Source: Thiomonas sp. FB-Cd (GTDB lineage Bacteria > Pseudomonadota > Gammaproteobacteria > Burkholderiales > Burkholderiaceae_C). Taken from it: a DNA stretch of 64,000 nt. The notes beneath the pieces were generated by a model. The model did not search any database. It saw nothing but the letters and a program-made list of their open reading frames with translations, and was not told where the DNA came from. Of this stretch, positions 1 to 64,000 are shown in pieces. Each line of letters starts with the position of its first letter. The first letter of the stretch is position 1. Both the position numbers and the translations under genes were made by a program. Location: the NCBI RefSeq assembly GCF_000733775.1, contig NZ_JPOE01000002.1:2356001-2420000 (forward strand). The letters are read 5' to 3'.

Positions 1-2
1 GT

Positions 3-383
3 GGTGCTGCGAAGGGCAAGGCCATCATCGTGCTCAATCCGGCCGAGCCGCCGCTGATCATGCGCGACACGGTATACACGCTGAGCGACCTCGCCAGCGA
101 GGACGCCATTGCCGCATCGATTGAGCGCATGGCCGCCGACGTGCAGGCCTACGTACCCGGCTACCGCCTCAAGCAGAAGGTGCAGTTCGACCGCATCGAC
201 GGTCTGAACATCCCGGGCATCGGCAAGAACCTGAACGGCCTCAAAACCTCTGTGTTCCTGGAGGTCGAAGGCGCCGCCCACTACCTGCCCGCCTATGCCG
301 GCAATCTCGACATCATGACAAGCGCCGCGCTGCGCACCGCCGAACACATGGCCGAACGCATGCTGGCCGCCGTGGTCGCCTGA
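3..383 (+). CDS. mhpF: Acetaldehyde dehydrogenase (acylating), C-terminal part
   Basis: This is the 3' end of a gene whose start lies before the window. The reading frame is open from base 3 and there is no start codon of its own. The family converts acetaldehyde to acetyl-CoA at the end of aromatic meta-cleavage pathways and forms a channelling complex with the aldolase encoded next. The visible segment carries the family block around [15 protein letters not shown] and a typical MhpF/DmpF/BphJ C-terminus. mhpE starts 11 bases downstream behind an AAGGAGA ribosome site. Family assignment is from recognised sequence. Confidence 0.9.
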
Positions 384-394
384 AGGAGAAACAC

Positions 395-1453
395 ATGACC
401 ACAAAGAAAATCTACATCTCTGACGTCACGCTGCGCGACGGCAGCCACGCGATCCGCCACCAGTACAGCGTGGCACAGGCCATGCAGATTGCCACGGCGC
501 TCGACGACGCCAAGGTCGATTCGATTGAAGTGGCGCACGGCGACGGCCTGCAGGGCGGCAGCTTCAACTACGGCTTCGGCGCGCACACCGACATCGAGTG
601 GATCGAAGCCGTGGCCAGCGTGGTGAAGCACGCCAAGATCGCCACGCTGCTGCTGCCCGGCATCGGCACCATGCACGACCTCAAGGCCGCCTACGACGCG
701 GGGGCACGCATCGTGCGTGTGGCCACCCACTGCACCGAAGCCGATATCTCTCGCCAGCACATCGAGTATGCCCGCCACCTCGGTATGGAAGCGGTGGGCT
801 TCCTGATGATGAGCCACATGCAGACGCCTGAGGGCCTGGCCCAGCAGGCCAAGCTGATGGAAAGCTACGGCGCGACGGTCTGCTACGTGGTGGACTCCGG
901 CGGCGCGCTCAGCATGAACGACGTGCGCGACCGCTTCCGAGCCTTCAAGGACGTGCTCAAGCCGGAGACACAAACCGGCATGCACGCTCACCACAACCTG
1001 AGCCTGGGTGTGGCCAACAGCATCGTGGCAGTGGAAGAAGGCTGCGACCGTGTGGACGCCAGCCTGGCCGGTATGGGCGCAGGTGCCGGCAACGCGCCGC
1101 TGGAGGTGTTCATCGCCGCGGCTGCGCGCCTGGGCTGGAACCACGGCTGCGACCTCTACAAGCTGATGGACGCGGCCGACGACATCGTGCGTCCGTTGCA
1201 GGACAGGCCAGTGCGCGTGGACCGCGAGACGCTGGCGCTGGGCTATGCCGGTGTCTACAGCAGCTTCCTGCGCCACTCCGAAGTGGCCGCCAAGAAGTAC
1301 GGCCTGAAGGCGGTGGACATCCTCGTCGAGTTGGGCAAGCGCCGCATGGTTGGCGGTCAGGAAGACATGATCGTTGACGTCGCTCTGGACCTGCTCAAGG
1401 CCCAAGAACACGAGCGCATCCACGCGCAACCGGTGATGAGCGAGGCAGGCTGA
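395..1453 (+). CDS. mhpE: 4-hydroxy-2-oxovalerate aldolase
   Basis: A 352-residue class II aldolase that splits 4-hydroxy-2-oxovalerate into pyruvate and acetaldehyde and passes the aldehyde to the adjacent dehydrogenase. The N-terminus shows the DmpG/HMG-CoA-lyase-like TIM-barrel signature [16 protein letters not shown] metal-binding [11 protein letters not shown] motif lies near residue 195. Length matches the family. It follows mhpF in the order typical of mhp/dmp/bph operons and has a clear AAGGAGA site before its ATG. Confidence 0.95.
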
Positions 1454-1508
1454 GAACGCCGCCATCGCCGCCCGCCACATCCCATATCCACACCCTCACA
1501 GACACACC

Positions 1509-2366
1509 ATGAACACGCCCATCACCGAGGCGGCGAGCAGCCGCTTCATCACCATCGAAGAAAACGGCCAGCCTCTGAAGCTGCACTACAACGACGTCGG
1601 CCAGGGTGACCGCACCGTGGTCATGTTGCACGGGTCGGGCCCAGGTGCCAGCGGGTGGGCCAACTTCCACCGCAACATCGAACCCATGGTGAAGTCGGGT
1701 TGCAGGGTGATCCTGCTCGACTGCCCGGGATGGAGCAAGAGCGACAGCATCGTGAGCACCGGCTCGCGTTCCGAACTCAACGCACGCTGCCTCAAGGCCG
1801 TGTTGGACGGTCTGGGGATCGACCGGGTGCAAGTGATCGGCAACTCCATGGGCGCTCACAGCGCCGTGGCGTTTGCCCTAACCAACCCGGCACGCACGGA
1901 CAAGCTCGTGCTCATGGGCGGTGGCACTGGTGGACCCAGCCAGTTTGTGCCCATGCCCACCGAAGGCATCAAGCTCATTGGCGCGCTCTACCGTGAGCCC
2001 ACGGTGGAGAACATCAAACGCATGATGAACGTCTTCGTCTTTGATGCCAGTAGCCTCACCGAAGACCTCTACCAGCAACGCCTGACCAACATCCTGGCGC
2101 GACGCGACCACCTGGAGAACTTCGTCAAGAGCGTGGAGGCGAACCCCAAGCAATTCACCGACTACGGCCCCCGTCTGGGTGAGATCAAGGCACCCACGCT
2201 GGTGATCTGGGGCCGTGACGACCGCTTCGTGCCTCTGGACATCGGCCTTCGCGTTATCTGGGGCATTCCCAACGCCGAGATGCACATCTTCAACCAGTGC
2301 GGCCACTGGGCACAGTGGGAGCACGCCGACAAGTTCAACCGCATGGTCACCGAGTTCCTGACGTGA
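1509..2366 (+). CDS. mhpC: 2-hydroxy-6-oxonona-2,4-dienedioate hydrolase (C-C bond hydrolase)
   Basis: A 285-residue alpha/beta hydrolase that cleaves the ring-fission product of meta-cleavage pathways. The oxyanion loop [10 protein letters not shown], the nucleophile elbow GNSMGAHS, the acid in [11 protein letters not shown] and the histidine in [11 protein letters not shown] are all visible. The stretch [19 protein letters not shown] is very close to MhpC as I remember it, closer than to BphD. It sits downstream of mhpE as a pathway partner. Exact substrate cannot be read from sequence, so BphD-like use remains possible. Confidence 0.88.
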
Positions 2367-2452
2367 TAGCCCAGGCACTGGCCCATCGTATTGCTCACCC
2401 CCTGCCATGCCTGGTCCGCATGGCGTCACATCACCAACCACAAGGAGACAAC

Positions 2453-3565
2453 ATGACCAAGATGATGCGTGCAGCTCGCCTGCACAAGATTGGCGATCCG
2501 TTCCAGATCGACACCATCCCCATTCCGGCGGTTCGTCCGACCGATGTGCTGGTGGAGGTCAAGGCGGCGGGCGTGGTGCCCAACCTGCGCAACGTCGTCA
2601 CGAACTACCCGCAGTGGTTTCCCTTCCTGCCTTTGCCTCAACTGCCCGCTATCTACGGTCTCGATTCGGCTGGCATCGTCAGCCAGGTAGGCAGCCAGGT
2701 GCGCTCCGATGTCAAACCTGGTGACCGCGTCTATGTGAATCCAGGTCTTTCCTGCGGCACCTGTCAGGCCTGTCGGCGTGGCGATCACATCAACTGCACT
2801 GCCTACACGTTTCAAGGCTACTTCGGCTTTGGCCCGGGCTCACAGCAGATTTACGAAGACTACCCCTACGGTGGTTTTGGTCAGTACCTCACGGCGCCTG
2901 CGGCCAATCTGGTCAAGCTGCCCGATTCCATCAGCTTTGAACAGGGTGCTCGTTTTGGCTACATGGGTACGTCGTATTCCGCCTTGCGCAAGGCGCAGTT
3001 CTCGCCTGGGCAGACGGTGTTGGTCGATGGTGGTACCGGAACCCTTGGGCTGGGCGCCGTCATCCTGTCGCTGGCCATGGGGGCGGCCAAGGTGTTTGCC
3101 ACGGGCCGCAACCAAGCTTTGCTGAAAAAGCTGCACCAGATCGATCCGCGCCGGGTGGTCCCGATCACCCTTGGAGAGCGACCGACCGCAGAGATCGTGA
3201 TGGAAGCCACCGGCGGCTACGGCGTGGACGCACTGATCGAGACACTGGGCCCCAACGCACCGGTGGCGACCGTTCTGGATTCCTTCAACGCGCTGCGTCG
3301 CGGTGGTAAGGCCATCAACATCGGCGGCGTGGCCGACCCGATTCCGCTGGAGCCGTTCCCGCTCATGTGCCTGCAGAAGTCATACATCGGCTCCCTCTGG
3401 TTCACCACGGCCGAGGGGCAGGACATGGCCGCCATGGCCCATGCAGGCACGCTGGACCTCGGCGTGTTCGAACACGAGCGGTTCCCGCTCGACCAGGTCA
3501 ATGAAGCGTTGGACGCGATCGACAAGCGCACCGGCGGATTCACCAACGTTGTGATCATGCATTGA
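2453..3565 (+). CDS. Zinc-type alcohol dehydrogenase / quinone reductase family protein
   Basis: A 370-residue medium-chain dehydrogenase. I chose the ATG at 2453 because an AAGGAG site lies just upstream; the longer frame from 2297 overlaps mhpC. The N-terminal GroES-like domain has four cysteines in CGTCQACRRGDHINC, the structural-zinc lobe. The Rossmann motif GGTGTLGLG follows around residue 190. It probably oxidises or reduces an intermediate or side product of the aromatic pathway, but the substrate is unknown. A second copy of the same length lies at 4177-5289. Confidence 0.8.
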   Translation: MTKMMRAARLHKIGDPFQIDTIPIPAVRPTDVLVEVKAAGVVPNLRNVVTNYPQWFPFLPLPQLPAIYGLDSAGIVSQVGSQVRSDVKPGDRVYVNPGLSCGTCQACRRGDHINCTAYTFQGYFGFGPGSQQIYEDYPYGGFGQYLTAPAANLVKLPDSISFEQGARFGYMGTSYSALRKAQFSPGQTVLVDGGTGTLGLGAVILSLAMGAAKVFATGRNQALLKKLHQIDPRRVVPITLGERPTAEIVMEATGGYGVDALIETLGPNAPVATVLDSFNALRRGGKAINIGGVADPIPLEPFPLMCLQKSYIGSLWFTTAEGQDMAAMAHAGTLDLGVFEHERFPLDQVNEALDAIDKRTGGFTNVVIMH

Positions 3566-3578
3566 GGAGACCAGCACC

Positions 3579-4121
3579 ATGACCATCCGACGCATCGTTA
3601 CCGGCCACAACGCAGCCGGCAAATCCGTCTTTGTCTCCGATTCGGAGGCCACCCGCAACACGGCCTTTCAGCATGTTCGGGGTTTCGTGACCTCCCTTTT
3701 GTGGGAAACGCTGCCCGGCGCGAAGGTGCCTGCTGAGGCCGGCGATCCTGCGGTGGCTGCGACTTCATGGGTGCCCGCGCCCGGAGGCAGCAACCTAATG
3801 TTCATCACCTTTCCGCCCGACTCGGTGATGGGCAGCCCAGACTTCGACCCAGCTGCGGCCGGTGGTGAGTACATGGCCGTGCTGCCCGGGCTGGCAGAAA
3901 AATTCGAGATGGACAACCCCGGCATGCACTGCACCGACAGCGTCGACTACGCCGTGTTGTTGGAGGGCGAGATCCATCTGGAGCTGGACGACGGAGCGTC
4001 CCGACAGCTCGCACCGAAGGATGTCGTGATCCAGAACGGTACCCGCCACGCCTGGCGCAACAAGAGCGAAAAGCCCGCCACCATGCTGTTTGTGCTGGTT
4101 GGGGCGCAGCGCAAGCTGTGA
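3579..4121 (+). CDS. Cupin-domain protein
   Basis: A 180-residue protein with a single cupin fold in its C-terminal half. The block DYAVLLEGEIHLELDDG, a following GTRHAW and a terminal hydrophobic strand fit the two conserved cupin motifs. The metal-ligand set looks incomplete (motif 1 lacks the usual HxH), so it may be a binding or isomerase-type cupin and not an oxygenase. It starts 13 bases after the dehydrogenase stop behind GAGGAGA and sits between the two paralogous dehydrogenases, which suggests co-transcription. Specific role unknown. Confidence 0.75.
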   Translation: MTIRRIVTGHNAAGKSVFVSDSEATRNTAFQHVRGFVTSLLWETLPGAKVPAEAGDPAVAATSWVPAPGGSNLMFITFPPDSVMGSPDFDPAAAGGEYMAVLPGLAEKFEMDNPGMHCTDSVDYAVLLEGEIHLELDDGASRQLAPKDVVIQNGTRHAWRNKSEKPATMLFVLVGAQRKL

Positions 4122-4176
4122 GCATTCGTGCATCTGGCCGATGCGTCTTCAGAACATTCCAGCAAGGACAACTTCT

Positions 4177-5289
4177 ATGAACACTATGAAAGCTGCGCGA
4201 CTTCACGAGGTTGGAGGATCGTTCGAGCTTGATGACGTCGAAGTCCCGGTTCCTGGCGACGATGACGTAGTCATCGAGGTCAAGTCCGCAAACCTCGTGC
4301 AAAACCTGCGCAATGTCATCGCAACCTATCCGACCGAGAAGCCATTTCTGCCGCTGCCCGAGTTGCCAGCCATCTTTGGCATGGACACCGCTGGGGTTAT
4401 CTCCGCGACGGGGCGACGCGTTCGAAACCTGAAGGTGGGGGATCGTGTCTATTTGAACCCAGGCAGGGCAACTAGCGACTCCTGGGCTTCACGCACCGGT
4501 GATCCCCTGAGCGACCCAGACTTCACGTTTCAGGGCTACTTCGGATTTGGGCCAGGTTCAGTCGCCATTCACAAGGACTATCCGCATGGCGGGCTCTGCC
4601 AGTACGTGAAAGGCCCGGCCAGTGGCGTGATCGGCATTCCGGACAACGTGAGTTTCGATCAGGCCTCGCGGTTCGGCTATCTGGGTACCTCCTATGCGTC
4701 ACTGCTCAAAGGGGGTGTGCGAGCAGGATCAACGGTCATGATCCTTGGAGCTACGGGCACCCTGGGCGTTGGCGCGGTCCTGCTTGCACTGGCGATGGGG
4801 GCCACCAAGATTTTGGGAGTGGCACGCAATGTTGAGCTTCTGGAACGCCTGAAGGCGATTGCACCCCATCGCATCAGCGTGCTCTCCTACGGTAGCTCGG
4901 ACCTTGGCGCTTGGGCGCGTGAGCACACAAACGGCCGCGGGGTCGACGTGTGCATTGACGCGTTGAACCACACCGCCCATTCTGACGTCACGATGTCTGG
5001 CATCTGGTCGCTGCGGCGAGGTGGCGTACTTGTATTTATCGGGGCAATGCCCGAGGTGCTTCCGCTGCCGATCTACCGTCTCATGACGCTTCGCATTTCG
5101 ATATTGACGTCGTTGTGGTTCACCGTCGCCGAGGGTGAAGACATGGCGCGGATGGCATCGGCTGGAACGCTGGACCTCAGTCATTTCGAGTCTCATCACT
5201 TCAGTCTGCGAGACACCTCAAATGCGCTTGCGGCAGCCTCAGAGCGTGCTGGTGGCTTCACGTCGATCATCGTCAGACCATTTGACTGA
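4177..5289 (+). CDS. Zinc-type alcohol dehydrogenase family protein lacking the structural zinc cysteines
   Basis: A 370-residue paralogue of the dehydrogenase at 2453-3565. They share KAARLHxxG at the N-terminus, YFGFGPGS in the middle and a TLDLxxFE segment near the end. The start at 4177 (MNTMKAARLHE) aligns with the paralogue; an upstream in-frame start at 4090 would overlap the cupin gene. The Rossmann motif GATGTLGVG is intact. The four-cysteine zinc lobe is replaced by RATSDSWASRTGDPLSDP, so this copy cannot bind structural zinc the same way. Substrate unknown. Confidence 0.8.
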   Translation: MNTMKAARLHEVGGSFELDDVEVPVPGDDDVVIEVKSANLVQNLRNVIATYPTEKPFLPLPELPAIFGMDTAGVISATGRRVRNLKVGDRVYLNPGRATSDSWASRTGDPLSDPDFTFQGYFGFGPGSVAIHKDYPHGGLCQYVKGPASGVIGIPDNVSFDQASRFGYLGTSYASLLKGGVRAGSTVMILGATGTLGVGAVLLALAMGATKILGVARNVELLERLKAIAPHRISVLSYGSSDLGAWAREHTNGRGVDVCIDALNHTAHSDVTMSGIWSLRRGGVLVFIGAMPEVLPLPIYRLMTLRISILTSLWFTVAEGEDMARMASAGTLDLSHFESHHFSLRDTSNALAAASERAGGFTSIIVRPFD

Positions 5290-5343
5290 TAGGTGGCGAC
5301 TCTGAATGAGCGTCGTCTTCACTACCTAGAACCGAGCCAACAC

Positions 5344-6030
5344 ATGTACTACGAACCTGGTGTGATTCCTCACGGACTCAAGTACGACCCGTTCAAGTCC
5401 TGCGTCGTCCCCCGGCCCATCGGCTGGATATCGACCCTGGACCGTGACGGCAACCACAACCTGGCGCCTTATAGCCAGTTCCAGAACGTCACGTTCGACC
5501 CGCCCATCGTGATGTTTGCCGCCAACCAGGACAGCAAGGGTGTCCGCAAAGACAGCGTGCGCAACGCTGAAGACACGGGCGAGTTCGTCTGGAACATGGC
5601 CACCTGGGATCTCCGTGAGGCCGTCAACATCAGCGCACAGGAACTGCCGCGCGATGTGGATGAGTTCGAACGCGCCGGACTTGAAAAGCTCGCGTCGCGA
5701 TTGGTCAAACCCATGCGCGTCAAGGGCTCACCGATCCAGTTCGAATGCACCTACCTGAACACCCTGCGCTTCCCCGGCAACGGTGTGATGGGAAGCGCCG
5801 ACGTCGTTTTCGGCAAGGTGGTGGCGGTGCACATCGCCGATGAGGTGCTGGACCCGAATGGGTTGGTCGACATCCTCAAGATCCGCCCCATCGCCCGCAT
5901 GGGCTACTTCGACTACACCACGGTGGACAGCAAGTTCCGTATGGTCATACCCGGTGACCAGCGCGCTTTGCTCGGTGGGCTGGAAGGCTCGCCCGACAAG
6001 GCACGTGCTGAAGCTCAAACACCCGGTTGA
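5344..6030 (+). CDS. Flavin reductase-like FMN-binding protein
   Basis: About 228 residues of the flavin-reductase-like (DIM6/NtaB) family, with the FMN-binding pattern CVVPRPIGWISTLD followed by APYSQFQNVTFDPP. The ATG at 5344 (MYYEPGVIPHG) gives a family-like N-terminus. A GTG at 5293, 3 bases after the dehydrogenase stop, would add 17 residues and cannot be excluded; neither has a strong ribosome site. It may supply reduced flavin to a monooxygenase of this pathway, but no oxygenase is visible in the window. Confidence 0.82.
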   Translation: MYYEPGVIPHGLKYDPFKSCVVPRPIGWISTLDRDGNHNLAPYSQFQNVTFDPPIVMFAANQDSKGVRKDSVRNAEDTGEFVWNMATWDLREAVNISAQELPRDVDEFERAGLEKLASRLVKPMRVKGSPIQFECTYLNTLRFPGNGVMGSADVVFGKVVAVHIADEVLDPNGLVDILKIRPIARMGYFDYTTVDSKFRMVIPGDQRALLGGLEGSPDKARAEAQTPG

Positions 6031-6092
6031 TACCCGAGGGCTGCTGCACGCATGCAGCGGCCCAGGTTCAGAACAACGATCTGGAGACAACG

Positions 6093-7081
6093 ATGAATCG
6101 CACTTTCTTTCAGCAAGGTCGCCGCCTGGTGCTCGCCACTTTTTCCACCTTGGCCCTTTTGCCGTTTGCGGCCGAGAGCCAAACCTTCCCGGACAAACCC
6201 ATTCGACTCACGGTCGGCTTTCCTGCAGGCGGTGGCCCCGATGTGCTGGCACGCGTTGTCGGCCAGCGCCTGACCGAACTGGTCAAGCAGCCTGTCGTCA
6301 TCGACACAAGCCGGGTGCGGGCGGACAGATTGCCACGCTGACGGTGGCTCGGGGTCCTGCCGATGGGTACAACCTGCTTCTGGCCGAAGTGGGGTCGGTG
6401 AGCATTGCGCCGGCGGCCTTCAGCAAGCTGCCCTACGGCGCCGCCAAAGAGTTTGTGGGCGTGGCCGAACTGGCGTACGCGGATTTTGTGCTGGCGGTCC
6501 CTGCGAATTTGCCTTACCGCACGCTCGATGACATGGTCAAGGCAAACAAGGGAAAGACCGATCCCCTCAAGTTTGCCACATTCGGTGCGGGTACACCGGG
6601 GCACTTTGGTGCCGCAGAGTTCGGCGATCAGGCGGGCGTCAAGGTCGAGCCTGTGCACTTTCGCTCTACGGGCGATGCGATCAGCGCCATCATGTCGGCA
6701 CAGGTGAGTGGTGCCTGGATTTCGACTGCCGTGGCGCACGCCCAAATCAAGGGCGGCAAGATGCGCGCGTTGGCCATCACGGCCACCAAGCGGTCGCCGT
6801 TGTTGCCCGTGCTACCCACCACGACCGAGGCGGGCATGCCTAAATTGCGCTTCTCAGCCTGGTTGGGCGTCTTGGCGCCGTCGGCCACGCCAGCAGCTCT
6901 GGTGGACGCATTGAACAAGCGTCTGGTGGAGTTGGTGCAGTTACCCGAAGTGACTCAGAAGCTGGTGGACGCCGGGTTCAGCGTCACGGGCACTTCCACT
7001 GCAGACACCGACCGCATGCTCAAAGCCGAAGCCGCCCGCTGGGGGGCCATCGTCGATTCGACCGAATTCAAAGGCGACTGA
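6093..7081 (+). pseudogene. Bug/TctC-type tripartite tricarboxylate carrier binding protein, frameshifted
   Basis: Reads as a normal Bug-family periplasmic solute-binding protein (about 330 residues) split between two frames. The first frame, from ATG 6093 behind CTGGAGAC, gives a signal peptide and FPDKPIRLTVGFPAGGGPD. The second continues with PGAGGQIATLTVARGPADGY to the stop at 7081. The break falls near 6306, where GACACAAGCCG stands in place of the expected GACAACAAGCCG, so one A appears lost. It could be a true inactivation or a sequencing error. Such proteins usually capture carboxylates, here plausibly an aromatic acid. Confidence 0.82.
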
Positions 7082-7103
7082 GTCCGTCCGAGGCTTGACT
7101 TCC

Positions 7104-7622
7104 ATGGACACGGCCATGACCGCATTTCTGATGACCAGCGCTGGACAGGACAACGCCAACACACAACCTGCGCAGCCTGCTGCTCTGTACTTTGAAGACA
7201 TGGAGCCAGGCCGCTGCCTGAGTAGTCCAACCCACCGCATCTATCGGATCGAACTGGTGGCGTTCGCCAAAGTCTGGGACCCGCTCCCTTTTCATGTTGA
7301 TGAGCTAGCGGGTATCCAGGCGTTTGGCAGTCTCACGGCGCCTGGCCTCTACATGCTGGCGGTGAAACAGCGATTGATTCACCAACTGCCGACAATGAAA
7401 GTTATCGCGTCACTGGGCTACGACGAAGTACGGTTCATTGCTCCCTTGCGGCCGGACGACACCGTGGTGCTCAGGCTGGAATGGGTGAATCGGCGGATCT
7501 CCGAATCGAAGCGGGATCGGGGCATCGTGACAGTCAGGTTTTCACTGATCAATCAACACGGGGATACGGTCATGAGCCATCTCGACACGATCTTGGTTCG
7601 GCATCGAGAGTTGAAGGTGTGA
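7104..7622 (+). CDS. MaoC-like (hot-dog fold) dehydratase family protein
   Basis: About 172 residues resembling MaoC/FAS1-type hydratases. The block YFEDMEPGRCLSSPTHRI, then FHVDELAGIQAFGSLTAPGLY and a later RFIAPLRPDDTV, matches the hot-dog domain order. The usual catalytic D-x4-H appears as DPLPFHVD. I chose the ATG at 7104; a TTG at 7095 and an ATG at 7116 are alternatives. It is the last gene of the catabolic run. A role in hydrating a CoA-thioester intermediate is inferred from the fold only. Confidence 0.7.
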   Translation: MDTAMTAFLMTSAGQDNANTQPAQPAALYFEDMEPGRCLSSPTHRIYRIELVAFAKVWDPLPFHVDELAGIQAFGSLTAPGLYMLAVKQRLIHQLPTMKVIASLGYDEVRFIAPLRPDDTVVLRLEWVNRRISESKRDRGIVTVRFSLINQHGDTVMSHLDTILVRHRELKV

Positions 7623-8234
7623 GTGAGAAATCAAGCTGAAACGGATGATCGGTTTGCAAGTTGAAAGACGGCTCCGGATCAAAAGCGACAACTCGTCCAA
7701 GGCGTGAGCGATCATTTGCGATCTTTGCGCCTGTCGCCCCAGTCGAGCGACCGATACTGATGGTTGAGCGGTCGTTCGAGATTCGGCGCATTGAACGACC
7801 GGTTGCGGTGCCGGGACAAGACTCAGTCTTCGAATTCGTGTGACTGCAACCAGCCTGAAGCCGTCGTTTGAGCGATCGCAACAGGCGACCGCTCCTGGCC
7901 GATTGCAGGCTTTGAGCCCACCCTAGCATTTGATCCTAAGTTGGCGCTTCGGCGACGGGGGCTGCCGATGACCGGCCTCGGCCATCACCTGCCGCTCGAC
8001 TTTACCGACTGAACGTCGGGAACAGGCTGGTTGCTGCCGGTGACCCTGCACGCTTGAATGTCGGCCGCCACGGTCACCTGACATTCGAGGTTGGAAGGGC
8101 GGAACGACCGTTGCACCTACGTCACCGGCCATGCAACGCAGCCCGGTCAATTCAACAGACGTACTTCTAGACTGTTCCTAGTGAAGGGCGATACAGCCGC
8201 CAGCAAGCTGAATCGTCACGTTCGTGATTCTGAA
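7623..8234. other. Non-coding stretch with degenerate short repeats and a stem-loop
   Basis: No convincing gene. The sequence is rich in recurring motifs such as GAGCGATC, CGACCG and GAACGTCGG. It contains a perfect 9-bp inverted repeat CGGTCGTTC/GAACGACCG (7769-7777 and 7793-7801) with a 15-base loop. This could end the catabolic transcript, but there is no T tract. It looks like decayed repetitive DNA separating two unrelated gene blocks. Confidence 0.5.
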
Positions 8235-8265
8235 TTGACAGAAGGTATGCGTGCTAGCTTACTAT
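8235..8265 (+). promoter_or_regulatory. Candidate sigma-70 promoter for the peptide/radical SAM cassette
   Basis: TTGACA at 8235-8240 and TACTAT at 8260-8265 resemble -35 and -10 boxes, with a long 19-base spacer. This would give a leader of about 190 bases before the peptide gene at 8466. The leader can fold a GC hairpin at about 8291-8311. Weak evidence, from sequence resemblance only. Confidence 0.3.
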
Positions 8266-8465
8266 TTTAATAAGCGTCGTTACTTCTCTTCATGCCCTGG
8301 TTCGGGTCCGGGGCGACGGCTTTTCCGTTGAGCCAGTACCTTCGTTGAACATGACCCGGGCTACATTGACCACATCTGCGTAATCACGCATGCCTTGCTC
8401 CAGGCAGTCTCTCCGACCCGAAGAGGCGTTGTTGGTCCATGTCGGCTCTTATCTGGAGCAAATGC

Positions 8466-8669
8466 ATGAGCAAATCCGTACTCAAAGCCGCGTTGGACAA
8501 TCGATCCAACCAATTGAACCCGCAGCACCCCCTGTACTACCTCAGTCGGGGACTAAATGATGCGCAGGCAATGCTGCAATCACGCGCACCGATCTCCCCG
8601 GTAACAGCGCAGCCAGTGAACAGTCTGCCTGTGAAGGCAAAACGTTCTGCCAAGGCATCTTCTGAATAA
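8466..8669 (+). CDS. Small conserved-looking peptide, candidate substrate of the downstream radical SAM cassette
   Basis: A 67-residue protein starting at ATG 8466, with GGAG 6 bases upstream; an ATG at 8439 is less well placed. The N-terminal half has an ordered block, NRSNQLNPQHPLYYLSRG, with two tyrosines, an Asn/Gln-rich start and an SRG end. The C-terminal third is low-complexity Ala/Lys/Ser/Pro. There is no signal peptide or membrane segment. It lies 75 bases before an operon containing a radical SAM/SPASM enzyme, a typical position for a modified-peptide precursor. That role is inference; it could also be an accessory or regulatory peptide. Confidence 0.6.
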   Translation: MSKSVLKAALDNRSNQLNPQHPLYYLSRGLNDAQAMLQSRAPISPVTAQPVNSLPVKAKRSAKASSE

Positions 8670-8744
8670 AGCACCACACAGCCATGTTGTTCCGCCGCCG
8701 TGGCTCTTGAGGCCTCGGCGGCTCACGTCTCATGGAGCAAACAA

Positions 8745-9671
8745 TTGACTCAACGAATACTGATCACTGGGTCAGAAGGGCTGATTGGTCGTGTCGTCCG
8801 AGAGGACTTGACCGCGCACGGCTACCAGGTAAACGGCCTTGACCTGCGGGGATTAGGTGATGAACGAGTCGATGTCTGTAACGCTGCTCAAGTGGTCGAC
8901 GCTGTTGCCTCTTGCGATGGCGTGTTGCACCTCGCAGCCGTATCGCGTGTTGTTTGGGGGGAGCTTGATCCAGAGCATTGCTGGGCGACCAATGTTGGTG
9001 GTCTTTGCAATGTTCTTGAGGCAGCGCAGTCGAATGTGCGCAGGCCCTGGGTCATCTTTGCAAGCAGCAGGGAAGCCTACGGTCAGCCAGAGCTACTCCC
9101 AGCAACTGAGGACACGCCATTGGCCCCCGTCAATGTCTATGCGCGATCCAAAGTAGAAGGGGAGCGTCTGGTGGAACTGGCACGCCGAAGCGGCCTGCAG
9201 ACGGCAGTGATTCGACTGTCAAACGTCTTTGGTCGATCTCACGATCATGCTGACCGCGTTGTCCCGGCATTCGCGAGGGCTGCAGTTTCGGGGCAGCCTT
9301 TGCGCGTGGATGGCCCGAGTCATACCTTTGACTTCACCCATGTGGAAGACGTCAGTCGTGGCATCGTTTCGTTGATTCAGCTTTTGACTGCCGGTGAGGA
9401 CTGTTCACGCCCGATTCACTTTGTCACCGGCCAGGCAACCACGTTAGGAGAGCTGGCCGCGTTGGCTATAGAAATTGCGAGCAGCTCATCGTCCGTGGTA
9501 ACTGCACCTCCGCGCAACTTCGATGTGGCCAGGTTTTATGGAACGCATCAACGCGCCACGACCACTTTGAACTGGACCCCCAGGGTGCCACTGCGAAATG
9601 GGCTGGCCCGGCTCATTGCAGATTTTCAACTTGAGGCGTCCTTGCCCACCTCCACCTTGAGTGCCGCATGA
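8745..9671 (+). CDS. NAD-dependent epimerase/dehydratase (extended SDR)
   Basis: A 308-residue extended short-chain dehydrogenase acting on nucleotide sugars. The N-terminal Rossmann motif is ILITGSEGLIGRVV. The catalytic triad is Ser in FASSREAYG and the YxxxK-type YARSK near residue 138. A TTG at 8745 preceded by GGAG with 7-base spacing puts the Rossmann strand right at the N-terminus. The GTG at 8700 would add 15 unrelated residues and has no ribosome site. Its stop overlaps the next ATG by four bases. It probably makes a sugar donor for the neighbouring glycosyltransferase. Confidence 0.85.
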   Translation: MTQRILITGSEGLIGRVVREDLTAHGYQVNGLDLRGLGDERVDVCNAAQVVDAVASCDGVLHLAAVSRVVWGELDPEHCWATNVGGLCNVLEAAQSNVRRPWVIFASSREAYGQPELLPATEDTPLAPVNVYARSKVEGERLVELARRSGLQTAVIRLSNVFGRSHDHADRVVPAFARAAVSGQPLRVDGPSHTFDFTHVEDVSRGIVSLIQLLTAGEDCSRPIHFVTGQATTLGELAALAIEIASSSSSVVTAPPRNFDVARFYGTHQRATTTLNWTPRVPLRNGLARLIADFQLEASLPTSTLSAA

Positions 9672-12019
9672 AAATTTTGAAAGTCATCCATGGCTACCCG
9701 ATGCGATACAACGCAGGCTCGGAGGTCTACAGCCAAACGCTTTGCCACGGGCTGGCAGATCGACATGAGGTTCACGTCTTCACCCGAGAAGAAGACTCCT
9801 TCGCTCCCGACTACCGTCTCAGAACGGAACTGGACCCTGACGATGCGCGGATCACTCTGCATCTGGTGAACAACCCACGCAATAAGGATCGCTACCGCGT
9901 TTCGGGAATAGATCAGCGCTTTGCCGAGCTTCTGGATCGCCTCCAGCCTGACATTGTTCATGTCGGCCATCTCAATCACTTGTCAACGTCCTTGTTGAGT
10001 GAAGCGGCCAGCCGAGAGATACCCATCGTGTACACACTTCACGACTACTGGGTCATGTGTCCACGTGGTCAGTTCATGCAGACCTTCCCGGAGGATCCAG
10101 ACAATCTTTGGGCTGCCTGTGATGGTCAGGATGACAGGAAGTGTGCCGAGCGCTGTTACTCACGCTATTTCAGTGGCGCTCCCGATGAACATGCCCTTGA
10201 CATCTCTTACTGGACTCAATGGGTGGGCCGACGAATGAGTCACATGCGGGAGATGACAGAGTTGGTCGATGTGTTTGTGGCGCCAGCTAGGTACCTGCTT
10301 GAGCGATATCGGAATGACTTTAGCCTGCCCGCCGCGAAATTGAAATACCTGGACTACGGCTTTGACCAAAAGCGATCTGAGGGCCGTTCACGGGCTTCGG
10401 GCGAGCCGGTGACCTTCGGCTACATCGGCACTCACATTCCCGCTAAAGGCATTCACGATTTGATCAGCGCCTTTGGTCAATTGCGCGGCGATGCCGTCTT
10501 GCGGATCTGGGGGCGTCATCGTGGGCAGGACACGGAATCGCTTAAAGCGCTGGCTCAGGACCTTCCCGCAGAGCTGGTGAATCGTGTCGAATGGATGCCT
10601 GAATATCGAAATCAGGACCTTGTTCGCGACGTCTTTGACAAGGTGGATGCGATAGTCGTGCCGTCGGTCTGGGTTGAAAACTCACCCTTGGTCATTCATG
10701 AGGCTCAGCAAGCCAGAGTGCCGGTCATCACTGCTAACGCGGGCGGGATGGGCGAGTATGTCGAACACGAGGTCAATGGTCTTCTGTTCAAGCATCGATC
10801 ACACCATGCACTTGCGCAGCAGATGCAACGATTGATCGACGAACCAGGTTTGCTGGGGCGTCTGGGGCAACGTGGCTATCTCTTTAGCGAGAGTGGGCAG
10901 ATCCCCCCCATTGATGAACACGTTCGAGACATCGAGGCCTTGTACGAGTCACTGATTCGGCGTCGACATCGCACGCATATTCCGTCTTCAGACGGTCCCT
11001 GGCGCATCACGTTTGACACCAATCCGGACACCTGCAACTTGAACTGCGTAATGTGCGAGGAGCACTCGCCTCACAGCACCTTGCAGGAACAGCGCAAGGC
11101 TCGTGGTCAGGCTCGTCGGATCATGCCTGTTCGCTTGATCGAGCAGGTGATTGAGCAGGCAGTACCTCATGGCTTGCGCGAAATCATTCCTTCCACCATG
11201 GGCGAGCCGCTGGCCTACGATGATTTCGATCGCATCCTGGAGTTGTGCGAACAGCACGGCGTCAAGTTGAATCTCACGACCAACGGTACGTTCCCTAGGC
11301 TGGGTGCCAAGGCATGGGCCGAGCGCATCGTGCCAGTGACATCTGATATCAAGATCTCCTGGAATGGCGCAACGCAGGCTACCCAGGAAGCCGTCATGAT
11401 TGGTGCACGCTGGGACACGATGCTTCGGAACGTCCGGGACTTCATCGCCGTTCGGAATGCTCACGCAGTTGGTGGCGGTCATCGTTGCCGAGTGACCTTT
11501 CAGATGACTTTTCTGGAATCCAACGTTGGCGAGTTGGCTGACATCGTGCGGCTTGCCGTCGAACTGGGTGTGGATCGCCTGAAGGGCCATCACCTTTGGG
11601 CGCATTTCAAGCAGATTGAGAGCCTGTCGGTGCGTCGCAGTCCTGCGTCGATTCAACGGTGGAATGAGGCCGTACTAGAGGCGCGTCAGGCAGTGTCAGA
11701 GCGGATGTTGCCCAATGGCAAGCTGCTCTTGCTGGAGAACATCTTTCTTCTGCACGAGGGCGCTTTGACCGATCTTGCGCCAGAGGCGGGCTGTCCCTTC
11801 CTAGGGCAAGAGGCCTGGGTGAGTGCCGAGGGGCGCTTTGACCCTTGTTGCGCCCCAGACGCTCAGCGCCGTTCTTTGGGCGAATTCGGCAATCTCCATG
11901 AGCAAGGCATCATCCAGATTTGGAATGGCAAGGACTATCAGGACTTGAAATCGACCTATAGGAACAAGACCCTCTGCTTAGGCTGCAACATGCGCAAGCC
12001 TGTAGAAGGCACGACATGA
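9668..12019 (+). CDS. Fusion of GT4 glycosyltransferase and radical SAM/SPASM enzyme
   Basis: A 783-residue two-enzyme protein. Residues 1 to about 420 form a GT4/GT-B glycosyltransferase: N-terminal HGYPMRYNAGSEVY, a LHDYWVMCPRG segment, and a donor-site stretch PSVWVENSPLVIHEAQ followed by GGMGEYV. From about residue 445 a radical SAM domain begins, with the CxxxCxxC cluster CNLNCVMC at about 456-463. The C-terminal SPASM region has further cysteines (GCPF, PCC, CLGC). The fusion suggests that sugar transfer and radical chemistry act on one substrate, perhaps the 67-residue peptide. It overlaps both neighbours by four bases. Confidence 0.88.
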   Translation: MKILKVIHGYPMRYNAGSEVYSQTLCHGLADRHEVHVFTREEDSFAPDYRLRTELDPDDARITLHLVNNPRNKDRYRVSGIDQRFAELLDRLQPDIVHVGHLNHLSTSLLSEAASREIPIVYTLHDYWVMCPRGQFMQTFPEDPDNLWAACDGQDDRKCAERCYSRYFSGAPDEHALDISYWTQWVGRRMSHMREMTELVDVFVAPARYLLERYRNDFSLPAAKLKYLDYGFDQKRSEGRSRASGEPVTFGYIGTHIPAKGIHDLISAFGQLRGDAVLRIWGRHRGQDTESLKALAQDLPAELVNRVEWMPEYRNQDLVRDVFDKVDAIVVPSVWVENSPLVIHEAQQARVPVITANAGGMGEYVEHEVNGLLFKHRSHHALAQQMQRLIDEPGLLGRLGQRGYLFSESGQIPPIDEHVRDIEALYESLIRRRHRTHIPSSDGPWRITFDTNPDTCNLNCVMCEEHSPHSTLQEQRKARGQARRIMPVRLIEQVIEQAVPHGLREIIPSTMGEPLAYDDFDRILELCEQHGVKLNLTTNGTFPRLGAKAWAERIVPVTSDIKISWNGATQATQEAVMIGARWDTMLRNVRDFIAVRNAHAVGGGHRCRVTFQMTFLESNVGELADIVRLAVELGVDRLKGHHLWAHFKQIESLSVRRSPASIQRWNEAVLEARQAVSERMLPNGKLLLLENIFLLHEGALTDLAPEAGCPFLGQEAWVSAEGRFDPCCAPDAQRRSLGEFGNLHEQGIIQIWNGKDYQDLKSTYRNKTLCLGCNMRKPVEGTT

Positions 12020-13686
12020 ACTGGGCAGATCTGGTCGTGTCACCTTGCGGCACCCACCACCTTTGGAGCAATGCGCCCGCTTACTCAGAGCGCTTTGATG
12101 AGGTTCTGAAGTTTCATTCACCAGGCTTGGCTCCGGTGCGTTGCGCTGGTCTCGCGTGGCATATCCAACCTGATGGCAGGCCAGCCTATGTCCGCCGGTT
12201 TAAGCGGACATTCGGCTTCTATGAGGGATTGGCCGCAGTCGTGGCGGATGAGATGGCTTTCCATATCACACCCGCTGGAGAGACAGCCTATTCCGAGCGA
12301 TACGACTGGTGTGGCAATTTTCAAGAGGGCCATTGTCCTGTACGTACTTCTGATGGCATCTACCTGCACATTACCCAAGACGGTCGGCCAGCCTACACCG
12401 AGCGCTGGAGGTATGTCGGTGACTTCCGCGATGGCGTTGCAGTCGTTCAGTCTGATGATGGCCTCTCCACTCACATCAACATGCATGGTGTGAAGCTCCA
12501 TGACGCTTGGTTCGAAGATCTGGATGTTTTTCACAAAGGATTTGCGAGAGCCAAAGATTCGCGCGGCTGGATGCACATCAATACAAATGGTCGACCGATC
12601 TATGAGCGGCGTTTTGCCTCTGTCGAGCCCTTCTACAACGGACAGTCGCGTGTCGAAACGCTTTGCAGTGGCTTGGAGATCATCGATGAGCTTGGTTTTA
12701 CCGTGGCGGTTCTGCGTGAACCAAGTCGGTCCGAGTTCGCTGCGTTGTCTGGTGACATGGTCGGTTTCTGGCGCACTCAAACCATTGCTTCTGCAGTGGA
12801 ACTAGGTGTGTTTGATGTCTTGCCAGCCACTACAACCGCCATTGCCCAACAGTTGCAGATGCACTCCGATCGTTTGGTTCGCTTGCTTCGCGCCTTGAGT
12901 GAGTTGAACCTTATTCAGGAAGTTTCGGGGGCGTGGCGAGCAACCGAGCGTGGATCATATTTGCGTCGGGATCATCCTCTGTCTTTGTCACACGCAGCCC
13001 TGGAGTTTGGCCATCACTTTCGAGTGATGTGGATGCAACTGCCAACAGCTTTGAGAAGGGAGGGGGAGTGGTCACCTCCCGATATCTTTGGCATGCTGGC
13101 GTCGGACCCCAAGAGAGGAGCTCTGCATCATCAGATGCTTCGCAGTTATGCACGTCATGACTATTCATGCGTTCCCGCTGCTTTGAGTCTGTTCGGCACT
13201 GAGCGCGTGATTGACGCCGGTGGCGGGTTGGGTGAGTTGGCCGATGTGTTGTTGAAACGGTATCCCGCTCTTCATTTGACCGTACTGGATCGCCCAGAAG
13301 TCATTGAGCAAGCCAGTACGACACACCCACGGCGCGAGCAGATCACGTGGCTCTCAGGAGACTTTTTTGGTGACTGGGGCACCTCCGCCGATGTAGTGAT
13401 GATGGCACGCATTCTTCACGATTGGGATGATGCAGACGCGCTTCGCATCTTGGTCCGTGCTCGCGACAGTCTGCCAAGAGGTGGACGCTTGCAAATTGTC
13501 GAAATGGTTTTGCCCGATGGCGATCCCAGCGGTGCCCTTTGCGATCTTCATTTACTGATGGTCACGGGTGGGCGCGAGCGTACCTTGGCCCAGTACGCGG
13601 ACTTGTTGACTCGTAGCGGCTTCAACCTCAAGGAGGCTAAGCGCTTGAACGCTTTGTCCTCCGTTTTGATCGGTGAAGCAACGTGA
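12016..13686 (+). CDS. WG-like repeat protein fused to a SAM-dependent O-methyltransferase
   Basis: 556 residues. The first 230 or so contain about five repeats of 36-38 residues of the pattern YxERFDxxxxFxxGxAxVxxxxGxxHIxxDG, resembling WG beta repeats. Then comes a winged-helix dimerisation region (around 240-330) and a COMT-like methyltransferase domain with SAM-binding VIDAGGGLGELADVL and the catalytic-region motif ARILHDWDDADA. Such methyltransferases act on hydroxyls of small molecules. The repeat domain may hold a protein or glycan substrate. Translationally coupled on both sides by four-base overlaps. The natural substrate is unknown. Confidence 0.85.
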   Translation: MNWADLVVSPCGTHHLWSNAPAYSERFDEVLKFHSPGLAPVRCAGLAWHIQPDGRPAYVRRFKRTFGFYEGLAAVVADEMAFHITPAGETAYSERYDWCGNFQEGHCPVRTSDGIYLHITQDGRPAYTERWRYVGDFRDGVAVVQSDDGLSTHINMHGVKLHDAWFEDLDVFHKGFARAKDSRGWMHINTNGRPIYERRFASVEPFYNGQSRVETLCSGLEIIDELGFTVAVLREPSRSEFAALSGDMVGFWRTQTIASAVELGVFDVLPATTTAIAQQLQMHSDRLVRLLRALSELNLIQEVSGAWRATERGSYLRRDHPLSLSHAALEFGHHFRVMWMQLPTALRREGEWSPPDIFGMLASDPKRGALHHQMLRSYARHDYSCVPAALSLFGTERVIDAGGGLGELADVLLKRYPALHLTVLDRPEVIEQASTTHPRREQITWLSGDFFGDWGTSADVVMMARILHDWDDADALRILVRARDSLPRGGRLQIVEMVLPDGDPSGALCDLHLLMVTGGRERTLAQYADLLTRSGFNLKEAKRLNALSSVLIGEAT

Positions 13687-14342
13687 CTGTGTTGATGAAC
13701 TCAGCTGTGAAGCGCACCTTGCGCTTGATTCAGTCCGTCCCGGAAGGCTCGCCTGTTGCGCTGCTCATCAGGCACTCCGCTCGGGATGACATTCCGGATC
13801 GAGACACAGGCATTGAGTTGCCACTCAATGATCTGGGCATTCGCCTATGCCAAGAGTTAGGTCGTGAGTTGGCGGGACGGGTTAGGTTTGTTCGGTCAAG
13901 CCCCGTTCTCCGGTGTGTGCAGACCGCCAAGTTGTTGGGCCAAGCTGCGGATACGGATGGAGAAGTCATATTGGACAAGCGCCTCGGCGCACCTGGTGCC
14001 TATGTTCTGGACGAACAAGTGGCTTGGGGAAACTGGTTGGCGCATGGTAATGAAGGTGTGATCCAACATCTGCTTTCAGGATCACGGGCGTTGCCCGGCA
14101 TGGCTGATCCAGCCGAGGCAGCGAATGGCCTCATTGAACATTTACTTGAATGCGCTGGGGTCGAACCTGGCCTGCATCTGTTCATTTCACATGATTCGAT
14201 CGTGACGCCCACAGTGGCTCGCGCGTTTGGCCAAGACATGCCCAAAAGTCAGTGGCCGGAGTACCTGGACGCTTCTGCGTTCTGGCGACAACAGAATGGT
14301 CGGGTGATGGCATATAGAGATATCGTCCAAGGTGGTTTGTAG
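13683..14342 (+). CDS. Histidine phosphatase superfamily protein
   Basis: 219 residues starting at a GTG that overlaps the methyltransferase stop as GTGA. The family RHG-type motif reads LIRHSARDDIPD near residue 28. The second catalytic histidine is in LFISHDS. A conserved RSSPVLRCVQTA lies between them. These match the phosphoglycerate-mutase/SixA-like fold. In this cassette it may remove phosphate from a sugar intermediate or the final product. Substrate cannot be read from sequence. It is the last gene of the cassette. Confidence 0.78.
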   Translation: MTVLMNSAVKRTLRLIQSVPEGSPVALLIRHSARDDIPDRDTGIELPLNDLGIRLCQELGRELAGRVRFVRSSPVLRCVQTAKLLGQAADTDGEVILDKRLGAPGAYVLDEQVAWGNWLAHGNEGVIQHLLSGSRALPGMADPAEAANGLIEHLLECAGVEPGLHLFISHDSIVTPTVARAFGQDMPKSQWPEYLDASAFWRQQNGRVMAYRDIVQGGL

Positions 14343-14656
14343 GCTCTAGTACGACCGCAGTATCTCGCGCAGGCGCCACTCTCGTGTCAGCGCCAGTCGC
14401 AGTGCCCAACAGCCGCTTCGTGGCGATTATCGTGAGTACGCCAGGCTGCACCCACTGGCAGCAACCGCTGCAAAGCGGCCACTGGGCGGGACAGGCCGTG
14501 TAACTGGAACGGGCCGAGAGCGCCAATTCGCAGACGTGGGAGGCCGACGCTCAGCCGATCGAAGCTGCCAGTGACGGCCACACGGCGGTAGGGGCCTAAC
14601 GCGGCTTGTGCTGGCGCCCAGGTCCGACCGAACTATTGCTCCGGCCCTGTGAAGTA
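14343..14656. other. Non-coding stretch with decayed sequence
   Basis: No supported gene. Short GC-rich motifs resemble those at 7850-8150 (for example GTGACGGCC and GACCG runs), which suggests related decayed repetitive DNA on both sides of the peptide/radical SAM cassette. Confidence 0.4.
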
Positions 14657-15720
14657 TTAAGCTGCGTAGCGAACGCGCCGGTCCTGGAAGTAGCTCATCA
14701 CACGCTGCGGGTTTTGTTCCAGCATCGCCATATGGTCGTTCGCAGCTTCGCGTAATTTGGCCTTGGTTCGCACCGGCACGCGTTTGCCCATTTCCTGTTT
14801 GAGATCGGCGTTGAGCCTCTCCTCAGGGTTGAGTTGGGGGCTGTAACTGGGCAGGTAAAACAGCTCGATCTGAGCGTGATGCAAGGCCACCCACGCCTTC
14901 ACCAACTTGCTGTGATGCACCCTCAGGTTGTCCAGAATCAGGAACACCTTCCTGCCCGCATCCTGGATCAACGCCTGCAAGAACTCAATCAACTTGTCGG
15001 CATCAAACGCCTCGTCGATGATCATCCAGCGGGTCTTGCCCTGGTTGGTCACCGTGGCGATCATCGAGAGCTTCTGGCGCGTGCCGCCCACCGCCATCGC
15101 CACGGGGGTTTTGCCCGCAGGGGCAAAGCTTCTGCCGCGCACGTCCGTGTTGACCAGCGCGGTTTCGTCTCCCCAGTGGATTTCCCCGCCCTGGCGCGCT
15201 GCTCGATGGCGGGGTATTCCCCCTCCAGCCAAGCCTGCACCGCCGCGGGGCTTTGCTCATAGGCTCGCTTGATGGGCTTTTGCGGCGTAAAGCCCCAGCG
15301 GGTGAGGTACTTTCCAACGCTGCGCACCTGCAGTTTGATGTCGAACTCTTGTTCAATGAGCTGCATCACTGCAGCGCGGCTCCACAGGTGAAAGTCCATC
15401 TTGAGTTGCTCGGGACGTGTGTCAATGATCATGCGCTGGATCGTCTCTTCTTGCGCTTGACTGAGCACCCGACCGTCGCCTCTGGCGCGTCCCCGCCGAG
15501 TCGGCCGGATGGCGCTCCAGCCGCCAGCCTCGTACAAGTCGATGGCCGCTCGAACCGGCGGGTAACTCAGCCCCGTCATGTCCACGATCTGCATGATCTT
15601 GACGCCCCGCTTGTGCAACCTCACGACTTGCTTGCGTCGCTCGTGAAGTTGCTCCAGTGTTTGCTTCCTTGTGTTTTCTTTTTCCATCATCAATGGATCA
15701 AAAACTTGCTGAAAGTTCAT
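14657..15720 (-). pseudogene. IS630-family transposase, frameshifted
   Basis: An IS630 DDE transposase of about 350 residues split between two frames. The N-terminal part (from 15720) holds the helix-turn-helix LHKRGVKIMQIVDMTGLSY and RWGFTPQKPIKRAYEQSP. The C-terminal part (to 14657) holds the catalytic acids in IHWGDE, LILDNLRVHH and SPQLNPEERLNAD. The frames meet near 15188, where one base seems missing relative to the intact relative at 56754-57788. No slippery run is visible, so inactivation is likelier than programmed frameshifting. Possible imperfect ends beginning GGCCC lie near 14643 and 15750. Confidence 0.85.
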
Positions 15721-15961
15721 ATTTTATTGGGCCTTATCTATAAGAGCGGGCCTGAACTGTCGATGGCAGAAGCTTTCGTTCTTGCGCCTGCGTACTATCT
15801 ATGGTGCCCGTTCGATGCACGCGCGGGTTGCTCATGCAGGGGCGCGCGGAAAGTCGGCCCGCATCTCTTAGCATTGCCGCCATTACTCCTATTGAAGAAA
15901 AACGGCGCACATCCGAACCCAATTGGGGCAGGATCGCGGCGCACATCGAGCAGATCAAACC

Positions 15962-17581
15962 ATGCAGTGGATTGCCCCTTCTGAAAGAGATACTTCCAAC
16001 GCCACCCTGGAAAAGTACCTGTGGGACTCGGCCGACCAGTTCCGCGCGAACTCCAGCCTCAAGCCGCAGGAATACTCTGGCCCCATTCTGGGGCTGATCT
16101 TCTTGCGCTTTGCCGAGGTGCGGTTTGCCGCGCAGCGCGCCAAGCTGAACGCCACGGCCAGTTCTTCCCGGCGTGGCAGTCGGCTCGACGAACCTGCGGC
16201 CTATCACGCTGAAGGCGTGCTCTTCCTCGCCCCCGAGGCGCGCTACGACTATCTGCTCGGTCTTCCCGAGTTCGAGCAAATCGGCGCCAAGGTCAACGAC
16301 GCGATGCGCGCGATCGAGAAACACAACCCGCAGCTTGCCGCCGTGCTGCCCAAGACCTACAACCTGTTCACCAGTACCCTACTCAAGGAGTTGCTCAAGA
16401 AGGTGTCTGAGGTGCCGGCCACTGTCGACTACGACGCCTTCGGCCGCATCTACGAATATTTCCTCGGCGAGTTCGCCCGCACCGAAGGCCAGAAGGGCGG
16501 CGAGTTCTACACGCCCTCCAGCATCGTGCGCCTGCTCACCGAAGTCATCGAACCCTTCCATGGCCGCATCCTCGATCCCGCCTGCGGCTCCGGCGGCATG
16601 TTCGTGCAGTCGGCGCGCTTCGTCGCCGAGCACCAGAAAAACCCCGCCGCCGAACTCGCGATCTGCGGCGTCGAAAAAACCGACGAAACCGGCCGTCTGT
16701 GCCGCCTCAACCTCGCCGTGCATGGGCTGGAAGGCGACATCCGCCACGGCGGCAACGTCAACAGCTACTACGACGACCCGCACAGCGCCACCGGCCAGTT
16801 CGACTTCGTCCTCGCCAACCCGCCGTTCAACGTCAACGCCGTGGACAAGGAACGCCTGAAAGACATGGTCGGCGCTGGCAGACGATTCCCCTTCGGCTTG
16901 CCGCGCACCGACAACGCCAATTACCTTTGGATTCAGCTCTTCTATTCGTCGCTGAACGCGAAAGGCCGCACCGGTTTCGTCATGGCCAACTCCGCCTCCG
17001 ACGCCCGCTCGTCCGAACAGGAAATCCGGCAGAAGCTGATCGAAGCGCGAGCCGTGGATGTCATGGTCGCCGTCGGCCCCAATATGTTCTACACCGTCAC
17101 GCTGCCGTGCACGCTGTGGTTTCTGGATAAGGGCAAGGCCAAAACCCCGCGCGCCGACACCGTGCTGTTCATCGACGCCCGCCACATCTACCGGCAAGTG
17201 GATCGCGCCCACCGCGACTGGACCGCCGCGCAGATCGGCTTCATGGCAAACCTGGTGCGGCTGTATCGCGGCGAGACGCTGGACTTCACGCTCGGCGGCG
17301 ACGAGGCCGAGGCGAAGATCAAGGCTGTCTTCGGCGACCAAGCCGCCTACGCCGACGTGCCCGGCCTGTGCAAGGCAGCGACGCTCGAAGAGATCGAAGC
17401 CCAAGGCTGGTCGCTGAACCCCGGCCGCTACGTCGGCGTCGCGCCGGGCGAGACCGTCAGCGATGAAGATTTCAAGGCGCAACTCGAAACGCTGAACGAG
17501 GAACTCGAATTGCTGAATGCGCAGGCGCGGGAACTGGAGCAGACGATCGCTGCGAATGTGGCGGGAATTCTGGAGGCGTGA
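15962..17581 (+). CDS. hsdM: Type I restriction-modification DNA methyltransferase subunit
   Basis: A 539-residue N6-adenine methyltransferase that pairs with HsdS and HsdR. The N-terminal helical domain starts with [16 protein letters not shown] motif I is [11 protein letters not shown] and the catalytic motif IV is LANPPFN. The C-terminus is a coiled helix contacting HsdS. The ATG at 15962 gives a typical N-terminus; a TTG at 15923 would add 13 residues of poor quality. First gene of a four-gene operon with overlapping or near-overlapping junctions. Confidence 0.95.
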
Positions 17582-17583
17582 GG

Positions 17584-18822
17584 ATGTCGGTTGCTGACTG
17601 GAAACCAGCCAAGCTGGACGAACTCGGCTTCGTTGGCCGTGGTAAATCTCGGCATCGGCCGCGAAACGCCGCATTTCTTTACGGCGGTCGCTATCCATTC
17701 TTCCAAACGGGCGACATTAAGGCGGCCAATTTCTACCTGACAGATTACTCGCAGACATACAGCGACGACGGGTTGGCACAAAGCAAACTTTGGAAGCCGG
17801 GAACTCTCTGCATCACGATTGCGGCCAACATTGCAGAGAGCGCAATACTAGGCGTCGAAGGGTGTTTCCCAGACAGTGTCGTAGGGTTCGTTGCCGACCC
17901 TGACAAGGCCGACGTCCGCTTCATCAAGTACTACATGGAGACTCTCAAGCTCCGGATGCAAAACGTTTCGCACGGCGCCACTCAGGACAACTTGAGTGTG
18001 GACAAGCTGCTGTCCTTTGACTTTCTCGTGCCTCCTCTCCCTATCCAGAAACGCATCGCGGGCATCCTGTCGGCCTATGACGAGATCATCGAAAATAGCC
18101 AGCGGCGCATCAAGATTCTGGAGACGATGGCCCGCGCCCTTTACCGCGAGTGGTTCGTCCACTTCCGCTTCCCCGGCCATGAAAACCACCCTCGCGTCGC
18201 TTCCCCCCTTGGCGAGATTCCGCAGGGGTGGGAGATGAAAACGGTTGCGGACGCATTCGTAATTTCCGGCGGCGGCACGCCCTCAAGGAAGGAAGATGAG
18301 TTTTGGACGAACGGCACGATTCAGTGGTATTCACCATCTGACCTGACCCGAGCAGGCACGATGTTCATCGACGATTCCAGTGACCACATTACTGAACGCG
18401 GGTTAGCGCAGAGTTCTGCGCGTATGTTCCCGGCTCGCTGCGTGATGCTTACCAGTCGTGCCACCATCGGCGCAATCGCAATCAACACGTATCCTGCGTG
18501 CACCAATCAAGGCTTCATCACTTGCCTGCCGAATGAACAGGTGCCGCTTTACTACCTGTTCCACTGGCTGACAGAGAACGTGCAGACCTTTCAGCGAATG
18601 GCGTCTGGGGCGACGTTCAAGGAAATCAGTCGGGGCGTGTTCAAAACCATCGATTTTTTACAACCGCCAGATGAATTGGTCGGACGGTTTGAAACCTTAG
18701 CTGCCCCGATGGCCGAACAAGTTCTCGCTCTCCAACGCCAAATCCAAAACCTCCGCCGCACCCGCGACTTGCTGCTGCCGCGCCTGCTCTCCGGCCAGAT
18801 CGACGTGGAGACCCTCGCATGA
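17584..18822 (+). CDS. hsdS: Type I restriction-modification specificity subunit
   Basis: 412 residues with two target-recognition domains separated by conserved helices (LPIQKRIAGILSAYDEIIEN around residue 160, and a similar C-terminal helix ending LLPRLLSGQIDVETLA). The second domain begins near LGEIPQGWEMKTVADAF. It sets the bipartite DNA target of the complex. The ATG at 17584 follows the hsdM stop by two bases. Its stop overlaps the next ATG by four bases. Recognition sequence cannot be predicted by eye. Confidence 0.95.
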   Translation: MSVADWKPAKLDELGFVGRGKSRHRPRNAAFLYGGRYPFFQTGDIKAANFYLTDYSQTYSDDGLAQSKLWKPGTLCITIAANIAESAILGVEGCFPDSVVGFVADPDKADVRFIKYYMETLKLRMQNVSHGATQDNLSVDKLLSFDFLVPPLPIQKRIAGILSAYDEIIENSQRRIKILETMARALYREWFVHFRFPGHENHPRVASPLGEIPQGWEMKTVADAFVISGGGTPSRKEDEFWTNGTIQWYSPSDLTRAGTMFIDDSSDHITERGLAQSSARMFPARCVMLTSRATIGAIAINTYPACTNQGFITCLPNEQVPLYYLFHWLTENVQTFQRMASGATFKEISRGVFKTIDFLQPPDELVGRFETLAAPMAEQVLALQRQIQNLRRTRDLLLPRLLSGQIDVETLA

Positions 18823-19772
18823 GCACGAAAAAGAACCTCGGCAAATTGGTGTCGGTATCGCTGCGCGAGGCGTGGAAACACGAAGCCAACGATTTCACGC
18901 CCTGGCTGGCGGAGGCCGACAATTTGAACGAGCTGGCCGACGCGCTGGGCCTGAGCGAACTGGTGCACGTCGCCACCGAGCACTGGGTGGGCGACTTCAA
19001 GCTGGACATTCTGTGCACGGACGGCGACGACCAGGTCATCATCGAAAATCAGCTTGATAAAACCAATCACTCGCACCTGGGCCAGCTCATCGCCTATGCA
19101 GCCGGGGTGGGCGCGAAGAAGGTGATCTGGGTGGCGGAGTCATTCCGGCCCGAGCATGCCGCCGCACTGGAGTTCCTCAACGAGAACACGACCGACGAGC
19201 TAAGTTTCTTCGCCGTCGAGGTGGAGCTGTGGCGCATTGGCGATTCGCCGCTCGCGCCAAAATTCGAGGTGGTGGTGAAACCCAACGATTGGGTGAAGTC
19301 CGGCCGCGAACAGGCACGGGCCGCGTCATCCGCGTCACCGACCAAGCAATTGCAGCAGAAATTCTGGATGGCGCTGATCGACAGGCTGGCTGCTAAGGCG
19401 CCGCACATCCGCCCGCAGAAACCCCGCCCCCAGCACTGGCTGAACAACTCCATCGGACGTTCCGGATTCGGCCTGAACATCACGGCCAACACCCGCGACG
19501 AACGGCTGGGCGTGGAACTGTGGATTCCAGGCGCGGCGGCCAAGCAACATTTTGCCAACCTCTCCGCGCACAAACAGGACATCGAAGACAAGCTGGGGTT
19601 TGAGCTGGACTGGCAGGAGCTTCCCGACGCTATGGCTTGCCGGATTGCCACCTGGTATCCACACGCCCCCATTGAGGATGAAAGCCGATGGAATGAGTAT
19701 CTGGACTGGCTGACGCAACGATTGGTGAAGATGGATCAGGTGCTGCGGCCGTTTGTAAAAGCGTTGCCATGA
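18819..19772 (+). CDS. DUF4268 protein of the type I restriction operon
   Basis: 317 residues. The N-terminal half has a PD-(D/E)xK-like nuclease core: LDILCTDGDDQVIIENQLDK, with the acid-strand-ExQ arrangement and a following H-L-G-Q-L-I helix. The C-terminal half matches DUF4268 (FWMALID, NITANTRDERLGVELWIP). Such proteins often lie within restriction loci. Here it is wedged between hsdS and hsdR with four-base overlaps on both sides, so it is surely co-translated with them. It may be an accessory nuclease or modulator; that is inference. Confidence 0.82.
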   Translation: MSTKKNLGKLVSVSLREAWKHEANDFTPWLAEADNLNELADALGLSELVHVATEHWVGDFKLDILCTDGDDQVIIENQLDKTNHSHLGQLIAYAAGVGAKKVIWVAESFRPEHAAALEFLNENTTDELSFFAVEVELWRIGDSPLAPKFEVVVKPNDWVKSGREQARAASSASPTKQLQQKFWMALIDRLAAKAPHIRPQKPRPQHWLNNSIGRSGFGLNITANTRDERLGVELWIPGAAAKQHFANLSAHKQDIEDKLGFELDWQELPDAMACRIATWYPHAPIEDESRWNEYLDWLTQRLVKMDQVLRPFVKALP

Positions 19773-22700
19773 GCGCCCACGCCTACACGGAAGACCAGCT
19801 CGTCGAGCAGCCCGCCATCGGGCTGTTTGCTGCGTTGGGCTGGCAGACGGTGTCGGCAATGGAAGAGACCTTCGGCGCTGGGGGCACGCTGGGGCGCGAA
19901 ACCAAGAGCGAAGTGGTGCTGACTCCTCGCCTGCGTGCGGCGCTGATGCGACTCAACGCGGCGCTGCCGCCAGAGGCGATCACTGCCGCCGTCGATGAGC
20001 TCGCGCGTGACCGCTCGGCGATGAGTCTGGAAGCGGCCAACCGCGAGGTCTATGGATTGCTCAAGGAAGGCATCAAGGTGTCGGTGCCCGACCACGACCA
20101 CGGCGGCCAGAAGACCGAACGCCTGCGCGTGGTCGACTGGGCGCAGCCGGACAACAACGACTTCCTGCTGGTCAGCCAGTTCAGCGTGGTCGGCAACCTC
20201 TATACCTGCCGGCCCGATCTGGTCGGCTTCGTCAATGGGTTGCCCTGGGTGGTGATCGAACTCAAGAAGCCCGGCGTGCCAGCGCGCGCCGCGTTCGACG
20301 AAAACCTGACCCACTACAAGCAGCAAATCCCGGCGCTGTTCTGGAGCAATGCGCTGCTCATCGCCAGTAACGGCACCGACAGCCGGGTCGGTTCCCTCAG
20401 CGCCGACTGGGAACGCTGGGTGGAGTGGAAACGGATCGAGCGCGAGGACGAACCTCGCCGCGTGTCGCTGGAAGTGATGCTGCGCGGCACCTGCGACCGC
20501 ACCCGCCTGCTCGATCTGGTGGAGAACTTCACCCTGTTTTCCGAACACAAGGCCGGGCTGGTCAAGATCCTCGGCCAGAACCACCAATACCTTGGCGTGA
20601 ATAACGCCATCGCCTCCATGCTTGAGGCCCGCAAGCTGGGTCACGGACGCGGCGGCGTGTTCTGGCAGACCCAGGGCAGCGGCAAGAGCTTCTCCATGGT
20701 GTTCTTCGCGCAGAAGGTGCTGCGCAAGCTGGCCGGGAACTGGACCTTCGTGGTCGTGACCGACCGCATGGAACTGGACGATCAGATCGCCAAGACGTTC
20801 AAGACGACGGGTGCGGTCAGCGAGGCCGAGGGTGACGCCTGCCATGCGGGCAGCGGTGCGCATCTGCGCGATTTGCTGCGTGGTAACCACCGCTATGTGT
20901 TCACCCTCATCCAGAAATTCCAGAGCCCGGAACTGCTGTGTGACCGCTCCGACGTGATCGTGCTGACCGACGAGGCCCACCGCAGCCAGTACGACACCCT
21001 GGCGCTGAATATGCGCTCCGCGCTGCCCAAGGCCATGTTCCTGGCCTTTACCGGCACGCCGCTGATCGCGGGCGAGGAGCGCACCAAGGAAGTCTTCGGC
21101 GATTACGTGTCGATCTACGACTTCCAGCAGTCCATTGAGGACGGTGCCACGGTGCCGCTGTTCTACGAGAACCGGACGCCGGAACTGCAACTGATCAACC
21201 CGGACCTGAACGACGACCTCTACCGACTGATCGAGGATGCCGCCCTAGACGACGACCAGCAGACGAAGCTGGAGGGCGTGCTCGGGCGGCAGTACCACCT
21301 GATCACCCGCGATGACCGGCTTGACACGGTGGCGAAGGACATTGTGCGGCACTTCCTGGGGCGGGGTTTCGTGGGCAAGGCGATGGTGGTGTCCATCGAC
21401 AAGGCCACGGCGCTGCGCATGTACGACAAGGTCCGGAAGTACTGGTCCGAGGAAACGGCGCGGGTGCAGAAGGAACTGGGCGAACTGGCCTATCGACCAG
21501 GTGGCGGCGAGATGACGCCGGAGCAGGCGCGACGCGATGCACGCAGGGCCGAACTGAAGCAGCGGCTGGAGGTGCTGACCACCACCGACATGGCGGTGAT
21601 CGTCTCACCCGGGCAGAACGAAATCCAGCAGATGCACAAGCTGGGCCTGGACATCGAGCCGCACCGCAAGCGCATGAATACCTCACAGCCGCCCCTGGAC
21701 GAGAAGTTCAAGGACACCGAGGACCCGCTGCGTCTGGTGTTCGTCTGCGCCATGTGGTTGACCGGATTCGACGCGCCGAGTTGCTCAACGGTGTATCTCG
21801 ATAAGCCGATGCGCAACCACACCCTGATGCAGACCATCGCCCGTGCGAACCGTGTGTTTCCGGGCAAGCACAGCGGCGTGATCGTCGATTACGCCAACGT
21901 CTTCGCCTCACTGGAGAAGGCACTGGCCATCTACGGGGCTGGCAAGGACGGCAAGAGCCCGGTGCAGGACAAGCAGCGCCTGGTGAAGGACCTACGCCAG
22001 GCGGTGGCCGACGCCACGGCGTTCTGCGCCGCCCATGGGGTGAATCTCGACGCCATCGAAGCGCTAGATGTCGGCAGCATGGAGCGCCTGCAGCGCATCC
22101 ATGACGGTATGAACGCGCTGATCTCGCCTGACCCTCTGCGCAGTGCCTTCTTCGGCCATGAGCGGCTGGTGAGCACGCTCTACCGAGCGGTCAAACCGGA
22201 TCCGGCGGCGTTGGAGTTCGCCGCCAGGGTTGCGGGACTCAGCACCCTGGCCGAAACGATTCGTGCCAAGCTGAATCCGAACCCGCCGGATATCACTGAG
22301 GTGATGGGGCAGATCGCAGGACTGCTCGACGCATCGATCATCGGCCACGATATTCGCGAGCAGGGGCCGACACCACTCGACCTCTCGAAGATCAACTTCG
22401 AGGCGCTGGCGCAGCGCTTCAAGCAATCAAAGCAAAAAAACACCGACATTGAAGTGCTCAAGGCGGCCATTCGCGCCAAGCTGGAGAAGATGATTCAGTT
22501 GAATCGCACACGTGCGGACTTCGCGGAGAAGTTCGAGGCGCTGATCGAAAGCTACAACGCAGGCAGCCGCAGCATTGAGGAACTGTTCGAGGAACTGGTG
22601 AAACTATCCAACAGCTTGAGCGTGGAGGAGGAGCGCCATGTGCGGGAGCACATGAGCGAGGAGGAATTGGTGATCTTTGACATCCTCACACGCCCGGCAC

Positions 22701-22957
22701 CCGAACTGAGCCCCGATGAACGCGCCGAGGTCAAGAAGGTGGCGAGAGACCTGCTGTCGAAGCTCAAAGGGCTGCTGGTGCTGAACTGGCGGCAGAAGCT
22801 CACGGCGCGCTCGCAACTCAAGCTGCTGATCGAGGACACCCTCGATACCGGCCTGCCGCGTGCCTATACGCCGCAGATCTACGAACAGAAATGCGCGGCC
22901 GTGTTCGAGCATGTGTATGAGAGCTACCCGGAGCGGGACGTCGGCGTGTACGCATGA
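19769..22957 (+). CDS. hsdR: Type I restriction endonuclease subunit
   Basis: A 1062-residue motor-nuclease. The N-terminal nuclease core is visible as PDLVGFVNGLPWVVIELKKPG. The helicase follows with Walker A QTQGSGKS, Walker B DEAH in VLTDEAHRSQYD, a TGTPL motif and motif VI QTIARANRVFPG. The C-terminal helical region (EELFEELVKLSNSL onward) mediates assembly. It cuts unmodified DNA after ATP-driven translocation. Last gene of hsdM-hsdS-DUF4268-hsdR, which looks complete and functional. Confidence 0.95.
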   Translation: MSAHAYTEDQLVEQPAIGLFAALGWQTVSAMEETFGAGGTLGRETKSEVVLTPRLRAALMRLNAALPPEAITAAVDELARDRSAMSLEAANREVYGLLKEGIKVSVPDHDHGGQKTERLRVVDWAQPDNNDFLLVSQFSVVGNLYTCRPDLVGFVNGLPWVVIELKKPGVPARAAFDENLTHYKQQIPALFWSNALLIASNGTDSRVGSLSADWERWVEWKRIEREDEPRRVSLEVMLRGTCDRTRLLDLVENFTLFSEHKAGLVKILGQNHQYLGVNNAIASMLEARKLGHGRGGVFWQTQGSGKSFSMVFFAQKVLRKLAGNWTFVVVTDRMELDDQIAKTFKTTGAVSEAEGDACHAGSGAHLRDLLRGNHRYVFTLIQKFQSPELLCDRSDVIVLTDEAHRSQYDTLALNMRSALPKAMFLAFTGTPLIAGEERTKEVFGDYVSIYDFQQSIEDGATVPLFYENRTPELQLINPDLNDDLYRLIEDAALDDDQQTKLEGVLGRQYHLITRDDRLDTVAKDIVRHFLGRGFVGKAMVVSIDKATALRMYDKVRKYWSEETARVQKELGELAYRPGGGEMTPEQARRDARRAELKQRLEVLTTTDMAVIVSPGQNEIQQMHKLGLDIEPHRKRMNTSQPPLDEKFKDTEDPLRLVFVCAMWLTGFDAPSCSTVYLDKPMRNHTLMQTIARANRVFPGKHSGVIVDYANVFASLEKALAIYGAGKDGKSPVQDKQRLVKDLRQAVADATAFCAAHGVNLDAIEALDVGSMERLQRIHDGMNALISPDPLRSAFFGHERLVSTLYRAVKPDPAALEFAARVAGLSTLAETIRAKLNPNPPDITEVMGQIAGLLDASIIGHDIREQGPTPLDLSKINFEALAQRFKQSKQKNTDIEVLKAAIRAKLEKMIQLNRTRADFAEKFEALIESYNAGSRSIEELFEELVKLSNSLSVEEERHVREHMSEEELVIFDILTRPAPELSPDERAEVKKVARDLLSKLKGLLVLNWRQKLTARSQLKLLIEDTLDTGLPRAYTPQIYEQKCAAVFEHVYESYPERDVGVYA

Positions 22958-23516
22958 AGCGCCGCGGGTAATGGACGAGGCCGCTTCGTCGTGAAAGCAG
23001 GGAATGTCACTTGAACCGATCTGGGTTCAGTGGAGGCCGGTTGGCTTGAGTCAGGCCGGGATGGGGACCGGGCTAGTCAGGGCGGTGGTGATCTCGGCGA
23101 CCGTTGCCCACACGATTGCTGCCGCCGGCATCGGCTGCGCCCAACGCCTCCTTTGGCGAGGACCAGCCACTCAAGACGTCTGGCTTAAGTCAAGATCAAC
23201 GCCCCAGTCGCTACGTAGCGCATCTTCCCACTCACCTTGCAGCTCGACCGAATGAGCCGTTGAGCGACAAGTTGCTGGAACGATCCGCGCAGGCAATGGA
23301 GCCGTGGTGCTGCCGAAGCGGATCCGGTCAACTCAGCGGTGCGTCCGAAACCTGCTCGATGAATGCGCCTGCGGCGAGGAGCTCGCGGGCGGCTTGGTAC
23401 TGACTGTGCATAGTGACCTCAACATCCGACATGGACGTCGTGGACAGCCTTTTTTATACGTGGACCGTCTTTCCTAAATGGAACAGCCTCCATGAAGTAC
23501 AAGCGCCACGATCACC
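22958..23516. other. Intergenic stretch after hsdR, no firm gene
   Basis: No gene is well supported. A 34-codon frame on the minus strand (23432 to 23328; contains YQAARELLAAGAFIEQVS) looks protein-like and may be a small protein or the remnant of one, but it has no recognisable homologue. The AT-rich right edge leads into transposon-end repeats. Confidence 0.4.
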
Positions 23517-23612
23517 TGTTTACGACTTTAATGACTTGTTTACGAGTTTAATGTCCTGTTTACAACTTTAATTGGTCAGAACACTTGTTTACGACTTTAA
23601 TTGGTCAGAACA
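23517..23612 (-). repeat. End of a second, older Tn7-like element (TnsB-like site array)
   Basis: Four copies of TGTTTACRACTTTAA or a one-base variant begin at 23517, 23537, 23557 and 23586. The last two are embedded in 29-bp direct repeats that include TTGGTCAGAACAC. Read inward from 23612 on the minus strand, the end begins TGTTCTGACCAATTAAAG. It thus starts with TGT like Tn7-family termini and abuts the CATGG shared with the next element. The motif differs from the sites of the 23618-58636 transposon, so it belongs to another element. Confidence 0.7.
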
Positions 23613-23617
23613 CATGG
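23613..23617 (+). repeat. Target-site duplication (left copy), CATGG
   Basis: Five bases CATGG directly before the TGT that begins the left transposon end. The identical pentamer follows the right end at 58637-58641. Five-base duplications are the Tn7-family hallmark. Confidence 0.88.
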
Positions 23618-23767
23618 TGTTCGCAACAAATAAAGTCGCATCCTAAAAAGACATCAAGTTATTGATTTTATTAGACTTTAACTTGCAGTCCAAATCGAAA
23701 AGTTCTATCCTGATTTGATCAACCGGCGCCGTGCATGCGCCAAACACACAAAATAAAGTCCTATCCT
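23618..23767 (+). repeat. Left end of the Tn7-like transposon
   Basis: Begins TGTTCGCAACAAATAAAG. TnsB-like sites (consensus AAATAAAGTCCTATCCT) occur at 23628-23644, 23695-23711 (diverged) and 23751-23767. Three sites spaced over 150 bp match the layout of Tn7L. The innermost site overlaps the stop codon of the tnsE-like gene. Confidence 0.88.
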
Positions 23768-25410
23768 GCGCCGGAAGAAACAGGCGCAACTTCCAGCCCA
23801 AGCCTGAGTAGCAGTTTCATCGCCCATAAAGCGGTTTGTCCTTCTGCATCAGCCTTGTTTCTCGGGGTCAGCATCTTGGGCATTCGCTCGCAAGCGCACA
23901 CTTTGGACAATTCTTGCTCAACCTCATGATCCCAGTGACCGCTGGCATCGACCAAGCCATCCAGAGATCGTTGGACCGAAGCCTCGACGACATCAAAAGT
24001 CGTGCGATGGCGGAAGCGCAAAGCAATCAGGGACAGTGCGACATCCCCAGTGCGCTCCACATCCAGCAGCACGATAGGCGGATACCCTGGCGGCATGATT
24101 GTTACCACCAGCCCCACTCGAGGCTTGCGGTTGGCCATCGAGAACACCCGCCCCGTCTTGAGATAACACAGTGACATCCCAAACTGGATCTGAGGCTTCC
24201 TTTGCGCCATTTTCTGTACCGTACCGGCCAGCGCACTCAGGTCGCCAGCACAATCCCAACTGGCTGGCTTGAGCAGCTTGAACTCAAGCGGCGGCAACGT
24301 TGCACTGAGTCTCTGATCGCCCGAGCTGACTTTGATGGTTTTACGAACCTCAACCATCGGCCCCGTGGTGGACACGGGTTCCGTTGCCCAGTTGCCGCCC
24401 GGCCTGTCCAGCTTGATCAGTAATTTTTCAACTGTGATGCTACGGTCGAACTCAGATTGCTTGGAATAGATATCCGTCGCTTTTTCGCCGTGCGTCTTGG
24501 CTCCGTCTTGCCCATCGTCCAGTTCATAGTCGTAGACGAAGTGCTCCCTAGATACATCATCACCATTGGTGTCTGCCCCTGGCTTTCTTTCTGCGTTTTC
24601 TTTGCTGCGGATGACCTCCTTCATGGAGGGGTGCCCGTAATACAACTCGTCGCAAGGATGGTGCTTGCCAGTCAGATGCAGGAGTTCGAGCACCAACCAT
24701 TGGTTGCCCTGCTGAACGCCTCGGAATTTCCATACTGAATTTCTCAGTTGTGGCGGGGTGAAGGACACATACTCCTTGCCGATGGATTGGAGGCAGACAC
24801 GATCCCAAGCGCGCCGCGCACCTGGATCGAGTGCGATCCACGCAAATTCCTGTGCGAACTGATGCGACAGGCACCTCTTGGGTAGCTTTGACGTGAAGCG
24901 CAACGTCAGCACACGTTGATAGCCAGGAGCTTCGGGGTGGAAAAGCAGATTCAATGCACCGGGGCGAACGATGGCATGCGCCAGTGTGCTGTTGTGCAAG
25001 AAAAGGAAGCGAACCAGTTCAATGGTAGGAATCAGCACATCCCCTTGCGCTGTGCTGTACCGGAGCAGGCGCTGAATGCCACTGCCCCTGCGGTCGAAAG
25101 AATAGAGACCTGCTGGTATATCAGCCGAGGTGATTTCTTCGCATTCCGACGTATCCGAAATCGTCGCTTGCCCAATCAACCCACGCGCTGGCAAGGACTG
25201 TCGTTCACCCCGCGCGAAAACATGCCCAAGCGACAAAATTGGAAGCAATCCTATCGGCAACTCGACCTTGCTGTACTGACCCGACTCGACCCCCCGCATG
25301 GCAGCCCGGACGAACCAACCGCTCTCCTTCTCGACTAGGCCTGCAAGCCAATACATCTCGACATGTTCAGGGCCGAGGTTGGTAAGCTGCCTGATCAATA
25401 AACGGCTCAT
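23761..25410 (-). CDS. tnsE: TnsE-like transposition protein
   Basis: 549 residues, close to the 538 of Tn7 TnsE and last in a tnsABCDE-ordered operon. In Tn7, TnsE directs insertion into plasmids and lagging-strand replication structures. I see no catalytic motif, as expected for TnsE. Features include IELVRFLFLHNSTLAHAI around residue 130, a charged central linker and a conserved-looking C-terminal domain (LLDVERTGDVALSLIALRF). The start overlaps the tnsD stop by four bases. The TAG stop falls inside the inner left-end TnsB-like site. Assignment rests on length, order and partial resemblance. Confidence 0.75.
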   Translation of the reverse strand: MSRLLIRQLTNLGPEHVEMYWLAGLVEKESGWFVRAAMRGVESGQYSKVELPIGLLPILSLGHVFARGERQSLPARGLIGQATISDTSECEEITSADIPAGLYSFDRRGSGIQRLLRYSTAQGDVLIPTIELVRFLFLHNSTLAHAIVRPGALNLLFHPEAPGYQRVLTLRFTSKLPKRCLSHQFAQEFAWIALDPGARRAWDRVCLQSIGKEYVSFTPPQLRNSVWKFRGVQQGNQWLVLELLHLTGKHHPCDELYYGHPSMKEVIRSKENAERKPGADTNGDDVSREHFVYDYELDDGQDGAKTHGEKATDIYSKQSEFDRSITVEKLLIKLDRPGGNWATEPVSTTGPMVEVRKTIKVSSGDQRLSATLPPLEFKLLKPASWDCAGDLSALAGTVQKMAQRKPQIQFGMSLCYLKTGRVFSMANRKPRVGLVVTIMPPGYPPIVLLDVERTGDVALSLIALRFRHRTTFDVVEASVQRSLDGLVDASGHWDHEVEQELSKVCACERMPKMLTPRNKADAEGQTALWAMKLLLRLGLEVAPVSSGAG

Positions 25411-27158
25411 GCTGCAATGCGCATCATGATGGGGGCCTCATCAAGTATTGCGTGAATTCGCGCCAAGTTGTTTGAGCGTAGACCGGCTTTTCGCATGATT
25501 TGCCACGCCTTGACGGGAGCGCCACACAACTCCAATTCGGCGATCGCCCAGTGAATGCGGCGAAGCTGGAATTGCTCTACCGTTTCCACTGCTTGATCCA
25601 AGAACTCCATCGTCAACGGCATGTGATGCCGACGCTTGAGTAGCCAGTCGCGCCGGTTGGCCCGACGCTCGAGTTCGGCAACAGTGATACGCACAGGCGG
25701 CCTCTCTTGACAAACAATGTCGACCCATGCACTGAGCTTCGTGACCCAGTCACGATCGATCTCCGGCCACGCACGACGAGTCCGGCGTGCCACGTCGCGA
25801 GTCACCGGCACTGCTGGGCTGGCTTGAGCCAAAGATGCTGCGGAGTCGGCAACTGATTCCGGCGATACCAGCACCTTTTCAATATGCGGCAACGGCTTCC
25901 ATGGGATTGCGATGCCCAACTCACCCGCCAAACGCACCACAGTTTTCGGATCGAGTTGTAGAAATCGACCGACCTCGCGCAGCCCTTTCCCAGCGATCAC
26001 GAGTTGACGCAATGCAGGTTCCAGAAGTGGCCCGTATTGGAGAAAACGTGGTGCCCCAAGTGCGCCCGTCTTCGATTGAAGGCAGCGGGTGTAAACATAG
26101 CCACAACCACAGGAGAACACACCAACCCTGTTACCGTGGTTCCAATGCTGGGTGAAACTCTTGATCGGTGCCGATGAGCGGTGGTTTGCCAATGGGTTGA
26201 TACAGGGCCACGGTCCGGCACCGAATACAGAATCGAGCCGCTCCCTTTGTGCCAGGAAATCCTGAACCAGAATGTGATGCAAAGGATGATGGGCTTTGCG
26301 ATGTTTGCGCACCATTGATGCCAACCAATCGCCTGCGAAAGCGCCGTCGTCCATCACTGCGGGCAGCAGATCCAAAGCGCCGCCAAAGAAATTGCGGAAA
26401 TCCCTGTCAAAGCGATGCTGGTTCATCGTCACATCCGACTTGGACAACCCGATTTCAAGCATGTGACTGCGATAAAACCCAGTCCACTGCCACAAGGTGC
26501 GCCCGTCTGGTGGGCTACACAATAAATCGGCGCTTCTCCGAGCTACACGTTGCAGGTGCGCCAAACTTACATGCTCCATCAAGGGGGCGACTGATCGAGC
26601 ATGTGATGGGCAGTTATCTGGTGTTGCCGCAACGAACTCGTGTCGGCTAACTTTCGCTAGGCGGACTGTGCTTCCTTGTAGAGGGCACCCGTGTTCTGGG
26701 CAGACGAGGACGCCGGGTAGTTGGTGATCACGGCGCCACCAAAGCTCTCCATAAAGCGCCTTCATCTCCCATGCGCATGTCGGACAGAAGCGCAGTTGCT
26801 GGACCCGCCCAATACGAAAGGCAGATAGTCCGAGGCGAACATGTAGTCCATCAATGGCACCTTGCCCCATTGCTCGGCGAACTTTCTCTTGCAGTGCGGG
26901 CGGTTCGAATGCCGTGAGGTAGGGATAGAGCGTGAGCGTGTCGATGACGCGATCCACGTTCAACGCCCGATCTGGAGGAATTCGATCGGCCAACGCCTGA
27001 AGATGCCCTGGCAAGTCAAAAGTGGCGATGACTTTTCGGTTGCCAAACAGCGCATCTAGGGTATGCATTGGACTTGGCGCACCGACATGACGGTGGTAGC
27101 GAGCAAGCACGCTGTACAGGAGTTCACCAGGATAGACCGTCGGAAAATACGTGAGCAT
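25407..27158 (-). CDS. tnsD: TnsD/TniQ target-selection protein
   Basis: 583 residues. The N-terminal TniQ domain starts YFPTVYPGELLYSVLARYHRH and carries the zinc-finger pair FCPTCAWEM and VCPEHGCPL. The C-terminal half has helix-turn-helix-like segments (GLREVGRFLQLDPKTVVRLA), as in TnsD, which binds the 3' end of glmS and recruits TnsC. Insertion of this transposon 25 bp past glmS is direct support for TnsD function. It starts 11 bases after the tnsC stop and overlaps tnsE by four bases. Confidence 0.92.
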   Translation of the reverse strand: MLTYFPTVYPGELLYSVLARYHRHVGAPSPMHTLDALFGNRKVIATFDLPGHLQALADRIPPDRALNVDRVIDTLTLYPYLTAFEPPALQEKVRRAMGQGAIDGLHVRLGLSAFRIGRVQQLRFCPTCAWEMKALYGELWWRRDHQLPGVLVCPEHGCPLQGSTVRLAKVSRHEFVAATPDNCPSHARSVAPLMEHVSLAHLQRVARRSADLLCSPPDGRTLWQWTGFYRSHMLEIGLSKSDVTMNQHRFDRDFRNFFGGALDLLPAVMDDGAFAGDWLASMVRKHRKAHHPLHHILVQDFLAQRERLDSVFGAGPWPCINPLANHRSSAPIKSFTQHWNHGNRVGVFSCGCGYVYTRCLQSKTGALGAPRFLQYGPLLEPALRQLVIAGKGLREVGRFLQLDPKTVVRLAGELGIAIPWKPLPHIEKVLVSPESVADSAASLAQASPAVPVTRDVARRTRRAWPEIDRDWVTKLSAWVDIVCQERPPVRITVAELERRANRRDWLLKRRHHMPLTMEFLDQAVETVEQFQLRRIHWAIAELELCGAPVKAWQIMRKAGLRSNNLARIHAILDEAPIMMRIAA

Positions 27159-27169
27159 CTACGCCACCG

Positions 27170-28795
27170 TCACGCCGCAAGATCAAGCAATGGCGGTTTC
27201 ACAAAACCAGCGGCCAGCAGCGCTTCATAGCCGGACTGACCGGCCTGCTTGCCAAGCGTCACGATGTGACGCAAGTCCTGTGCGGGCGTTGCCGAGGCCT
27301 TTGGTGGCTTGCGCGCCTGGGGCTTGCGCACCTGCACCAGGCGCTTCGCCAACCGCTCCGTGATCGCTGCCATCAGCAAAAGCGGATCGGCTGATGGATT
27401 CAGGCCGCTCGCTTCATTGATCAACACGTCCACCACATCGTCGGCGACGCCGAGTGATCTCAGGGCCGCACGAGTCGTGTCAATGCCGTCATCTTGCATT
27501 AGTACGCTCGCGGGCTCTACGACAGCAGGCGATAGCACCACGTCAGGCAACTGTGTCTTGAGCGCCGAAGCCAACACTTGATCCACATGAGCGTGCAGGG
27601 GCAGTAAGTCGTCGTATTTCAGTAATGCTTTTTTGTCATTCGAGCGAAGCGCATCCAGCATCGGTCGAACCACCTGGAAGTCTTCTCGGGCGACCTTGCG
27701 AAGTAATTCGACAGTCAATCTTTCTGGCCCGCGCCGAACCTCACCAATGCCGATCACACGCAACTGCGCCAGCATGAAAAGCTTGACGACGATGTCCATG
27801 ATGCCCTGGCTCTCGTCATAGAGAGCCTCACGGATCTCAGGGTTTATCTCCGTCGGCTCACATGTCCATTGATACTGCCAGAGCTGGTCAATGAAGTAGT
27901 CCCAAGCCTTGCCCTTGGGCATGCGATCCCAGACCAGTGAGCCCAGTCCACTGGCACGCCGGGCCTGACGGAAGTTCTCCTGTAACAGCGGGATCGCACT
28001 GAGCGTGCCAATCAAGATCACCGGAACGCCGATGGTGTTTACGAGCGTGACAAGAAAATTCAGCAATGCATCGGGACCGATCTTGGTCTTGTTCAGATGT
28101 TGAATTTCGTCGATGACCAGCACGCCCAAGGCGTGGAGGTTGGCGACGTGCGCCATATGCACCATCATCTCGTCCACGCTGGCACGACGGCTGCCGTACC
28201 AGTTGAAGTAGTTGGTACCAACTAATCGATCGACCGCCGAGAAGAAGTTGATACAGAGCTGCTTGGGAGACCCCTGGTGTGGGCAGTCCAGTTTCAGCCA
28301 TGTGATTTGCACCAGACTAAAGGGGGCTGTGTGCTGGAAGCATTGCGGGTACTGGTGCAGGACTTTCTCGATAGCCTTGGACTTGCCGATGCCGGAGCAG
28401 CCGACCAGCGCGAAGCTGGTGGCAGTGTTCTCCACCGGCTGACGAGTCGGGATGGTCAGTGACTTCGCCTCGATCCGCTCGGCACCGCTTTGCAAATGCC
28501 GGATGTAGTCGTGGGTGAGTGGGTTGCGACCAACATAGCCTTGGCGTAGCAGCATGCCGAAGCGATCGGCCAACTGGATCTGGCGTTCCAATGGCTCGAA
28601 GTACCGCCCCAACCGCATGATGCAGTGCTTGCGCAGACTGGCTGCGTAGCCTCTCTCCCGCACATGAAATTCCGGCCTCGCCGCGAGGGCGTCAAGCAAC
28701 TGCCGCTGCGACCCCAATGGCGGCAGGCGTGCGATAAAGGGATTGCCTTCGTACTCGGGCAACGAAGATGTCGGCGTTTCAGGGCTTGTCATCAT
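27170..28795 (-). CDS. tnsC: TnsC AAA+ ATPase transposition regulator
   Basis: 541 residues from the ATG at 28795 (MMTSPETPTSS), which overlaps the 3' end of tnsB; a longer upstream frame to 29017 only repeats tnsB sequence. Walker A is GCSGIGKSKAIEKV near residue 140 and Walker B is VLVIDEIQHLNKT. Sensor-like GTLSAIPLL follows. Length is near Tn7 TnsC (555). It links the TnsD- or TnsE-selected target to the TnsA/TnsB transposase and carries target immunity in Tn7. Confidence 0.93.
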   Translation of the reverse strand: MMTSPETPTSSLPEYEGNPFIARLPPLGSQRQLLDALAARPEFHVRERGYAASLRKHCIMRLGRYFEPLERQIQLADRFGMLLRQGYVGRNPLTHDYIRHLQSGAERIEAKSLTIPTRQPVENTATSFALVGCSGIGKSKAIEKVLHQYPQCFQHTAPFSLVQITWLKLDCPHQGSPKQLCINFFSAVDRLVGTNYFNWYGSRRASVDEMMVHMAHVANLHALGVLVIDEIQHLNKTKIGPDALLNFLVTLVNTIGVPVILIGTLSAIPLLQENFRQARRASGLGSLVWDRMPKGKAWDYFIDQLWQYQWTCEPTEINPEIREALYDESQGIMDIVVKLFMLAQLRVIGIGEVRRGPERLTVELLRKVAREDFQVVRPMLDALRSNDKKALLKYDDLLPLHAHVDQVLASALKTQLPDVVLSPAVVEPASVLMQDDGIDTTRAALRSLGVADDVVDVLINEASGLNPSADPLLLMAAITERLAKRLVQVRKPQARKPPKASATPAQDLRHIVTLGKQAGQSGYEALLAAGFVKPPLLDLAA

Positions 28796-30953
28796 GGCGT
28801 TGAGTGCTACCCAGAATTTCGGTGATGTCCGGCTCGCTGTAATCATCAGGCACAGCGTTTGGAAACTGAATGATGTCAGCACTCTTGCTGGCGTTCTGAC
28901 TCGATGGTTCAGCCTGAAAGCGGAAAGTCTCGGCGCTTCGATTGACCAACTTCTCAACGGCGCGGTTGGCGCGGATGTTCTTGGTGCGTTTGGCCGCACT
29001 CTCGGTGCTGGGTTCACCCTTCAACTTCACGGCATCGGACACGATCCCTTCGATGCTGGCAGCCAAGTCGGCCGCGGCCAGTTGCTGGCGTGGTTGTCGT
29101 TTCGCCGAAATCTGCTTCTCTGCCTCTTGCAGTTGCCCGAGTTCCCATACTGATATTTGTTGATGTGCCCGGCTGCGCTCGGTTAGTTGGCAGACTTGGA
29201 ATTGCATCGGCGCCTCGGGATCGTGCAGGTAGATTTCATCGAGGTTGCGTGGATCGCAGGAGATTTTCACCTTCCAGTTGCCACGCTGTCGCGCCTTGTC
29301 GAACCACCTTTCCTCCAGAGCTTTCTGGCATGTGTAGAAGATGCCTCGCAGGCGGATGCCGTTGAGCGTGACTGTGGCCTCTTCGACCGGCAGCAGGCTG
29401 AAACGAACCAGATTCTCCGGGTATTGGCGTAGGCTGCCACTGCGGTTGGCGATGCCCCAGTTCCATAGATCGATGGGCACCGCTGCAATGTTGTCGGCTG
29501 CGAGGTCACGGTCCTTGTCGTATCTCTTCAGTTCATGATGATTGTTGTAGTACAGAACACACGCGATCACGATCCGGGTGAACTGATCAAGATCAAGTAC
29601 GGCATCAAGCCGATAGTCTTTGCCACCACGGGCGCGGTAATCCACATCGATATAGCCAGGCACATACGGCTTGAACTTGGCAGGGATCAGGCGGAATCGT
29701 TGCTCAACAATGCCTTTCCAGTCCGCACGGTATGCCGCAGCACTTTCAACCGTGACATTGAAGTTGTTGATTAACGTCTCGATCATGCGGCCTTCGATTT
29801 CACCCCGGTCACCCAGCAGCGTGGCTGGCAGGTGGTGGCAGGGCCAGGTCTCAGAATCAATCTCGTGGCCGCTTCGCTTGCAGAAGGACTGCTTGTCGCA
29901 GGCCGTATTGGCCAGGGCCATCATGGCTCCAACCCATGACGGGCCCTCAAGACCGACATAGATGCCGACAATCATTCGACTGAATACATCGATCACGACG
30001 TAGAGCACTGGACGGCCAATGATCTTGCTTCTGTCGATGCGCGAAACCAGATACACGTCGGCGATTGTCGCGTCGATCTGATAACGCGCACCCGGACCCC
30101 AGACCTCCGCTGTCGATGTGCCAATGAGCCCGCGTAGGTCCTTGTCATAGATTCGTGGTCGCAACCGCTCACGCTTGATGTCCAGTCGGTCGTGATCCTG
30201 CTCCAGCCAGTAATTGAACTGGCCAAAGCTTGGGAAACCGCTGGCCGAGGCGGCGCCATTTGGGGCATGGGTAACGCGGCCAGTGCCAGGATCAATCGTG
30301 CGCTCGCAGAAGAAATCCTTGATCATCTGGTCGTACGCACCACGCAGCGTGAACTTGGTCTGTGTGGTGTAGTAGCGTGCCACGGCGACGCGGAAGATCT
30401 TGCGGATGCCATCGTCGACATTGAGACCCGGTAACTCACCGAGCTTGCGGGGACGGCCGCGCTTGATGTCCGAGCTGCTGGCTGAACGCGCCTTTCCCTT
30501 GCCACCTGAGTTTGCGTAGTCGGGAAGCAATGCATTTGGCGTCTGACCGCGCTGCCAATAGCGCCGTAGATAAAGGTAGATGGTGGCTCGCGTTGCCAGT
30601 CCGGCGGCGACGCACCCGGCGACTTTTTGTGCTCGGTGCCCGGGGTAATAGATCTCGGGCTCGTCACAAATCAAATCGGCAACGATTTGCCACGCACGGT
30701 CTCGCTTGATTTTGCGCTGCTCAGGCAGGGATGCTTCCTCCACAATGGCCAGATAGGGGTCAGCAGTCAGCAACCTTGAACAACCTGCTTGCAAATCGGA
30801 TTGCAGGGCCTGCAACTGCACCAGTTCCGGCGTGGCATCGTGCGCTTTGGTGTCGATCACGAACCCGACAGGCTGTGTCGGATGTAACCACAACAAACGT
30901 ATCGTGCGAGCATGCGGCTCGCCGTATTCGAGCAGATCATTTCGCAACAGCAT
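28779..30953 (-). CDS. tnsB: TnsB DDE transposase
   Basis: 724 residues with an rve/DDE integrase core. The three acids appear in YQIDATIADVYLVSRIDRSK, LLGDRGEIEGRMIE and DWKGIVEQRFRLI. A helix-turn-helix N-terminal region precedes it, and a C-terminal domain would bind TnsC. It joins 3' transposon ends to target DNA and recognises the AAATAAAGTCCTATCCT-type sites at both ends. The start shares one base with the tnsA stop (TGATG). Confidence 0.95.
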   Translation of the reverse strand: MLLRNDLLEYGEPHARTIRLLWLHPTQPVGFVIDTKAHDATPELVQLQALQSDLQAGCSRLLTADPYLAIVEEASLPEQRKIKRDRAWQIVADLICDEPEIYYPGHRAQKVAGCVAAGLATRATIYLYLRRYWQRGQTPNALLPDYANSGGKGKARSASSSDIKRGRPRKLGELPGLNVDDGIRKIFRVAVARYYTTQTKFTLRGAYDQMIKDFFCERTIDPGTGRVTHAPNGAASASGFPSFGQFNYWLEQDHDRLDIKRERLRPRIYDKDLRGLIGTSTAEVWGPGARYQIDATIADVYLVSRIDRSKIIGRPVLYVVIDVFSRMIVGIYVGLEGPSWVGAMMALANTACDKQSFCKRSGHEIDSETWPCHHLPATLLGDRGEIEGRMIETLINNFNVTVESAAAYRADWKGIVEQRFRLIPAKFKPYVPGYIDVDYRARGGKDYRLDAVLDLDQFTRIVIACVLYYNNHHELKRYDKDRDLAADNIAAVPIDLWNWGIANRSGSLRQYPENLVRFSLLPVEEATVTLNGIRLRGIFYTCQKALEERWFDKARQRGNWKVKISCDPRNLDEIYLHDPEAPMQFQVCQLTERSRAHQQISVWELGQLQEAEKQISAKRQPRQQLAAADLAASIEGIVSDAVKLKGEPSTESAAKRTKNIRANRAVEKLVNRSAETFRFQAEPSSQNASKSADIIQFPNAVPDDYSEPDITEILGSTQRHDDKP

Positions 30954-31801
30954 CAGGCACTCTTCCTGGTTTGTTGCGCCGCAGTATTTGGAACTACGAC
31001 TTCAAGCGAATCCACTTGCATTTGCATGTCGAACTTGGTATTGAGATCGATGGTGATTCGTTTGTTGGCAGCAAGATGCCGTAAGACGGTCAGCGCTTCG
31101 CCGATGGCGAAGCCTTGCGTGCTTTCCAGAAGCCGGAAGAATTGCTTGATGGACATGCCGGTCGCCTGAGGCAAACAGGCCAAGAAGTTCCCGCATCGCT
31201 CATCCCAGTAGCTGGGTTGCGGTGCCGTCATCAGTTGCAATGACTGCATCTCATGCAACCAACGAAGATTCTTGATACGTTGGGCAGGCAGATCGAGATC
31301 GGTCACCAAGCCCCAGTCGACCCCTTTGATTTGCCAATAGCGGCGTTCGATTTCTTGCTTCTCAAGCGTACGGTCCTCATCGAGCTCAGACGCTGGTTTG
31401 ACGGACCGAGCGACGAGCGCACTCGTGTTACCTGCCCCCAGGTTAATCATGAAGTCGGTTGTCATCACGATGTCGGTGCGACTTTGTGTATCGATTGGGT
31501 GCCGAACTCCCATGTCGGCAGCAATGCGTCGTGTCTCGTCCCGATCCAGTGGAAACTGCTCACGAATGTCGGTGACCGCATCTGACCAGTCAAGCAACAG
31601 GAACAACGCTGTCTCCATATCCGACAGCAGATGATGTTCGCGACCCGTCTTGCGGCTGTGAATCCGAGAAGATCGACCCCGTGAAGACACATCTTGGACG
31701 TTGAGCCAAGGTCGGTAATCCTTTCCACGCCCTTGCCCACGCCCTTCCTTCAGGAATCGAGCGATTTTGTCCTCATCGAAACCGTACCTGCGCTTGGCCA
31801 C
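30953..31801 (-). CDS. tnsA: TnsA endonuclease
   Basis: 282 residues with a GTG start (31801). TnsA cuts the 5' ends of the element so that it moves by cut-and-paste. The restriction-type active site shows the Glu in LLSDMETALFLLLDW, the Asp in SRTDIVMTTDF and a downstream ALVARSVKP with the lysine. The winged C-terminal domain (TDLDLPAQRIKNLRWLH) contacts TnsC. It leads the tns operon. No TnsB-like sites lie upstream of its start, unlike Tn7, where tnsA is read from inside the right end. Confidence 0.92.
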   Translation of the reverse strand: MAKRRYGFDEDKIARFLKEGRGQGRGKDYRPWLNVQDVSSRGRSSRIHSRKTGREHHLLSDMETALFLLLDWSDAVTDIREQFPLDRDETRRIAADMGVRHPIDTQSRTDIVMTTDFMINLGAGNTSALVARSVKPASELDEDRTLEKQEIERRYWQIKGVDWGLVTDLDLPAQRIKNLRWLHEMQSLQLMTAPQPSYWDERCGNFLACLPQATGMSIKQFFRLLESTQGFAIGEALTVLRHLAANKRITIDLNTKFDMQMQVDSLEVVVPNTAAQQTRKSA

Positions 31802-31834
31802 CTGGAAGTCCTGTTAGAAGCAATTTGACAAATT

Positions 31835-31850
31835 AAGCCCGGCTGGGCTT
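31835..31850 (-). terminator. Weak candidate terminator between petA-like gene and tnsA
   Basis: A 6-bp stem AAGCCC/GGGCTT with a 4-base loop, followed on the minus strand by an AT-rich run. It may separate the Rieske gene from the tns operon. About 220 bases between it and the Rieske stop hold no supported gene. Confidence 0.35.
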
Positions 31851-32070
31851 CATGCTTGCGTCGCTGGCGCCTCCAGAAGATCGACCATCCCAAAATCTGG
31901 CGGACAAATCCGGGACTCGAACCAAGAGAAGGTGAGCCTGGGACAGCAAGTTGAGGCGAGGCGATTGCGCTGATCTCCGGTCAATTGGCTACCGATGCCC
32001 AAGAAAAGGGGCGCCCTCGATGATGGCTTGATCACCCGCGTGCTTGATCATCCGCAGCACCGGCACGGTC

Positions 32071-32655
32071 CTACGAACCATGCGGCGGAACGCCAAGGAT
32101 GATTTCAGTGGGCCGCACAAAATGATAATCAGGAATAGCCATATTACCTGGTGCTGGCATATTCTTGAAAACTCTGGCTGCCAGATCATAAGTCGAGCCA
32201 TGACACGGGCACAGAAAACCCCCAACCCAATCTGATGGCAAGCCTGGCTGTGGTCCCGGATTGAGTCGATCTGTGGGCGAACATCCAAGGTGTGTACAGA
32301 TATCGGTCCAGATGAAATATTCTGGTTTGGTGGAGCGCCACTGGTTGCGCGCCCATTCTGGCGTCGGGTATTGCGTGCTCTGGGAAAGAGGGTCGACGAC
32401 CCTGGACTGTGTGACATTCAAGGAAGCCAGCATCGCAGGCGTGCGATGAAGGATTCCGATCGGCTGGCCGCGCCACAAAACTGTTTTGCGCTGCCCGGGC
32501 TCTAGGCCGGTGAAATCGACTTTGATCGGGCCACCTTCTGCCCGAGCCGCTGCCGAAGGGTCCATCGATTCGATGAACGGGACTGCCGTGGCCGCACAGC
32601 CGATGCAGCCGGTCGCGCCCGTGGCGAGCAGCCAGAAGCGTCGTTGTGGATCCAT
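32071..32655 (-). CDS. petA: Ubiquinol-cytochrome c reductase-type Rieske iron-sulfur protein
   Basis: 194 residues with one N-terminal membrane anchor (FWLLATGATGCIGCAATAVPF) and a C-terminal Rieske fold. The 2Fe-2S ligands are in CTHLGC and CPCHGS. It matches the bc1-complex PetA, yet no petB or petC lies nearby, so it is a lone copy. It is divergent from aioBA, with paired palindromic operators between. It may serve electron flow linked to arsenite oxidation or replace the host subunit; both are inference. Confidence 0.88.
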   Translation of the reverse strand: MDPQRRFWLLATGATGCIGCAATAVPFIESMDPSAAARAEGGPIKVDFTGLEPGQRKTVLWRGQPIGILHRTPAMLASLNVTQSRVVDPLSQSTQYPTPEWARNQWRSTKPEYFIWTDICTHLGCSPTDRLNPGPQPGLPSDWVGGFLCPCHGSTYDLAARVFKNMPAPGNMAIPDYHFVRPTEIILGVPPHGS

Positions 32656-32841
32656 GTTGATGTCGCTTTCCCTGTTTGCGATGAGTTCGATAGGCGCTCA
32701 CGTGAAAGCCACGCGACCTACCACCAACATGGATCGGGAAAGCTCCGCTCGGTTCCAGCGATTAGGGTATTGCCGAATATCATTGACTCGAATCGAGGAA
32801 ACGAACAGGTCGTTCTTTGCGCGAGATTTTGACGTTCGAAT

Positions 32842-32888
32842 GTTACGTTATCGTAACGCGACAAAATCCAACGTTACGATAACGTAAC
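32842..32888. promoter_or_regulatory. Twin palindromic operator between petA-like and aioB
   Basis: Two copies of the palindrome GTTACG-N4-CGTAAC, at 32842-32857 and 32873-32888. Their starts are 31 bp apart, about three helical turns, so two dimers would sit on one face of the DNA. Together they also form a 17-bp perfect inverted repeat with a 13-base spacer. The position between divergent starts (32655 and 33037) suggests joint control of both transcripts. The regulator is unknown; ArsR-, Rrf2- and FNR-like candidates are encoded in the island. Confidence 0.75.
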
Positions 32889-33036
32889 GTAAATGGAGTA
32901 CTCGGCGGTCCGTGATAAACTTGCCACTGATGGGATGCGTGTTTTCACTATATCTATGGCTCTTGTTCGGATGTAAAAAGCGACTCTTCAACTGTTAGCG
33001 AGCTTTAACGAGCTTTAACTCACCCGAGGAGGCATC

Positions 33037-33576
33037 ATGACTGAAAAAGTATCGCGCCGGATTTTCCTGAAAGTTGCCGGCACCAGCGTAGCAGGGGTCG
33101 GAGCGGCCGTCAGCCCGGTTGGCTCCGCCGTGGCGGCGGGGAATAACCAAGCCGCTATCCAGACTGCAGCCGGCGCCGCAGTACTGCCGTATCCCAAGAT
33201 TTCCGTCGGCAAGGCCCAAAGCATGCAGGCCAACACACCCGTGTCGTTCAGCTATCCGGATGGCGACTCGCCTTGCGTGGCCATCAAGATGGGGCAGCGT
33301 GTCGCAGGCGGCGTTGGCCCCGACGGGGACATCGTGGCGTACAGCAATCTTTGCACCCACATGGGCTGCCCCTTGATGTACGACCCGGCCACGCAGCGCT
33401 TCAAGTGCCCCTGTCACTACAGCATGTTCGATCCCGAGAAGTCGGGTCAGATGATCTGCGGCCAGGCGACCGAAGATCTGCCGCAAATCCAACTCGAGTA
33501 CGACCCGGCCTCCGACAGTGTTCGCGCCGTGGCCGTCACCGGCCTGATCTACGGCCGCCAGGCCAACGTGCTGTAA
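33037..33576 (+). CDS. aioB: Arsenite oxidase small (Rieske) subunit
   Basis: 179 residues. The twin-arginine signal [15 protein letters not shown] exports the folded complex to the periplasm. The Rieske 2Fe-2S ligands are in CTHMGCPL and CPCHYSMFD. It accepts electrons from the molybdenum subunit and passes them to a c-type cytochrome. A strong GGAGG ribosome site precedes the ATG. First gene of the aio operon; aioA starts 27 bases after its stop. Confidence 0.97.
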
Positions 33577-33603
33577 GCCCATCACCGTCAGGAGACGAAC
33601 ACC

Positions 33604-36129
33604 ATGTCGCAATTCAAGGATCGTGTCGCGCTGCCGCCGGCAGATGCGCAAAAAACCAATTTGACCTGCCATTTCTGCATCGTGGGCTGTGGCTACCACG
33701 CCTACACCTGGGATGCCGACCGCGAGGGCGGGCGAGCGCCCCACCAGAACGCGCTGGGGCTCGATTTTCGCAAGCAACTTCCGCCCTTCGCCACCATCAT
33801 GACCCCGGCGATGACCAATGTGCTGACCGACAAGAACGGCAAGCGTAAAGCCGTCATGATCGTGCCGGACAAGGCCTGCGTCGTCAACCAGGGGCTGAGC
33901 TCGACCCGGGGGGGCAAAATGGCTTCCTACTTCTACAACGCCGATGGCCTCGCCAAAGAGCGTCTGCTTCATCCCCGTGTCTACTATGGTGACCAGTGGA
34001 TGGACACCTCCTGGGACTACGCCTCCCAAGTTTATGGCGGCATGGTCAAAAAAATTCTGGACGAAGATGGTCCGGACGAGATCGCTGTGGCCATGTTTGA
34101 CCACGGGGGGGCCGGCGGAGGTTTCGAGAACACGTGGGGCACCGGCAAGCTGATCTTCACCGGTATTCAGACCCCGACGGTGCGCATCCACAACCGTCCG
34201 GCGTACAACTCCGAATGCTTCGGCAACCGTGACATGGGCATTTTCGAGCTGAACAACAGCTACGAGGATGCCGAATTGGCGGACGTCATCTGGTCCATCG
34301 GCAACAATCCTTACGAAAACCAGACGAACTACTTCCTCGTGCACTGGCTGCCCAATCTGCAGGGCGGCACGGTGGACAAGAAGAAGAAAATGTTCCCTGG
34401 CGAACCGGTCGGTCCTGGCAAATTCATCTTCGTCGACCCGCGTCGCAATCCGTCGATTTCGATTTGTGAGGATCTGGCCAAGGATCAAGTTCTGCACTTG
34501 GCGATCAATCCCGGCAGCGATGGCGCCCTGTTCAATGGCCTGCTGACCTACATCGTCGATCAAGGCTGGATCAATAAGGACTTCATTGCCAACCACACGG
34601 AAGGTTTCGAGGCGGCTGTCAAGGCCAACGCCATGTCGCTGGACGAATGCAGTCGCATCACCGGCGTTCCGGTGGCGCAGATCAAGCAGGCTGCAGAGTG
34701 GAGCTACAAACCCAAGGCTCCGGGTAAGCAGCCACGCACCATGCATGCCTTCGAGAAAGGCATCATCTGGGGCAACAACAACTACGTCACTGAACAAGCC
34801 ATCGGTGCCGTTGTCGTGGCCACGCACAATGTGGGCAGCCGACGTGGGACAGGCTGGGTGCGCATGGGCGGTCACCAGGAAGGTTACACACGGCCCCCAT
34901 ATCCGGAACCCAAGTCCCGCTATCCGGCCGCCGACTTTCCCATTCCGCGCCATGACAAATTGATCGAGGTTGATACTTACCTCATCAATGGCAAGGGCAA
35001 GATGATGACGTTCTGGGCGTGCAACACCTTCCAGACTACCAACAATGCCCAGGCTCTGCGCGAAGCCGTCATTCGCCGCAGTCAGATCGTCAAACAGGCC
35101 ATGGGCCAGGCACGTGGCGCCACGCCCAAGGAGATGGTGGACGTGATCTACAAGGCGACGCAAAAGGGCGGGTTGTTTGTCGGGATGATGGATATCTATC
35201 CCACCATGATTGCCGAGGCGGCCCATGTGATGTTTCCGGGCGCTCTGCCGGGAGAAATGAACCACACCTCGATGAACGGTGAGCGCCGCCTGCGCATGTC
35301 CGAGAAGTTCATCGATCCCCCAGGCGAAGCCTTGCCCGACTGTCTGACCGCAGCGCGAATCGCCAACACCATTCGCGTGATGTACGAGGCCGAAGGCAAT
35401 GCCAAGATGGCCAAGCGCTTCGAAGGTTTCGAGTGGACAACCCCAGAAGATGCCTTCAATGATGGATTCCGCCAGGTCGGTCGACCGGGCGCACCCAAAA
35501 TCGACAGCGAGGGTTACGCCACGGGCTACATGGCCACGTATGCACTGCTTCGCAAAGCTGGCAACAACGGCGTGCAGATGCCGATCAAGCAGGTTGATGG
35601 AGACAAGCTGCTGGGTTCGCCGACGCTTTATCCCGACGACAAGTTCGACACGCCCAATGGCAAGATCCAGGTCTTTCCAGCGAAGTGGGATGGTTGGCTC
35701 AAACAGGCAGCCGAGGTCAAGGCCAAGTACAAATTCTGGATCAACAACGGCCGGCTCAATGAAGTCTGGCAGTCTTGGTACAACAACCAATACGACCCCT
35801 TCATCATGGACCGTTACCCGATGGCGGTGATCCAGATGAATCCTGCGGATATGGCGACCCTCGGCGTCAAGCCGACCGATGTGGTTGAAATCTACAACGA
35901 CTACGGCACCACGATGGCAATGGCCTACCCGGAGCCGACCATCAAGCTCAACCAGTCCTTCGTCGTTTTCGGCGCGCCCAAAGGGGTCGTGGGTTCCGTC
36001 GTGACCACCGCAACGGATGTGCATTTCCTCGAGTACCACAAGGGAACCTGGGCCGACATTCGTCGGGTCGGCCCGATGCCCGACTGGAAACGTACGGTCT
36101 CGACCAAGAGCCGCATGTACGGGGTTTGA
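33604..36129 (+). CDS. aioA: Arsenite oxidase large (molybdopterin) subunit
   Basis: 841 residues, DMSO-reductase family, oxidising arsenite to arsenate in the periplasm. The 3Fe-4S site is CHFCIVGC, with no fourth cysteine, as in known arsenite oxidases. The following [13 protein letters not shown] and a [14 protein letters not shown] block are typical. There is no signal of its own; it is expected to travel with AioB. Length equals known AioA proteins. A GGAGACGAAC site precedes the ATG. Cofactor supply is encoded nearby by moaA, moeA, moaD and moaE. Confidence 0.97.
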
Positions 36130-36280
36130 ATCGCCGCCATTCTCCCAGGCCGAGAAGGCCTTGGGGGAACCGCTGTCCTCCTCCTCGGGCGGCAGTTCCT
36201 TGGGCTCCTACCCTGGAGCCCATTTTTTGAATGCGGGAGTCAGTGCATTCCATGTCAAGCCATCAAAACTGAGGAACACG

Positions 36281-36592
36281 ATGAACAAACTTCTTTTGTG
36301 CACATTCCTGGCCCTGTTCGCAGCCCAAGCCTGGGCCGCCCCTGACATGTTGGCTCTGGCCAAGCAGAAGAACTGCCTGGGCTGCCATGCAGTGGACGCC
36401 AAGATCGTTGGCCCCGCCTACAAGGCCGTGGCCGAGAAATACGCTGGCAAGCCCGGTGCCGAGCAAATGCTGGTCAAGGCCGTGTTGCATGGCCATGTCG
36501 GCACCTGGGGTCAGGTGCCGATGCCGGCCAACACCGATGTCACCCCGGCGCAGGCCAAGCAGTTGGTCGAGTGGATTTTGAGTCTGAAGTAA
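36281..36592 (+). CDS. Small periplasmic c-type cytochrome (class I), arsenite oxidase electron acceptor
   Basis: 103 residues with a cleavable signal ending AQAWAA, haem motif CLGCH and a distal methionine in QVPMPANTD. The compact size and KIVGPAYKAVAEKYAGK block match cytochromes c551/c552. It follows aioA, as in Thiomonas-type aio operons, and probably carries electrons from AioB to a terminal oxidase. The ATG at 36281 lies behind GAGGAACACG; the long upstream frame extension is not coding. About 150 bases between aioA and this gene hold no gene. Confidence 0.92.
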   Translation: MNKLLLCTFLALFAAQAWAAPDMLALAKQKNCLGCHAVDAKIVGPAYKAVAEKYAGKPGAEQMLVKAVLHGHVGTWGQVPMPANTDVTPAQAKQLVEWILSLK

Positions 36593-36615
36593 GCCCGTAG
36601 GCCAGAAGGCGGAGC

Positions 36616-36646
36616 AGCCGAGGCCTCATTGAAAGAGGCCTCGGCT
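36616..36646 (+). other. Strong RNA hairpin between cytochrome gene and aioF-like gene
   Basis: A perfect 12-bp stem AGCCGAGGCCTC/GAGGCCTCGGCT with a 7-base loop, 24 bases after the cytochrome stop. There is no T tract, so it is more likely a processing or stability element or partial attenuator than a full terminator. It could lower expression of the regulator relative to the enzyme. Confidence 0.6.
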
Positions 36647-36700
36647 GGCGTAACCGCCCACAATCTCTCAGGGAGTTCCCGTCTTTCCACACCGCCAAGC

Positions 36701-37069
36701 ATGCGCTACCAACTTCCTTTTGCCCGCAACATGGGCAGCAACACGGGTTTGCGCGGACAAGCCTCCCGCAAGCCTCTCGGCACGCGGGAGGATGACGTCA
36801 CTGCGGTCTTCGAGGCCGCTGCCGAATTGTTCGCTGCCCTGTCATCCCCGATGCGATTGAGCATCGTCTGCCACCTGCGCGGGCAGGACATGAACGTGCA
36901 GCAGATTGCCAACCGGATCGGCAGCAGCCAGCCCAACACGTCCCTGCATTTGCGCCAACTGCACCAGATCGGCATTGTGGATCGGTCGAGGAGCGGTCAG
37001 TCGGTGACGTACCGCATCCGCAACACCTTCGTGGCCGATCTGTGCAAGATCGTTTGCCCAGGCCATTGA
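36701..37069 (+). CDS. aioF: ArsR/SmtB-family transcriptional regulator of the aio operon
   Basis: 122 residues with a winged helix: FAALSSPMRLSIVCHLRGQD, then recognition region IGSSQPNTSLHLRQLHQIG. It lacks the classical ELCVCDL metal motif. Cysteines instead occur in IVCHL and at the C-terminus as CKIVCPGH, so metalloid sensing may use a different site. It sits between two cytochrome genes as does aioF in Thiomonas, which is the basis for the symbol. The ATG at 36701 was chosen; an internal ATG at 36731 is possible. Confidence 0.8.
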   Translation: MRYQLPFARNMGSNTGLRGQASRKPLGTREDDVTAVFEAAAELFAALSSPMRLSIVCHLRGQDMNVQQIANRIGSSQPNTSLHLRQLHQIGIVDRSRSGQSVTYRIRNTFVADLCKIVCPGH

Positions 37070-37106
37070 GGGCGCGTGCAACAGCACTTGATCAGACCTC
37101 ACCGCC

Positions 37107-38312
37107 ATGCATACCCCACCAGCCTCGCGCTCCAAACCCACACCCACGCACGAACTGCCGTTCGGGGCGACCCTGCGCAAGCTGCTCCTGATCATCCCGG
37201 CGAGCTTCGCGCTGCCCGTGATCGTCCTGCTTCTGATCGCTTCCTACCTGTCCAACACAGTGGGACCAAACCCGGATTCGTCGCCGATGTCCACCCGCGC
37301 CATCGTTCGGCGCATTGCACCAGTGGCACAACTCGTGGTCGCATCCGGCCCTCGAATGGCCGAAAAGTGGAACGCCGCCTCGCTCTCCGCGGCAGCGCCG
37401 ACACCGAACGCCCAGGCCAAGACACCGGCCACCGCCCACGCACCTGTGGGCGGCACCAGCGCTTCGGCCATGCTGACCCTGGCCCGGCGGAAGAACTGCC
37501 TGACCTGCCATACCGCCGATCACAAGGTCGTCGGCCCCGCGTACGAGGCCGTGGCCGAGAAATACGCGGGCAAACCCGGTGCCGAGCAGATGCTGGTCAA
37601 TGCGGTGCTGCACGGCCACGTCGGCACCTGGGGCCAGGTGCCGATGCCGGCCGAACCGGGTACCAACTCGATCGAGCTGCCCTCGGCATATTTTGACTTT
37701 CCTATGTCCAACGCCATGACTCTCGCGGAACCGATCGACTACGCCGAACTCATTTGCGAGCTCGTGCGCAAACGCCAGCAGACCTCACCCAAGCGGCTGG
37801 GCGAACCCGGCCCAGATGCCGGGCAGGTTCGCGAACTCTTCACCGCCGCTGCACAGGCGCCCGACCACGGTTTGATCCTGCCCTGGCGCTTCGTGCATGT
37901 CTCGGACGCCGGGCGCCAGCGGCTCGGCGAGGCGTTCGTGCAAGCCCTGCTCGAACGCGACCCCGACGCCACCGCGCAGCAACGCTCCGAGGCACGGGCC
38001 AAGGCTGCGCGCGCGCCCTTCCTGGCGCTGGCCATCGCCCGCCCGCACGACGATGCCAGCCCCGAGATCCCGCCGCGCGAGCGCCTGGTCTCGCTCGGCT
38101 GTGCACTGCAAAACATGCTGCTGCTGGCGCACGCCCAGGGCTTCGGCGCCGGGCTGGTCAGCGGGCAGGCGATGGAGTCGAGAGCCTTGCGCGACTTGTT
38201 CAGGCTTGCCGACAACGAACAAGCGGTTTGCTTCATCGCTGTCGGCACGGTGGCCAAAGCCAAGACCAGCCGGGTGCGCCCGTCGCCTGTCGATTTCGTC
38301 GAGACGTTGTGA
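37107..38312 (+). CDS. Fusion of membrane-anchored cytochrome c and nitroreductase-family domain
   Basis: 401 residues. Residues 25-50 form a membrane anchor (LLLIIPASFALPVIVLLLIASYL). A proline/alanine-rich linker leads to a cytochrome c domain with CLTCH and QVPMPAEPG, closely matching the small cytochrome at 36281 but lacking its last helix. From about residue 205 (MTLAEPIDYAELICELV) a nitroreductase-like FMN domain runs to the end. Separate nitroreductase (aoxC) and cytochrome (aoxD) genes accompany aio genes in other bacteria. Here they appear joined in frame, perhaps by a deletion. Confidence 0.82.
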   Translation: MHTPPASRSKPTPTHELPFGATLRKLLLIIPASFALPVIVLLLIASYLSNTVGPNPDSSPMSTRAIVRRIAPVAQLVVASGPRMAEKWNAASLSAAAPTPNAQAKTPATAHAPVGGTSASAMLTLARRKNCLTCHTADHKVVGPAYEAVAEKYAGKPGAEQMLVNAVLHGHVGTWGQVPMPAEPGTNSIELPSAYFDFPMSNAMTLAEPIDYAELICELVRKRQQTSPKRLGEPGPDAGQVRELFTAAAQAPDHGLILPWRFVHVSDAGRQRLGEAFVQALLERDPDATAQQRSEARAKAARAPFLALAIARPHDDASPEIPPRERLVSLGCALQNMLLLAHAQGFGAGLVSGQAMESRALRDLFRLADNEQAVCFIAVGTVAKAKTSRVRPSPVDFVETL

Positions 38313-38340
38313 AACTTTCAGTCGACGCACGGAGATTTCG

Positions 38341-38637
38341 ATGCAGACATCACCCCGAAAAACCACCCACCAAGTCGTGTATTTCGCCCAGAGTTTTCAC
38401 CGCGGCGAGCCCGACCAGCGCAGCATGGTGCTGGCCATCGGCTCCCAAGGCTATGTCGAAACCGCAGCGCGCGCGCACCGTGATTTGCATCCCGAGGACG
38501 GCGTTGCCGTCTATCGGGCACTCATGGACGAGCCCACACCGATGAGCTATCGCCTTGTGGACTACTTCAGTTCCGAGCTCGGCGAAGCCTGGCATGAGGG
38601 TTTCGCCCCGCACTACCAGCATGGATTGCTCGAGTGA
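38341..38637 (+). CDS. Hypothetical protein of the aio operon
   Basis: 98 residues, soluble, with no signal or membrane segment. Recognisable runs are VVYFAQSFHRGEPDQRSM and YRLVDYFSSELGEAWHEGFAP. I do not recognise the family. The start at 38341 follows a CGGAGA site. The stop overlaps the next gene's GTG start (GTGA), so it is co-translated with the second ArsR-type regulator and may work with it or with the oxidase. Confidence 0.65.
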   Translation: MQTSPRKTTHQVVYFAQSFHRGEPDQRSMVLAIGSQGYVETAARAHRDLHPEDGVAVYRALMDEPTPMSYRLVDYFSSELGEAWHEGFAPHYQHGLLE

Positions 38638-38975
38638 CGCACGCCCCGCAGATTTTTGCCAACACCCTCGCGACGACCGACCAGGCCCAAGAAGGTGACG
38701 CACTGGAGGCGGTGTTCCAGGAGGCCGCCGAACTCTTCGCAGCCCTCGCTTGCCCGACGCGGTTGCAGATCGTCTGCCAGTTGCGCCACGGCGACCAGAC
38801 CGTGCATGGACTGGTTGACTGCATTGACAGTTCCCAACCCAATATCTCGGGCCATCTGCGCCTGCTCAGACAGGCCGGCATCGTGCGCCGCGAGCGTAGC
38901 GGGCGACAGGTCACGTACCGCCTGAGCAGCACACTGGCCGACGCCTTGTGCGCAGCAGTCTGCATCGTCAACTGA
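38634..38975 (+). CDS. Second ArsR/SmtB-family regulator
   Basis: 113 residues with a GTG start coupled to the preceding stop. It is a clear paralogue of the aioF-like protein: [21 protein letters not shown] aligns with the other's [21 protein letters not shown], and the C-terminal CAAVC with CKIVC. The winged helix includes [20 protein letters not shown]. It also has extra cysteines (ACP, DCID). It probably responds to arsenite or redox and may share operators with its paralogue. Confidence 0.82.
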
Positions 38976-39016
38976 GATGCCGCACGCGCTGCATCCATCC
39001 CGCCCTCAGCCCCTGT

Positions 39017-40153
39017 ATGTCCGAGCGAACCATTCCCATCGTCGATCACCGCTACGCCTCCAGCGTGCCGGCCGTTCCCGCGCACTCCCACGCGCCCGGT
39101 GCGCTGCTGGCCGACAAGTTGGGCCGGCCGCTGCACGATCTGCGCATCTCCATCACCGATCGCTGCAATTTCCGCTGCACCTATTGCATGCCGAAAGAGG
39201 CGTTCGACGCGCATTACGAATTCCTGCGCCACGCCGATCTGCTGCGCTTCGAGGAAATCGAGCGCCTGGCGCGCGTGTTCGTCAGCTTGGGCGTGCGCAA
39301 ACTGCGCATCACCGGCGGTGAGCCGCTGCTGCGCAAGGGCGTGGAGGACCTGGTGGCCATGCTCGCCGCCATCCGCACGCCGGACGGCGAGCCGGTGGAA
39401 CTGACCATGACCACCAACGCCTCCATCCTCGCGCGCAAGGCCGAAGCACTGGCGCGGGCCGGTTTGCACCGCGTGACCGTGAGCCTGGACGCCATTGACG
39501 ACGCCGTCTTCCGCCGCATGAACGATATGGACTTCCCGCTGCAAACCGTGCTGGAAGGCATCGCCGCGGCGCAGGCCGCCGGACTGCGTCCGGTGAAGGT
39601 GAACATGGTGGTGCAGCGCGGTGTGAACGACGACCAGATTCTGCCCATGATCGAGCATTTCCGCGGCAGCGGCGTGGTGCTGCGCTTCATCGAATTCATG
39701 GACGTGGGCAACACCAACGGCTGGCGCATGGATCAGGTCCTGCCCTCGGCCGAGTTGCTGGCGCGCATTGCCCAGCGCCACCCGCTGCACGCGCTCGACC
39801 CCACCGTGCTGGGCGAAACCGCCGAGCGCTGGCTGCTGGACGACGGCAGCCTTGAAATTGGCGCCATCTCCAGCGTCACCCAGGCCTTTTGCCACGACTG
39901 CAACCGCGCCCGCTTGTCGATGGAAGGCAAGCTCTACCTTTGCCTCTTCGCCAGCCACGGCCACGACCTGCGCGCCCTGCTGCGCGGCGACGCGCAGCAG
40001 GGCATACAACAGGCGAGCGACGCCGACTTGCAGGCCGCCCTCGCCCAGGTCTGGAGCCGGCGTGACGATCGCTATTCCGAGTTGCGCGGGTTTGATGGCG
40101 CAGGCTTGCTGCAGGCCGTGCGCAAGCCCGAGATGTTTGCCATCGGAGGGTGA
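39017..40153 (+). CDS. moaA: GTP 3',8-cyclase (molybdenum cofactor biosynthesis)
   Basis: 378-residue radical SAM enzyme for the first step of molybdopterin synthesis. The N-terminal cluster is CNFRCTYC within [14 protein letters not shown]. The second cluster uses CHDC and a later cysteine in LYLCLF. The C-terminal Gly-Gly needed for activity is present (FAIGG). The start at 39017 ([13 protein letters not shown]) avoids overlap with the regulator. Together with moeA, moaD and moaE it lets the island make cofactor for AioA. Confidence 0.96.
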
Positions 40154-40157
40154 GCGC

Positions 40158-41453
40158 ATGTCCGCAAGCCTGACGTTTCCTGATCTCGCCGCCGTCGTCT
40201 GTTGCGTCGGCAGCTACGACCCCGACGCCCTGCGCGTCGATCAGGTGCAGGACATCATCGCCTGTTTTGTACGCTCCGTGCGCACCGCCGAGCGCGTCGA
40301 TATTCGCGCCGCGCTCGGGCGCGTGCTCGCCGCAGACGTCATCGCTCCGTTCGACGTGCCCTCGCACGACAACGCCGGCATGGACGGCTACGCGCTGCGC
40401 GGCGCCGATCTGGCGGCCGGCGGCGCGGCGGCGCCCACAGTTGTCGGCAAAGGTTTGGCCGGCCATGCCTACACCGGCGCCGTGCCGAGCGGCGCCTGCG
40501 TGCGCATCATGACCGGCGCCGTCATGCCCGAAGGCTGCGACACCGTCGTGCCGCAGGAATTCGTGCGCTTGGAAGGCGACGTCGTGCACATCCCTGCAGG
40601 CGTGCTCAAGCCAGGCGACAACGCCCGCCAGCGTGGTGAAGACCTGCGCGCCGGTCAACCCGCACTGGCTGTGGGCAAGCTGCTGCGCCCGGCCGATATC
40701 GGGCTGGTTGCATCGCTCGGCTTACCTGAAGTAATGGTGTGGCGCAAGCTGCGCGTGGCCTTCATGTCCACTGGGGATGAACTGCGCAGCCTGGGCGAGC
40801 CACCCGCGCAAGGCAGCGTGTACGACAGCAATCGCTACACCCTCTGGGCCATGCTCACGCGCCTGGGCTGCGACGTGCTCGACCTCGGCGTGGTGCGCGA
40901 CGATCCCGCGCTGCTCGAAGCCGCGCTGCGCCAGGTTTGCGAAAACGCCGACGCCGTCATCACCTCCGGCGGTGTGTCGGTAGGCGAAGCCGACCATTTG
41001 CGCGCCGTCATGGCCAAACTCGGCGACGTAGCCTTCTGGCGCATCGCGATGCGCCCGGGACGTCCAATGGCTTTCGGCCGCATCGCCAGCGGGGTGCACA
41101 CAGCGGTGCTGTTCGGCCTGCCGGGCAACCCGGTGGCGGTCATGGTGACCTTTTACGCCTTCGTGCGCGAGGCGCTGCTGCGCATGATGGGCGCTAGCCC
41201 CAAGCCGCAGCCACTGCTGCCGGTGCGCGCACTGCATGCGATCCGCAAGCGCCCGGGCCGCACCGAATACCAACGCGCCGTGCTCGAGGCCCAAGCGGAC
41301 GGCGGCTGGGGAGCACGCACCACTGGCGATCAGGGCTCTGGCATCCTACGCTCGATGAGCGCGGCACACGGCCTGCTGGTGCTGCCCCACGACCAGGGTG
41401 GCATCGACGCCGGGAAGATGGTCGATTTCCTGCCGTTCGAAGGGCTGGTGTGA
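40158..41453 (+). CDS. moeA: Molybdopterin molybdenumtransferase
   Basis: 431 residues. MoeA inserts molybdate into adenylylated molybdopterin. Visible motifs are the N-terminal DVPSHDNAGMDGYALRG, GDELRSLGEPPAQGSVYDSN, ITSGGVSVGEADHL and FGLPGNPVAVM. Length fits the family. The start lies 4 bases after the moaA stop, with GGAGGG overlapping the moaA end. Part of the cofactor cluster that serves the arsenite oxidase. Confidence 0.96.
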   Translation: MSASLTFPDLAAVVCCVGSYDPDALRVDQVQDIIACFVRSVRTAERVDIRAALGRVLAADVIAPFDVPSHDNAGMDGYALRGADLAAGGAAAPTVVGKGLAGHAYTGAVPSGACVRIMTGAVMPEGCDTVVPQEFVRLEGDVVHIPAGVLKPGDNARQRGEDLRAGQPALAVGKLLRPADIGLVASLGLPEVMVWRKLRVAFMSTGDELRSLGEPPAQGSVYDSNRYTLWAMLTRLGCDVLDLGVVRDDPALLEAALRQVCENADAVITSGGVSVGEADHLRAVMAKLGDVAFWRIAMRPGRPMAFGRIASGVHTAVLFGLPGNPVAVMVTFYAFVREALLRMMGASPKPQPLLPVRALHAIRKRPGRTEYQRAVLEAQADGGWGARTTGDQGSGILRSMSAAHGLLVLPHDQGGIDAGKMVDFLPFEGLV

Positions 41454-41589
41454 TGCGAATCTTGCAAACGCGTCGCGGCCAGCGTCTCGTGGAATCGGTG
41501 TCCGTTTGGCTGTGGGCGAGACAAGAGGGTTTCCCGCGGACAAGATCGCGCGTCGAGCGTGTCCTGGGGCAAACATGCGGAGGCGACGG

Positions 41590-42084
41590 ATGAAACCGAC
41601 CCACCAGGAACAGCTTGCACTCGAGGTGATGTTGGCTCTGGCCAGGGCGCGCAGTGGGTCCACCAGCGTGCGGGATCTCGGAGCGGCGCTGCAGATGGCC
41701 CCGTCCACCCTGAAAACCTTGTTCGAGCGCTTGATGGACGCAGGACTGCTGCGCTGCAAGTCCGCCCCTGATGATTGTTATGGGCTGGCACGCGCGCCAC
41801 GTTGGATCACCGCGGCGGATATCGTCCTGGCGAGCCAACAAGGGCCTGGTGAGGCCGCCCATGGCCGGCTGATCGGAGCGCGGAACCGGGCCAGCCTGGA
41901 GGCCACCGCCTTGCGGGCACTCGAGACGGCCTTGAATCGCTGCAGCCTGGAGTTTTTACAAGCGATCACGCTGCAGGATCTTGCTCGGGGTGCGCCATGT
42001 TGCGGGAAGACGCGTTCCCATGCGCTGCAGGCTGTGCCAAGGCATCGCCGCTTTGTCGCAAGCCAACCCGGAGCGCGAACGTGA
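41590..42084 (+). CDS. Rrf2-like winged-helix regulator
   Basis: 164 residues. The N-terminal 65 residues form a winged helix (EQLALEVMLALARARSGSTSVRDLG, then MAPSTLKTLFERLMDAGLL) resembling Rrf2/IscR proteins. The three clustered cysteines of iron-sulfur Rrf2 members are not seen; only a late CC occurs. An ATG at 41575 is an alternative start. The stop shares a base with the next ATG (TGATG), coupling it to the FNR-like gene. It may control cofactor or aio genes; this is inference. Confidence 0.6.
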   Translation: MKPTHQEQLALEVMLALARARSGSTSVRDLGAALQMAPSTLKTLFERLMDAGLLRCKSAPDDCYGLARAPRWITAADIVLASQQGPGEAAHGRLIGARNRASLEATALRALETALNRCSLEFLQAITLQDLARGAPCCGKTRSHALQAVPRHRRFVASQPGART

Positions 42085-42977
42085 TGAGCCGACAGCACGA
42101 GAGTGAGGGCGTACGCAAGGGTTGCGCCCAATGCCACCAATGCGCAATACGCGCACAGTGCATCTTCAAGCATTGGCCCCTGGAGGAGCTGAACGCTGTT
42201 GCCGAGAATATTGACGACGTGCAATACGGCCCACGGCAAGTACTCTACGAGCCTGGGAAGCGCGGCGACCATGTTTACGTGATCCGCACCGATCTCGTCA
42301 CGCTGGCTTGCATCGAACCCGACGGCCAGCGCCGGATCTCCCGGGTCGCCAAACGCGGGGACGTGATCGGACTGGAGAGTCTGGTCACCCAGCCCTTTCT
42401 GCATCGGGCTTCGTCCGTCAAAACCGTGCGGGTCTGCCGCATCCCCATCACACGGCTCCAGGACAAGGACGCAGGGCGGTGCGATGGGGGTCTGGACATG
42501 ATGGAGCGTTGGCATCGCGCCCTGCAGCAGGCGGACGACTGGTCCTGCCTCTACGGGGGGCAGCGCCCCGTTGTGCCCCGGATGGCGCAATTGATCTTGG
42601 CGCTGACGGATCCGCCGTGGAGCGAGACGCTGTTGCTGCCCAAGCTGGACGATCTGGCTGCCCTGCTCGGCGTGGCGATGGAGTCGGCCAGCAGAGCCTT
42701 GTCTCAACTCAGGCAGCGCGGTTGGCTTGTGCGGCTGGGGCACGGCCGCTACGCCATCGAACGCGATGCGCTGGATGCCTATGTGCAGGTCCGAAAGCCG
42801 CTTTCGGCCCGGCAGCGCCGCGCGGGTATTGCGTCTGGCGCCAAGAGGCCGCAAGCTGAAGCGGGCTCTACTCCGGCCACGCAGGCATCATCCCTGCCCA
42901 CCGTTCCTCACCGCCGGTCCGGCGGTCAATTTGTCGGCATGGATCATGCACCCGTGCAGAACCGGCATCTGCCTTGA
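42084..42977 (+). CDS. Crp/Fnr-family regulator with an N-terminal cysteine cluster
   Basis: 297 residues. The N-terminus has CAQCHQCAIRAQC, followed by a cyclic-nucleotide-binding-like beta barrel (GPRQVLYEPGKRGDHVYVI) and another cysteine in VRVCRI, together resembling the 4Fe-4S ligands of FNR. The C-terminal helix-turn-helix is LAALLGVAMESASRALSQLR. The 50-residue tail is low complexity. It probably senses oxygen or redox. An FNR-like box lies in the island at 48409-48422. Translationally coupled to the Rrf2-like gene. Confidence 0.82.
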   Translation: MSRQHESEGVRKGCAQCHQCAIRAQCIFKHWPLEELNAVAENIDDVQYGPRQVLYEPGKRGDHVYVIRTDLVTLACIEPDGQRRISRVAKRGDVIGLESLVTQPFLHRASSVKTVRVCRIPITRLQDKDAGRCDGGLDMMERWHRALQQADDWSCLYGGQRPVVPRMAQLILALTDPPWSETLLLPKLDDLAALLGVAMESASRALSQLRQRGWLVRLGHGRYAIERDALDAYVQVRKPLSARQRRAGIASGAKRPQAEAGSTPATQASSLPTVPHRRSGGQFVGMDHAPVQNRHLP

Positions 42978-42999
42978 TTTCCTTATCCTGGAGGTTCCC

Positions 43000-43257
43000 A
43001 TGAACATCACGGTTCGATACTTTGCCCATGTGCGCGAGTGCCTCGGCACGGGCCGGGAAGACCATGAACTGCCGGAGCAGATTCGCACCCTGGGTGAGAT
43101 GCGCGCCTGGCTGATGACACGCAGTGAGCGCCACGCAGAGGCGCTGGATTCCGCGCGGCCCTTGCGCATGGCCTGCAACCAGACGATGGGGGATACTCAG
43201 ACCGAGCTGCAGGCCGGATGCGAAGTGGCATTTTTCCCGCCGGTCACCGGGGGGTGA
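43000..43257 (+). CDS. moaD: Molybdopterin synthase small subunit
   Basis: 85 residues with the ubiquitin-like fold and the C-terminal Gly-Gly (PPVTGG) that carries the thiocarboxylate sulfur for molybdopterin. Starts ITVRYFAHVREC, typical for MoaD. A GGAGG site precedes the ATG at 43000. moaE follows 4 bases after the stop, so the two synthase subunits are made together. Confidence 0.94.
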   Translation: MNITVRYFAHVRECLGTGREDHELPEQIRTLGEMRAWLMTRSERHAEALDSARPLRMACNQTMGDTQTELQAGCEVAFFPPVTGG

Positions 43258-43261
43258 GGCC

Positions 43262-43813
43262 GTGAACACCCTTCGCATCCAGTCTGAAGTCTTCGATGCC
43301 GGCGCTGAGCTGCGCGCATTGCGCGAGACCCGACGCGACATCGGCGCGGTGGTCTGCTTCGAGGGCGTGTGCCGCGACAGTCATCCGGAACAGGGTGCAG
43401 CGTCGGCCGACGTGCAGGCGATGGAACTCGAGCACTATCCGGGAATGACCGAGCAATCCATCGCGGCGATGGTGGCCGAGGCGCAAAGCCGCTGGTCCTT
43501 GCTCGGCGTCACCGTGATCCATCGCGTCGGCCGTTTGTTGCCTGGGGACCCGATCGTCCTCGTGCTGGTGGCCAGCGTGCATCGCGCTGCGGCATTTTGC
43601 GCCGGGGAATTCTTGATGGACTATGTCAAAACGCAAGCCCCGTTCTGGAAAAAGGAAACCACAACGCTGGGCCCGGCTTGGGTCGATGCCCGCGAAAGCG
43701 ATGACACGGCACTGCAACGCTGGGGGATCGACGCGCGGAATGCATCGACAGGTCACCGTGCCAATGCGCAAAATATCGAGCAGGGCGCAGCGCCTGGATC
43801 ACGACATGAGTGA
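43262..43813 (+). CDS. moaE: Molybdopterin synthase catalytic subunit
   Basis: 183 residues with a GTG start at 43262. Family motifs: GAVVCFEGVCRD, MELEHYPGMTEQ, VIHRVGRLLPGD and the catalytic-lysine region PFWKKETT. The C-terminal 30 residues extend beyond the usual MoaE and look low complexity. Converts precursor Z to molybdopterin with MoaD. Confidence 0.95.
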   Translation: MNTLRIQSEVFDAGAELRALRETRRDIGAVVCFEGVCRDSHPEQGAASADVQAMELEHYPGMTEQSIAAMVAEAQSRWSLLGVTVIHRVGRLLPGDPIVLVLVASVHRAAAFCAGEFLMDYVKTQAPFWKKETTTLGPAWVDARESDDTALQRWGIDARNASTGHRANAQNIEQGAAPGSRHE

Positions 43814-43853
43814 CGCAAATGGCCCTCGATCTTGTCCTGAAGCGTCGTGAAAG

Positions 43854-44012
43854 ATGTTTGACCGGTTTCCGATGCGATCGGCCCTGAGCATTCTTCGACT
43901 CGATCCGTCTCGCCAAGCTACGGGATCGACCCGATTGTCGATTGGGCCGAGAAACCAGCCGAGCGATGATGGCCCGGCAGCTTGGAACGTCGAAACACCG
44001 GGGGGCGTGTGA
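43854..44012 (+). CDS. Small hypothetical ORF
   Basis: A 52-codon frame starting MFDRFPMRSALSILRLDPSR. It has no recognised family. The stop shares one base with the next ATG (TGATG), which hints at coupling, but base composition alone does not prove coding. Confidence 0.3.
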   Translation: MFDRFPMRSALSILRLDPSRQATGSTRLSIGPRNQPSDDGPAAWNVETPGGV

Positions 44013-44212
44013 TGTGCAGGAAGAAGCGCAGCGATATCGACGAAACATTGGATCGCGCTCTTCGGCGCAGCACTTGGTCGCCCGACCACCCGGAAGCCGT
44101 TGATCCCGACCATTCGGGAGGGCGTCACCGGTGGGCCCGATGGGCGCATGGCCTGATGCGCTGGCTCCGTACCCGGCATGCTTCCAGCGGCCGTGTTGCA
44201 AGCCGAAAATGA
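44012..44212 (+). CDS. Small basic hypothetical protein
   Basis: 66 residues, rich in Arg and Trp (SDIDETLDRALRRSTWSP near the start, RWARWAHGLMRWLRTRHA later). No family recognised. It could be a short helical protein that binds membrane or nucleic acid, or a spurious frame. It lies between moaE and a metallo-beta-lactamase-fold gene. Confidence 0.35.
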   Translation: MCRKKRSDIDETLDRALRRSTWSPDHPEAVDPDHSGGRHRWARWAHGLMRWLRTRHASSGRVASRK

Positions 44213-44288
44213 AATGCACCCATTCGCCCGCCTTGCCATTCCAATGATGAAGGACGCGCAGCCTCCCGTTCTCCACTCGCGGTGATCC

Positions 44289-45089
44289 ATGTCCATCGAA
44301 CTCTACAAAGATCCGAACCACGCCTGCGTGATGTTCACCGACCTCGTGCCCGAAGAGGCCGAGGCGGTGCAGGCCAACCAGTTCCTGATCGTCGACCATG
44401 GTGAGGGCGTCATTCTCGACCCCGGCGGCAACATGACGTACAACGAGCTGAGCCTGGCCATGCGCAAGACCATCGCGCCGCACAAGCTCGACTACATCCT
44501 GGCCTCGCACGCCGACCCCGACATCATCGCCTCGCTGGACCGCTGGATGACCTCGACCCAGGCCAAGCTGGTCATCTCCAGGCTGTGGGCGCGCTTCGCG
44601 CCGCATTTCTGCAAGCTCGGCAAGACGGACGACCGCGTCATCGCCGTTCCCGACGAGGGCGGACGGCTGCGCTTCGGTCGTACCGAACTCTGGCTGCTGC
44701 CAGCGCATTTCATGCATGCCGAAGGCAATTTCCAGTTCTACGATCCGGTGAGCAAGATCCTATTCTCGGGCGACCTGGGCGTATCGCTCGTCAGCGGGGA
44801 GAAAGCTTCGCACTTCCTGGAAAGTCTGACCCCCATGCCGCCGGGCATGGAAGCCTTCCACCGCCGCTATATGGTGAGCAACAAGATTCTGAAGCTGTGG
44901 GTGCGTATGGTGCGCGAACTCGACATCGGCATGATCGTGCCGCAGCACGGCGCGCCGATGAAGGGAGCCGCGATCGTCCAGTTGCTGGACTGGCTGGACG
45001 AACTGGCTTGCGGCATCGACCTGATGAGTGCCGCTCACTACCAGATTCCTAAACTGGAATTGAGCCCCTTGATTCGTCTGGGTTCATAG
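44289..45089 (+). CDS. Metallo-beta-lactamase-fold (ODP/flavodiiron-like) protein
   Basis: 266 residues of the oxygen-binding diiron domain type found in flavodiiron proteins, but without a flavodoxin domain. Candidate metal ligands: HADPD in LASHADPDI, a later AHFMHAEGN, the Asp in LFSGDLGVS and the His in VPQHGAPM. These proteins reduce oxygen or nitric oxide or sense them; this stand-alone form may act with MCP signalling or redox control. It has its own start behind CGGTGATCC; no obvious operon partner. Confidence 0.78.
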   Translation: MSIELYKDPNHACVMFTDLVPEEAEAVQANQFLIVDHGEGVILDPGGNMTYNELSLAMRKTIAPHKLDYILASHADPDIIASLDRWMTSTQAKLVISRLWARFAPHFCKLGKTDDRVIAVPDEGGRLRFGRTELWLLPAHFMHAEGNFQFYDPVSKILFSGDLGVSLVSGEKASHFLESLTPMPPGMEAFHRRYMVSNKILKLWVRMVRELDIGMIVPQHGAPMKGAAIVQLLDWLDELACGIDLMSAAHYQIPKLELSPLIRLGS

Positions 45090-45245
45090 GCAAAATCAGA
45101 GAGCGAAGACGTCGAACTTGGGTGCACACATTCCTCGACGCGTTGGCCTATCACGGGAGGTCATTGCACCATCGACCTCGCTAACAGCCCCTCTGAGCCA
45201 TTTCATCGTCGCGGGATCTGCAGGACAGCAAACTGGCGTTCTGGC

Positions 45246-45368
45246 ATGCACGCGTACATGGGGGAGGGGCAGGATGCCGCGAGCAAGGAACTGACACGGC
45301 TGTTGGTTGAACAGGTGGGTTTTGAGGCAGTCGATGGAGGTCGAGGACCCACTCAAGGATCCGACTGA
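45246..45368 (+). pseudogene. Possible C-terminal fragment of an NADP/F420-type oxidoreductase
   Basis: A 40-codon piece (AYMGEGQDAASKELTRLL, then VEQVGFEAVDGG) resembles the end of the NADPH-dependent F420-reductase-like family, where a GDD-AAK-LxxLGFEPVDAG segment is typical. No upstream remainder is visible. The surrounding 45090-45413 otherwise holds no gene. Confidence 0.35.
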
Positions 45369-45413
45369 TCCAGTCTTGAGCTTCATTGGGCTCATTGCTG
45401 AGCGGGTCATTCC

Positions 45414-46679
45414 TCAGGCATGTTCACCAGCAATCTGCTTGGAATGGGTCGTCGTTTGACGACCAATGTCGCTGCCCAGGATATGGAGCTTTTCCAGAAC
45501 GTCTGCTTGAGCGTCCAACAGCGTGGTCGACAATCGGATCACCTCGGCGCGGTGATTGCTTTGGGCCGATTGCAAGATCTGGCGCGCTACGGTATGGAGC
45601 TGGGCATGGATGGGCTCGATTGCGCGGAAGGCCGCGAGATCTCCGAACGTCGCCTTGCCTTGCGCGTCATACCATTGACCAAACGCACACTGGTGATGAT
45701 TGGACACGTCCTCTGTTGGCATGGTGGACGGGCTCCGATCGGCTTCGGCCAGAATCTTGACAACGAAGTTTTTGTGATCATCCTCCGCAGCCTTGAGCAG
45801 CATTTGCGTGGCGAGCCTTTGCATGTCTCGGACCTGACCCTGCAACTTGGACACGATGACATCAACGGCCGCCAGCTCCTTCCTGGACTGGCTGCTGGCG
45901 CTTCCGATGCGGTGTACCTGCCCGGCCATGGTTTCGGTGTTGGTTTCAATGCGGACGGTGGCATCCTGCACCTGGCGCGCGAGGTTGCGAACCTCATCAG
46001 CCACCACTGCAAAGCCGCGTCCGGCCTCGCCGGCGCGTGCTGCCTCGATAGCGGCGTTCAATGCCAGCAGATTGGTCTGATAGGAAATTTTGCGAATATC
46101 GTGAACCAAAAGAGCGATGGACTTCATCTGGTCGTTCAGCTCGGTGACCGAGCGCTCGTTGTCCATCATCACCGCATCCACCTTGCGGATGGCTTGGTCG
46201 ACCGCTTGCATCGACTCACCAACTTCCGACTCGGCACGGGAGAGCGCTCCCAAGGTTGCCTTGAGTCGCTCGTTGAGCTGCACGGCTTCACGTCGGGCAG
46301 AGATATTGCGCAAACTGGCATGCAGGCAGCAGACTTGGCTCTGCGGGTCGCGAACGACCGCAATCACGACGGAAAACAGGAAAGTCCCGATTTCCACTTG
46401 CTGGCGAAGAGCGTCACGAGTTCCGCTGGCCACGTCCCGCAAGGCCATGCGCATCTCATCTCCCCTGCCGCAGATCGGCCACAAAGGGGCGCCGATGACC
46501 TGACGCGGTTCAATCCCACCGAGTGCGGGTTTGAACATGTCGGCGAAACGCTCGAATGTGCTTTGCGCCGTGGGATTGGCATAGAAAATGGGAAAGTCCC
46601 CTTCGGCATCGGCCAGAAGATCCAGCGTTTCCAGGCTCTGCAAGGCTTGTTCGAGAAAATGGCGTGTGGTGTGATCCAT
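45414..46679 (-). CDS. Soluble methyl-accepting chemotaxis protein with PAS and CZB domains
   Basis: 421 residues from ATG 46679 with no membrane segment, so a cytoplasmic receptor. An N-terminal PAS-like region (residues 1-130) is followed by the signalling hairpin, with the conserved tip [20 protein letters not shown]. The C-terminal chemoreceptor zinc-binding (CZB) domain shows [10 protein letters not shown] and later [13 protein letters not shown] domains bind zinc and respond to metal or oxidant stress. It lies in the arsenic island behind a small operon with a cytochrome, so it may link motility to arsenite or redox state. Confidence 0.88.
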
Positions 46680-46707
46680 GACAAAGATTTCGGGGGCAGT
46701 GGTCGAA

Positions 46708-47079
46708 TCAATCGGGGACGATATTCTCGGCCGTCGATCGGCCCACCCACCCCGCCGTCTCTCGGTGTCCGGTGGCCGCAGCGGTCGCACGCGCAAGATC
46801 GCGCAGTCTGTCCAGACTCGCCAGAAACCTCATCCACACATCATGGTGACAGCCCCCTGAGTTGGCATGTAGGCCTCTCAACATGTCTGCCTGCTGTCTG
46901 AGTTCGCTGACGGCTTCAATCAGGGGCAAGGTGTCGATCTCGCAGCCTAGAGAGGCATGCCGGATGTACTCGCTGACGGTCAGGCTGTGAGACGAGGCGA
47001 GATTGATCAGTCTCTGGTGATCGGAGGCTTCCAGTTGGATCGTAAATCGGCGTGGTCGCCGCACATCACCTCGAGACAC
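46708..47079 (-). CDS. Ribbon-helix-helix (MobC/CopG-like) DNA-binding protein
   Basis: 123 residues with a GTG start that overlaps the cytochrome gene's end by 14 bases. The N-terminal [19 protein letters not shown] and [13 protein letters not shown] form a ribbon-helix-helix like those of MobC relaxation proteins and CopG repressors. The rest is helical ([16 protein letters not shown]). It could regulate the adjacent chemoreceptor operon or be a leftover of mobilisation functions. The next gene, the chemoreceptor, starts 28 bases downstream. Confidence 0.6.
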
Positions 47080-47644
47080 GATTGTTCTTGTACCTGTCCT
47101 CTGGCTTGCCCGTCAGATTCTTGGAGGGTCGATTTTGTGGCGGAGCCAACGACGCAAGCATGAAGTCCACGGCAGCCTTCACATCGGCGTCGCTGGCATG
47201 GGATCCGCCGCGTGGCGGCATCACGCCCGCACTGCCGGAGTAGCCGTGGATGGCGTGCTCATCAAGAACATCGATACCCTTGGCGAGATGCGGTTGCCAA
47301 CTCCATGCGTCCCCAAGCTTGGGAGCGCCGGAGTGCTGGGCAAATTGGATGGCCTGTTGCAAAGACGTCAATTTCGAATCGACCCATGGCCGATCCGACG
47401 CCACGGGGCCGTGGCAGGCGCTACACACCTGTTTGTACAAAGCCGCGCCGCGCGCAAGGACCTTTTCGCTCGCGTTGACATGAATCGTGACCGACGCTGT
47501 ACTCGCCGACTTGGAGGGGACTTGGGTCGCCGGTTCCCCTGCCGCAGATGCCTGCATCAGAGCGAGCAGGGAAACGGCAGCCACAGCAAACGAAGACGAA
47601 AAACAAACTCTCATCCTGAAGACATCGCGCAATGATGGACTCAT
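47066..47644 (-). CDS. Periplasmic c-type cytochrome (c5-like)
   Basis: About 192 residues with a signal peptide (AVAAVSLLALMQASAAG), haem motif CSACHG after GAALYKQV, and a methionine ligand candidate in GVMPPRGG. The C-terminal DADVKAAVDFMLASL is typical of class I cytochromes of the c5/c4 type. The start at 47644 is chosen, with 47614 as an alternative. It may pass electrons to a terminal oxidase during arsenite oxidation. Confidence 0.85.
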   Translation of the reverse strand: MSPSLRDVFRMRVCFSSSFAVAAVSLLALMQASAAGEPATQVPSKSASTASVTIHVNASEKVLARGAALYKQVCSACHGPVASDRPWVDSKLTSLQQAIQFAQHSGAPKLGDAWSWQPHLAKGIDVLDEHAIHGYSGSAGVMPPRGGSHASDADVKAAVDFMLASLAPPQNRPSKNLTGKPEDRYKNNRVSR

Positions 47645-47672
47645 TGGGTTTGCAGACGGTTTTGCCGTGATC

Positions 47673-47885
47673 TCAATTTTGTGCGCTGGATGTTTTGGGC
47701 GACATTTTCGGAGTGGCTGTGAAAAATGCAAATGCCGCGATGAATAATGAAAAACCAAGTGCCAGGAATGGAAGATTGTGGGTCATTCCGTGCATCCATC
47801 CCCCAGACCAACTCAGAGTCGCACCTAAAAAGATGGCAAACCCGACGAGAAGACTGATCATTCCATAAAGATGATGTTTTTTCAA
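47673..47885 (-). CDS. Small two-helix membrane protein
   Basis: 70 residues with a TTG start at 47885, supported by AAGGAG seven bases upstream. Two membrane helices are evident: GMISLLVGFAIFLGATLSW and LPFLALGFSLFIAAFAFF. No family recognised. It precedes the cytochrome gene by 28 bases, so it probably belongs to that operon. Confidence 0.6.
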   Translation of the reverse strand: MKKHHLYGMISLLVGFAIFLGATLSWSGGWMHGMTHNLPFLALGFSLFIAAFAFFTATPKMSPKTSSAQN

Positions 47886-48545
47886 AATAAATCTCCTTGA
47901 ACAAGTTTCAAAAAGGTTTTCCCTGCCCCTGGGATAAACCGGCGAATTGAGCCCGTGGTGGTCCCGCCTTCGCCCTGGCCTTTGCCGAAGATTCCATGGA
48001 CTCGACGCAAGGAAGCGCTCTGGGCCACGCAACCTGGCGCGCCTGTGGCAACCCACCCCATACGTCGTTGAGGATTCATGGCTTGCCCTCATGCATCCTC
48101 GTGCAAGACTTTATTGGGCCACACCGACTCCAGCTATTAGGGAAAGTCTGCATAAGCCGTGGCTGATATTGGGGCAACATACACGGTTGATCTTGCTGCG
48201 TCACAAACGCATGGGAAAGGGGGCGGCCTCAAATCTGAAGTGCAACACCCCAAGCCTGGGTGGCTTCAAGAGCGCAAAAACCACGTCGTACCCGTGCGCC
48301 TGCGACGGACTCGTTTACTCAGACAAGTATCGGAACGATGCATCATGGAGTTTGCCCGGACAAACGATGGGATTTTCCAGCCGGGCTGATCGTGCCGAAC
48401 ACATATTCTTGACTTGAATCAAGATCGCTGCATTTGAAAATACTTAGCGTGGAAAATGGAAACGCGTCGGTCGTTTGCCATAGTTGGTCAGATCCCTCCG
48501 AACAATCGATCCCGCTTCCCCGTCAATCATGTCGAGACATCACCC
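47886..48545. other. Divergent intergenic region without a clear gene
   Basis: Separates the minus-strand cytochrome/chemoreceptor operon from the plus-strand CoxG-like gene. Several open frames exist but none has a ribosome site or recognisable family. Near 48409 it contains an FNR-type box. Confidence 0.5.
48409..48422 (+). promoter_or_regulatory. Candidate FNR-type binding site
   Basis: TTGAC-TTGA-ATCAA differs from the FNR consensus TTGAT-N4-ATCAA at one position. It lies 123 bases before the CoxG-like start and may be used by the Crp/Fnr regulator at 42084-42977. Confidence 0.45.
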
Positions 48546-49109
48546 ATGGACGTCCAAGGCAAACGCCACATTCCCCTGACTCCTGCGCAAACCTGGGAGG
48601 CGCTCAACGCGACCCGGATGCTGAAGGCGTGCATTCCAGGTTGCGAGTGGGTGACGCAGACTGGCGAGGGGCAGTTCGAAGTCGTGCAGGTGCTCGATAT
48701 CGCCGGCTACAAGACGCGTTTCTCCAGTACGCTGACGCTCGAGGACGTGAACCCGCCGCACAGCTATGTGCTGCGCTTCGAAGGCAATGGCGGCAATGCC
48801 GGTTTCGGCATCGGCCGCGCGCTCATCGCGCTGCAGCCCAGCGACGGCGGGACGCGGATGAACTATCAGGCCAGCGCCGAGGTGGGCGGCGCCATCGCGC
48901 AGATGGGACAGAGTGCGGTGGATCAGGCCGTCAAGGGCTTGATCGAGGAGTTCTTCAACCGCTTCGAGCGCAATGTGCGCGGCGAGGCGGCCGGCCAGAC
49001 CCCGGGCAGCATGGTCGAGCGCCTGTGGTTCATGATGCCGCCCTGGGCCTGGGCCATTTCCACGCTGGTGGCCGTGTTCATCCTCTACTGGGGCGTCATG
49101 CAGTCGTGA
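48546..49109 (+). CDS. CoxG-like SRPBCC-fold protein with C-terminal membrane anchor
   Basis: 187 residues. The first 150 form an SRPBCC/CoxG domain (IPLTPAQTWEALNATRML, then IPGCEWV and SAEVGGAIAQMG), and the C-terminus is a membrane helix (WAWAISTLVAVFILYWGV). CoxG proteins anchor CO-dehydrogenase-type molybdenum enzymes to the membrane. Here it may do something similar for a molybdoenzyme, but no CO dehydrogenase is present. Its stop overlaps the next GTG start. Confidence 0.82.
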   Translation: MDVQGKRHIPLTPAQTWEALNATRMLKACIPGCEWVTQTGEGQFEVVQVLDIAGYKTRFSSTLTLEDVNPPHSYVLRFEGNGGNAGFGIGRALIALQPSDGGTRMNYQASAEVGGAIAQMGQSAVDQAVKGLIEEFFNRFERNVRGEAAGQTPGSMVERLWFMMPPWAWAISTLVAVFILYWGVMQS

Positions 49110-49501
49110 ACGCGCAGGCGATATCCGCCGCAGACCGCGAGCCAACCTCTGGACCCTTGATCGTGGCCTGCCTGTGTGCGCAGTGGTGCGTCGCGTGCAA
49201 CCTGTGGCAGGCCAATTTCCGGGCATTGGCGCAGCGCATCCCACGAGCCAGGATGCTGTGGGTGGATGTGGAGGATGCGCATGCCGTGCTGGGCGACTAC
49301 GAGGTGGAGAACTTTCCCACCCTCATCGTGCAGCGGGGCCCTTGGCTGCTGCATGGAGGCCCGCTGCCACCGCAGATTGGAGTGTGGATGCGTCTGGTCG
49401 AGGAATTCGTCCGCCTGTCCGCGGATGAGGCAGCGGCAGTGGCGGCCAAGCTGGCACAAACGCAACCCGAGCTGCCCGATCTTCGAGCTTTCGCGGAATA
49501 G
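49106..49501 (+). CDS. Thioredoxin-like protein
   Basis: 131 residues with a GTG start overlapping the CoxG-like stop (GTGA). The redox motif is WCVAC in CLCAQWCVACNLWQ, and the cis-proline is in ENFPTLIV. There is no signal peptide, so it is likely cytoplasmic. It may reduce the thioredoxin-type arsenate reductases encoded downstream on the other strand. That link is inference. Confidence 0.82.
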   Translation: MNAQAISAADREPTSGPLIVACLCAQWCVACNLWQANFRALAQRIPRARMLWVDVEDAHAVLGDYEVENFPTLIVQRGPWLLHGGPLPPQIGVWMRLVEEFVRLSADEAAAVAAKLAQTQPELPDLRAFAE

Positions 49502-49621
49502 GTTTCGCGCGTGGCAATGTCACTGTTCTCGGCATCGCCGATCGATGATGAGAACGGGTCTGGCTGTGCAACGCATGTTGCCATGGACCCGCTTCGTATC
49601 CTGGCACGTGCGATGAACGCT

Positions 49622-50908
49622 TCAAGCCAGACTCAGACGCAGTGCGAGCGCGGTCAGCGTGATCAGCAGGACGGGCACGGTCAGCAGGACACCCACCTTG
49701 AAGTAGTACCCCCAACCGATGGTCATGCCCTTGCGCGCGAGCACGTGCAGCCAGAGCAAGGTGGCCAGACTGCCGATGGGCGTGAACTTCGGCCCCAGAT
49801 CACAGCCGATGACATTGGCATAGATCATGGCCTCGCGCACCGTGCCAGTGGCGTTCGTCGTCGCAACGGAGAGCGCACCCACAAGGACCGTTGGCATGTT
49901 GTTCATCACCGAGGAGAGGAATGCCGTCAGCACGCCCGTGCCAAACGCCGCGCCCCAGACACCATAGTTGGCGAAAACATTCAGCAGGTCCGCCAGATAC
50001 CCAGTGATTCCGGCGTTGCGCAGGCCATACACCACCAGATACATCCCCAGCGAGAAAATGACGATCTGCCAGGGTGCTTCGCGCAACACCTTCCGGGTGC
50101 TGATGACATGGCCGCGCGCAGCCACGCCGAGGAGCAGCAGCGCACCGAAGACCGCGACGGCGCTGACCGGCACACCTAGCGGTTCAAGACCAAAGTACCC
50201 GAGCAGCAGGAGCGCCAGCACCACCCACCCGATGCGGAACGTGGCCGGATCGTGAATGGCCTCCTGCGGCTGTTTGAGCTGCGCCATGTCGTATTGGGCG
50301 GGGATGCTGGGCCGGAAATAGAGCAGCAGCACGACCAAGCTGGCGGCGATCGCGGCGATATCCACCGGGACCATGATCGCGGCGTATGCGTTGAAGCCGA
50401 TGTTGAAGAAATTGGCCGAGACGATATTGACCAGGTTGGACACCATCAACGGCAGGCTGGATGTATCGGCGATGAAGCCGGCGGCCATGACGAAAGCCAG
50501 TGTTGCCGCCGGACTGAACCCGAGCGCCAGCAGCATCGCCATCACGATCGGCGTCAGAATCAGCGCTGCGCCGTCATTGGCGAACAAGGCCGCCACGGCT
50601 GCGCCCAGCAGGACCAGGAAGGCGAAGAGTCCGCGCCCGTTGCCGCGCCCCCAACGTGCCACACGCAGCGCCGCCCACTCGAAAAAGCCGGCTTCATCGA
50701 GCAACAGGCTGATGATGATGGTGGCGACGAAAGTAATGGTGGCGTTCCAAACGATGTGCCAAACCGCCGGAATATCGGCGAGATGAATCACGCCGGTCAG
50801 AAGGGCGGCAATGGCGCCGAAAGTCGCGCTCCAGCCGATGCCCAGCCCGCGCGGTTGCCAGATCACCAAGACGAGCGTGGCGATGAAGATCAGCAGTGCG
50901 ATCAGCAT
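49622..50908 (-). CDS. arsB: Arsenite efflux pump
   Basis: 428 residues, about 12 membrane helices, very close to the 429 of E. coli ArsB. Conserved stretches: [37 protein letters not shown] and [20 protein letters not shown]. It exports arsenite alone or with ArsA. The ATG at 50908 lies 4 bases after the CBS gene stop; the longer frame adds an unlikely N-terminus. Last gene of the ars operon. Confidence 0.95.
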
Positions 50909-50912
50909 CGGC

Positions 50913-51395
50913 TCAGTTCTTGCGCATGGGGTTGAAGGCATCCGGGCCGCTGTTGGCCAGGCGCTTGACCAGATCGAAGCGCGAGATCATGCCGACCAGC
51001 CGTTCGTGCTCGATCACCGGCAGGGACTTGATGCTGTGATCCACCAGCAGACGCGCGGCCACGGTGACATGGTCTTCGGGTGCCACGGTGAGGACTTCCC
51101 GCGTCATGACCTGCGCGGCCGTGCGGCCCTCGGCCTTGTCCGGCTCCGGCGTACGCCGGCGAAACACGGAGCGGTAGAAGTTCTCCTTCCAGACCGATTC
51201 GCGCGGCTCCAACCGCTCGTCGGCCGCACGATGCACCAGGTCGCCCTCGGTCACGAGGCCGAGCAGGTGTCCCTCGGCATCGGTCACCGGAACGCCGTTG
51301 ATGCGGTGCTCGATCAAGATGCGGGCGATCTCCGCCACGGGCGTCTCCGGTGCGATCCGGATCGGGTTCGGGGTCATCAGGTCACGGACTTTCAT
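50913..51395 (-). CDS. CBS-domain pair protein of the ars operon
   Basis: 160 residues with two CBS domains ([17 protein letters not shown] and [18 protein letters not shown]), separated by a charged linker. CBS pairs bind adenine nucleotides. Such a protein often accompanies arsA/arsB in extended ars operons and may couple efflux to energy state. A GAAAGGA site precedes the ATG at 51395, which lies inside the end of the upstream oxidoreductase gene (14-base overlap). Confidence 0.9.
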
Positions 51396-52806
51396 GCTGT
51401 GTTCCTTTCTCAAGATTTGTGGGTCGATCGGCGGTGAACGACTTGTCAGCACCGGTTTTCACCGCGCTCATCCAGGCCTGCGCCCCCATCTGCACCGGGT
51501 CCCAGGGGCTGCTGAACGGAGGTGTGTAGCTGAGATCGAGATCGTTCAAGTCTTCGACGCCCATGCCGTGGAACAGGGCTGCTGCGAACACGTCGATGCG
51601 TTTCGACACCTCCGAACGCCAGTGGCCGAGGATCTGCGCGCCGAGGAGACGACCAGTGCGGCGATCGCCGGTCACCCGGATGCGGAGCTTATGCGCGCCT
51701 GGGTAATAGGCCTTGTGATCCCAGGTTTCGATCTCGAGGGTGACGGGATCGAAGCCGGCCGTGCGCGCCTCAGCTTCGCACAAGCCCGTCCGTGCGATCG
51801 CCAACTCGAACACCTTCACGGTCTGGCTGCCGACCGAGCCCGCGAAAGAGCGCTCTCCGCCCACCGCGTTCTCGCCGGCCACACGGCCCTGTTTGTGCGC
51901 GGTCGTCCCAAGCGGCAGGTACACCGGTCGCTGGAGGATCCGATGCCAGGTCTCGACGCAGTCGCCGGCGGCCCCGATGCCGGGGATCGTGGTTTCCATG
52001 CGCTGCGTGACGCGGATGGCGCCCGAGGGCCCCAGTGCAATCCCAGCCGTGGCGGCAAGGGTGGTGTCAGGGCGCACGCCGGTGGCGACCAGCACCAGAT
52101 CGGCAGTGGCGGCAAACCCGCCCGAACCCGACACCGTAAGACCGCGCCGGTTGCCGGCGGCTTCGATGCGCTCGACGGTGCAACCGGCTACGACCCGCAC
52201 GCCATGGCGTGACAACTCCTCCCCGATCAGTCTGCCGAACGACGGATCGACGCTTGGGAACACGGGATCGGTATGGCTCACGAGTGTGACATCGATCCCC
52301 CGATGCCGCAGCGCGTCGGCCATCTCCACGCCGATATAGCCCGCGCCGACGATGAGGGCCGAACGCGCTTCGCCCGTCGTGAGATGGTGATGGACCGCGA
52401 AGCTGTCCGCCATGGTGTGCAGGCCATAAACGCCGGGGAGATCGAGGCCGGGTAACCCTTGGGGACGGACTGGGACGGCACCGGTGGCGATGATCAGGTG
52501 GTCATAGCGCATCGTCTCCGCACGGCCGTTCGCCCCGCGCACGACATCGACCCTCTTTCCCGCGGGATGAATCGACACGACCCGACGGTTCGTCAGGATG
52601 TCGATGCCGTCGAACGCGGTGCGATGGGCGAGTTGCCGGTGATCCGGCGTCTCGCCGCTGAGGTAGAAGGGCAGGCCGCAGATGCTGTAGTTCGGGTACG
52701 CGTCGGCCAACAGGACGGATATCTCGGCTCGGGGATCGATCTCGTGAGCCCGCAATGCCGCGCTGATGCCCGCATCGCTGCCGCCGATGATGAGCAGGCG
52801 CGTCAT
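51382..52806 (-). CDS. Pyridine nucleotide-disulfide oxidoreductase (CoA-disulfide reductase/NADH oxidase-like)
   Basis: 474 residues. The FAD motif is LLIIGGSDAGISAALRA, the redox cysteine lies in NYSICGLPFYLSGE, the NAD(P)H motif is ALIVGAGYIGVEMADAL, and the second FAD motif is PGIGAAGDCVE. These define the CoADR/Nox family. Extended ars operons in acidophiles and Thiomonas carry a similar gene. It may keep thiols reduced for arsenate reductase or detoxify arsenic-derived oxidants. Starts behind AAAAGGAAC. Confidence 0.9.
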   Translation of the reverse strand: MTRLLIIGGSDAGISAALRAHEIDPRAEISVLLADAYPNYSICGLPFYLSGETPDHRQLAHRTAFDGIDILTNRRVVSIHPAGKRVDVVRGANGRAETMRYDHLIIATGAVPVRPQGLPGLDLPGVYGLHTMADSFAVHHHLTTGEARSALIVGAGYIGVEMADALRHRGIDVTLVSHTDPVFPSVDPSFGRLIGEELSRHGVRVVAGCTVERIEAAGNRRGLTVSGSGGFAATADLVLVATGVRPDTTLAATAGIALGPSGAIRVTQRMETTIPGIGAAGDCVETWHRILQRPVYLPLGTTAHKQGRVAGENAVGGERSFAGSVGSQTVKVFELAIARTGLCEAEARTAGFDPVTLEIETWDHKAYYPGAHKLRIRVTGDRRTGRLLGAQILGHWRSEVSKRIDVFAAALFHGMGVEDLNDLDLSYTPPFSSPWDPVQMGAQAWMSAVKTGADKSFTADRPTNLEKGTQHESP

Positions 52807-52894
52807 ACTTGTTCCTTTTCCAGGTTTGGCGCCGGAGAGAATCGCCTCGTGCTCCGCCGCTGGCGATCCGGAGCGATGCATACGCGATGAGGGG

Positions 52895-53407
52895 TCACGC
52901 CCTGTTTTCTGTACGTTGTTGGCCCAGATCACGCAACTGGGTTTGCAGCGACATGCGGTCGATCTTGTCGATAGGCAGGGCGAGGAGCGGACGGATGCGA
53001 GAGGCGATTTGGAAGTGCACGTTGGCGAAGGCCTTGAGTTGACGCTCACGATCCCCGACAACCGCGGCTGGATCAGCGAAACCCCAGTGGGCGGTGATGG
53101 GTTGACCCGGCCATGCGGGACAGGCTTCGCCAGCCGCCTGATTGCAGACTGTAAAAATGAAATCCATCGACGGCGCATCCGGCGCCGCAAACTCCGTCCA
53201 GCTCTTGCTGCGCAAGCCGTGAAGGTCATAGTGCTGACCGGCGAGCACTTCGAGCGTGAGCGGATGCACTTCGCCGCGAGGATGACTACCCGCGCTGTAC
53301 GCCTTGAACCGATCTCGACCGAGATGGTTCAAGATGACTTCCGCCATGATGCTGCGCGCGGAATTGCCGGTGCAGATGAACAGCGCGTTGTAGATTTTTG
53401 CGGCCAT
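52895..53407 (-). CDS. arsC: Arsenate reductase, low-molecular-weight phosphatase (thioredoxin-linked) type
   Basis: 170 residues with the phosphatase loop CTGNSARS at residues 12-19 and later cysteines in TVCNQAAGEACPAW. Reduces arsenate to arsenite for export. It starts one base after the arsA stop. The C-terminal 30 residues extend past the core. A second copy of the same family lies at 55587-56066, with CTGNSCRS. Confidence 0.92.
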   Translation of the reverse strand: MAAKIYNALFICTGNSARSIMAEVILNHLGRDRFKAYSAGSHPRGEVHPLTLEVLAGQHYDLHGLRSKSWTEFAAPDAPSMDFIFTVCNQAAGEACPAWPGQPITAHWGFADPAAVVGDRERQLKAFANVHFQIASRIRPLLALPIDKIDRMSLQTQLRDLGQQRTENRA

Positions 53408-53408
53408 G

Positions 53409-55193
53409 TCAAGCTCTTTCGGTGATGAGGCTGGGGCGGGCAGTCAGTTCCAGCAGGCGATCGACGCCGACGGGCTCTTCTTTCAGCAGCGGCACGACCG
53501 CGTAGCGCCGGGCATGGCGGGTCGCGACGGCGTCGATTTCCCGCAGTTCGTGGCTGGCACGCTGACGCAGCAAGGGCGAGTTCGGCGCGGCCGCCGCGAT
53601 GCTGTTGTTGATGATCCAGGCCCAGGGCTCGATCCCGGCGCGGCGCAGGTCGGCCTGCAGGTTTGCCGCCTCCAGCACCGGGGTGGTTTCGGCCAACGCC
53701 ACGATCAGCACCTTGGTCTGCCTGGGGTCCTGCAACTGCATCATCGGGGTGGTGTAGTGCAGCCCGGTGCCGGCCATCTGGCGGGCGATTTCTCGGTGAT
53801 AGGCGCCTGTCGCGTCGAGCAGCAGCAAGGTGTGGCCGGTCGGTGCCGTGTCCATCACCACGAACTTCCTGCCTGCCTCGCGGATGATGTGCGAGAAGGC
53901 CTGGAACACCGCGATTTCCTCGGTGCAGGGCGAGCGCAGGTCCTCGTCCAGCAGCGCCCGGCCTTCCGCATCGAGCCGCGCGCCCTTGGTGGCCAATATG
54001 TGCTGCCGGTAGCGCTCGGTTTCGATGTGCGGGTCGATCCGGCTGACCGTGAGGTTGTCCAGCGCGCCGCTCAGCGTCTCAGACAAATGCGCTGCCGGGT
54101 CGGACGTGGTGAGATGAACCGGCAGGCCGCGATGGGACAGTTCGGCCGCGATGGCGGCGGCCAGGGTGGTCTTGCCTACGCCGCCCTTGCCCATCAGCAT
54201 CACCAGGCCGCGGCCGTCTTCGGCGATGCCATCGACCAAGGCGGACAGACTGGGGGCATCAAGTACGAGTACGGCCGGAGCCGCATGGGTGCTGGGCGCT
54301 TGCGAGGCCGTCGTGACCAGCAACTGGCGCAAGGCATCCAGGCCGACCAGGTTGAAGGGCTTGAGTGCGACCCGATCGCGGGGCAGAGTTTTGAGCACCT
54401 CAGGGATTGCGTCCAATGCGGTCCGTTCGTGCGCGCAGATGGCTGCGGCCAGAGGGTCGTGCGCGGCTTCTTCCGGCGGCAGGACGCCGTTGATCACCAG
54501 ATACTGCTGCGACAGGCCAATGCCGGCGAGTTCCTCATGGGTGCGTGCAACCTCCCGCAAGGCGGCTGGCTGGGCGCGGGCCACCAGAATCAAGCGGGTA
54601 CGCTGGGCATCGGCCAAAGCCTCCACGGCCGCCTTGTATTGGGCGCGCTGCTTGCCCAGTCCGGCCAATGGGCCGAGGCAGGAGGCATCGCCCTTGTCCG
54701 CTTCAAGGAAATCACTCCATGCGCCGGGCAATTGCAACAGCCGGATGGTATGGCCGGTCGGGGCCGTATCAAAAATGATGTGGTCGTAGTCAGCGGTCAG
54801 AGCCGAGTCGGTGAGCAACGCGGTGAATTCGTCGAAGGCGGCGATTTCGGTGGTGCAGGCGCCGGAGAGCTGTTCCTCGATGCCGTTGACGATGTCGTCC
54901 GGCAGCGTCCCGCGCACCGGGCCGACGATGCGCTCCCGGTACTGCTGCGCCGCTTGCTGCGGGTCGATTTCGAGAGCCGACAGGCCGGGCACACCATGGA
55001 TGCGCGTGATCGTGTTGCCGATGGCCTGGCCGAACACCTGGCCAATGTTGGACGCTGGATCGGTACTGACCAGCAGCACCTGTTTGCCTTGCCCGGCAAG
55101 TTGCATGGCGGTGGCGCAGGACAGCGATGTCTTGCCCACGCCGCCTTTGCCGGTGAAAAAGAAAAAGCGCGGCGGCTGTTCGAGAAATTTCAT
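53409..55193 (-). CDS. arsA: Arsenite-stimulated ATPase of the efflux pump
   Basis: 594 residues made of two homologous ATPase halves. Walker A motifs are FFTGKGGVGKTS and LMGKGGVGKTTLAAA, and the DTAPTGHT signature occurs in each half. A cysteine in each half (SGACTTEIAAF; SPCTEEIAVF) fits the metalloid site. It energises ArsB. The ATG at 55193 gives MKFLEQPPRFFFF; longer frames run into arsD. Confidence 0.97.
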   Translation of the reverse strand: MKFLEQPPRFFFFTGKGGVGKTSLSCATAMQLAGQGKQVLLVSTDPASNIGQVFGQAIGNTITRIHGVPGLSALEIDPQQAAQQYRERIVGPVRGTLPDDIVNGIEEQLSGACTTEIAAFDEFTALLTDSALTADYDHIIFDTAPTGHTIRLLQLPGAWSDFLEADKGDASCLGPLAGLGKQRAQYKAAVEALADAQRTRLILVARAQPAALREVARTHEELAGIGLSQQYLVINGVLPPEEAAHDPLAAAICAHERTALDAIPEVLKTLPRDRVALKPFNLVGLDALRQLLVTTASQAPSTHAAPAVLVLDAPSLSALVDGIAEDGRGLVMLMGKGGVGKTTLAAAIAAELSHRGLPVHLTTSDPAAHLSETLSGALDNLTVSRIDPHIETERYRQHILATKGARLDAEGRALLDEDLRSPCTEEIAVFQAFSHIIREAGRKFVVMDTAPTGHTLLLLDATGAYHREIARQMAGTGLHYTTPMMQLQDPRQTKVLIVALAETTPVLEAANLQADLRRAGIEPWAWIINNSIAAAAPNSPLLRQRASHELREIDAVATRHARRYAVVPLLKEEPVGVDRLLELTARPSLITERA

Positions 55194-55210
55194 GACGGTA
55201 TTTCCCGCGT

Positions 55211-55555
55211 TCAGCAGCAGTCTTGCGCGGCTTTCGACTCTGCTGCCGGTTGTGAAATGCCTGCCCAGCGAGCCAGCTCCATACGGTTGGGGTAGCGGCC
55301 CGCCAATGCCACTGCACCGTCCACCAGAACCAGGGGCAGGGCTTCCTGGCCGGAGCGTTCCAGGAACGCTTTGACCGTCGGGTTTTCGGCGAATGCCAGC
55401 GGTTGCCGGGCCAGATTGAAACGCTCGATCTGCGCACCGTTTTGCTTGGCCCAATCGGCGTCCGCCGAAAAGCTGACCAGACTTTGATCGACCTCCACGC
55501 CGCACACGCCAGTGCTGCAGCACAGGGCCGGGTCATAGACTTGAATGGCTTTCAT
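55211..55555 (-). CDS. arsD: Arsenite metallochaperone
   Basis: 114 residues. The N-terminal CCSTGVC carries the vicinal cysteines and third cysteine that pass arsenite to ArsA. Another CC pair closes the C-terminus, as in canonical ArsD. The middle FAENPTVKAFLERSG is typical. It lies 17 bases upstream of arsA. Confidence 0.95.
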   Translation of the reverse strand: MKAIQVYDPALCCSTGVCGVEVDQSLVSFSADADWAKQNGAQIERFNLARQPLAFAENPTVKAFLERSGQEALPLVLVDGAVALAGRYPNRMELARWAGISQPAAESKAAQDCC

Positions 55556-55586
55556 TATGAATCTCCATCAATGGTTGAAATTTGTG

Positions 55587-56066
55587 TCACAAAAAAGGCG
55601 TACCGATTCGATCTAGATGCGTCTTCAAGCATGCAGGATCGCTCTTCAACTCCGTCAGCGGCAGGGAGAGGAAGGCCTCGATGCGGGTGCGCAGGATGCG
55701 ATAGGCTGTCATGAAGGCAGCATTGATGGCCTCGTCGTCCCCAGTTGCATGCGCAGGGTCTTCGACACCCCAATGCGCGCGCAGGACCGGGCCAAGATAG
55801 GCCGGGCAGGCTTCGCCTGCGGCGCTGGAGCAGACGGTGATCACGATGTCCGGGGTTTTGGGCAAGTCGTCCCAGGACTTGCTGGAGAGTCCAACGGCCG
55901 GGATGCCTTCCCGCTCCAGCAAGGCCAGCGAGCGCGGATGCACCTGCCCGGTTGGATGGTTGCCCGCGCTCATCGCCATCCAGCCGGCGGGAGCCAGGTG
56001 GTTGAACGTGGCTTCGGCCAGAATCGAGCGGCAGGAGTTCCCTGTGCAGAGAAAGAGGATGTTCAT
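55587..56066 (-). CDS. arsC: Arsenate reductase, low-molecular-weight phosphatase type (second copy)
   Basis: 159 residues with phosphatase loop CTGNSCRS and the pair TVCSSAAGEACPAY. It has the extra cysteine in the loop that the copy at 52895-53407 lacks. It lies 3 bases after the arsR stop. Two different arsC genes in one operon may divide work between reductant systems or conditions; this is inference. Confidence 0.92.
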   Translation of the reverse strand: MNILFLCTGNSCRSILAEATFNHLAPAGWMAMSAGNHPTGQVHPRSLALLEREGIPAVGLSSKSWDDLPKTPDIVITVCSSAAGEACPAYLGPVLRAHWGVEDPAHATGDDEAINAAFMTAYRILRTRIEAFLSLPLTELKSDPACLKTHLDRIGTPFL

Positions 56067-56069
56067 GGC

Positions 56070-56441
56070 TCAGGTTTCGACTAGGGTTGGCGAAGCTGTC
56101 GGCAGTGCCGTGTCGCAGTAGGTTGAAGCGCTGCTCAAGCCCGGACATTGCCCCGGGCGCCCGGAGCAGCACTCCTCGGTGAGATAGGCGATCAGATCCA
56201 GCATCAATGGAATGTTCGCCCGATAGCGCAGGTAGCGCCCCTCCTGTTCCACAGTGAGAAGGCGGGCCTGGGTCAGGGCCTTCAAATGGAAGGAGAGGTT
56301 GGTCGGCGGCACGTCAAGGGTGATCGCGATCTCGCCAGCCACCAAGCCCTCAGGCCCCTTTTTGACAAGCAGCCGATACACGTCCAACCGCACACCTGAC
56401 GAGAGCGATTCGAAGATTGAAGTTGCGGATATTTTTTCCAT
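56070..56441 (-). CDS. arsR: Arsenic-responsive ArsR repressor
   Basis: 123 residues. Winged helix (GVRLDVYRLLVKKGPEGL, then VPPTNLSFHLKALTQARLL) without the ELCVCDL site. The metalloid ligands are likely the C-terminal ECC and the following cysteine in QCPG, as in the C-terminal-cysteine ArsR subtype. First gene of the ars operon, with an AT-rich region upstream (56442-56540) that should hold the promoter. It probably represses its own operon. Confidence 0.88.
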   Translation of the reverse strand: MEKISATSIFESLSSGVRLDVYRLLVKKGPEGLVAGEIAITLDVPPTNLSFHLKALTQARLLTVEQEGRYLRYRANIPLMLDLIAYLTEECCSGRPGQCPGLSSASTYCDTALPTASPTLVET

Positions 56442-56618
56442 TTTTCAAGTCTACAACAATGATTGAATTCATGCCTTGTGCTGTACGCATGCAGACATAT
56501 GAATGACATGCAGTTGCTTTAGCAAGAGTCAACAATCACGAAATTGTCACATCGTGAGCCTAGTGTGAAAGGCCCTGCTGCATTGCATAACAGGGGCCGA
56601 GACTTTCCTGTGCCGTCC

Positions 56619-56732
56619 TTCGACCCGACCGTTGCGATGGTGCCGAGCGTTTCTGGCCAATTCGTAGCGCGCGTGCCAAAATCCATCCACGCCAAGCTCT
56701 CTCGTGCCCAAGCCGAGGGCGTGCCTTATTGA
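56619..56732 (+). pseudogene. HicB-type antitoxin C-terminal fragment
   Basis: The piece SGQFVARVPKSIHAKLSRAQ followed by AEGVPY matches the DNA-binding end of HicB antitoxins, but it stops early at 56732 and no toxin or N-terminal domain is present. The break lies just before the IS630 copy, which probably truncated it. Confidence 0.6.
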
Positions 56733-56753
56733 GCCGGCATCAACGAACTTGAA

Positions 56754-57788
56754 TCAAGCCGCATAACGAACCGGTCCATGTTCGAAGTATTTGCGAATCC
56801 GCTCAGGCTGACGTTGCACGCTGCGCAGGTGGCGTGCGGTGGCCTTGACCAGTTGCAGCTTCGTGCGCGCCGGGGCCAGAGTCGTCACCGCTTGCTTGAT
56901 GTCGGCGTTGGCCATCTCGTCGGGGTTGAGTTCGGGGCTGTAGCTGGGCAGGTAGAACACCTCGATCGCATCGGCGTGCTCGGCCAGCCAAGCTTTCACG
57001 GGCTTGGCGTGATGCACCCGCAGGTTGTCCAGGATCAGGAACAACTTCTTGCTCGCCCTTTTGATCAGCCGGCGCAGGAAGTCGATCAGGATGTCCGTGT
57101 TGAGCGCGCCGTCGAAAATGCGCCAGCGCATCTGCCCCTTGTTGGTCACGGTGGAGATCACCGACAGGCCGTGGCGCTTGTTGTTGACGCGGATCACCGG
57201 CGTTTGCCCCTTGGGCGCGAAGCCGCGACCCCGTACGTCGTCGCTGCGCAGCCCGCTCTCGTCGCCCCAGTGAATCTCCGCACCTTCGGACTTGGCCTTC
57301 GCGGCGATGACCGGGTAGTCCTCCTCGAGCCACTTCTTGACCGCCGCGGGCGACTGCTCGTACGCCTTTTTCATCGGCTTTTGCGGCGTGAAGCCCCAGC
57401 GCGCCAGGTACAGGCCCATCGTGCGCACCGCCAACCGGATGCCAAAGCGCTGCTCGATGAGCTGCGCGACCGCCGTGCGGGTCCACAGCGCGTAGGGCAT
57501 CTTCAACGGGTCAGGCGTCTTGTCGGTGATGAGCTTGCGCACCGTCGCCTCCTGTGCCGCGTCCAGCAGCCGGCCATCGCCGCTCTTGCGCCCACTGGGT
57601 GCGTCGCGCAAGGCCTTCGCGCCCGCCGCTTCGTGGCGCTTGCAGATGTCGAACACACCGGTGCGGCTCAACCCAGTCTGCGCCGCAATCTCGTCGTAGG
57701 TCCGGCCCGCTTTGCGTAGGCGGATGACCTGCACGCGTCTCTCGTGTCGCGCGTCGCGCGACAGCGATCTCATGTCAGTTGCTTCCAT
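56754..57788 (-). mobile_element. IS630-family insertion sequence with intact transposase
   Basis: A 344-residue transposase from ATG 57788. Helix-turn-helix LRKAGRTYDEIAAQTGLSR, then catalytic acids in IHWGDESGL, LILDNLRVHHA and SPELNPDEMANAD. Related to, but clearly distinct from, the frameshifted copy at 14657-15720. Possible terminal inverted repeats AACTTGAA / TTCAAGTT lie at 56746 and 57818-57825, so the element would span about 1.08 kb. It lies inside the Tn7-like transposon near its right end. Confidence 0.9.
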
Positions 57789-57825
57789 CACACCAACATG
57801 ATGGCGCATGCGAATACTTCAAGTT

Positions 57826-58569
57826 AAATACTTCCGAATCAATAATGCGTTGGCCTTGGTCGCGGAGGGCCTGGGGACGCGTGATCCTCATCCCTGAACG
57901 CTGTCTGTTCCCGGCGGTCCGCTTGGGATCGTCTCAGAAACGGATCGCAAAGTGCGTTCAGCGTATGTCCTCTTTCCCTGCCCTACCCTGGGCTCATCCC
58001 CGTACCCCACCCGTCTGCCTCCACTTCAGCTTCCACTGTCGAATCTTCCAAATCTGCATCCCTGGACGCTGCGCTGGCCCAAACCCGGGCGTTCAACCGC
58101 CTGCGTAACCTCGCGGAGAAAGCCGCCAAGGATGCCGGATTGCAGGTTCTGCGCCCGGTGGCGCAGACCTATCTGGCCGGCTTGCCGGTGCTGAAACTGC
58201 AAGCGGCTGAGGATGACCAGCCCGGTCGTGCGCCCTATTTGCTGCCGTTGGCGGCGGACATTCACACCCAGTTCGCGCGGTGGATGCGCGCCCAGCCTGC
58301 AAGCCAAACCCTCTCGGGCACGGCTTTGCATCCGTTGTCCAAGCAACTGCTGTATCCGCATCTCTCCTCGCCAGCGTACAGGCGGGTGGTTTGGGTGCGC
58401 ACCTGCGGGTCAACCTGGATGGCTCGCCCGCAGGGGCCATCACCCCGGGGCGCCGGGACGCGGCCCGGCAACGCCTGGCCCGCCAGCCTTGAGTCCGCCA
58501 TGACGTTCAGCACCCGAGTCGGTAACGACTGAAAAATCCGTAAACAGTCCAGTAGTTCCTTAACGCGAC
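57826..58569. other. Degenerate region between IS630 and the right end
   Basis: Plus-strand frames around 58040-58500 look protein-like in places (AFNRLRNLAEKAAKDAGLQV; later LGAHLRVNLDGSPAG in another frame), so this may be a frameshifted gene remnant. I do not recognise the family. No intact gene is supported. Confidence 0.4.
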
Positions 58570-58636
58570 AGGATAGAACTTTATTTTTCAGGATAGTACT
58601 TTATTTGTTAGGATAGAATTTCATTTGGCGTCAACA
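58570..58636 (+). repeat. Right end of the Tn7-like transposon
   Basis: Three TnsB-like sites, AGGATAGAACTTTATTT (58570-58586), AGGATAGTACTTTATTT (58590-58606) and AGGATAGAATTTCATTT (58610-58626), at exact 20-bp steps, then a terminal ACA at 58634-58636. They are the reverse complement of the left-end motif. The dense packing matches Tn7R. Confidence 0.92.
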
Positions 58637-58641
58637 CATGG
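58637..58641 (+). repeat. Target-site duplication (right copy), CATGG
   Basis: CATGG directly after the right-end ACA, identical to 23613-23617. The transposon end lies 25 bp from the glmS stop codon, the standard attTn7 distance. Confidence 0.9.
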
Positions 58642-58700
58642 ATTGCTCAGAACACCAAGAATCACTCCACCGTGACACTCTTCGCGAGATTTCTTGGCTT
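58642..58700 (-). other. attTn7 region (glmS 3' end and flank)
   Basis: The end of glmS (KSVTVE and preceding codons) is the known TnsD-binding region in Tn7. Its sequence here is intact, so the site could in principle be used again. Extent is approximate. Confidence 0.65.
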
Positions 58701-60470
58701 ATCGACATCCGTGCCGCGCGCTACGGCAGTGTGATAGGCGAGCAACTGGAGGGGCACGACATGCACGATCGGGGAAAGCAATCCGTAGTGCTCTGGCAAA
58801 CGAATGGCATGCACACCTTCACTGCTGTCGATTCGGGTGCCCGCGTCGGTCAAGACATAGAGCTCGCCGCCCCGCGCCCGCACTTCCTGCAAATTGCTCT
58901 TCAGCTTGTCAAGAAGTGCATCGTTCGGCGCCACGGTCACAACCGGCATTTCATCCGTGACCAAGGCCAGCGGGCCGTGCTTGAGTTCACCTGCGGGATA
59001 CGCCTCCGCATGAATGTAGGAAATCTCCTTGAGCTTGAGCGCACCCTCCTCGGCAATCGGGAAGTGCATACCGCGGCCAAGGAATAGCGCGTTGTTCTTG
59101 CGCGTGAAGGCCTCGGCCCACGCCATGATCTGTGGCTCGGTGGCCAGCGCCGCCTGCAGCGCAGCGGGCAGATGGCGCAGCGCCTGCAAATATTCGTGCT
59201 CCGTTTGAGCGGCAAGTCGACCGCGCTGCTTGGCCAAGGTCAGAGCCAGCAAAAATAGAGCAACCAACTGGGTGGTAAACGCCTTCGTCGAGGCGACGCC
59301 AATTTCCACGCCCGCATGGGTAAGAAAGCGAAGCGAAGCTTCACGCATCATCGCGGATCCAGCAACGTTGCAAATCGCGAGTTGTCGCAGCATGCCCAAA
59401 TCGCGGGCATGGCGCAATGCCGACAGCGTGTCGGCCGTCTCACCTGACTGCGACACTCCGACCACCAAGGTGTCGGGGTCCGGCACACTGTCGCGGGTGC
59501 GGTATTCGCTCGCCACTTCCACATCAACCGGGATGCGAGCCAACGCCTCGATCCAGTGCCGCGCCACGCTGCCTGCGTAGTGGCTTGTGCCGCAGGCCAG
59601 GATCAGAACCCGGCGTGCGCTGCCGAGCATCCCTGCAGTGTCACCGAACAACTCAGGACCGATGGAGGCAATCCCGTCCAGCGTGTCAGCCACCGCGCGC
59701 GGCTGCTCGAAGATCTCCTTTTGCATGTAGTGCCGGTAAGGGCCCAGCTCGGTGGCGCCGCTATAGGCCTCCACCGGGTGCCAGGCACGCTCCACGGATT
59801 CCTGTCGAACGTCGACCACGGCCGCCGCATCGGGGCTTATGCGCACCACGTCGCCTTCTTCGAGATAAGCCACGCGCTGCGCAGCTCCGGCAAGCGCCAA
59901 GGCGTCGGATGCCAGGTAATAACCATCGTCGCCTTGCCCCAACACCAGCGGGCTTCCGGCTCGTGCACCGACGACGACCAGCGGTTCAGCCGTATGCACC
60001 ACCGCGATCGCATAGGCACCCCGCAACCGTCCGGTGGCCAAGCGCACAGCGCGCAAGAGATCCCCGCTGTACAAGCTGTGGACGAGATGGGCGATGACCT
60101 CGGTATCGGTCTGGCTTTCAAACCTGTAGCCTGCCTCGAGCAATTCGGCGCGCAACGCTTCGTGGTTCTCGACGATGCCGTTATGCACCAACGCAACCTG
60201 GTCACGCGAGATCATGGGGTGGGCGTTGTGCGTGGCCGGCGCGCCGTGGGTCGCCCAGCGGGTGTGACAGATCCCGGTCGCTGCGTCCAGCCCGCCGGCT
60301 TGGACGCGAAGATCAGCCACGCGCTGGGTTGTCCGCATGCGCCGGATGGAGCCGTCCTGCAAGACTGCCAGTCCACACGAGTCATAGCCGCGGTACTCCA
60401 AGCGCTGCAGGCCCTCAAGAAGCGTGGGCACGATGTTGTGACGGGCGCTAGCGCCGACGATTCCGCACAT
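58662..60470 (-). CDS. glmS: Glutamine-fructose-6-phosphate aminotransferase
   Basis: 602 residues. Starts MCGIVGA with the catalytic Cys2 of the glutaminase domain. The SIS sugar-isomerase domains ([32 protein letters not shown]) follow, and the conserved C-terminus [12 protein letters not shown] ends the protein. It makes glucosamine-6-phosphate for cell-wall precursors. An essential host gene whose 3' end is the attTn7 target. It begins 5 bases after the glmU stop; the longer open frame upstream only overlaps glmU. Confidence 0.97.
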
Positions 60471-60475
60471 GGGAT

Positions 60476-61888
60476 TCAGCTTCCTTGTTTGTCTTGTTTC
60501 ACGGGCCGCGCCCATCCCGGAACGGTGGCCTGCCTCGCGCGTGAAAGCGTGAGCTGGTTGGGCGGTGCATCCGTGGTGAGGGTCGTGCCAGCGCCGAGGG
60601 TTGCGCCCTGACCAACGCGGACCGGAGCGACGAGCTGCGTGTCCGATCCAATGAAGACGTCGTCCTCGATGATGGTGCGATGCTTGTTCACACCATCGTA
60701 ATTGCAGGTAATCGTGCCCGCCCCGATGTTCACGCGCGCACCCACGCTGGCGTCGCCCACATAGCTCAAATGATTGGCCTTGCTGGCAGGTCCGATATGG
60801 CTGTTTTTGATCTCGGTGAAGTTGCCCACATGCACGTGCTCGGCCAACTCGGTTCCCGGGCGCAGTCTCGCATAGGGCCCGATGCGCACGCCGGGCCCAC
60901 ACCGCGCACCGTCGATGTGTGAGAAGGCCTCCACGCGCCCACCCTCGCCCACGCTGCAGTCGCGCAGCACACAATGCGGGCCGACATGCACCCCGTCTGC
61001 AAGCTCCACACGCCCCTCAAACACGCAGCCGACGTCGATCAGCACGTCCTGACCGCAGCGCAATTCGCCACGAATGTCGATCCGCGCCGGATCGGCCAGC
61101 GTCACGCCTTCGGCCAACAGCGCCTGGGCCTGCCTGCCTTGCACGATGCGTTCGAGCTGGGCGAGTTGGGCGCGATCGTTCACCCCCAGGGTCTCGTGGG
61201 GATCGGCGCACGCCACGGCCTGCACCGGCACGCCCTCGGCCCGCGCCAGCGCAACGATGTCCGTGAGGTAGTACTCACCCTGTGCATTGTCGTTGCGCAA
61301 GCCCGCAACCCAACGCTTGAGCAGACCGGCCGGCGCCGCCACGATCCCGGTATTGACCTCGCGGACGGCGCGCTCGGCAGGGCCTGCATCCTTATGCTCA
61401 ACGATGCGCTGCACCACACCGGCTGCATCACGCATGATGCGACCATAGCCCGTGGGATCGTTGAGGGTGACGGTCAGCAAAGCGAGATGCCCGCTTGCGG
61501 CGATATCGAGCAACGGTGCAAGCGTTGCAGGCCGCACCAGCGGCACGTCCCCGTAAAGCACCAGAACGACCGCTGTGTCATCAAGCAACGGCGCGGCCTG
61601 CAGCACGGCGTGACCCGTACCCAGCTGCGGGGCTTGCACGACAAAATCGACCCCGGCTGGGGCAAATTGCGCGCGCACCTTCTCGGCCCCGTGGCCGACG
61701 ACGATGATGGCGCGCTGCGCTGCAAGCGCACTTGCCGTATGCAGCACGTGCGCCAGCAACGGCCTGCCCGCCAGCGGCTGCAAGACTTTGGGATGCGCTG
61801 AGCGCATGCGCGTGCCCTTGCCTGCGGCGAGCACAACGACCTGCAGAGGATGGGGCGATGCGCTGTGATTGGGAATCGGATCGAGCAT
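60476..61888 (-). CDS. glmU: Bifunctional UDP-N-acetylglucosamine pyrophosphorylase / glucosamine-1-phosphate acetyltransferase
   Basis: 470 residues. N-terminal pyrophosphorylase with [19 protein letters not shown], and a C-terminal left-handed beta-helix acetyltransferase with hexapeptide repeats ([32 protein letters not shown]). Works in the same pathway as GlmS and forms an operon with it. Length is slightly above E. coli GlmU (456). Confidence 0.97.
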
Positions 61889-61956
61889 CGTCCGATTCTA
61901 GGGTTTACCTGCAACCGACGGCCCCCCCTGCTGGGGGATAGCCCGGCAGGCACAGA

Positions 61957-61993
61957 CAACAAAAAGGCCGGTGCTGAACCGGCCCTTTTGTTG
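61957..61993. terminator. Bidirectional-type rho-independent terminator
   Basis: A long stem CAACAAAAAGGCCGG / CCGGCCCTTTTGTTG with a 7-base loop, giving A and T runs on both flanks. It lies just after the stop of the minus-strand cytochrome gene (62013) and before the glmU start, so it probably ends that transcript. Confidence 0.75.
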
Positions 61994-62012
61994 GTGCGGA
62001 GCGTCCCGGATA

Positions 62013-62813
62013 TCAGGTCGGCAGCGGCTGCTGGGTCGATTTCGTGGTGGACGGCACCTCAGAAATCAAGCGCTGCTGCAAGAAACCGGGAAGGCCGATC
62101 CACATGTCGAGCAGCGAAACGCCCATTTCGAGCATCGCAATCGGGCACGACAACGCCCCACCGATCAAGACCATCCAGGCAAAGTTCGGGTTCTGCTTCG
62201 TGAGGAACCAGCCCGAGTAATCCAGGAGCATGGCCAGAAAGGGGGTGAGCACTGAAATCGCCTTGATCTGATCGTTCACCCGCGTCTGCAGAAACAGCCA
62301 ACCGGCAATCCAGAAAATCACGCCCAGCATCGTCAAGTGCACCATGCCGCCCATGAACATGCTGCTGTAGCTCATGCCCGTGTTGACCTTGGCGACATTT
62401 TTCACGTCTTCATAGGTGACAAGTGGGGGGTTATGCAACTGTTGGCTCATTGCCACGCTGTGGCACATCAGGCAGTGCTGCGCGATGATTGGTTTGATCT
62501 GCGTCTCATATTCGGCTTTGGTCTGGCCACCCGCCACCCAATGATCGATTGTTTGCGTCAACTGCGACCATTGCGCCTTCGGAACGCCGGCGTTGGTGAA
62601 CATCGTGGGCAATACGGTCTGCAACTTGCTCGAGGAGCGGTCACCGTAATAGGAGAGCTGAACGTCCTTCAGCGTCACCCCCGATTTGCCGTCGAGTCCG
62701 GTGTGCGTCACATAGAGATAGGCTTCCGCGGCGAGGAGGCCAATGCAGACCAGAAAGATGAATCCTGTATGCAACAGCTTTTCGGAGAAGGACAGCTTAT
62801 TGAGAAGGCGCAT
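62013..62813 (-). CDS. Membrane-bound protein with a c-type haem motif
   Basis: 266 residues. An N-terminal anchor (LLHTGFIFLVCIGLLAAEAYL), a periplasmic segment with CLMCH, then several membrane helices (VHLTMLGVIFWIAGWLFLQ, LTPFLAMLLDYSGWFL, LIGGALSCPIAMLEMGVSLLD). It looks like a redox membrane protein of chemolithotrophic betaproteobacteria. I do not know its partner. Single gene with its own terminator. Confidence 0.75.
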   Translation of the reverse strand: MRLLNKLSFSEKLLHTGFIFLVCIGLLAAEAYLYVTHTGLDGKSGVTLKDVQLSYYGDRSSSKLQTVLPTMFTNAGVPKAQWSQLTQTIDHWVAGGQTKAEYETQIKPIIAQHCLMCHSVAMSQQLHNPPLVTYEDVKNVAKVNTGMSYSSMFMGGMVHLTMLGVIFWIAGWLFLQTRVNDQIKAISVLTPFLAMLLDYSGWFLTKQNPNFAWMVLIGGALSCPIAMLEMGVSLLDMWIGLPGFLQQRLISEVPSTTKSTQQPLPT

Positions 62814-63162
62814 GATGGGAAATCGAGCGGTGTGAACGAGAAATGACGGGGGTCAACATCTTTAATGGTTTTCCCGAATCGTACTCCGCTAAAACCCTAA
62901 TAGGCAATGCTGGTTTGGAATCTTGGAGTATCCAGATATTTCATCCTGACGTCCACCCGAACTCCCCGGGGGTATGAGGTACGGACCAAGCGCACCCGGT
63001 CGCAGTGCATGACCTCGGCGGGACATTGCCCATCGGGAACGGGCGTCACGTTTTGCCATCCATGTGACGCCAAGCCGCGACACGCGGCGTTGATCGCTCG
63101 CAGCGCAAAGGCGCTGGCCCGGGCTCTCGGGTTTAGGATGCAAGTTTGCTCTTAACGGACCC
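62814..63162. other. Divergent intergenic region
   Basis: About 350 bases between the minus-strand cytochrome gene and the ClC gene. It should hold both promoters. I see no gene and no confident promoter motif. Confidence 0.5.
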
Positions 63163-64000
63163 ATGGGAACGCCTGCGAGTGAAAACCCGAGCGCCTACGG
63201 CGCATTGCGCAAGCGCGCGTGGATGCGTCTGGCCAAGACGCGATCGCGGCGGCTGTTCCTGCAGTTTGGTCTGCCGTGGGGCGGCGCGCTGCTGGTGGGG
63301 CTGGTGGCGGTGCTGTATGCGCGCTGGAGCAACGACGCCTACGAGCTCTTCCTGGGCTGGATCGCCGGGCGGCCCTGGCTGGCCTTCCTCATCACGCCCG
63401 CCTTCACCGTGCTGGCCGTGTTCCTCACCCGCCGCTGGTTCTCCGGCAGCGAAGGCAGCGGCATCCCGCAGGTCATCGCCGCCCTGCATGCCCCGCCCGA
63501 CGAGACCCTCATGCACCGCCTGTTCGGCCTGCGCGTCATCGCCGGCAAGCTCGTCGTCTCGCTGCTCGGCTTCCTGGGCGGCATGACCATTGGCCGCGAA
63601 GGCCCCACGGTGCACATCGGCGCAGCCATCATGGCCGAGACGCGTCGCTTTTATCCCCATCGCAACCCGCGCCTGGAGCGCCAGCTCCTGCTCGCAGGGG
63701 CCGCTGCCGGGCTGTCGGCAGCCTTCAACACGCCGCTGGCCGGCATCATCTTCGCCATCGAGGAGCTGGCGCGCGACTTCGAGAGCCGCACCAACGGCAC
63801 CATGATCACCGCCGTGGTGTTCTCCGGCCTGACCTCGCTGGCGCTGGCCGGCAACTACCTGTACTTCGGCCAGCTCAACGTGCCGCAGAACTTCCACCTC
63901 GCGTTCGTCCTGCCGGTCGTGCTCACTGCCATCGCCTGCGGCCTGCTGGGCGCCGCCTTCAACTGGGCGCTGCTGCGTTGGGAAATCTGGATGCCACGCC
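63163..64000 (+). CDS. ClC-family chloride channel/antiporter (N-terminal part, cut by window end)
   Basis: Open from ATG 63163 to the window edge, 279 codons without a stop. ClC selectivity motifs GSGIPQ (in GSEGSGIPQVIAAL) and GREGPTVHIGA are present, followed by AAGLSAAFNTPLAGIIFAIEE, all typical. At least five membrane helices are visible. It moves chloride, often in exchange for protons. The rest of the gene lies outside the window. Confidence 0.93.
   Translation, partial: MGTPASENPSAYGALRKRAWMRLAKTRSRRLFLQFGLPWGGALLVGLVAVLYARWSNDAYELFLGWIAGRPWLAFLITPAFTVLAVFLTRRWFSGSEGSGIPQVIAALHAPPDETLMHRLFGLRVIAGKLVVSLLGFLGGMTIGREGPTVHIGAAIMAETRRFYPHRNPRLERQLLLAGAAAGLSAAFNTPLAGIIFAIEELARDFESRTNGTMITAVVFSGLTSLALAGNYLYFGQLNVPQNFHLAFVLPVVLTAIACGLLGAAFNWALLRWEIWMPR

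Follow-up and report, generated by a model that had tools for sequence, protein, structure and literature searches.

How did a complete arsenite-oxidation and arsenic-resistance gene set come to lie directly downstream of glmS in Thiomonas sp. FB-Cd, and how far does its vehicle account for the arsenic islands of the genus? We addressed this in a 64,000-nt stretch of the FB-Cd genome (the window), in which a Tn7-like transposon carrying such a cargo had been proposed from the sequence alone.

Identification of a Tn7-family element beside glmS

Direct reading of the window confirmed, to the base, a Tn7-type element of 35,019 bp at positions 23618-58636. Its left terminus reads TGTTCGCAACAAATAAAGTCGCATCCT from 23618, and its right terminus reads AGGATAGAATTTCATTTGGCGTCAACA up to 58636. 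The glmS stop codon (TCA on the plus strand) occupies 58662-58664, which places the stop 25 bp from the element with the duplication counted in. When all 64 kb were searched with AAATAAAGTCCTATCCT, allowing up to 4 mismatches, six TnsB-like sites were found: 23628 and 23751 at the left end (plus strand), 58570, 58590 and 58610 at the right end (minus strand), and a stray match at 47601. Both ends show the arrangement of Tn7, with TGT...ACA termini and arrays of TnsB-like sites. A weaker third site near 23697 was seen by eye in the left end.

The tnsABCDE frames are all open. The contexts of TnsA E/D/K and TnsB D/D/E, which we take to be the catalytic residues, align with those of the Tn7 proteins; the AAA+ regulator TnsC scored 323 bits against Tn7 TnsC, and a TnsD-type selector (PF15978; 128 bits) accompanies the insertion downstream of glmS. 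The window TnsE protein alone gave no Pfam or NCBIfam match, and no PDB match by sequence profile. However, 7 of 12 aligned homologues match PF18623 (TnsE_C), and all seven Foldseek matches of the TnsE model at E <= 0.001 are TnsE C-terminal domains; homologues and predicted fold together identify the protein as TnsE. The CATGG duplications, termini, site arrays, five tns genes and glmS distance named in the original prediction were thus borne out by direct reading, the site scan and domain matches, and the element is a new member of the Tn7 family, a known kind of transposon.

Two further genus genomes have near-identical termini flanked by different 5-bp duplications (ACAAC and GTGGC), and a Rhodoferax element has similar termini (ATAAC), so the boundaries are more than a chance arrangement. 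A larger integrative element or an IS-bounded composite was ruled out as the unit, since in three genomes the TnsB-like arrays and 5-bp duplications fall at the two ends of the element. The reading of the 8-kb tns block as a separate small element with an internal right end beside tnsA was likewise rejected: no TnsB-like site lies near 31.8 kb at up to 4 mismatches, and the Rhodoferax element has the same layout. A tnsE search of 399 genomes of the order matched only the window genome and one relative at 38%. No PLSDB plasmid carries TnsB at 60% identity or more, and no Cas family was found in the subset of the element's ORFs scanned with Pfam.

The cargo contains aioBA, cytochromes, regulators and molybdenum-cofactor genes, as described earlier; of the ars operon, previously counted as eight genes, seven can be named (arsR-arsC-arsD-arsA-oxidoreductase-CBS-arsB).

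Table 1 Features of the element and its flanks (window positions)
Feature	Position	Strand	Basis or remark
Right end of older, different Tn7-like element	23517..23612	.	four TGTTTACGACTTTAAT-type repeats
Target-site duplication, left copy CATGG, 5 bp	23613..23617	.	read directly
Left end	23618..23767	.	terminal TGTTCG; TnsB-like sites 23628-23644 and 23751-23767
tnsE, 549 aa	23761..25410	-	homologues match PF18623; model matches solved TnsE C-terminal domains
tnsD, glmS-site selector, 583 aa	25407..27158	-	PF15978, PF06527; 128 bits to Tn7 TnsD 8glu_X
tnsC, AAA+ regulator	27170..29017	-	PF13401/PF05621; start uncertain, ORF overlaps tnsB
tnsB, DDE transposase	28779..30953	-	PF09299; 443 bits to Tn7 TnsB 7pik
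tnsA, endonuclease	30953..31801	-	PF08722/PF08721; 198 bits to 1f1z
Rieske iron-sulfur protein, bc1 type	32071..32655	-	outside match to two tns-free copies compared
aioB, arsenite oxidase small (Rieske) subunit	33037..33576	+	PF00355 and position before aioA
aioA, arsenite oxidase large subunit	33604..36129	+	TIGR02693, 1185 bits, cut-off 359
Cytochrome c	36017..36592	+	PF00034
ArsR-family regulator	36629..37069	+	PF01022
Nitroreductase-family protein	37107..38312	+	PF00881
ArsR-family regulator	38634..38975	+	PF01022
moaA, molybdenum cofactor	38948..40153	+	PF04055, PF06463
moeA	39768..41453	+	PF03453, PF00994, PF03454 over residues 156-557; true start probably near 40.2 kb
Rrf2-family regulator	41398..42084	+	PF02082
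Crp/Fnr-type regulator	41997..42977	+	PF00027, PF13545
moaE	43124..43813	+	PF02391
Metallo-beta-lactamase-fold (ODP family) protein	44289..45089	+	PF19583
Cytochrome c	47066..47758	-	PF13442, PF00034
Thioredoxin-domain protein	48434..49501	+	PF00085
arsB, arsenite efflux pump	49622..50941	-	PF02040, 509 bits
CBS-domain protein	50913..51452	-	PF00571
Pyridine nucleotide-disulphide oxidoreductase	51382..53229	-	CoA-disulfide-reductase-like, below equivalog cut-off
arsA, pump ATPase	53409..55523	-	TIGR04291, 911 bits, cut-off 650; ORF longer than gene
arsD	55211..55555	-	PF06953
arsC, low-molecular-weight phosphatase type	55587..56066	-	PF01451; role by position
arsR	56070..56441	-	PF12840/PF01022
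IS630-family transposase inside element	56754..57809	-	NF033545
Right end	58570..58636	.	three TnsB-like sites, 20-bp spacing; terminal GTCAACA
Target-site duplication, right copy CATGG, 5 bp	58637..58641	.	read directly
glmS, 3' end = attTn7 recognition region	58662..60974	-	SIS and GATase domains; ORF longer than gene

Insertions in three genomes

The first 143 bp of the left end occur in three of the 28 genus genomes (identities 100, 100 and 92%). A right-end search of 399 family genomes, which include few genus members, matched only the window genome and T. delicata, and the two right ends are identical. The T. delicata copy (35,009 bp) lies at glmS with ACAAC on both sides. It is identical to the window element at 34,801 of 35,002 aligned positions (99.43%), with difference-free blocks of 10,215 and 10,144 bp, although the host DNA on the glmS side matches at only 796 of 1005 positions (79.2%); this disparity indicates a recent transfer of the element between the two species.

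The third copy, in genome G027, interrupts a gene and has GTGGC on both sides. For this copy the exact empty site is present: within G027 itself, an intact paralogue of the interrupted gene matches both flanks with a 5-bp overlap and a single GTGGC. Orthologues are uninterrupted at that point in the window genome, T. delicata and G026. The interrupted gene has no confident Pfam name; immediately ahead of it a 4Fe-4S dicluster protein is encoded. This copy is more diverged than the other two and carries insertions within tnsE and close to the 3' terminus of tnsD.

We are highly confident that these copies represent a cut-and-paste Tn7-family transposon, with the arsenite-oxidation and ars module as its cargo, that has inserted in separate events, at glmS in each of two species and within a gene of a third genome. 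By analogy with Tn7, TnsD would bind the 3' end of glmS and TnsC would act as the bridge, and TnsA together with TnsB, bound at the end sites, would excise the 35 kb and insert it about 25 bp downstream of glmS, leaving a 5-bp duplication and an intact glmS. TnsE, given the gene and the one off-site copy, may provide a second route into other DNA. The three insertions read from the sequence are past events, and transposition could since have ceased.

A different account, in which homologous recombination or larger genomic islands do most of the spreading of the aio-ars module and the tns genes are passengers, seems to us improbable. In its favor, closely related aio-ars copies in T. delicata (contig C5) and in G027 have no tns genes beside them, the match to these two copies beginning at 33023-33025 of the window, and conversion-like tracts described below point to recombination between aio copies. 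In the accessible parts of the published descriptions, moreover, the aox island ThGEI-O occupies one genomic region in strain CB2 and a different one in strain 3As, and ThGEI-L, a further island of Thiomonas, is called ICE-derived. The three element copies, however, stop at the same sequence on either side and are each framed by a distinct 5-bp duplication, and in T. delicata the adjoining host DNA is only 79% identical. Recombination or island spread remains likely for the tns-free copies, whereas the junctions speak against it for the three element copies. There is likewise little probability that the G027 copy was placed by something other than this transposase, for example by moving with its flanks: its tnsE and the end of its tnsD are interrupted, but its duplication is perfect and the empty paralogous site exact. 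A chimeric assembly or contamination that mimics recent sharing with T. delicata is very improbable, for although two blocks of more than 10 kb free of differences are unusual between species, each copy adjoins the glmS of its own host, the two differ in their duplications and in the neighbor they displaced, and G027 has a more diverged third copy.

Insertion into an occupied attTn7

A plain empty site, with a single CATGG 25 bp from glmS, had been predicted for related genomes and was not found. The nearest relative, G004, whose glmS side is 94.5% identical to that of the window, instead carries a Tn7-like right end of another kind, 23 bp beyond glmS. The window's left flank at 23517-23612 matches the DNA next to glmS of G004 with 95.5% identity over 67 bp. 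Because G004 has a resident-type end at glmS and the left flank of the window carries that kind, the element must have entered an already occupied attTn7. The incoming element moved an older Tn7-like end of another type away from glmS in the window strain and likewise in T. delicata; the displaced neighbor differs between the two. An occupied attTn7 is no barrier to the element, which lands on the glmS side and displaces the resident; presumably the TnsB sites of the resident, being different, confer no target immunity. A terminal-repeat-like sequence near G000:C2:2325749 is a doubtful candidate for the left end of the resident, its flank GCTGG not matching CATGG.

Exchange among aio copies and their distribution

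The differences between the window and T. delicata elements are clustered, with 194 of 225 differing columns in two tracts (35296-36882 and 38138-40048). In these tracts the T. delicata element has 14 and 1 mismatches to that genome's own second aio copy (C5), against 125 and 21 for the window element. The tracts resemble C5, as gene conversion predicts, and once the element has arrived, its aio genes appear to exchange sequence by recombination with further aio copies of that cell. Conversion explains only part of the pattern: the first tract keeps its 14 mismatches to C5, and two smaller clusters, of 19 columns (54948-55614) and 8 columns (52562-52586), are no closer to C5 in the T. delicata element than in that of the window.

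We found aioA in 9 of the 28 genus genomes, with 14 matches, of which the element carries three; it occurs in three of the 28. All 33 aioA matches in PLSDB are 60-80% identical. The original prediction of a bounded attTn7 vehicle that moves oxidation and efflux genes as one unit is upheld by the three genomes with their separate duplications; its extension to Thiomonas arsenic islands generally is not, given three of 14 aioA matches and the tns-free copies. In the window strain, the chromosomal aioA is 94.7% identical to that of G004, close to the value for their glmS regions, while the transposon-borne aioA is 98.1-98.5% identical to the element copies in G027 and T. delicata, whose glmS regions are about 77-81% identical. 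By these comparisons, the chromosomal aioA tracks the host and the transposon-borne aioA does not.

Gene layout and comparison with known elements

E. coli Tn7 has the same five genes in the same order, and arrays of TnsB sites. In Tn7, tnsA adjoins the right end and the cargo lies between tnsE and the left end. By contrast, tnsE of the window element abuts the left end and 26.8 kb of cargo separates tnsA from the right end, so the usual, if not strictly defining, position of tnsA is not seen. The left end also directly follows tnsE in L002, L003, L005 and the Methylotenera relative L004. Among 46 glmS-linked loci, glmS and tnsA lay at most 280 bp apart in 23, whereas the remaining 23 had a gap of 342-7558 bp; in that part the window layout is not unique, such a gap being common in other elements. 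Exact repeats of at least 8 bases were not discriminating in this glmS census, as 1670 of 5000 random stretches have one.

The sister element of Rhodoferax sp. BLA1 (NZ_SZVI01000012.1, about 393480-416400) shares with the window element a TnsB at 87%, similar ends, the layout and a 5-bp duplication at glmS. Its cargo differs and includes restriction/helicase-type genes; neither aio nor arsA gave a match in those stretches of it that were searched.

Tn7 itself, in the accessible text of its description, makes a 5-bp duplication and inserts about 20-25 bp after glmS (PMC2918618), like the window element. As far as the available portions of their reports go, Tn7-like islands of Burkholderia, Cupriavidus and Bacillus are likewise vehicles, with genes for metal resistance, aromatic degradation or arsenate resistance, but arsenite oxidase is not mentioned as cargo; unlike the window element with its tnsABCDE, the Burkholderia element has tnsA, B, C and tniQ, and the Cupriavidus element lacks tnsE. 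The Thiomonas islands ThGEI-O, RGP10 and RGP19 resemble our element in their aio/aox, ars, and moa or moe genes, again by the accessible descriptions, whose main texts contain no mention of tns, Tn7 or glmS.

Implications

The accessible part of an earlier study concluded that Thiomonas aox genes are vertically inherited and called an aox duplication a first example (PMC2829063). We consider it reasonably probable that a small Tn7 lineage, with its left end at tnsE and its cargo between tnsA and the right end, has recently served as the vector for an additional Thiomonas arsenite-oxidase locus, stacking before resident Tn7-like elements and then trading aio sequence with other copies by gene conversion; the aio trees of Thiomonas would accordingly mix host-following and mobile lineages. 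We do not rate this higher because the two small clusters misfit the tested C5 copy and the glmS-tnsA gap is common elsewhere. The element is a naturally occurring case of stacking at attTn7, and with two aioA genes of differing histories in the window strain, the origin of aio duplications can be put to the test. It also provides a vehicle with exact ends by which a full set of arsenite-oxidation and efflux genes can move horizontally.

Boundaries and transposition genes of the element

Both junctions of the element were read, and the predicted 5-bp duplication (CATGG) was present at each, with the limits defined to the base. With the duplication included, 25 bp separate the element from the stop codon of glmS. 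A whole-window scan allowing up to four mismatches recovered the proposed TnsB-like site arrays at both ends, two sites on the left and three on the right with 20-bp spacing, and a sixth, stray match. In a search of the 28 genus genomes, the left end gave one match each in the window strain (G000), Thiomonas delicata (G001) and G027, and was absent from the remaining 25.

The tnsABCDE set was present as proposed, and the transposition genes are of the Tn7 type: solved Tn7 structures were matched by TnsA (198 bits), TnsB (443), TnsC (323) and TnsD (128). TnsE alone had no Pfam or NCBIfam match, being too diverged for recognition by itself, and its profile retrieved no PDB chain by sequence. TnsE_C was matched by 7 of 12 aligned TnsE homologues. 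For the predicted TnsE model (mean pLDDT 71), the structure matches at E <= 0.001 were TnsE C-terminal domains in all seven cases, and nothing else.

Coordinates of the element, its copies and associated features (C, contig; L, searched locus)
Feature	Location	Detail
Second, different Tn7-like gene set (L142, L107)	G000:C2:2338243-2348381, minus strand	just left of window; TnsD-type 593 aa, TniQ 502 aa, TnsB-like 823 aa, TnsC-like 425 aa
Type I restriction-modification genes	window 15923-22957	HsdM, HsdS, DUF4268, HsdR
Four repeats of different type	window 23517-23612	left of duplication
Doubled terminal unit	window 23557-23612	29 bp apart
Left duplication	window 23613-23617	CATGG
Element	window 23618-58636	first base of left terminus to last base of right terminus
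First tract, window vs T. delicata copy	window 35296-36882	172 differing columns
Second tract	window 38138-40048	22 differing columns
Stray TnsB-like match	window 47601	
Cluster	window 52562-52586	8 differing columns
Cluster	window 54948-55614	19 differing columns
Right duplication	window 58637-58641	CATGG
T. delicata copy	G001:C4:175459-210467	35,009 bp; ACAAC both sides
Third copy	G027:C3:2157322-2203801	GTGGC either side
Intact paralogue	G027:C3:3434673-3435485	
tns-free aio-ars copy	G001:C5:715700-733815	
tns-free aio-ars copy	G027:C3:3403406-3423204	
ars genes after tnsE	L008 (Zoogloea oleivorans) 8423-11577	

Independent insertions in three genomes

A pattern-based search for tnsB across the collection of species genomes, which may omit records very close to the window's genome, returned 95 relatives, of which the best 80 loci were kept. 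Among these matches, the only near-identical tnsB was that of T. delicata DSM 16361 (NZ_LT592170.1, probably contig C4 of G001), which we take to be the strain called T. arsenivorans; the others listed reached at most 88%. The T. delicata copy also lies at glmS. Global alignment of the two copies gave 34,801 identical positions out of 35,002 (99.43%); BLAST gave a lower value (98.8%) because its alignment continued into glmS. Between the copies, no difference at all was seen in blocks of 10,215 bp and 10,144 bp, and the glmS-side host DNA was identical at 796 of 1005 positions (79.2%). This sharing reflects a recent transfer between species.

The G027 copy is more diverged, with 99.1% identity over its longest aligned block (23,750 bp) and 95-97% in four others, and has since acquired insertions, including one that interrupts tnsE and another close to the 3' end of tnsD. 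It lies within an open reading frame, far from the glmS of that genome (about C3:929.8 kb), which is adjoined by a different Tn7-like end. Compared with an intact paralogue in the same genome, the element's flanks overlapped by exactly five bases, a single GTGGC; orthologues of the interrupted gene in G000, G001 and G026 are also intact at that point. These independent insertions are the central new evidence.

A crowded attTn7 site

The target attTn7 was already occupied when the element inserted. An array like the four repeats beside the window duplication stands directly after glmS in G004, the nearest relative (95.5% over 67 bp; glmS region 94.5% identical), and the displaced neighbour in T. 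delicata is another array, found directly after glmS in G025 (87% over 250 bp). glmS was matched in 19 of the 28 genomes, 14 of which had at least 150 readable bases after it. At least two AARKTC words occurred within 170 bp after glmS in 10 of these 14 genomes vs 30 of 5000 random stretches, the word having been picked after the sequences had been inspected. Among the other four, looser arrays were seen by eye in G014, G018 and G025, and none in G024. By eye, at least five different repeat-array families follow glmS across this one genus (L083-L097), and we read them as Tn7-like elements that form a natural series at a single site. The genus attTn7 is a crowded site, and the newcomers seen here stack on the glmS side; differing TnsB sites would account for stacking despite target immunity.

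The displaced right end holds its terminal unit twice, unlike G004, perhaps as the remnant of a further insertion. Type I restriction-modification genes lie just inside this end. The second Tn7-like gene set, whose TnsB-like protein is 30% identical to the element's TnsB, is possibly the machinery of the displaced resident.

Cargo and related elements

The cargo was largely as originally predicted, with small corrections: the ars operon has seven named genes rather than eight (in order, arsR, arsC, arsD and arsA, then genes for a disulfide-oxidoreductase-like product and a CBS protein, and finally arsB). Annotation of scanned open reading frames, covering part of those in the cargo, identified aioA firmly (TIGR02693, 1185 bits), together with aioB, two cytochromes c, moaA, moeA, moaE and regulators of the ArsR (two), Rrf2 and Crp types. 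An IS630-family transposase lies near the right end.

The element of Rhodoferax sp. BLA1 (L003; TnsB 87% identical) also follows glmS, with ATAAC on both sides, but carries different cargo, including an Eco57I-type methylase, an SNF2/PLD helicase and an SMC-like ATPase. By eye, the left end comes directly after tnsE in the window, Rhodoferax, T. delicata (L002), Methylotenera-relative (L004) and L005 elements. At least two copies of the family's site word followed tnsE in 5 of 43 tnsE-bearing loci (L002-L005, L027), a family-specific count that sites of other families would escape. The glmS-tnsA gap, in 46 loci with both genes in order, was at most 280 bp in 23 and 342-7558 bp in 23; a cargo position on the right-end side of tnsA may not be rare. 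Within flanks of up to 10 kb, aioA occurred in one of the 80 tnsB loci (L002). In Z. oleivorans, a related Tn7-like element has ars genes after its tnsE (arsA 73% identical); ars cargo was therefore probably acquired more than once in this clade.

Probable recombination among aio copies

Most of the 225 columns that differ between the window and T. delicata copies fall in two tracts. Mismatches to the tns-free C5 copy of T. delicata numbered 14 and 1 in the first and second tract for the T. delicata transposon copy, vs 125 and 21 for the window copy. Against the G027 element, the first tract was 98.3% identical in the window copy and 89.4% in the T. delicata copy; in the second, both were about equally distant. 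Gene conversion is the simplest reading of these tracts, although the first tract of the T. delicata copy falls short of identity with C5, and C5 is not favoured as donor for the two smaller clusters. In G027, identity between the element and the second copy reached 99.96% across 4,627 bp at aio, and was 69-98% in other matching stretches. Element copies thus seem to recombine with other copies after arrival. The tns-free copies in G001 and G027 match window 33.0-56.6 kb in pieces.

Contribution to arsenite oxidase in Thiomonas

aioA was found in 9 of the 28 genomes, with 14 matches (one partial), three of them within the element. Other copies on long contigs (G000 C5; G001 C4 and C5; G027 C3) had no TniQ match within 500 kb, and the remainder lie on contigs, several of them short, without a TniQ match. 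Among the 12 matches compared (all but that of G005 and the partial one on G001 C8), aioA of G000 C5 paired with that of G004 (94.7%), whereas five copies from G000, G001 and G027 were at least 96.4% identical mutually, though their hosts are distant. The proposed vehicle therefore accounts for an additional aio copy in these strains, but not for every aio locus of Thiomonas.

PMC2829063 describes aox genes as vertically transmitted in Thiomonas and duplicated in T. arsenivorans. The main texts of two Thiomonas island papers contain no occurrence of tns, Tn7 or glmS, and titles and abstract openings in the open-licence literature yielded no paper in point on Tn7 in Thiomonas or with arsenite oxidase. 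Carriage of metal or arsenate resistance by Tn7-like elements is already known from published work, as is their occurrence as genomic islands. Judged from sequence comparison, the present element is a real, well-bounded and recently mobile Tn7-family transposon; its cargo is uncommon, and the comparative evidence of its movement is unusually complete.
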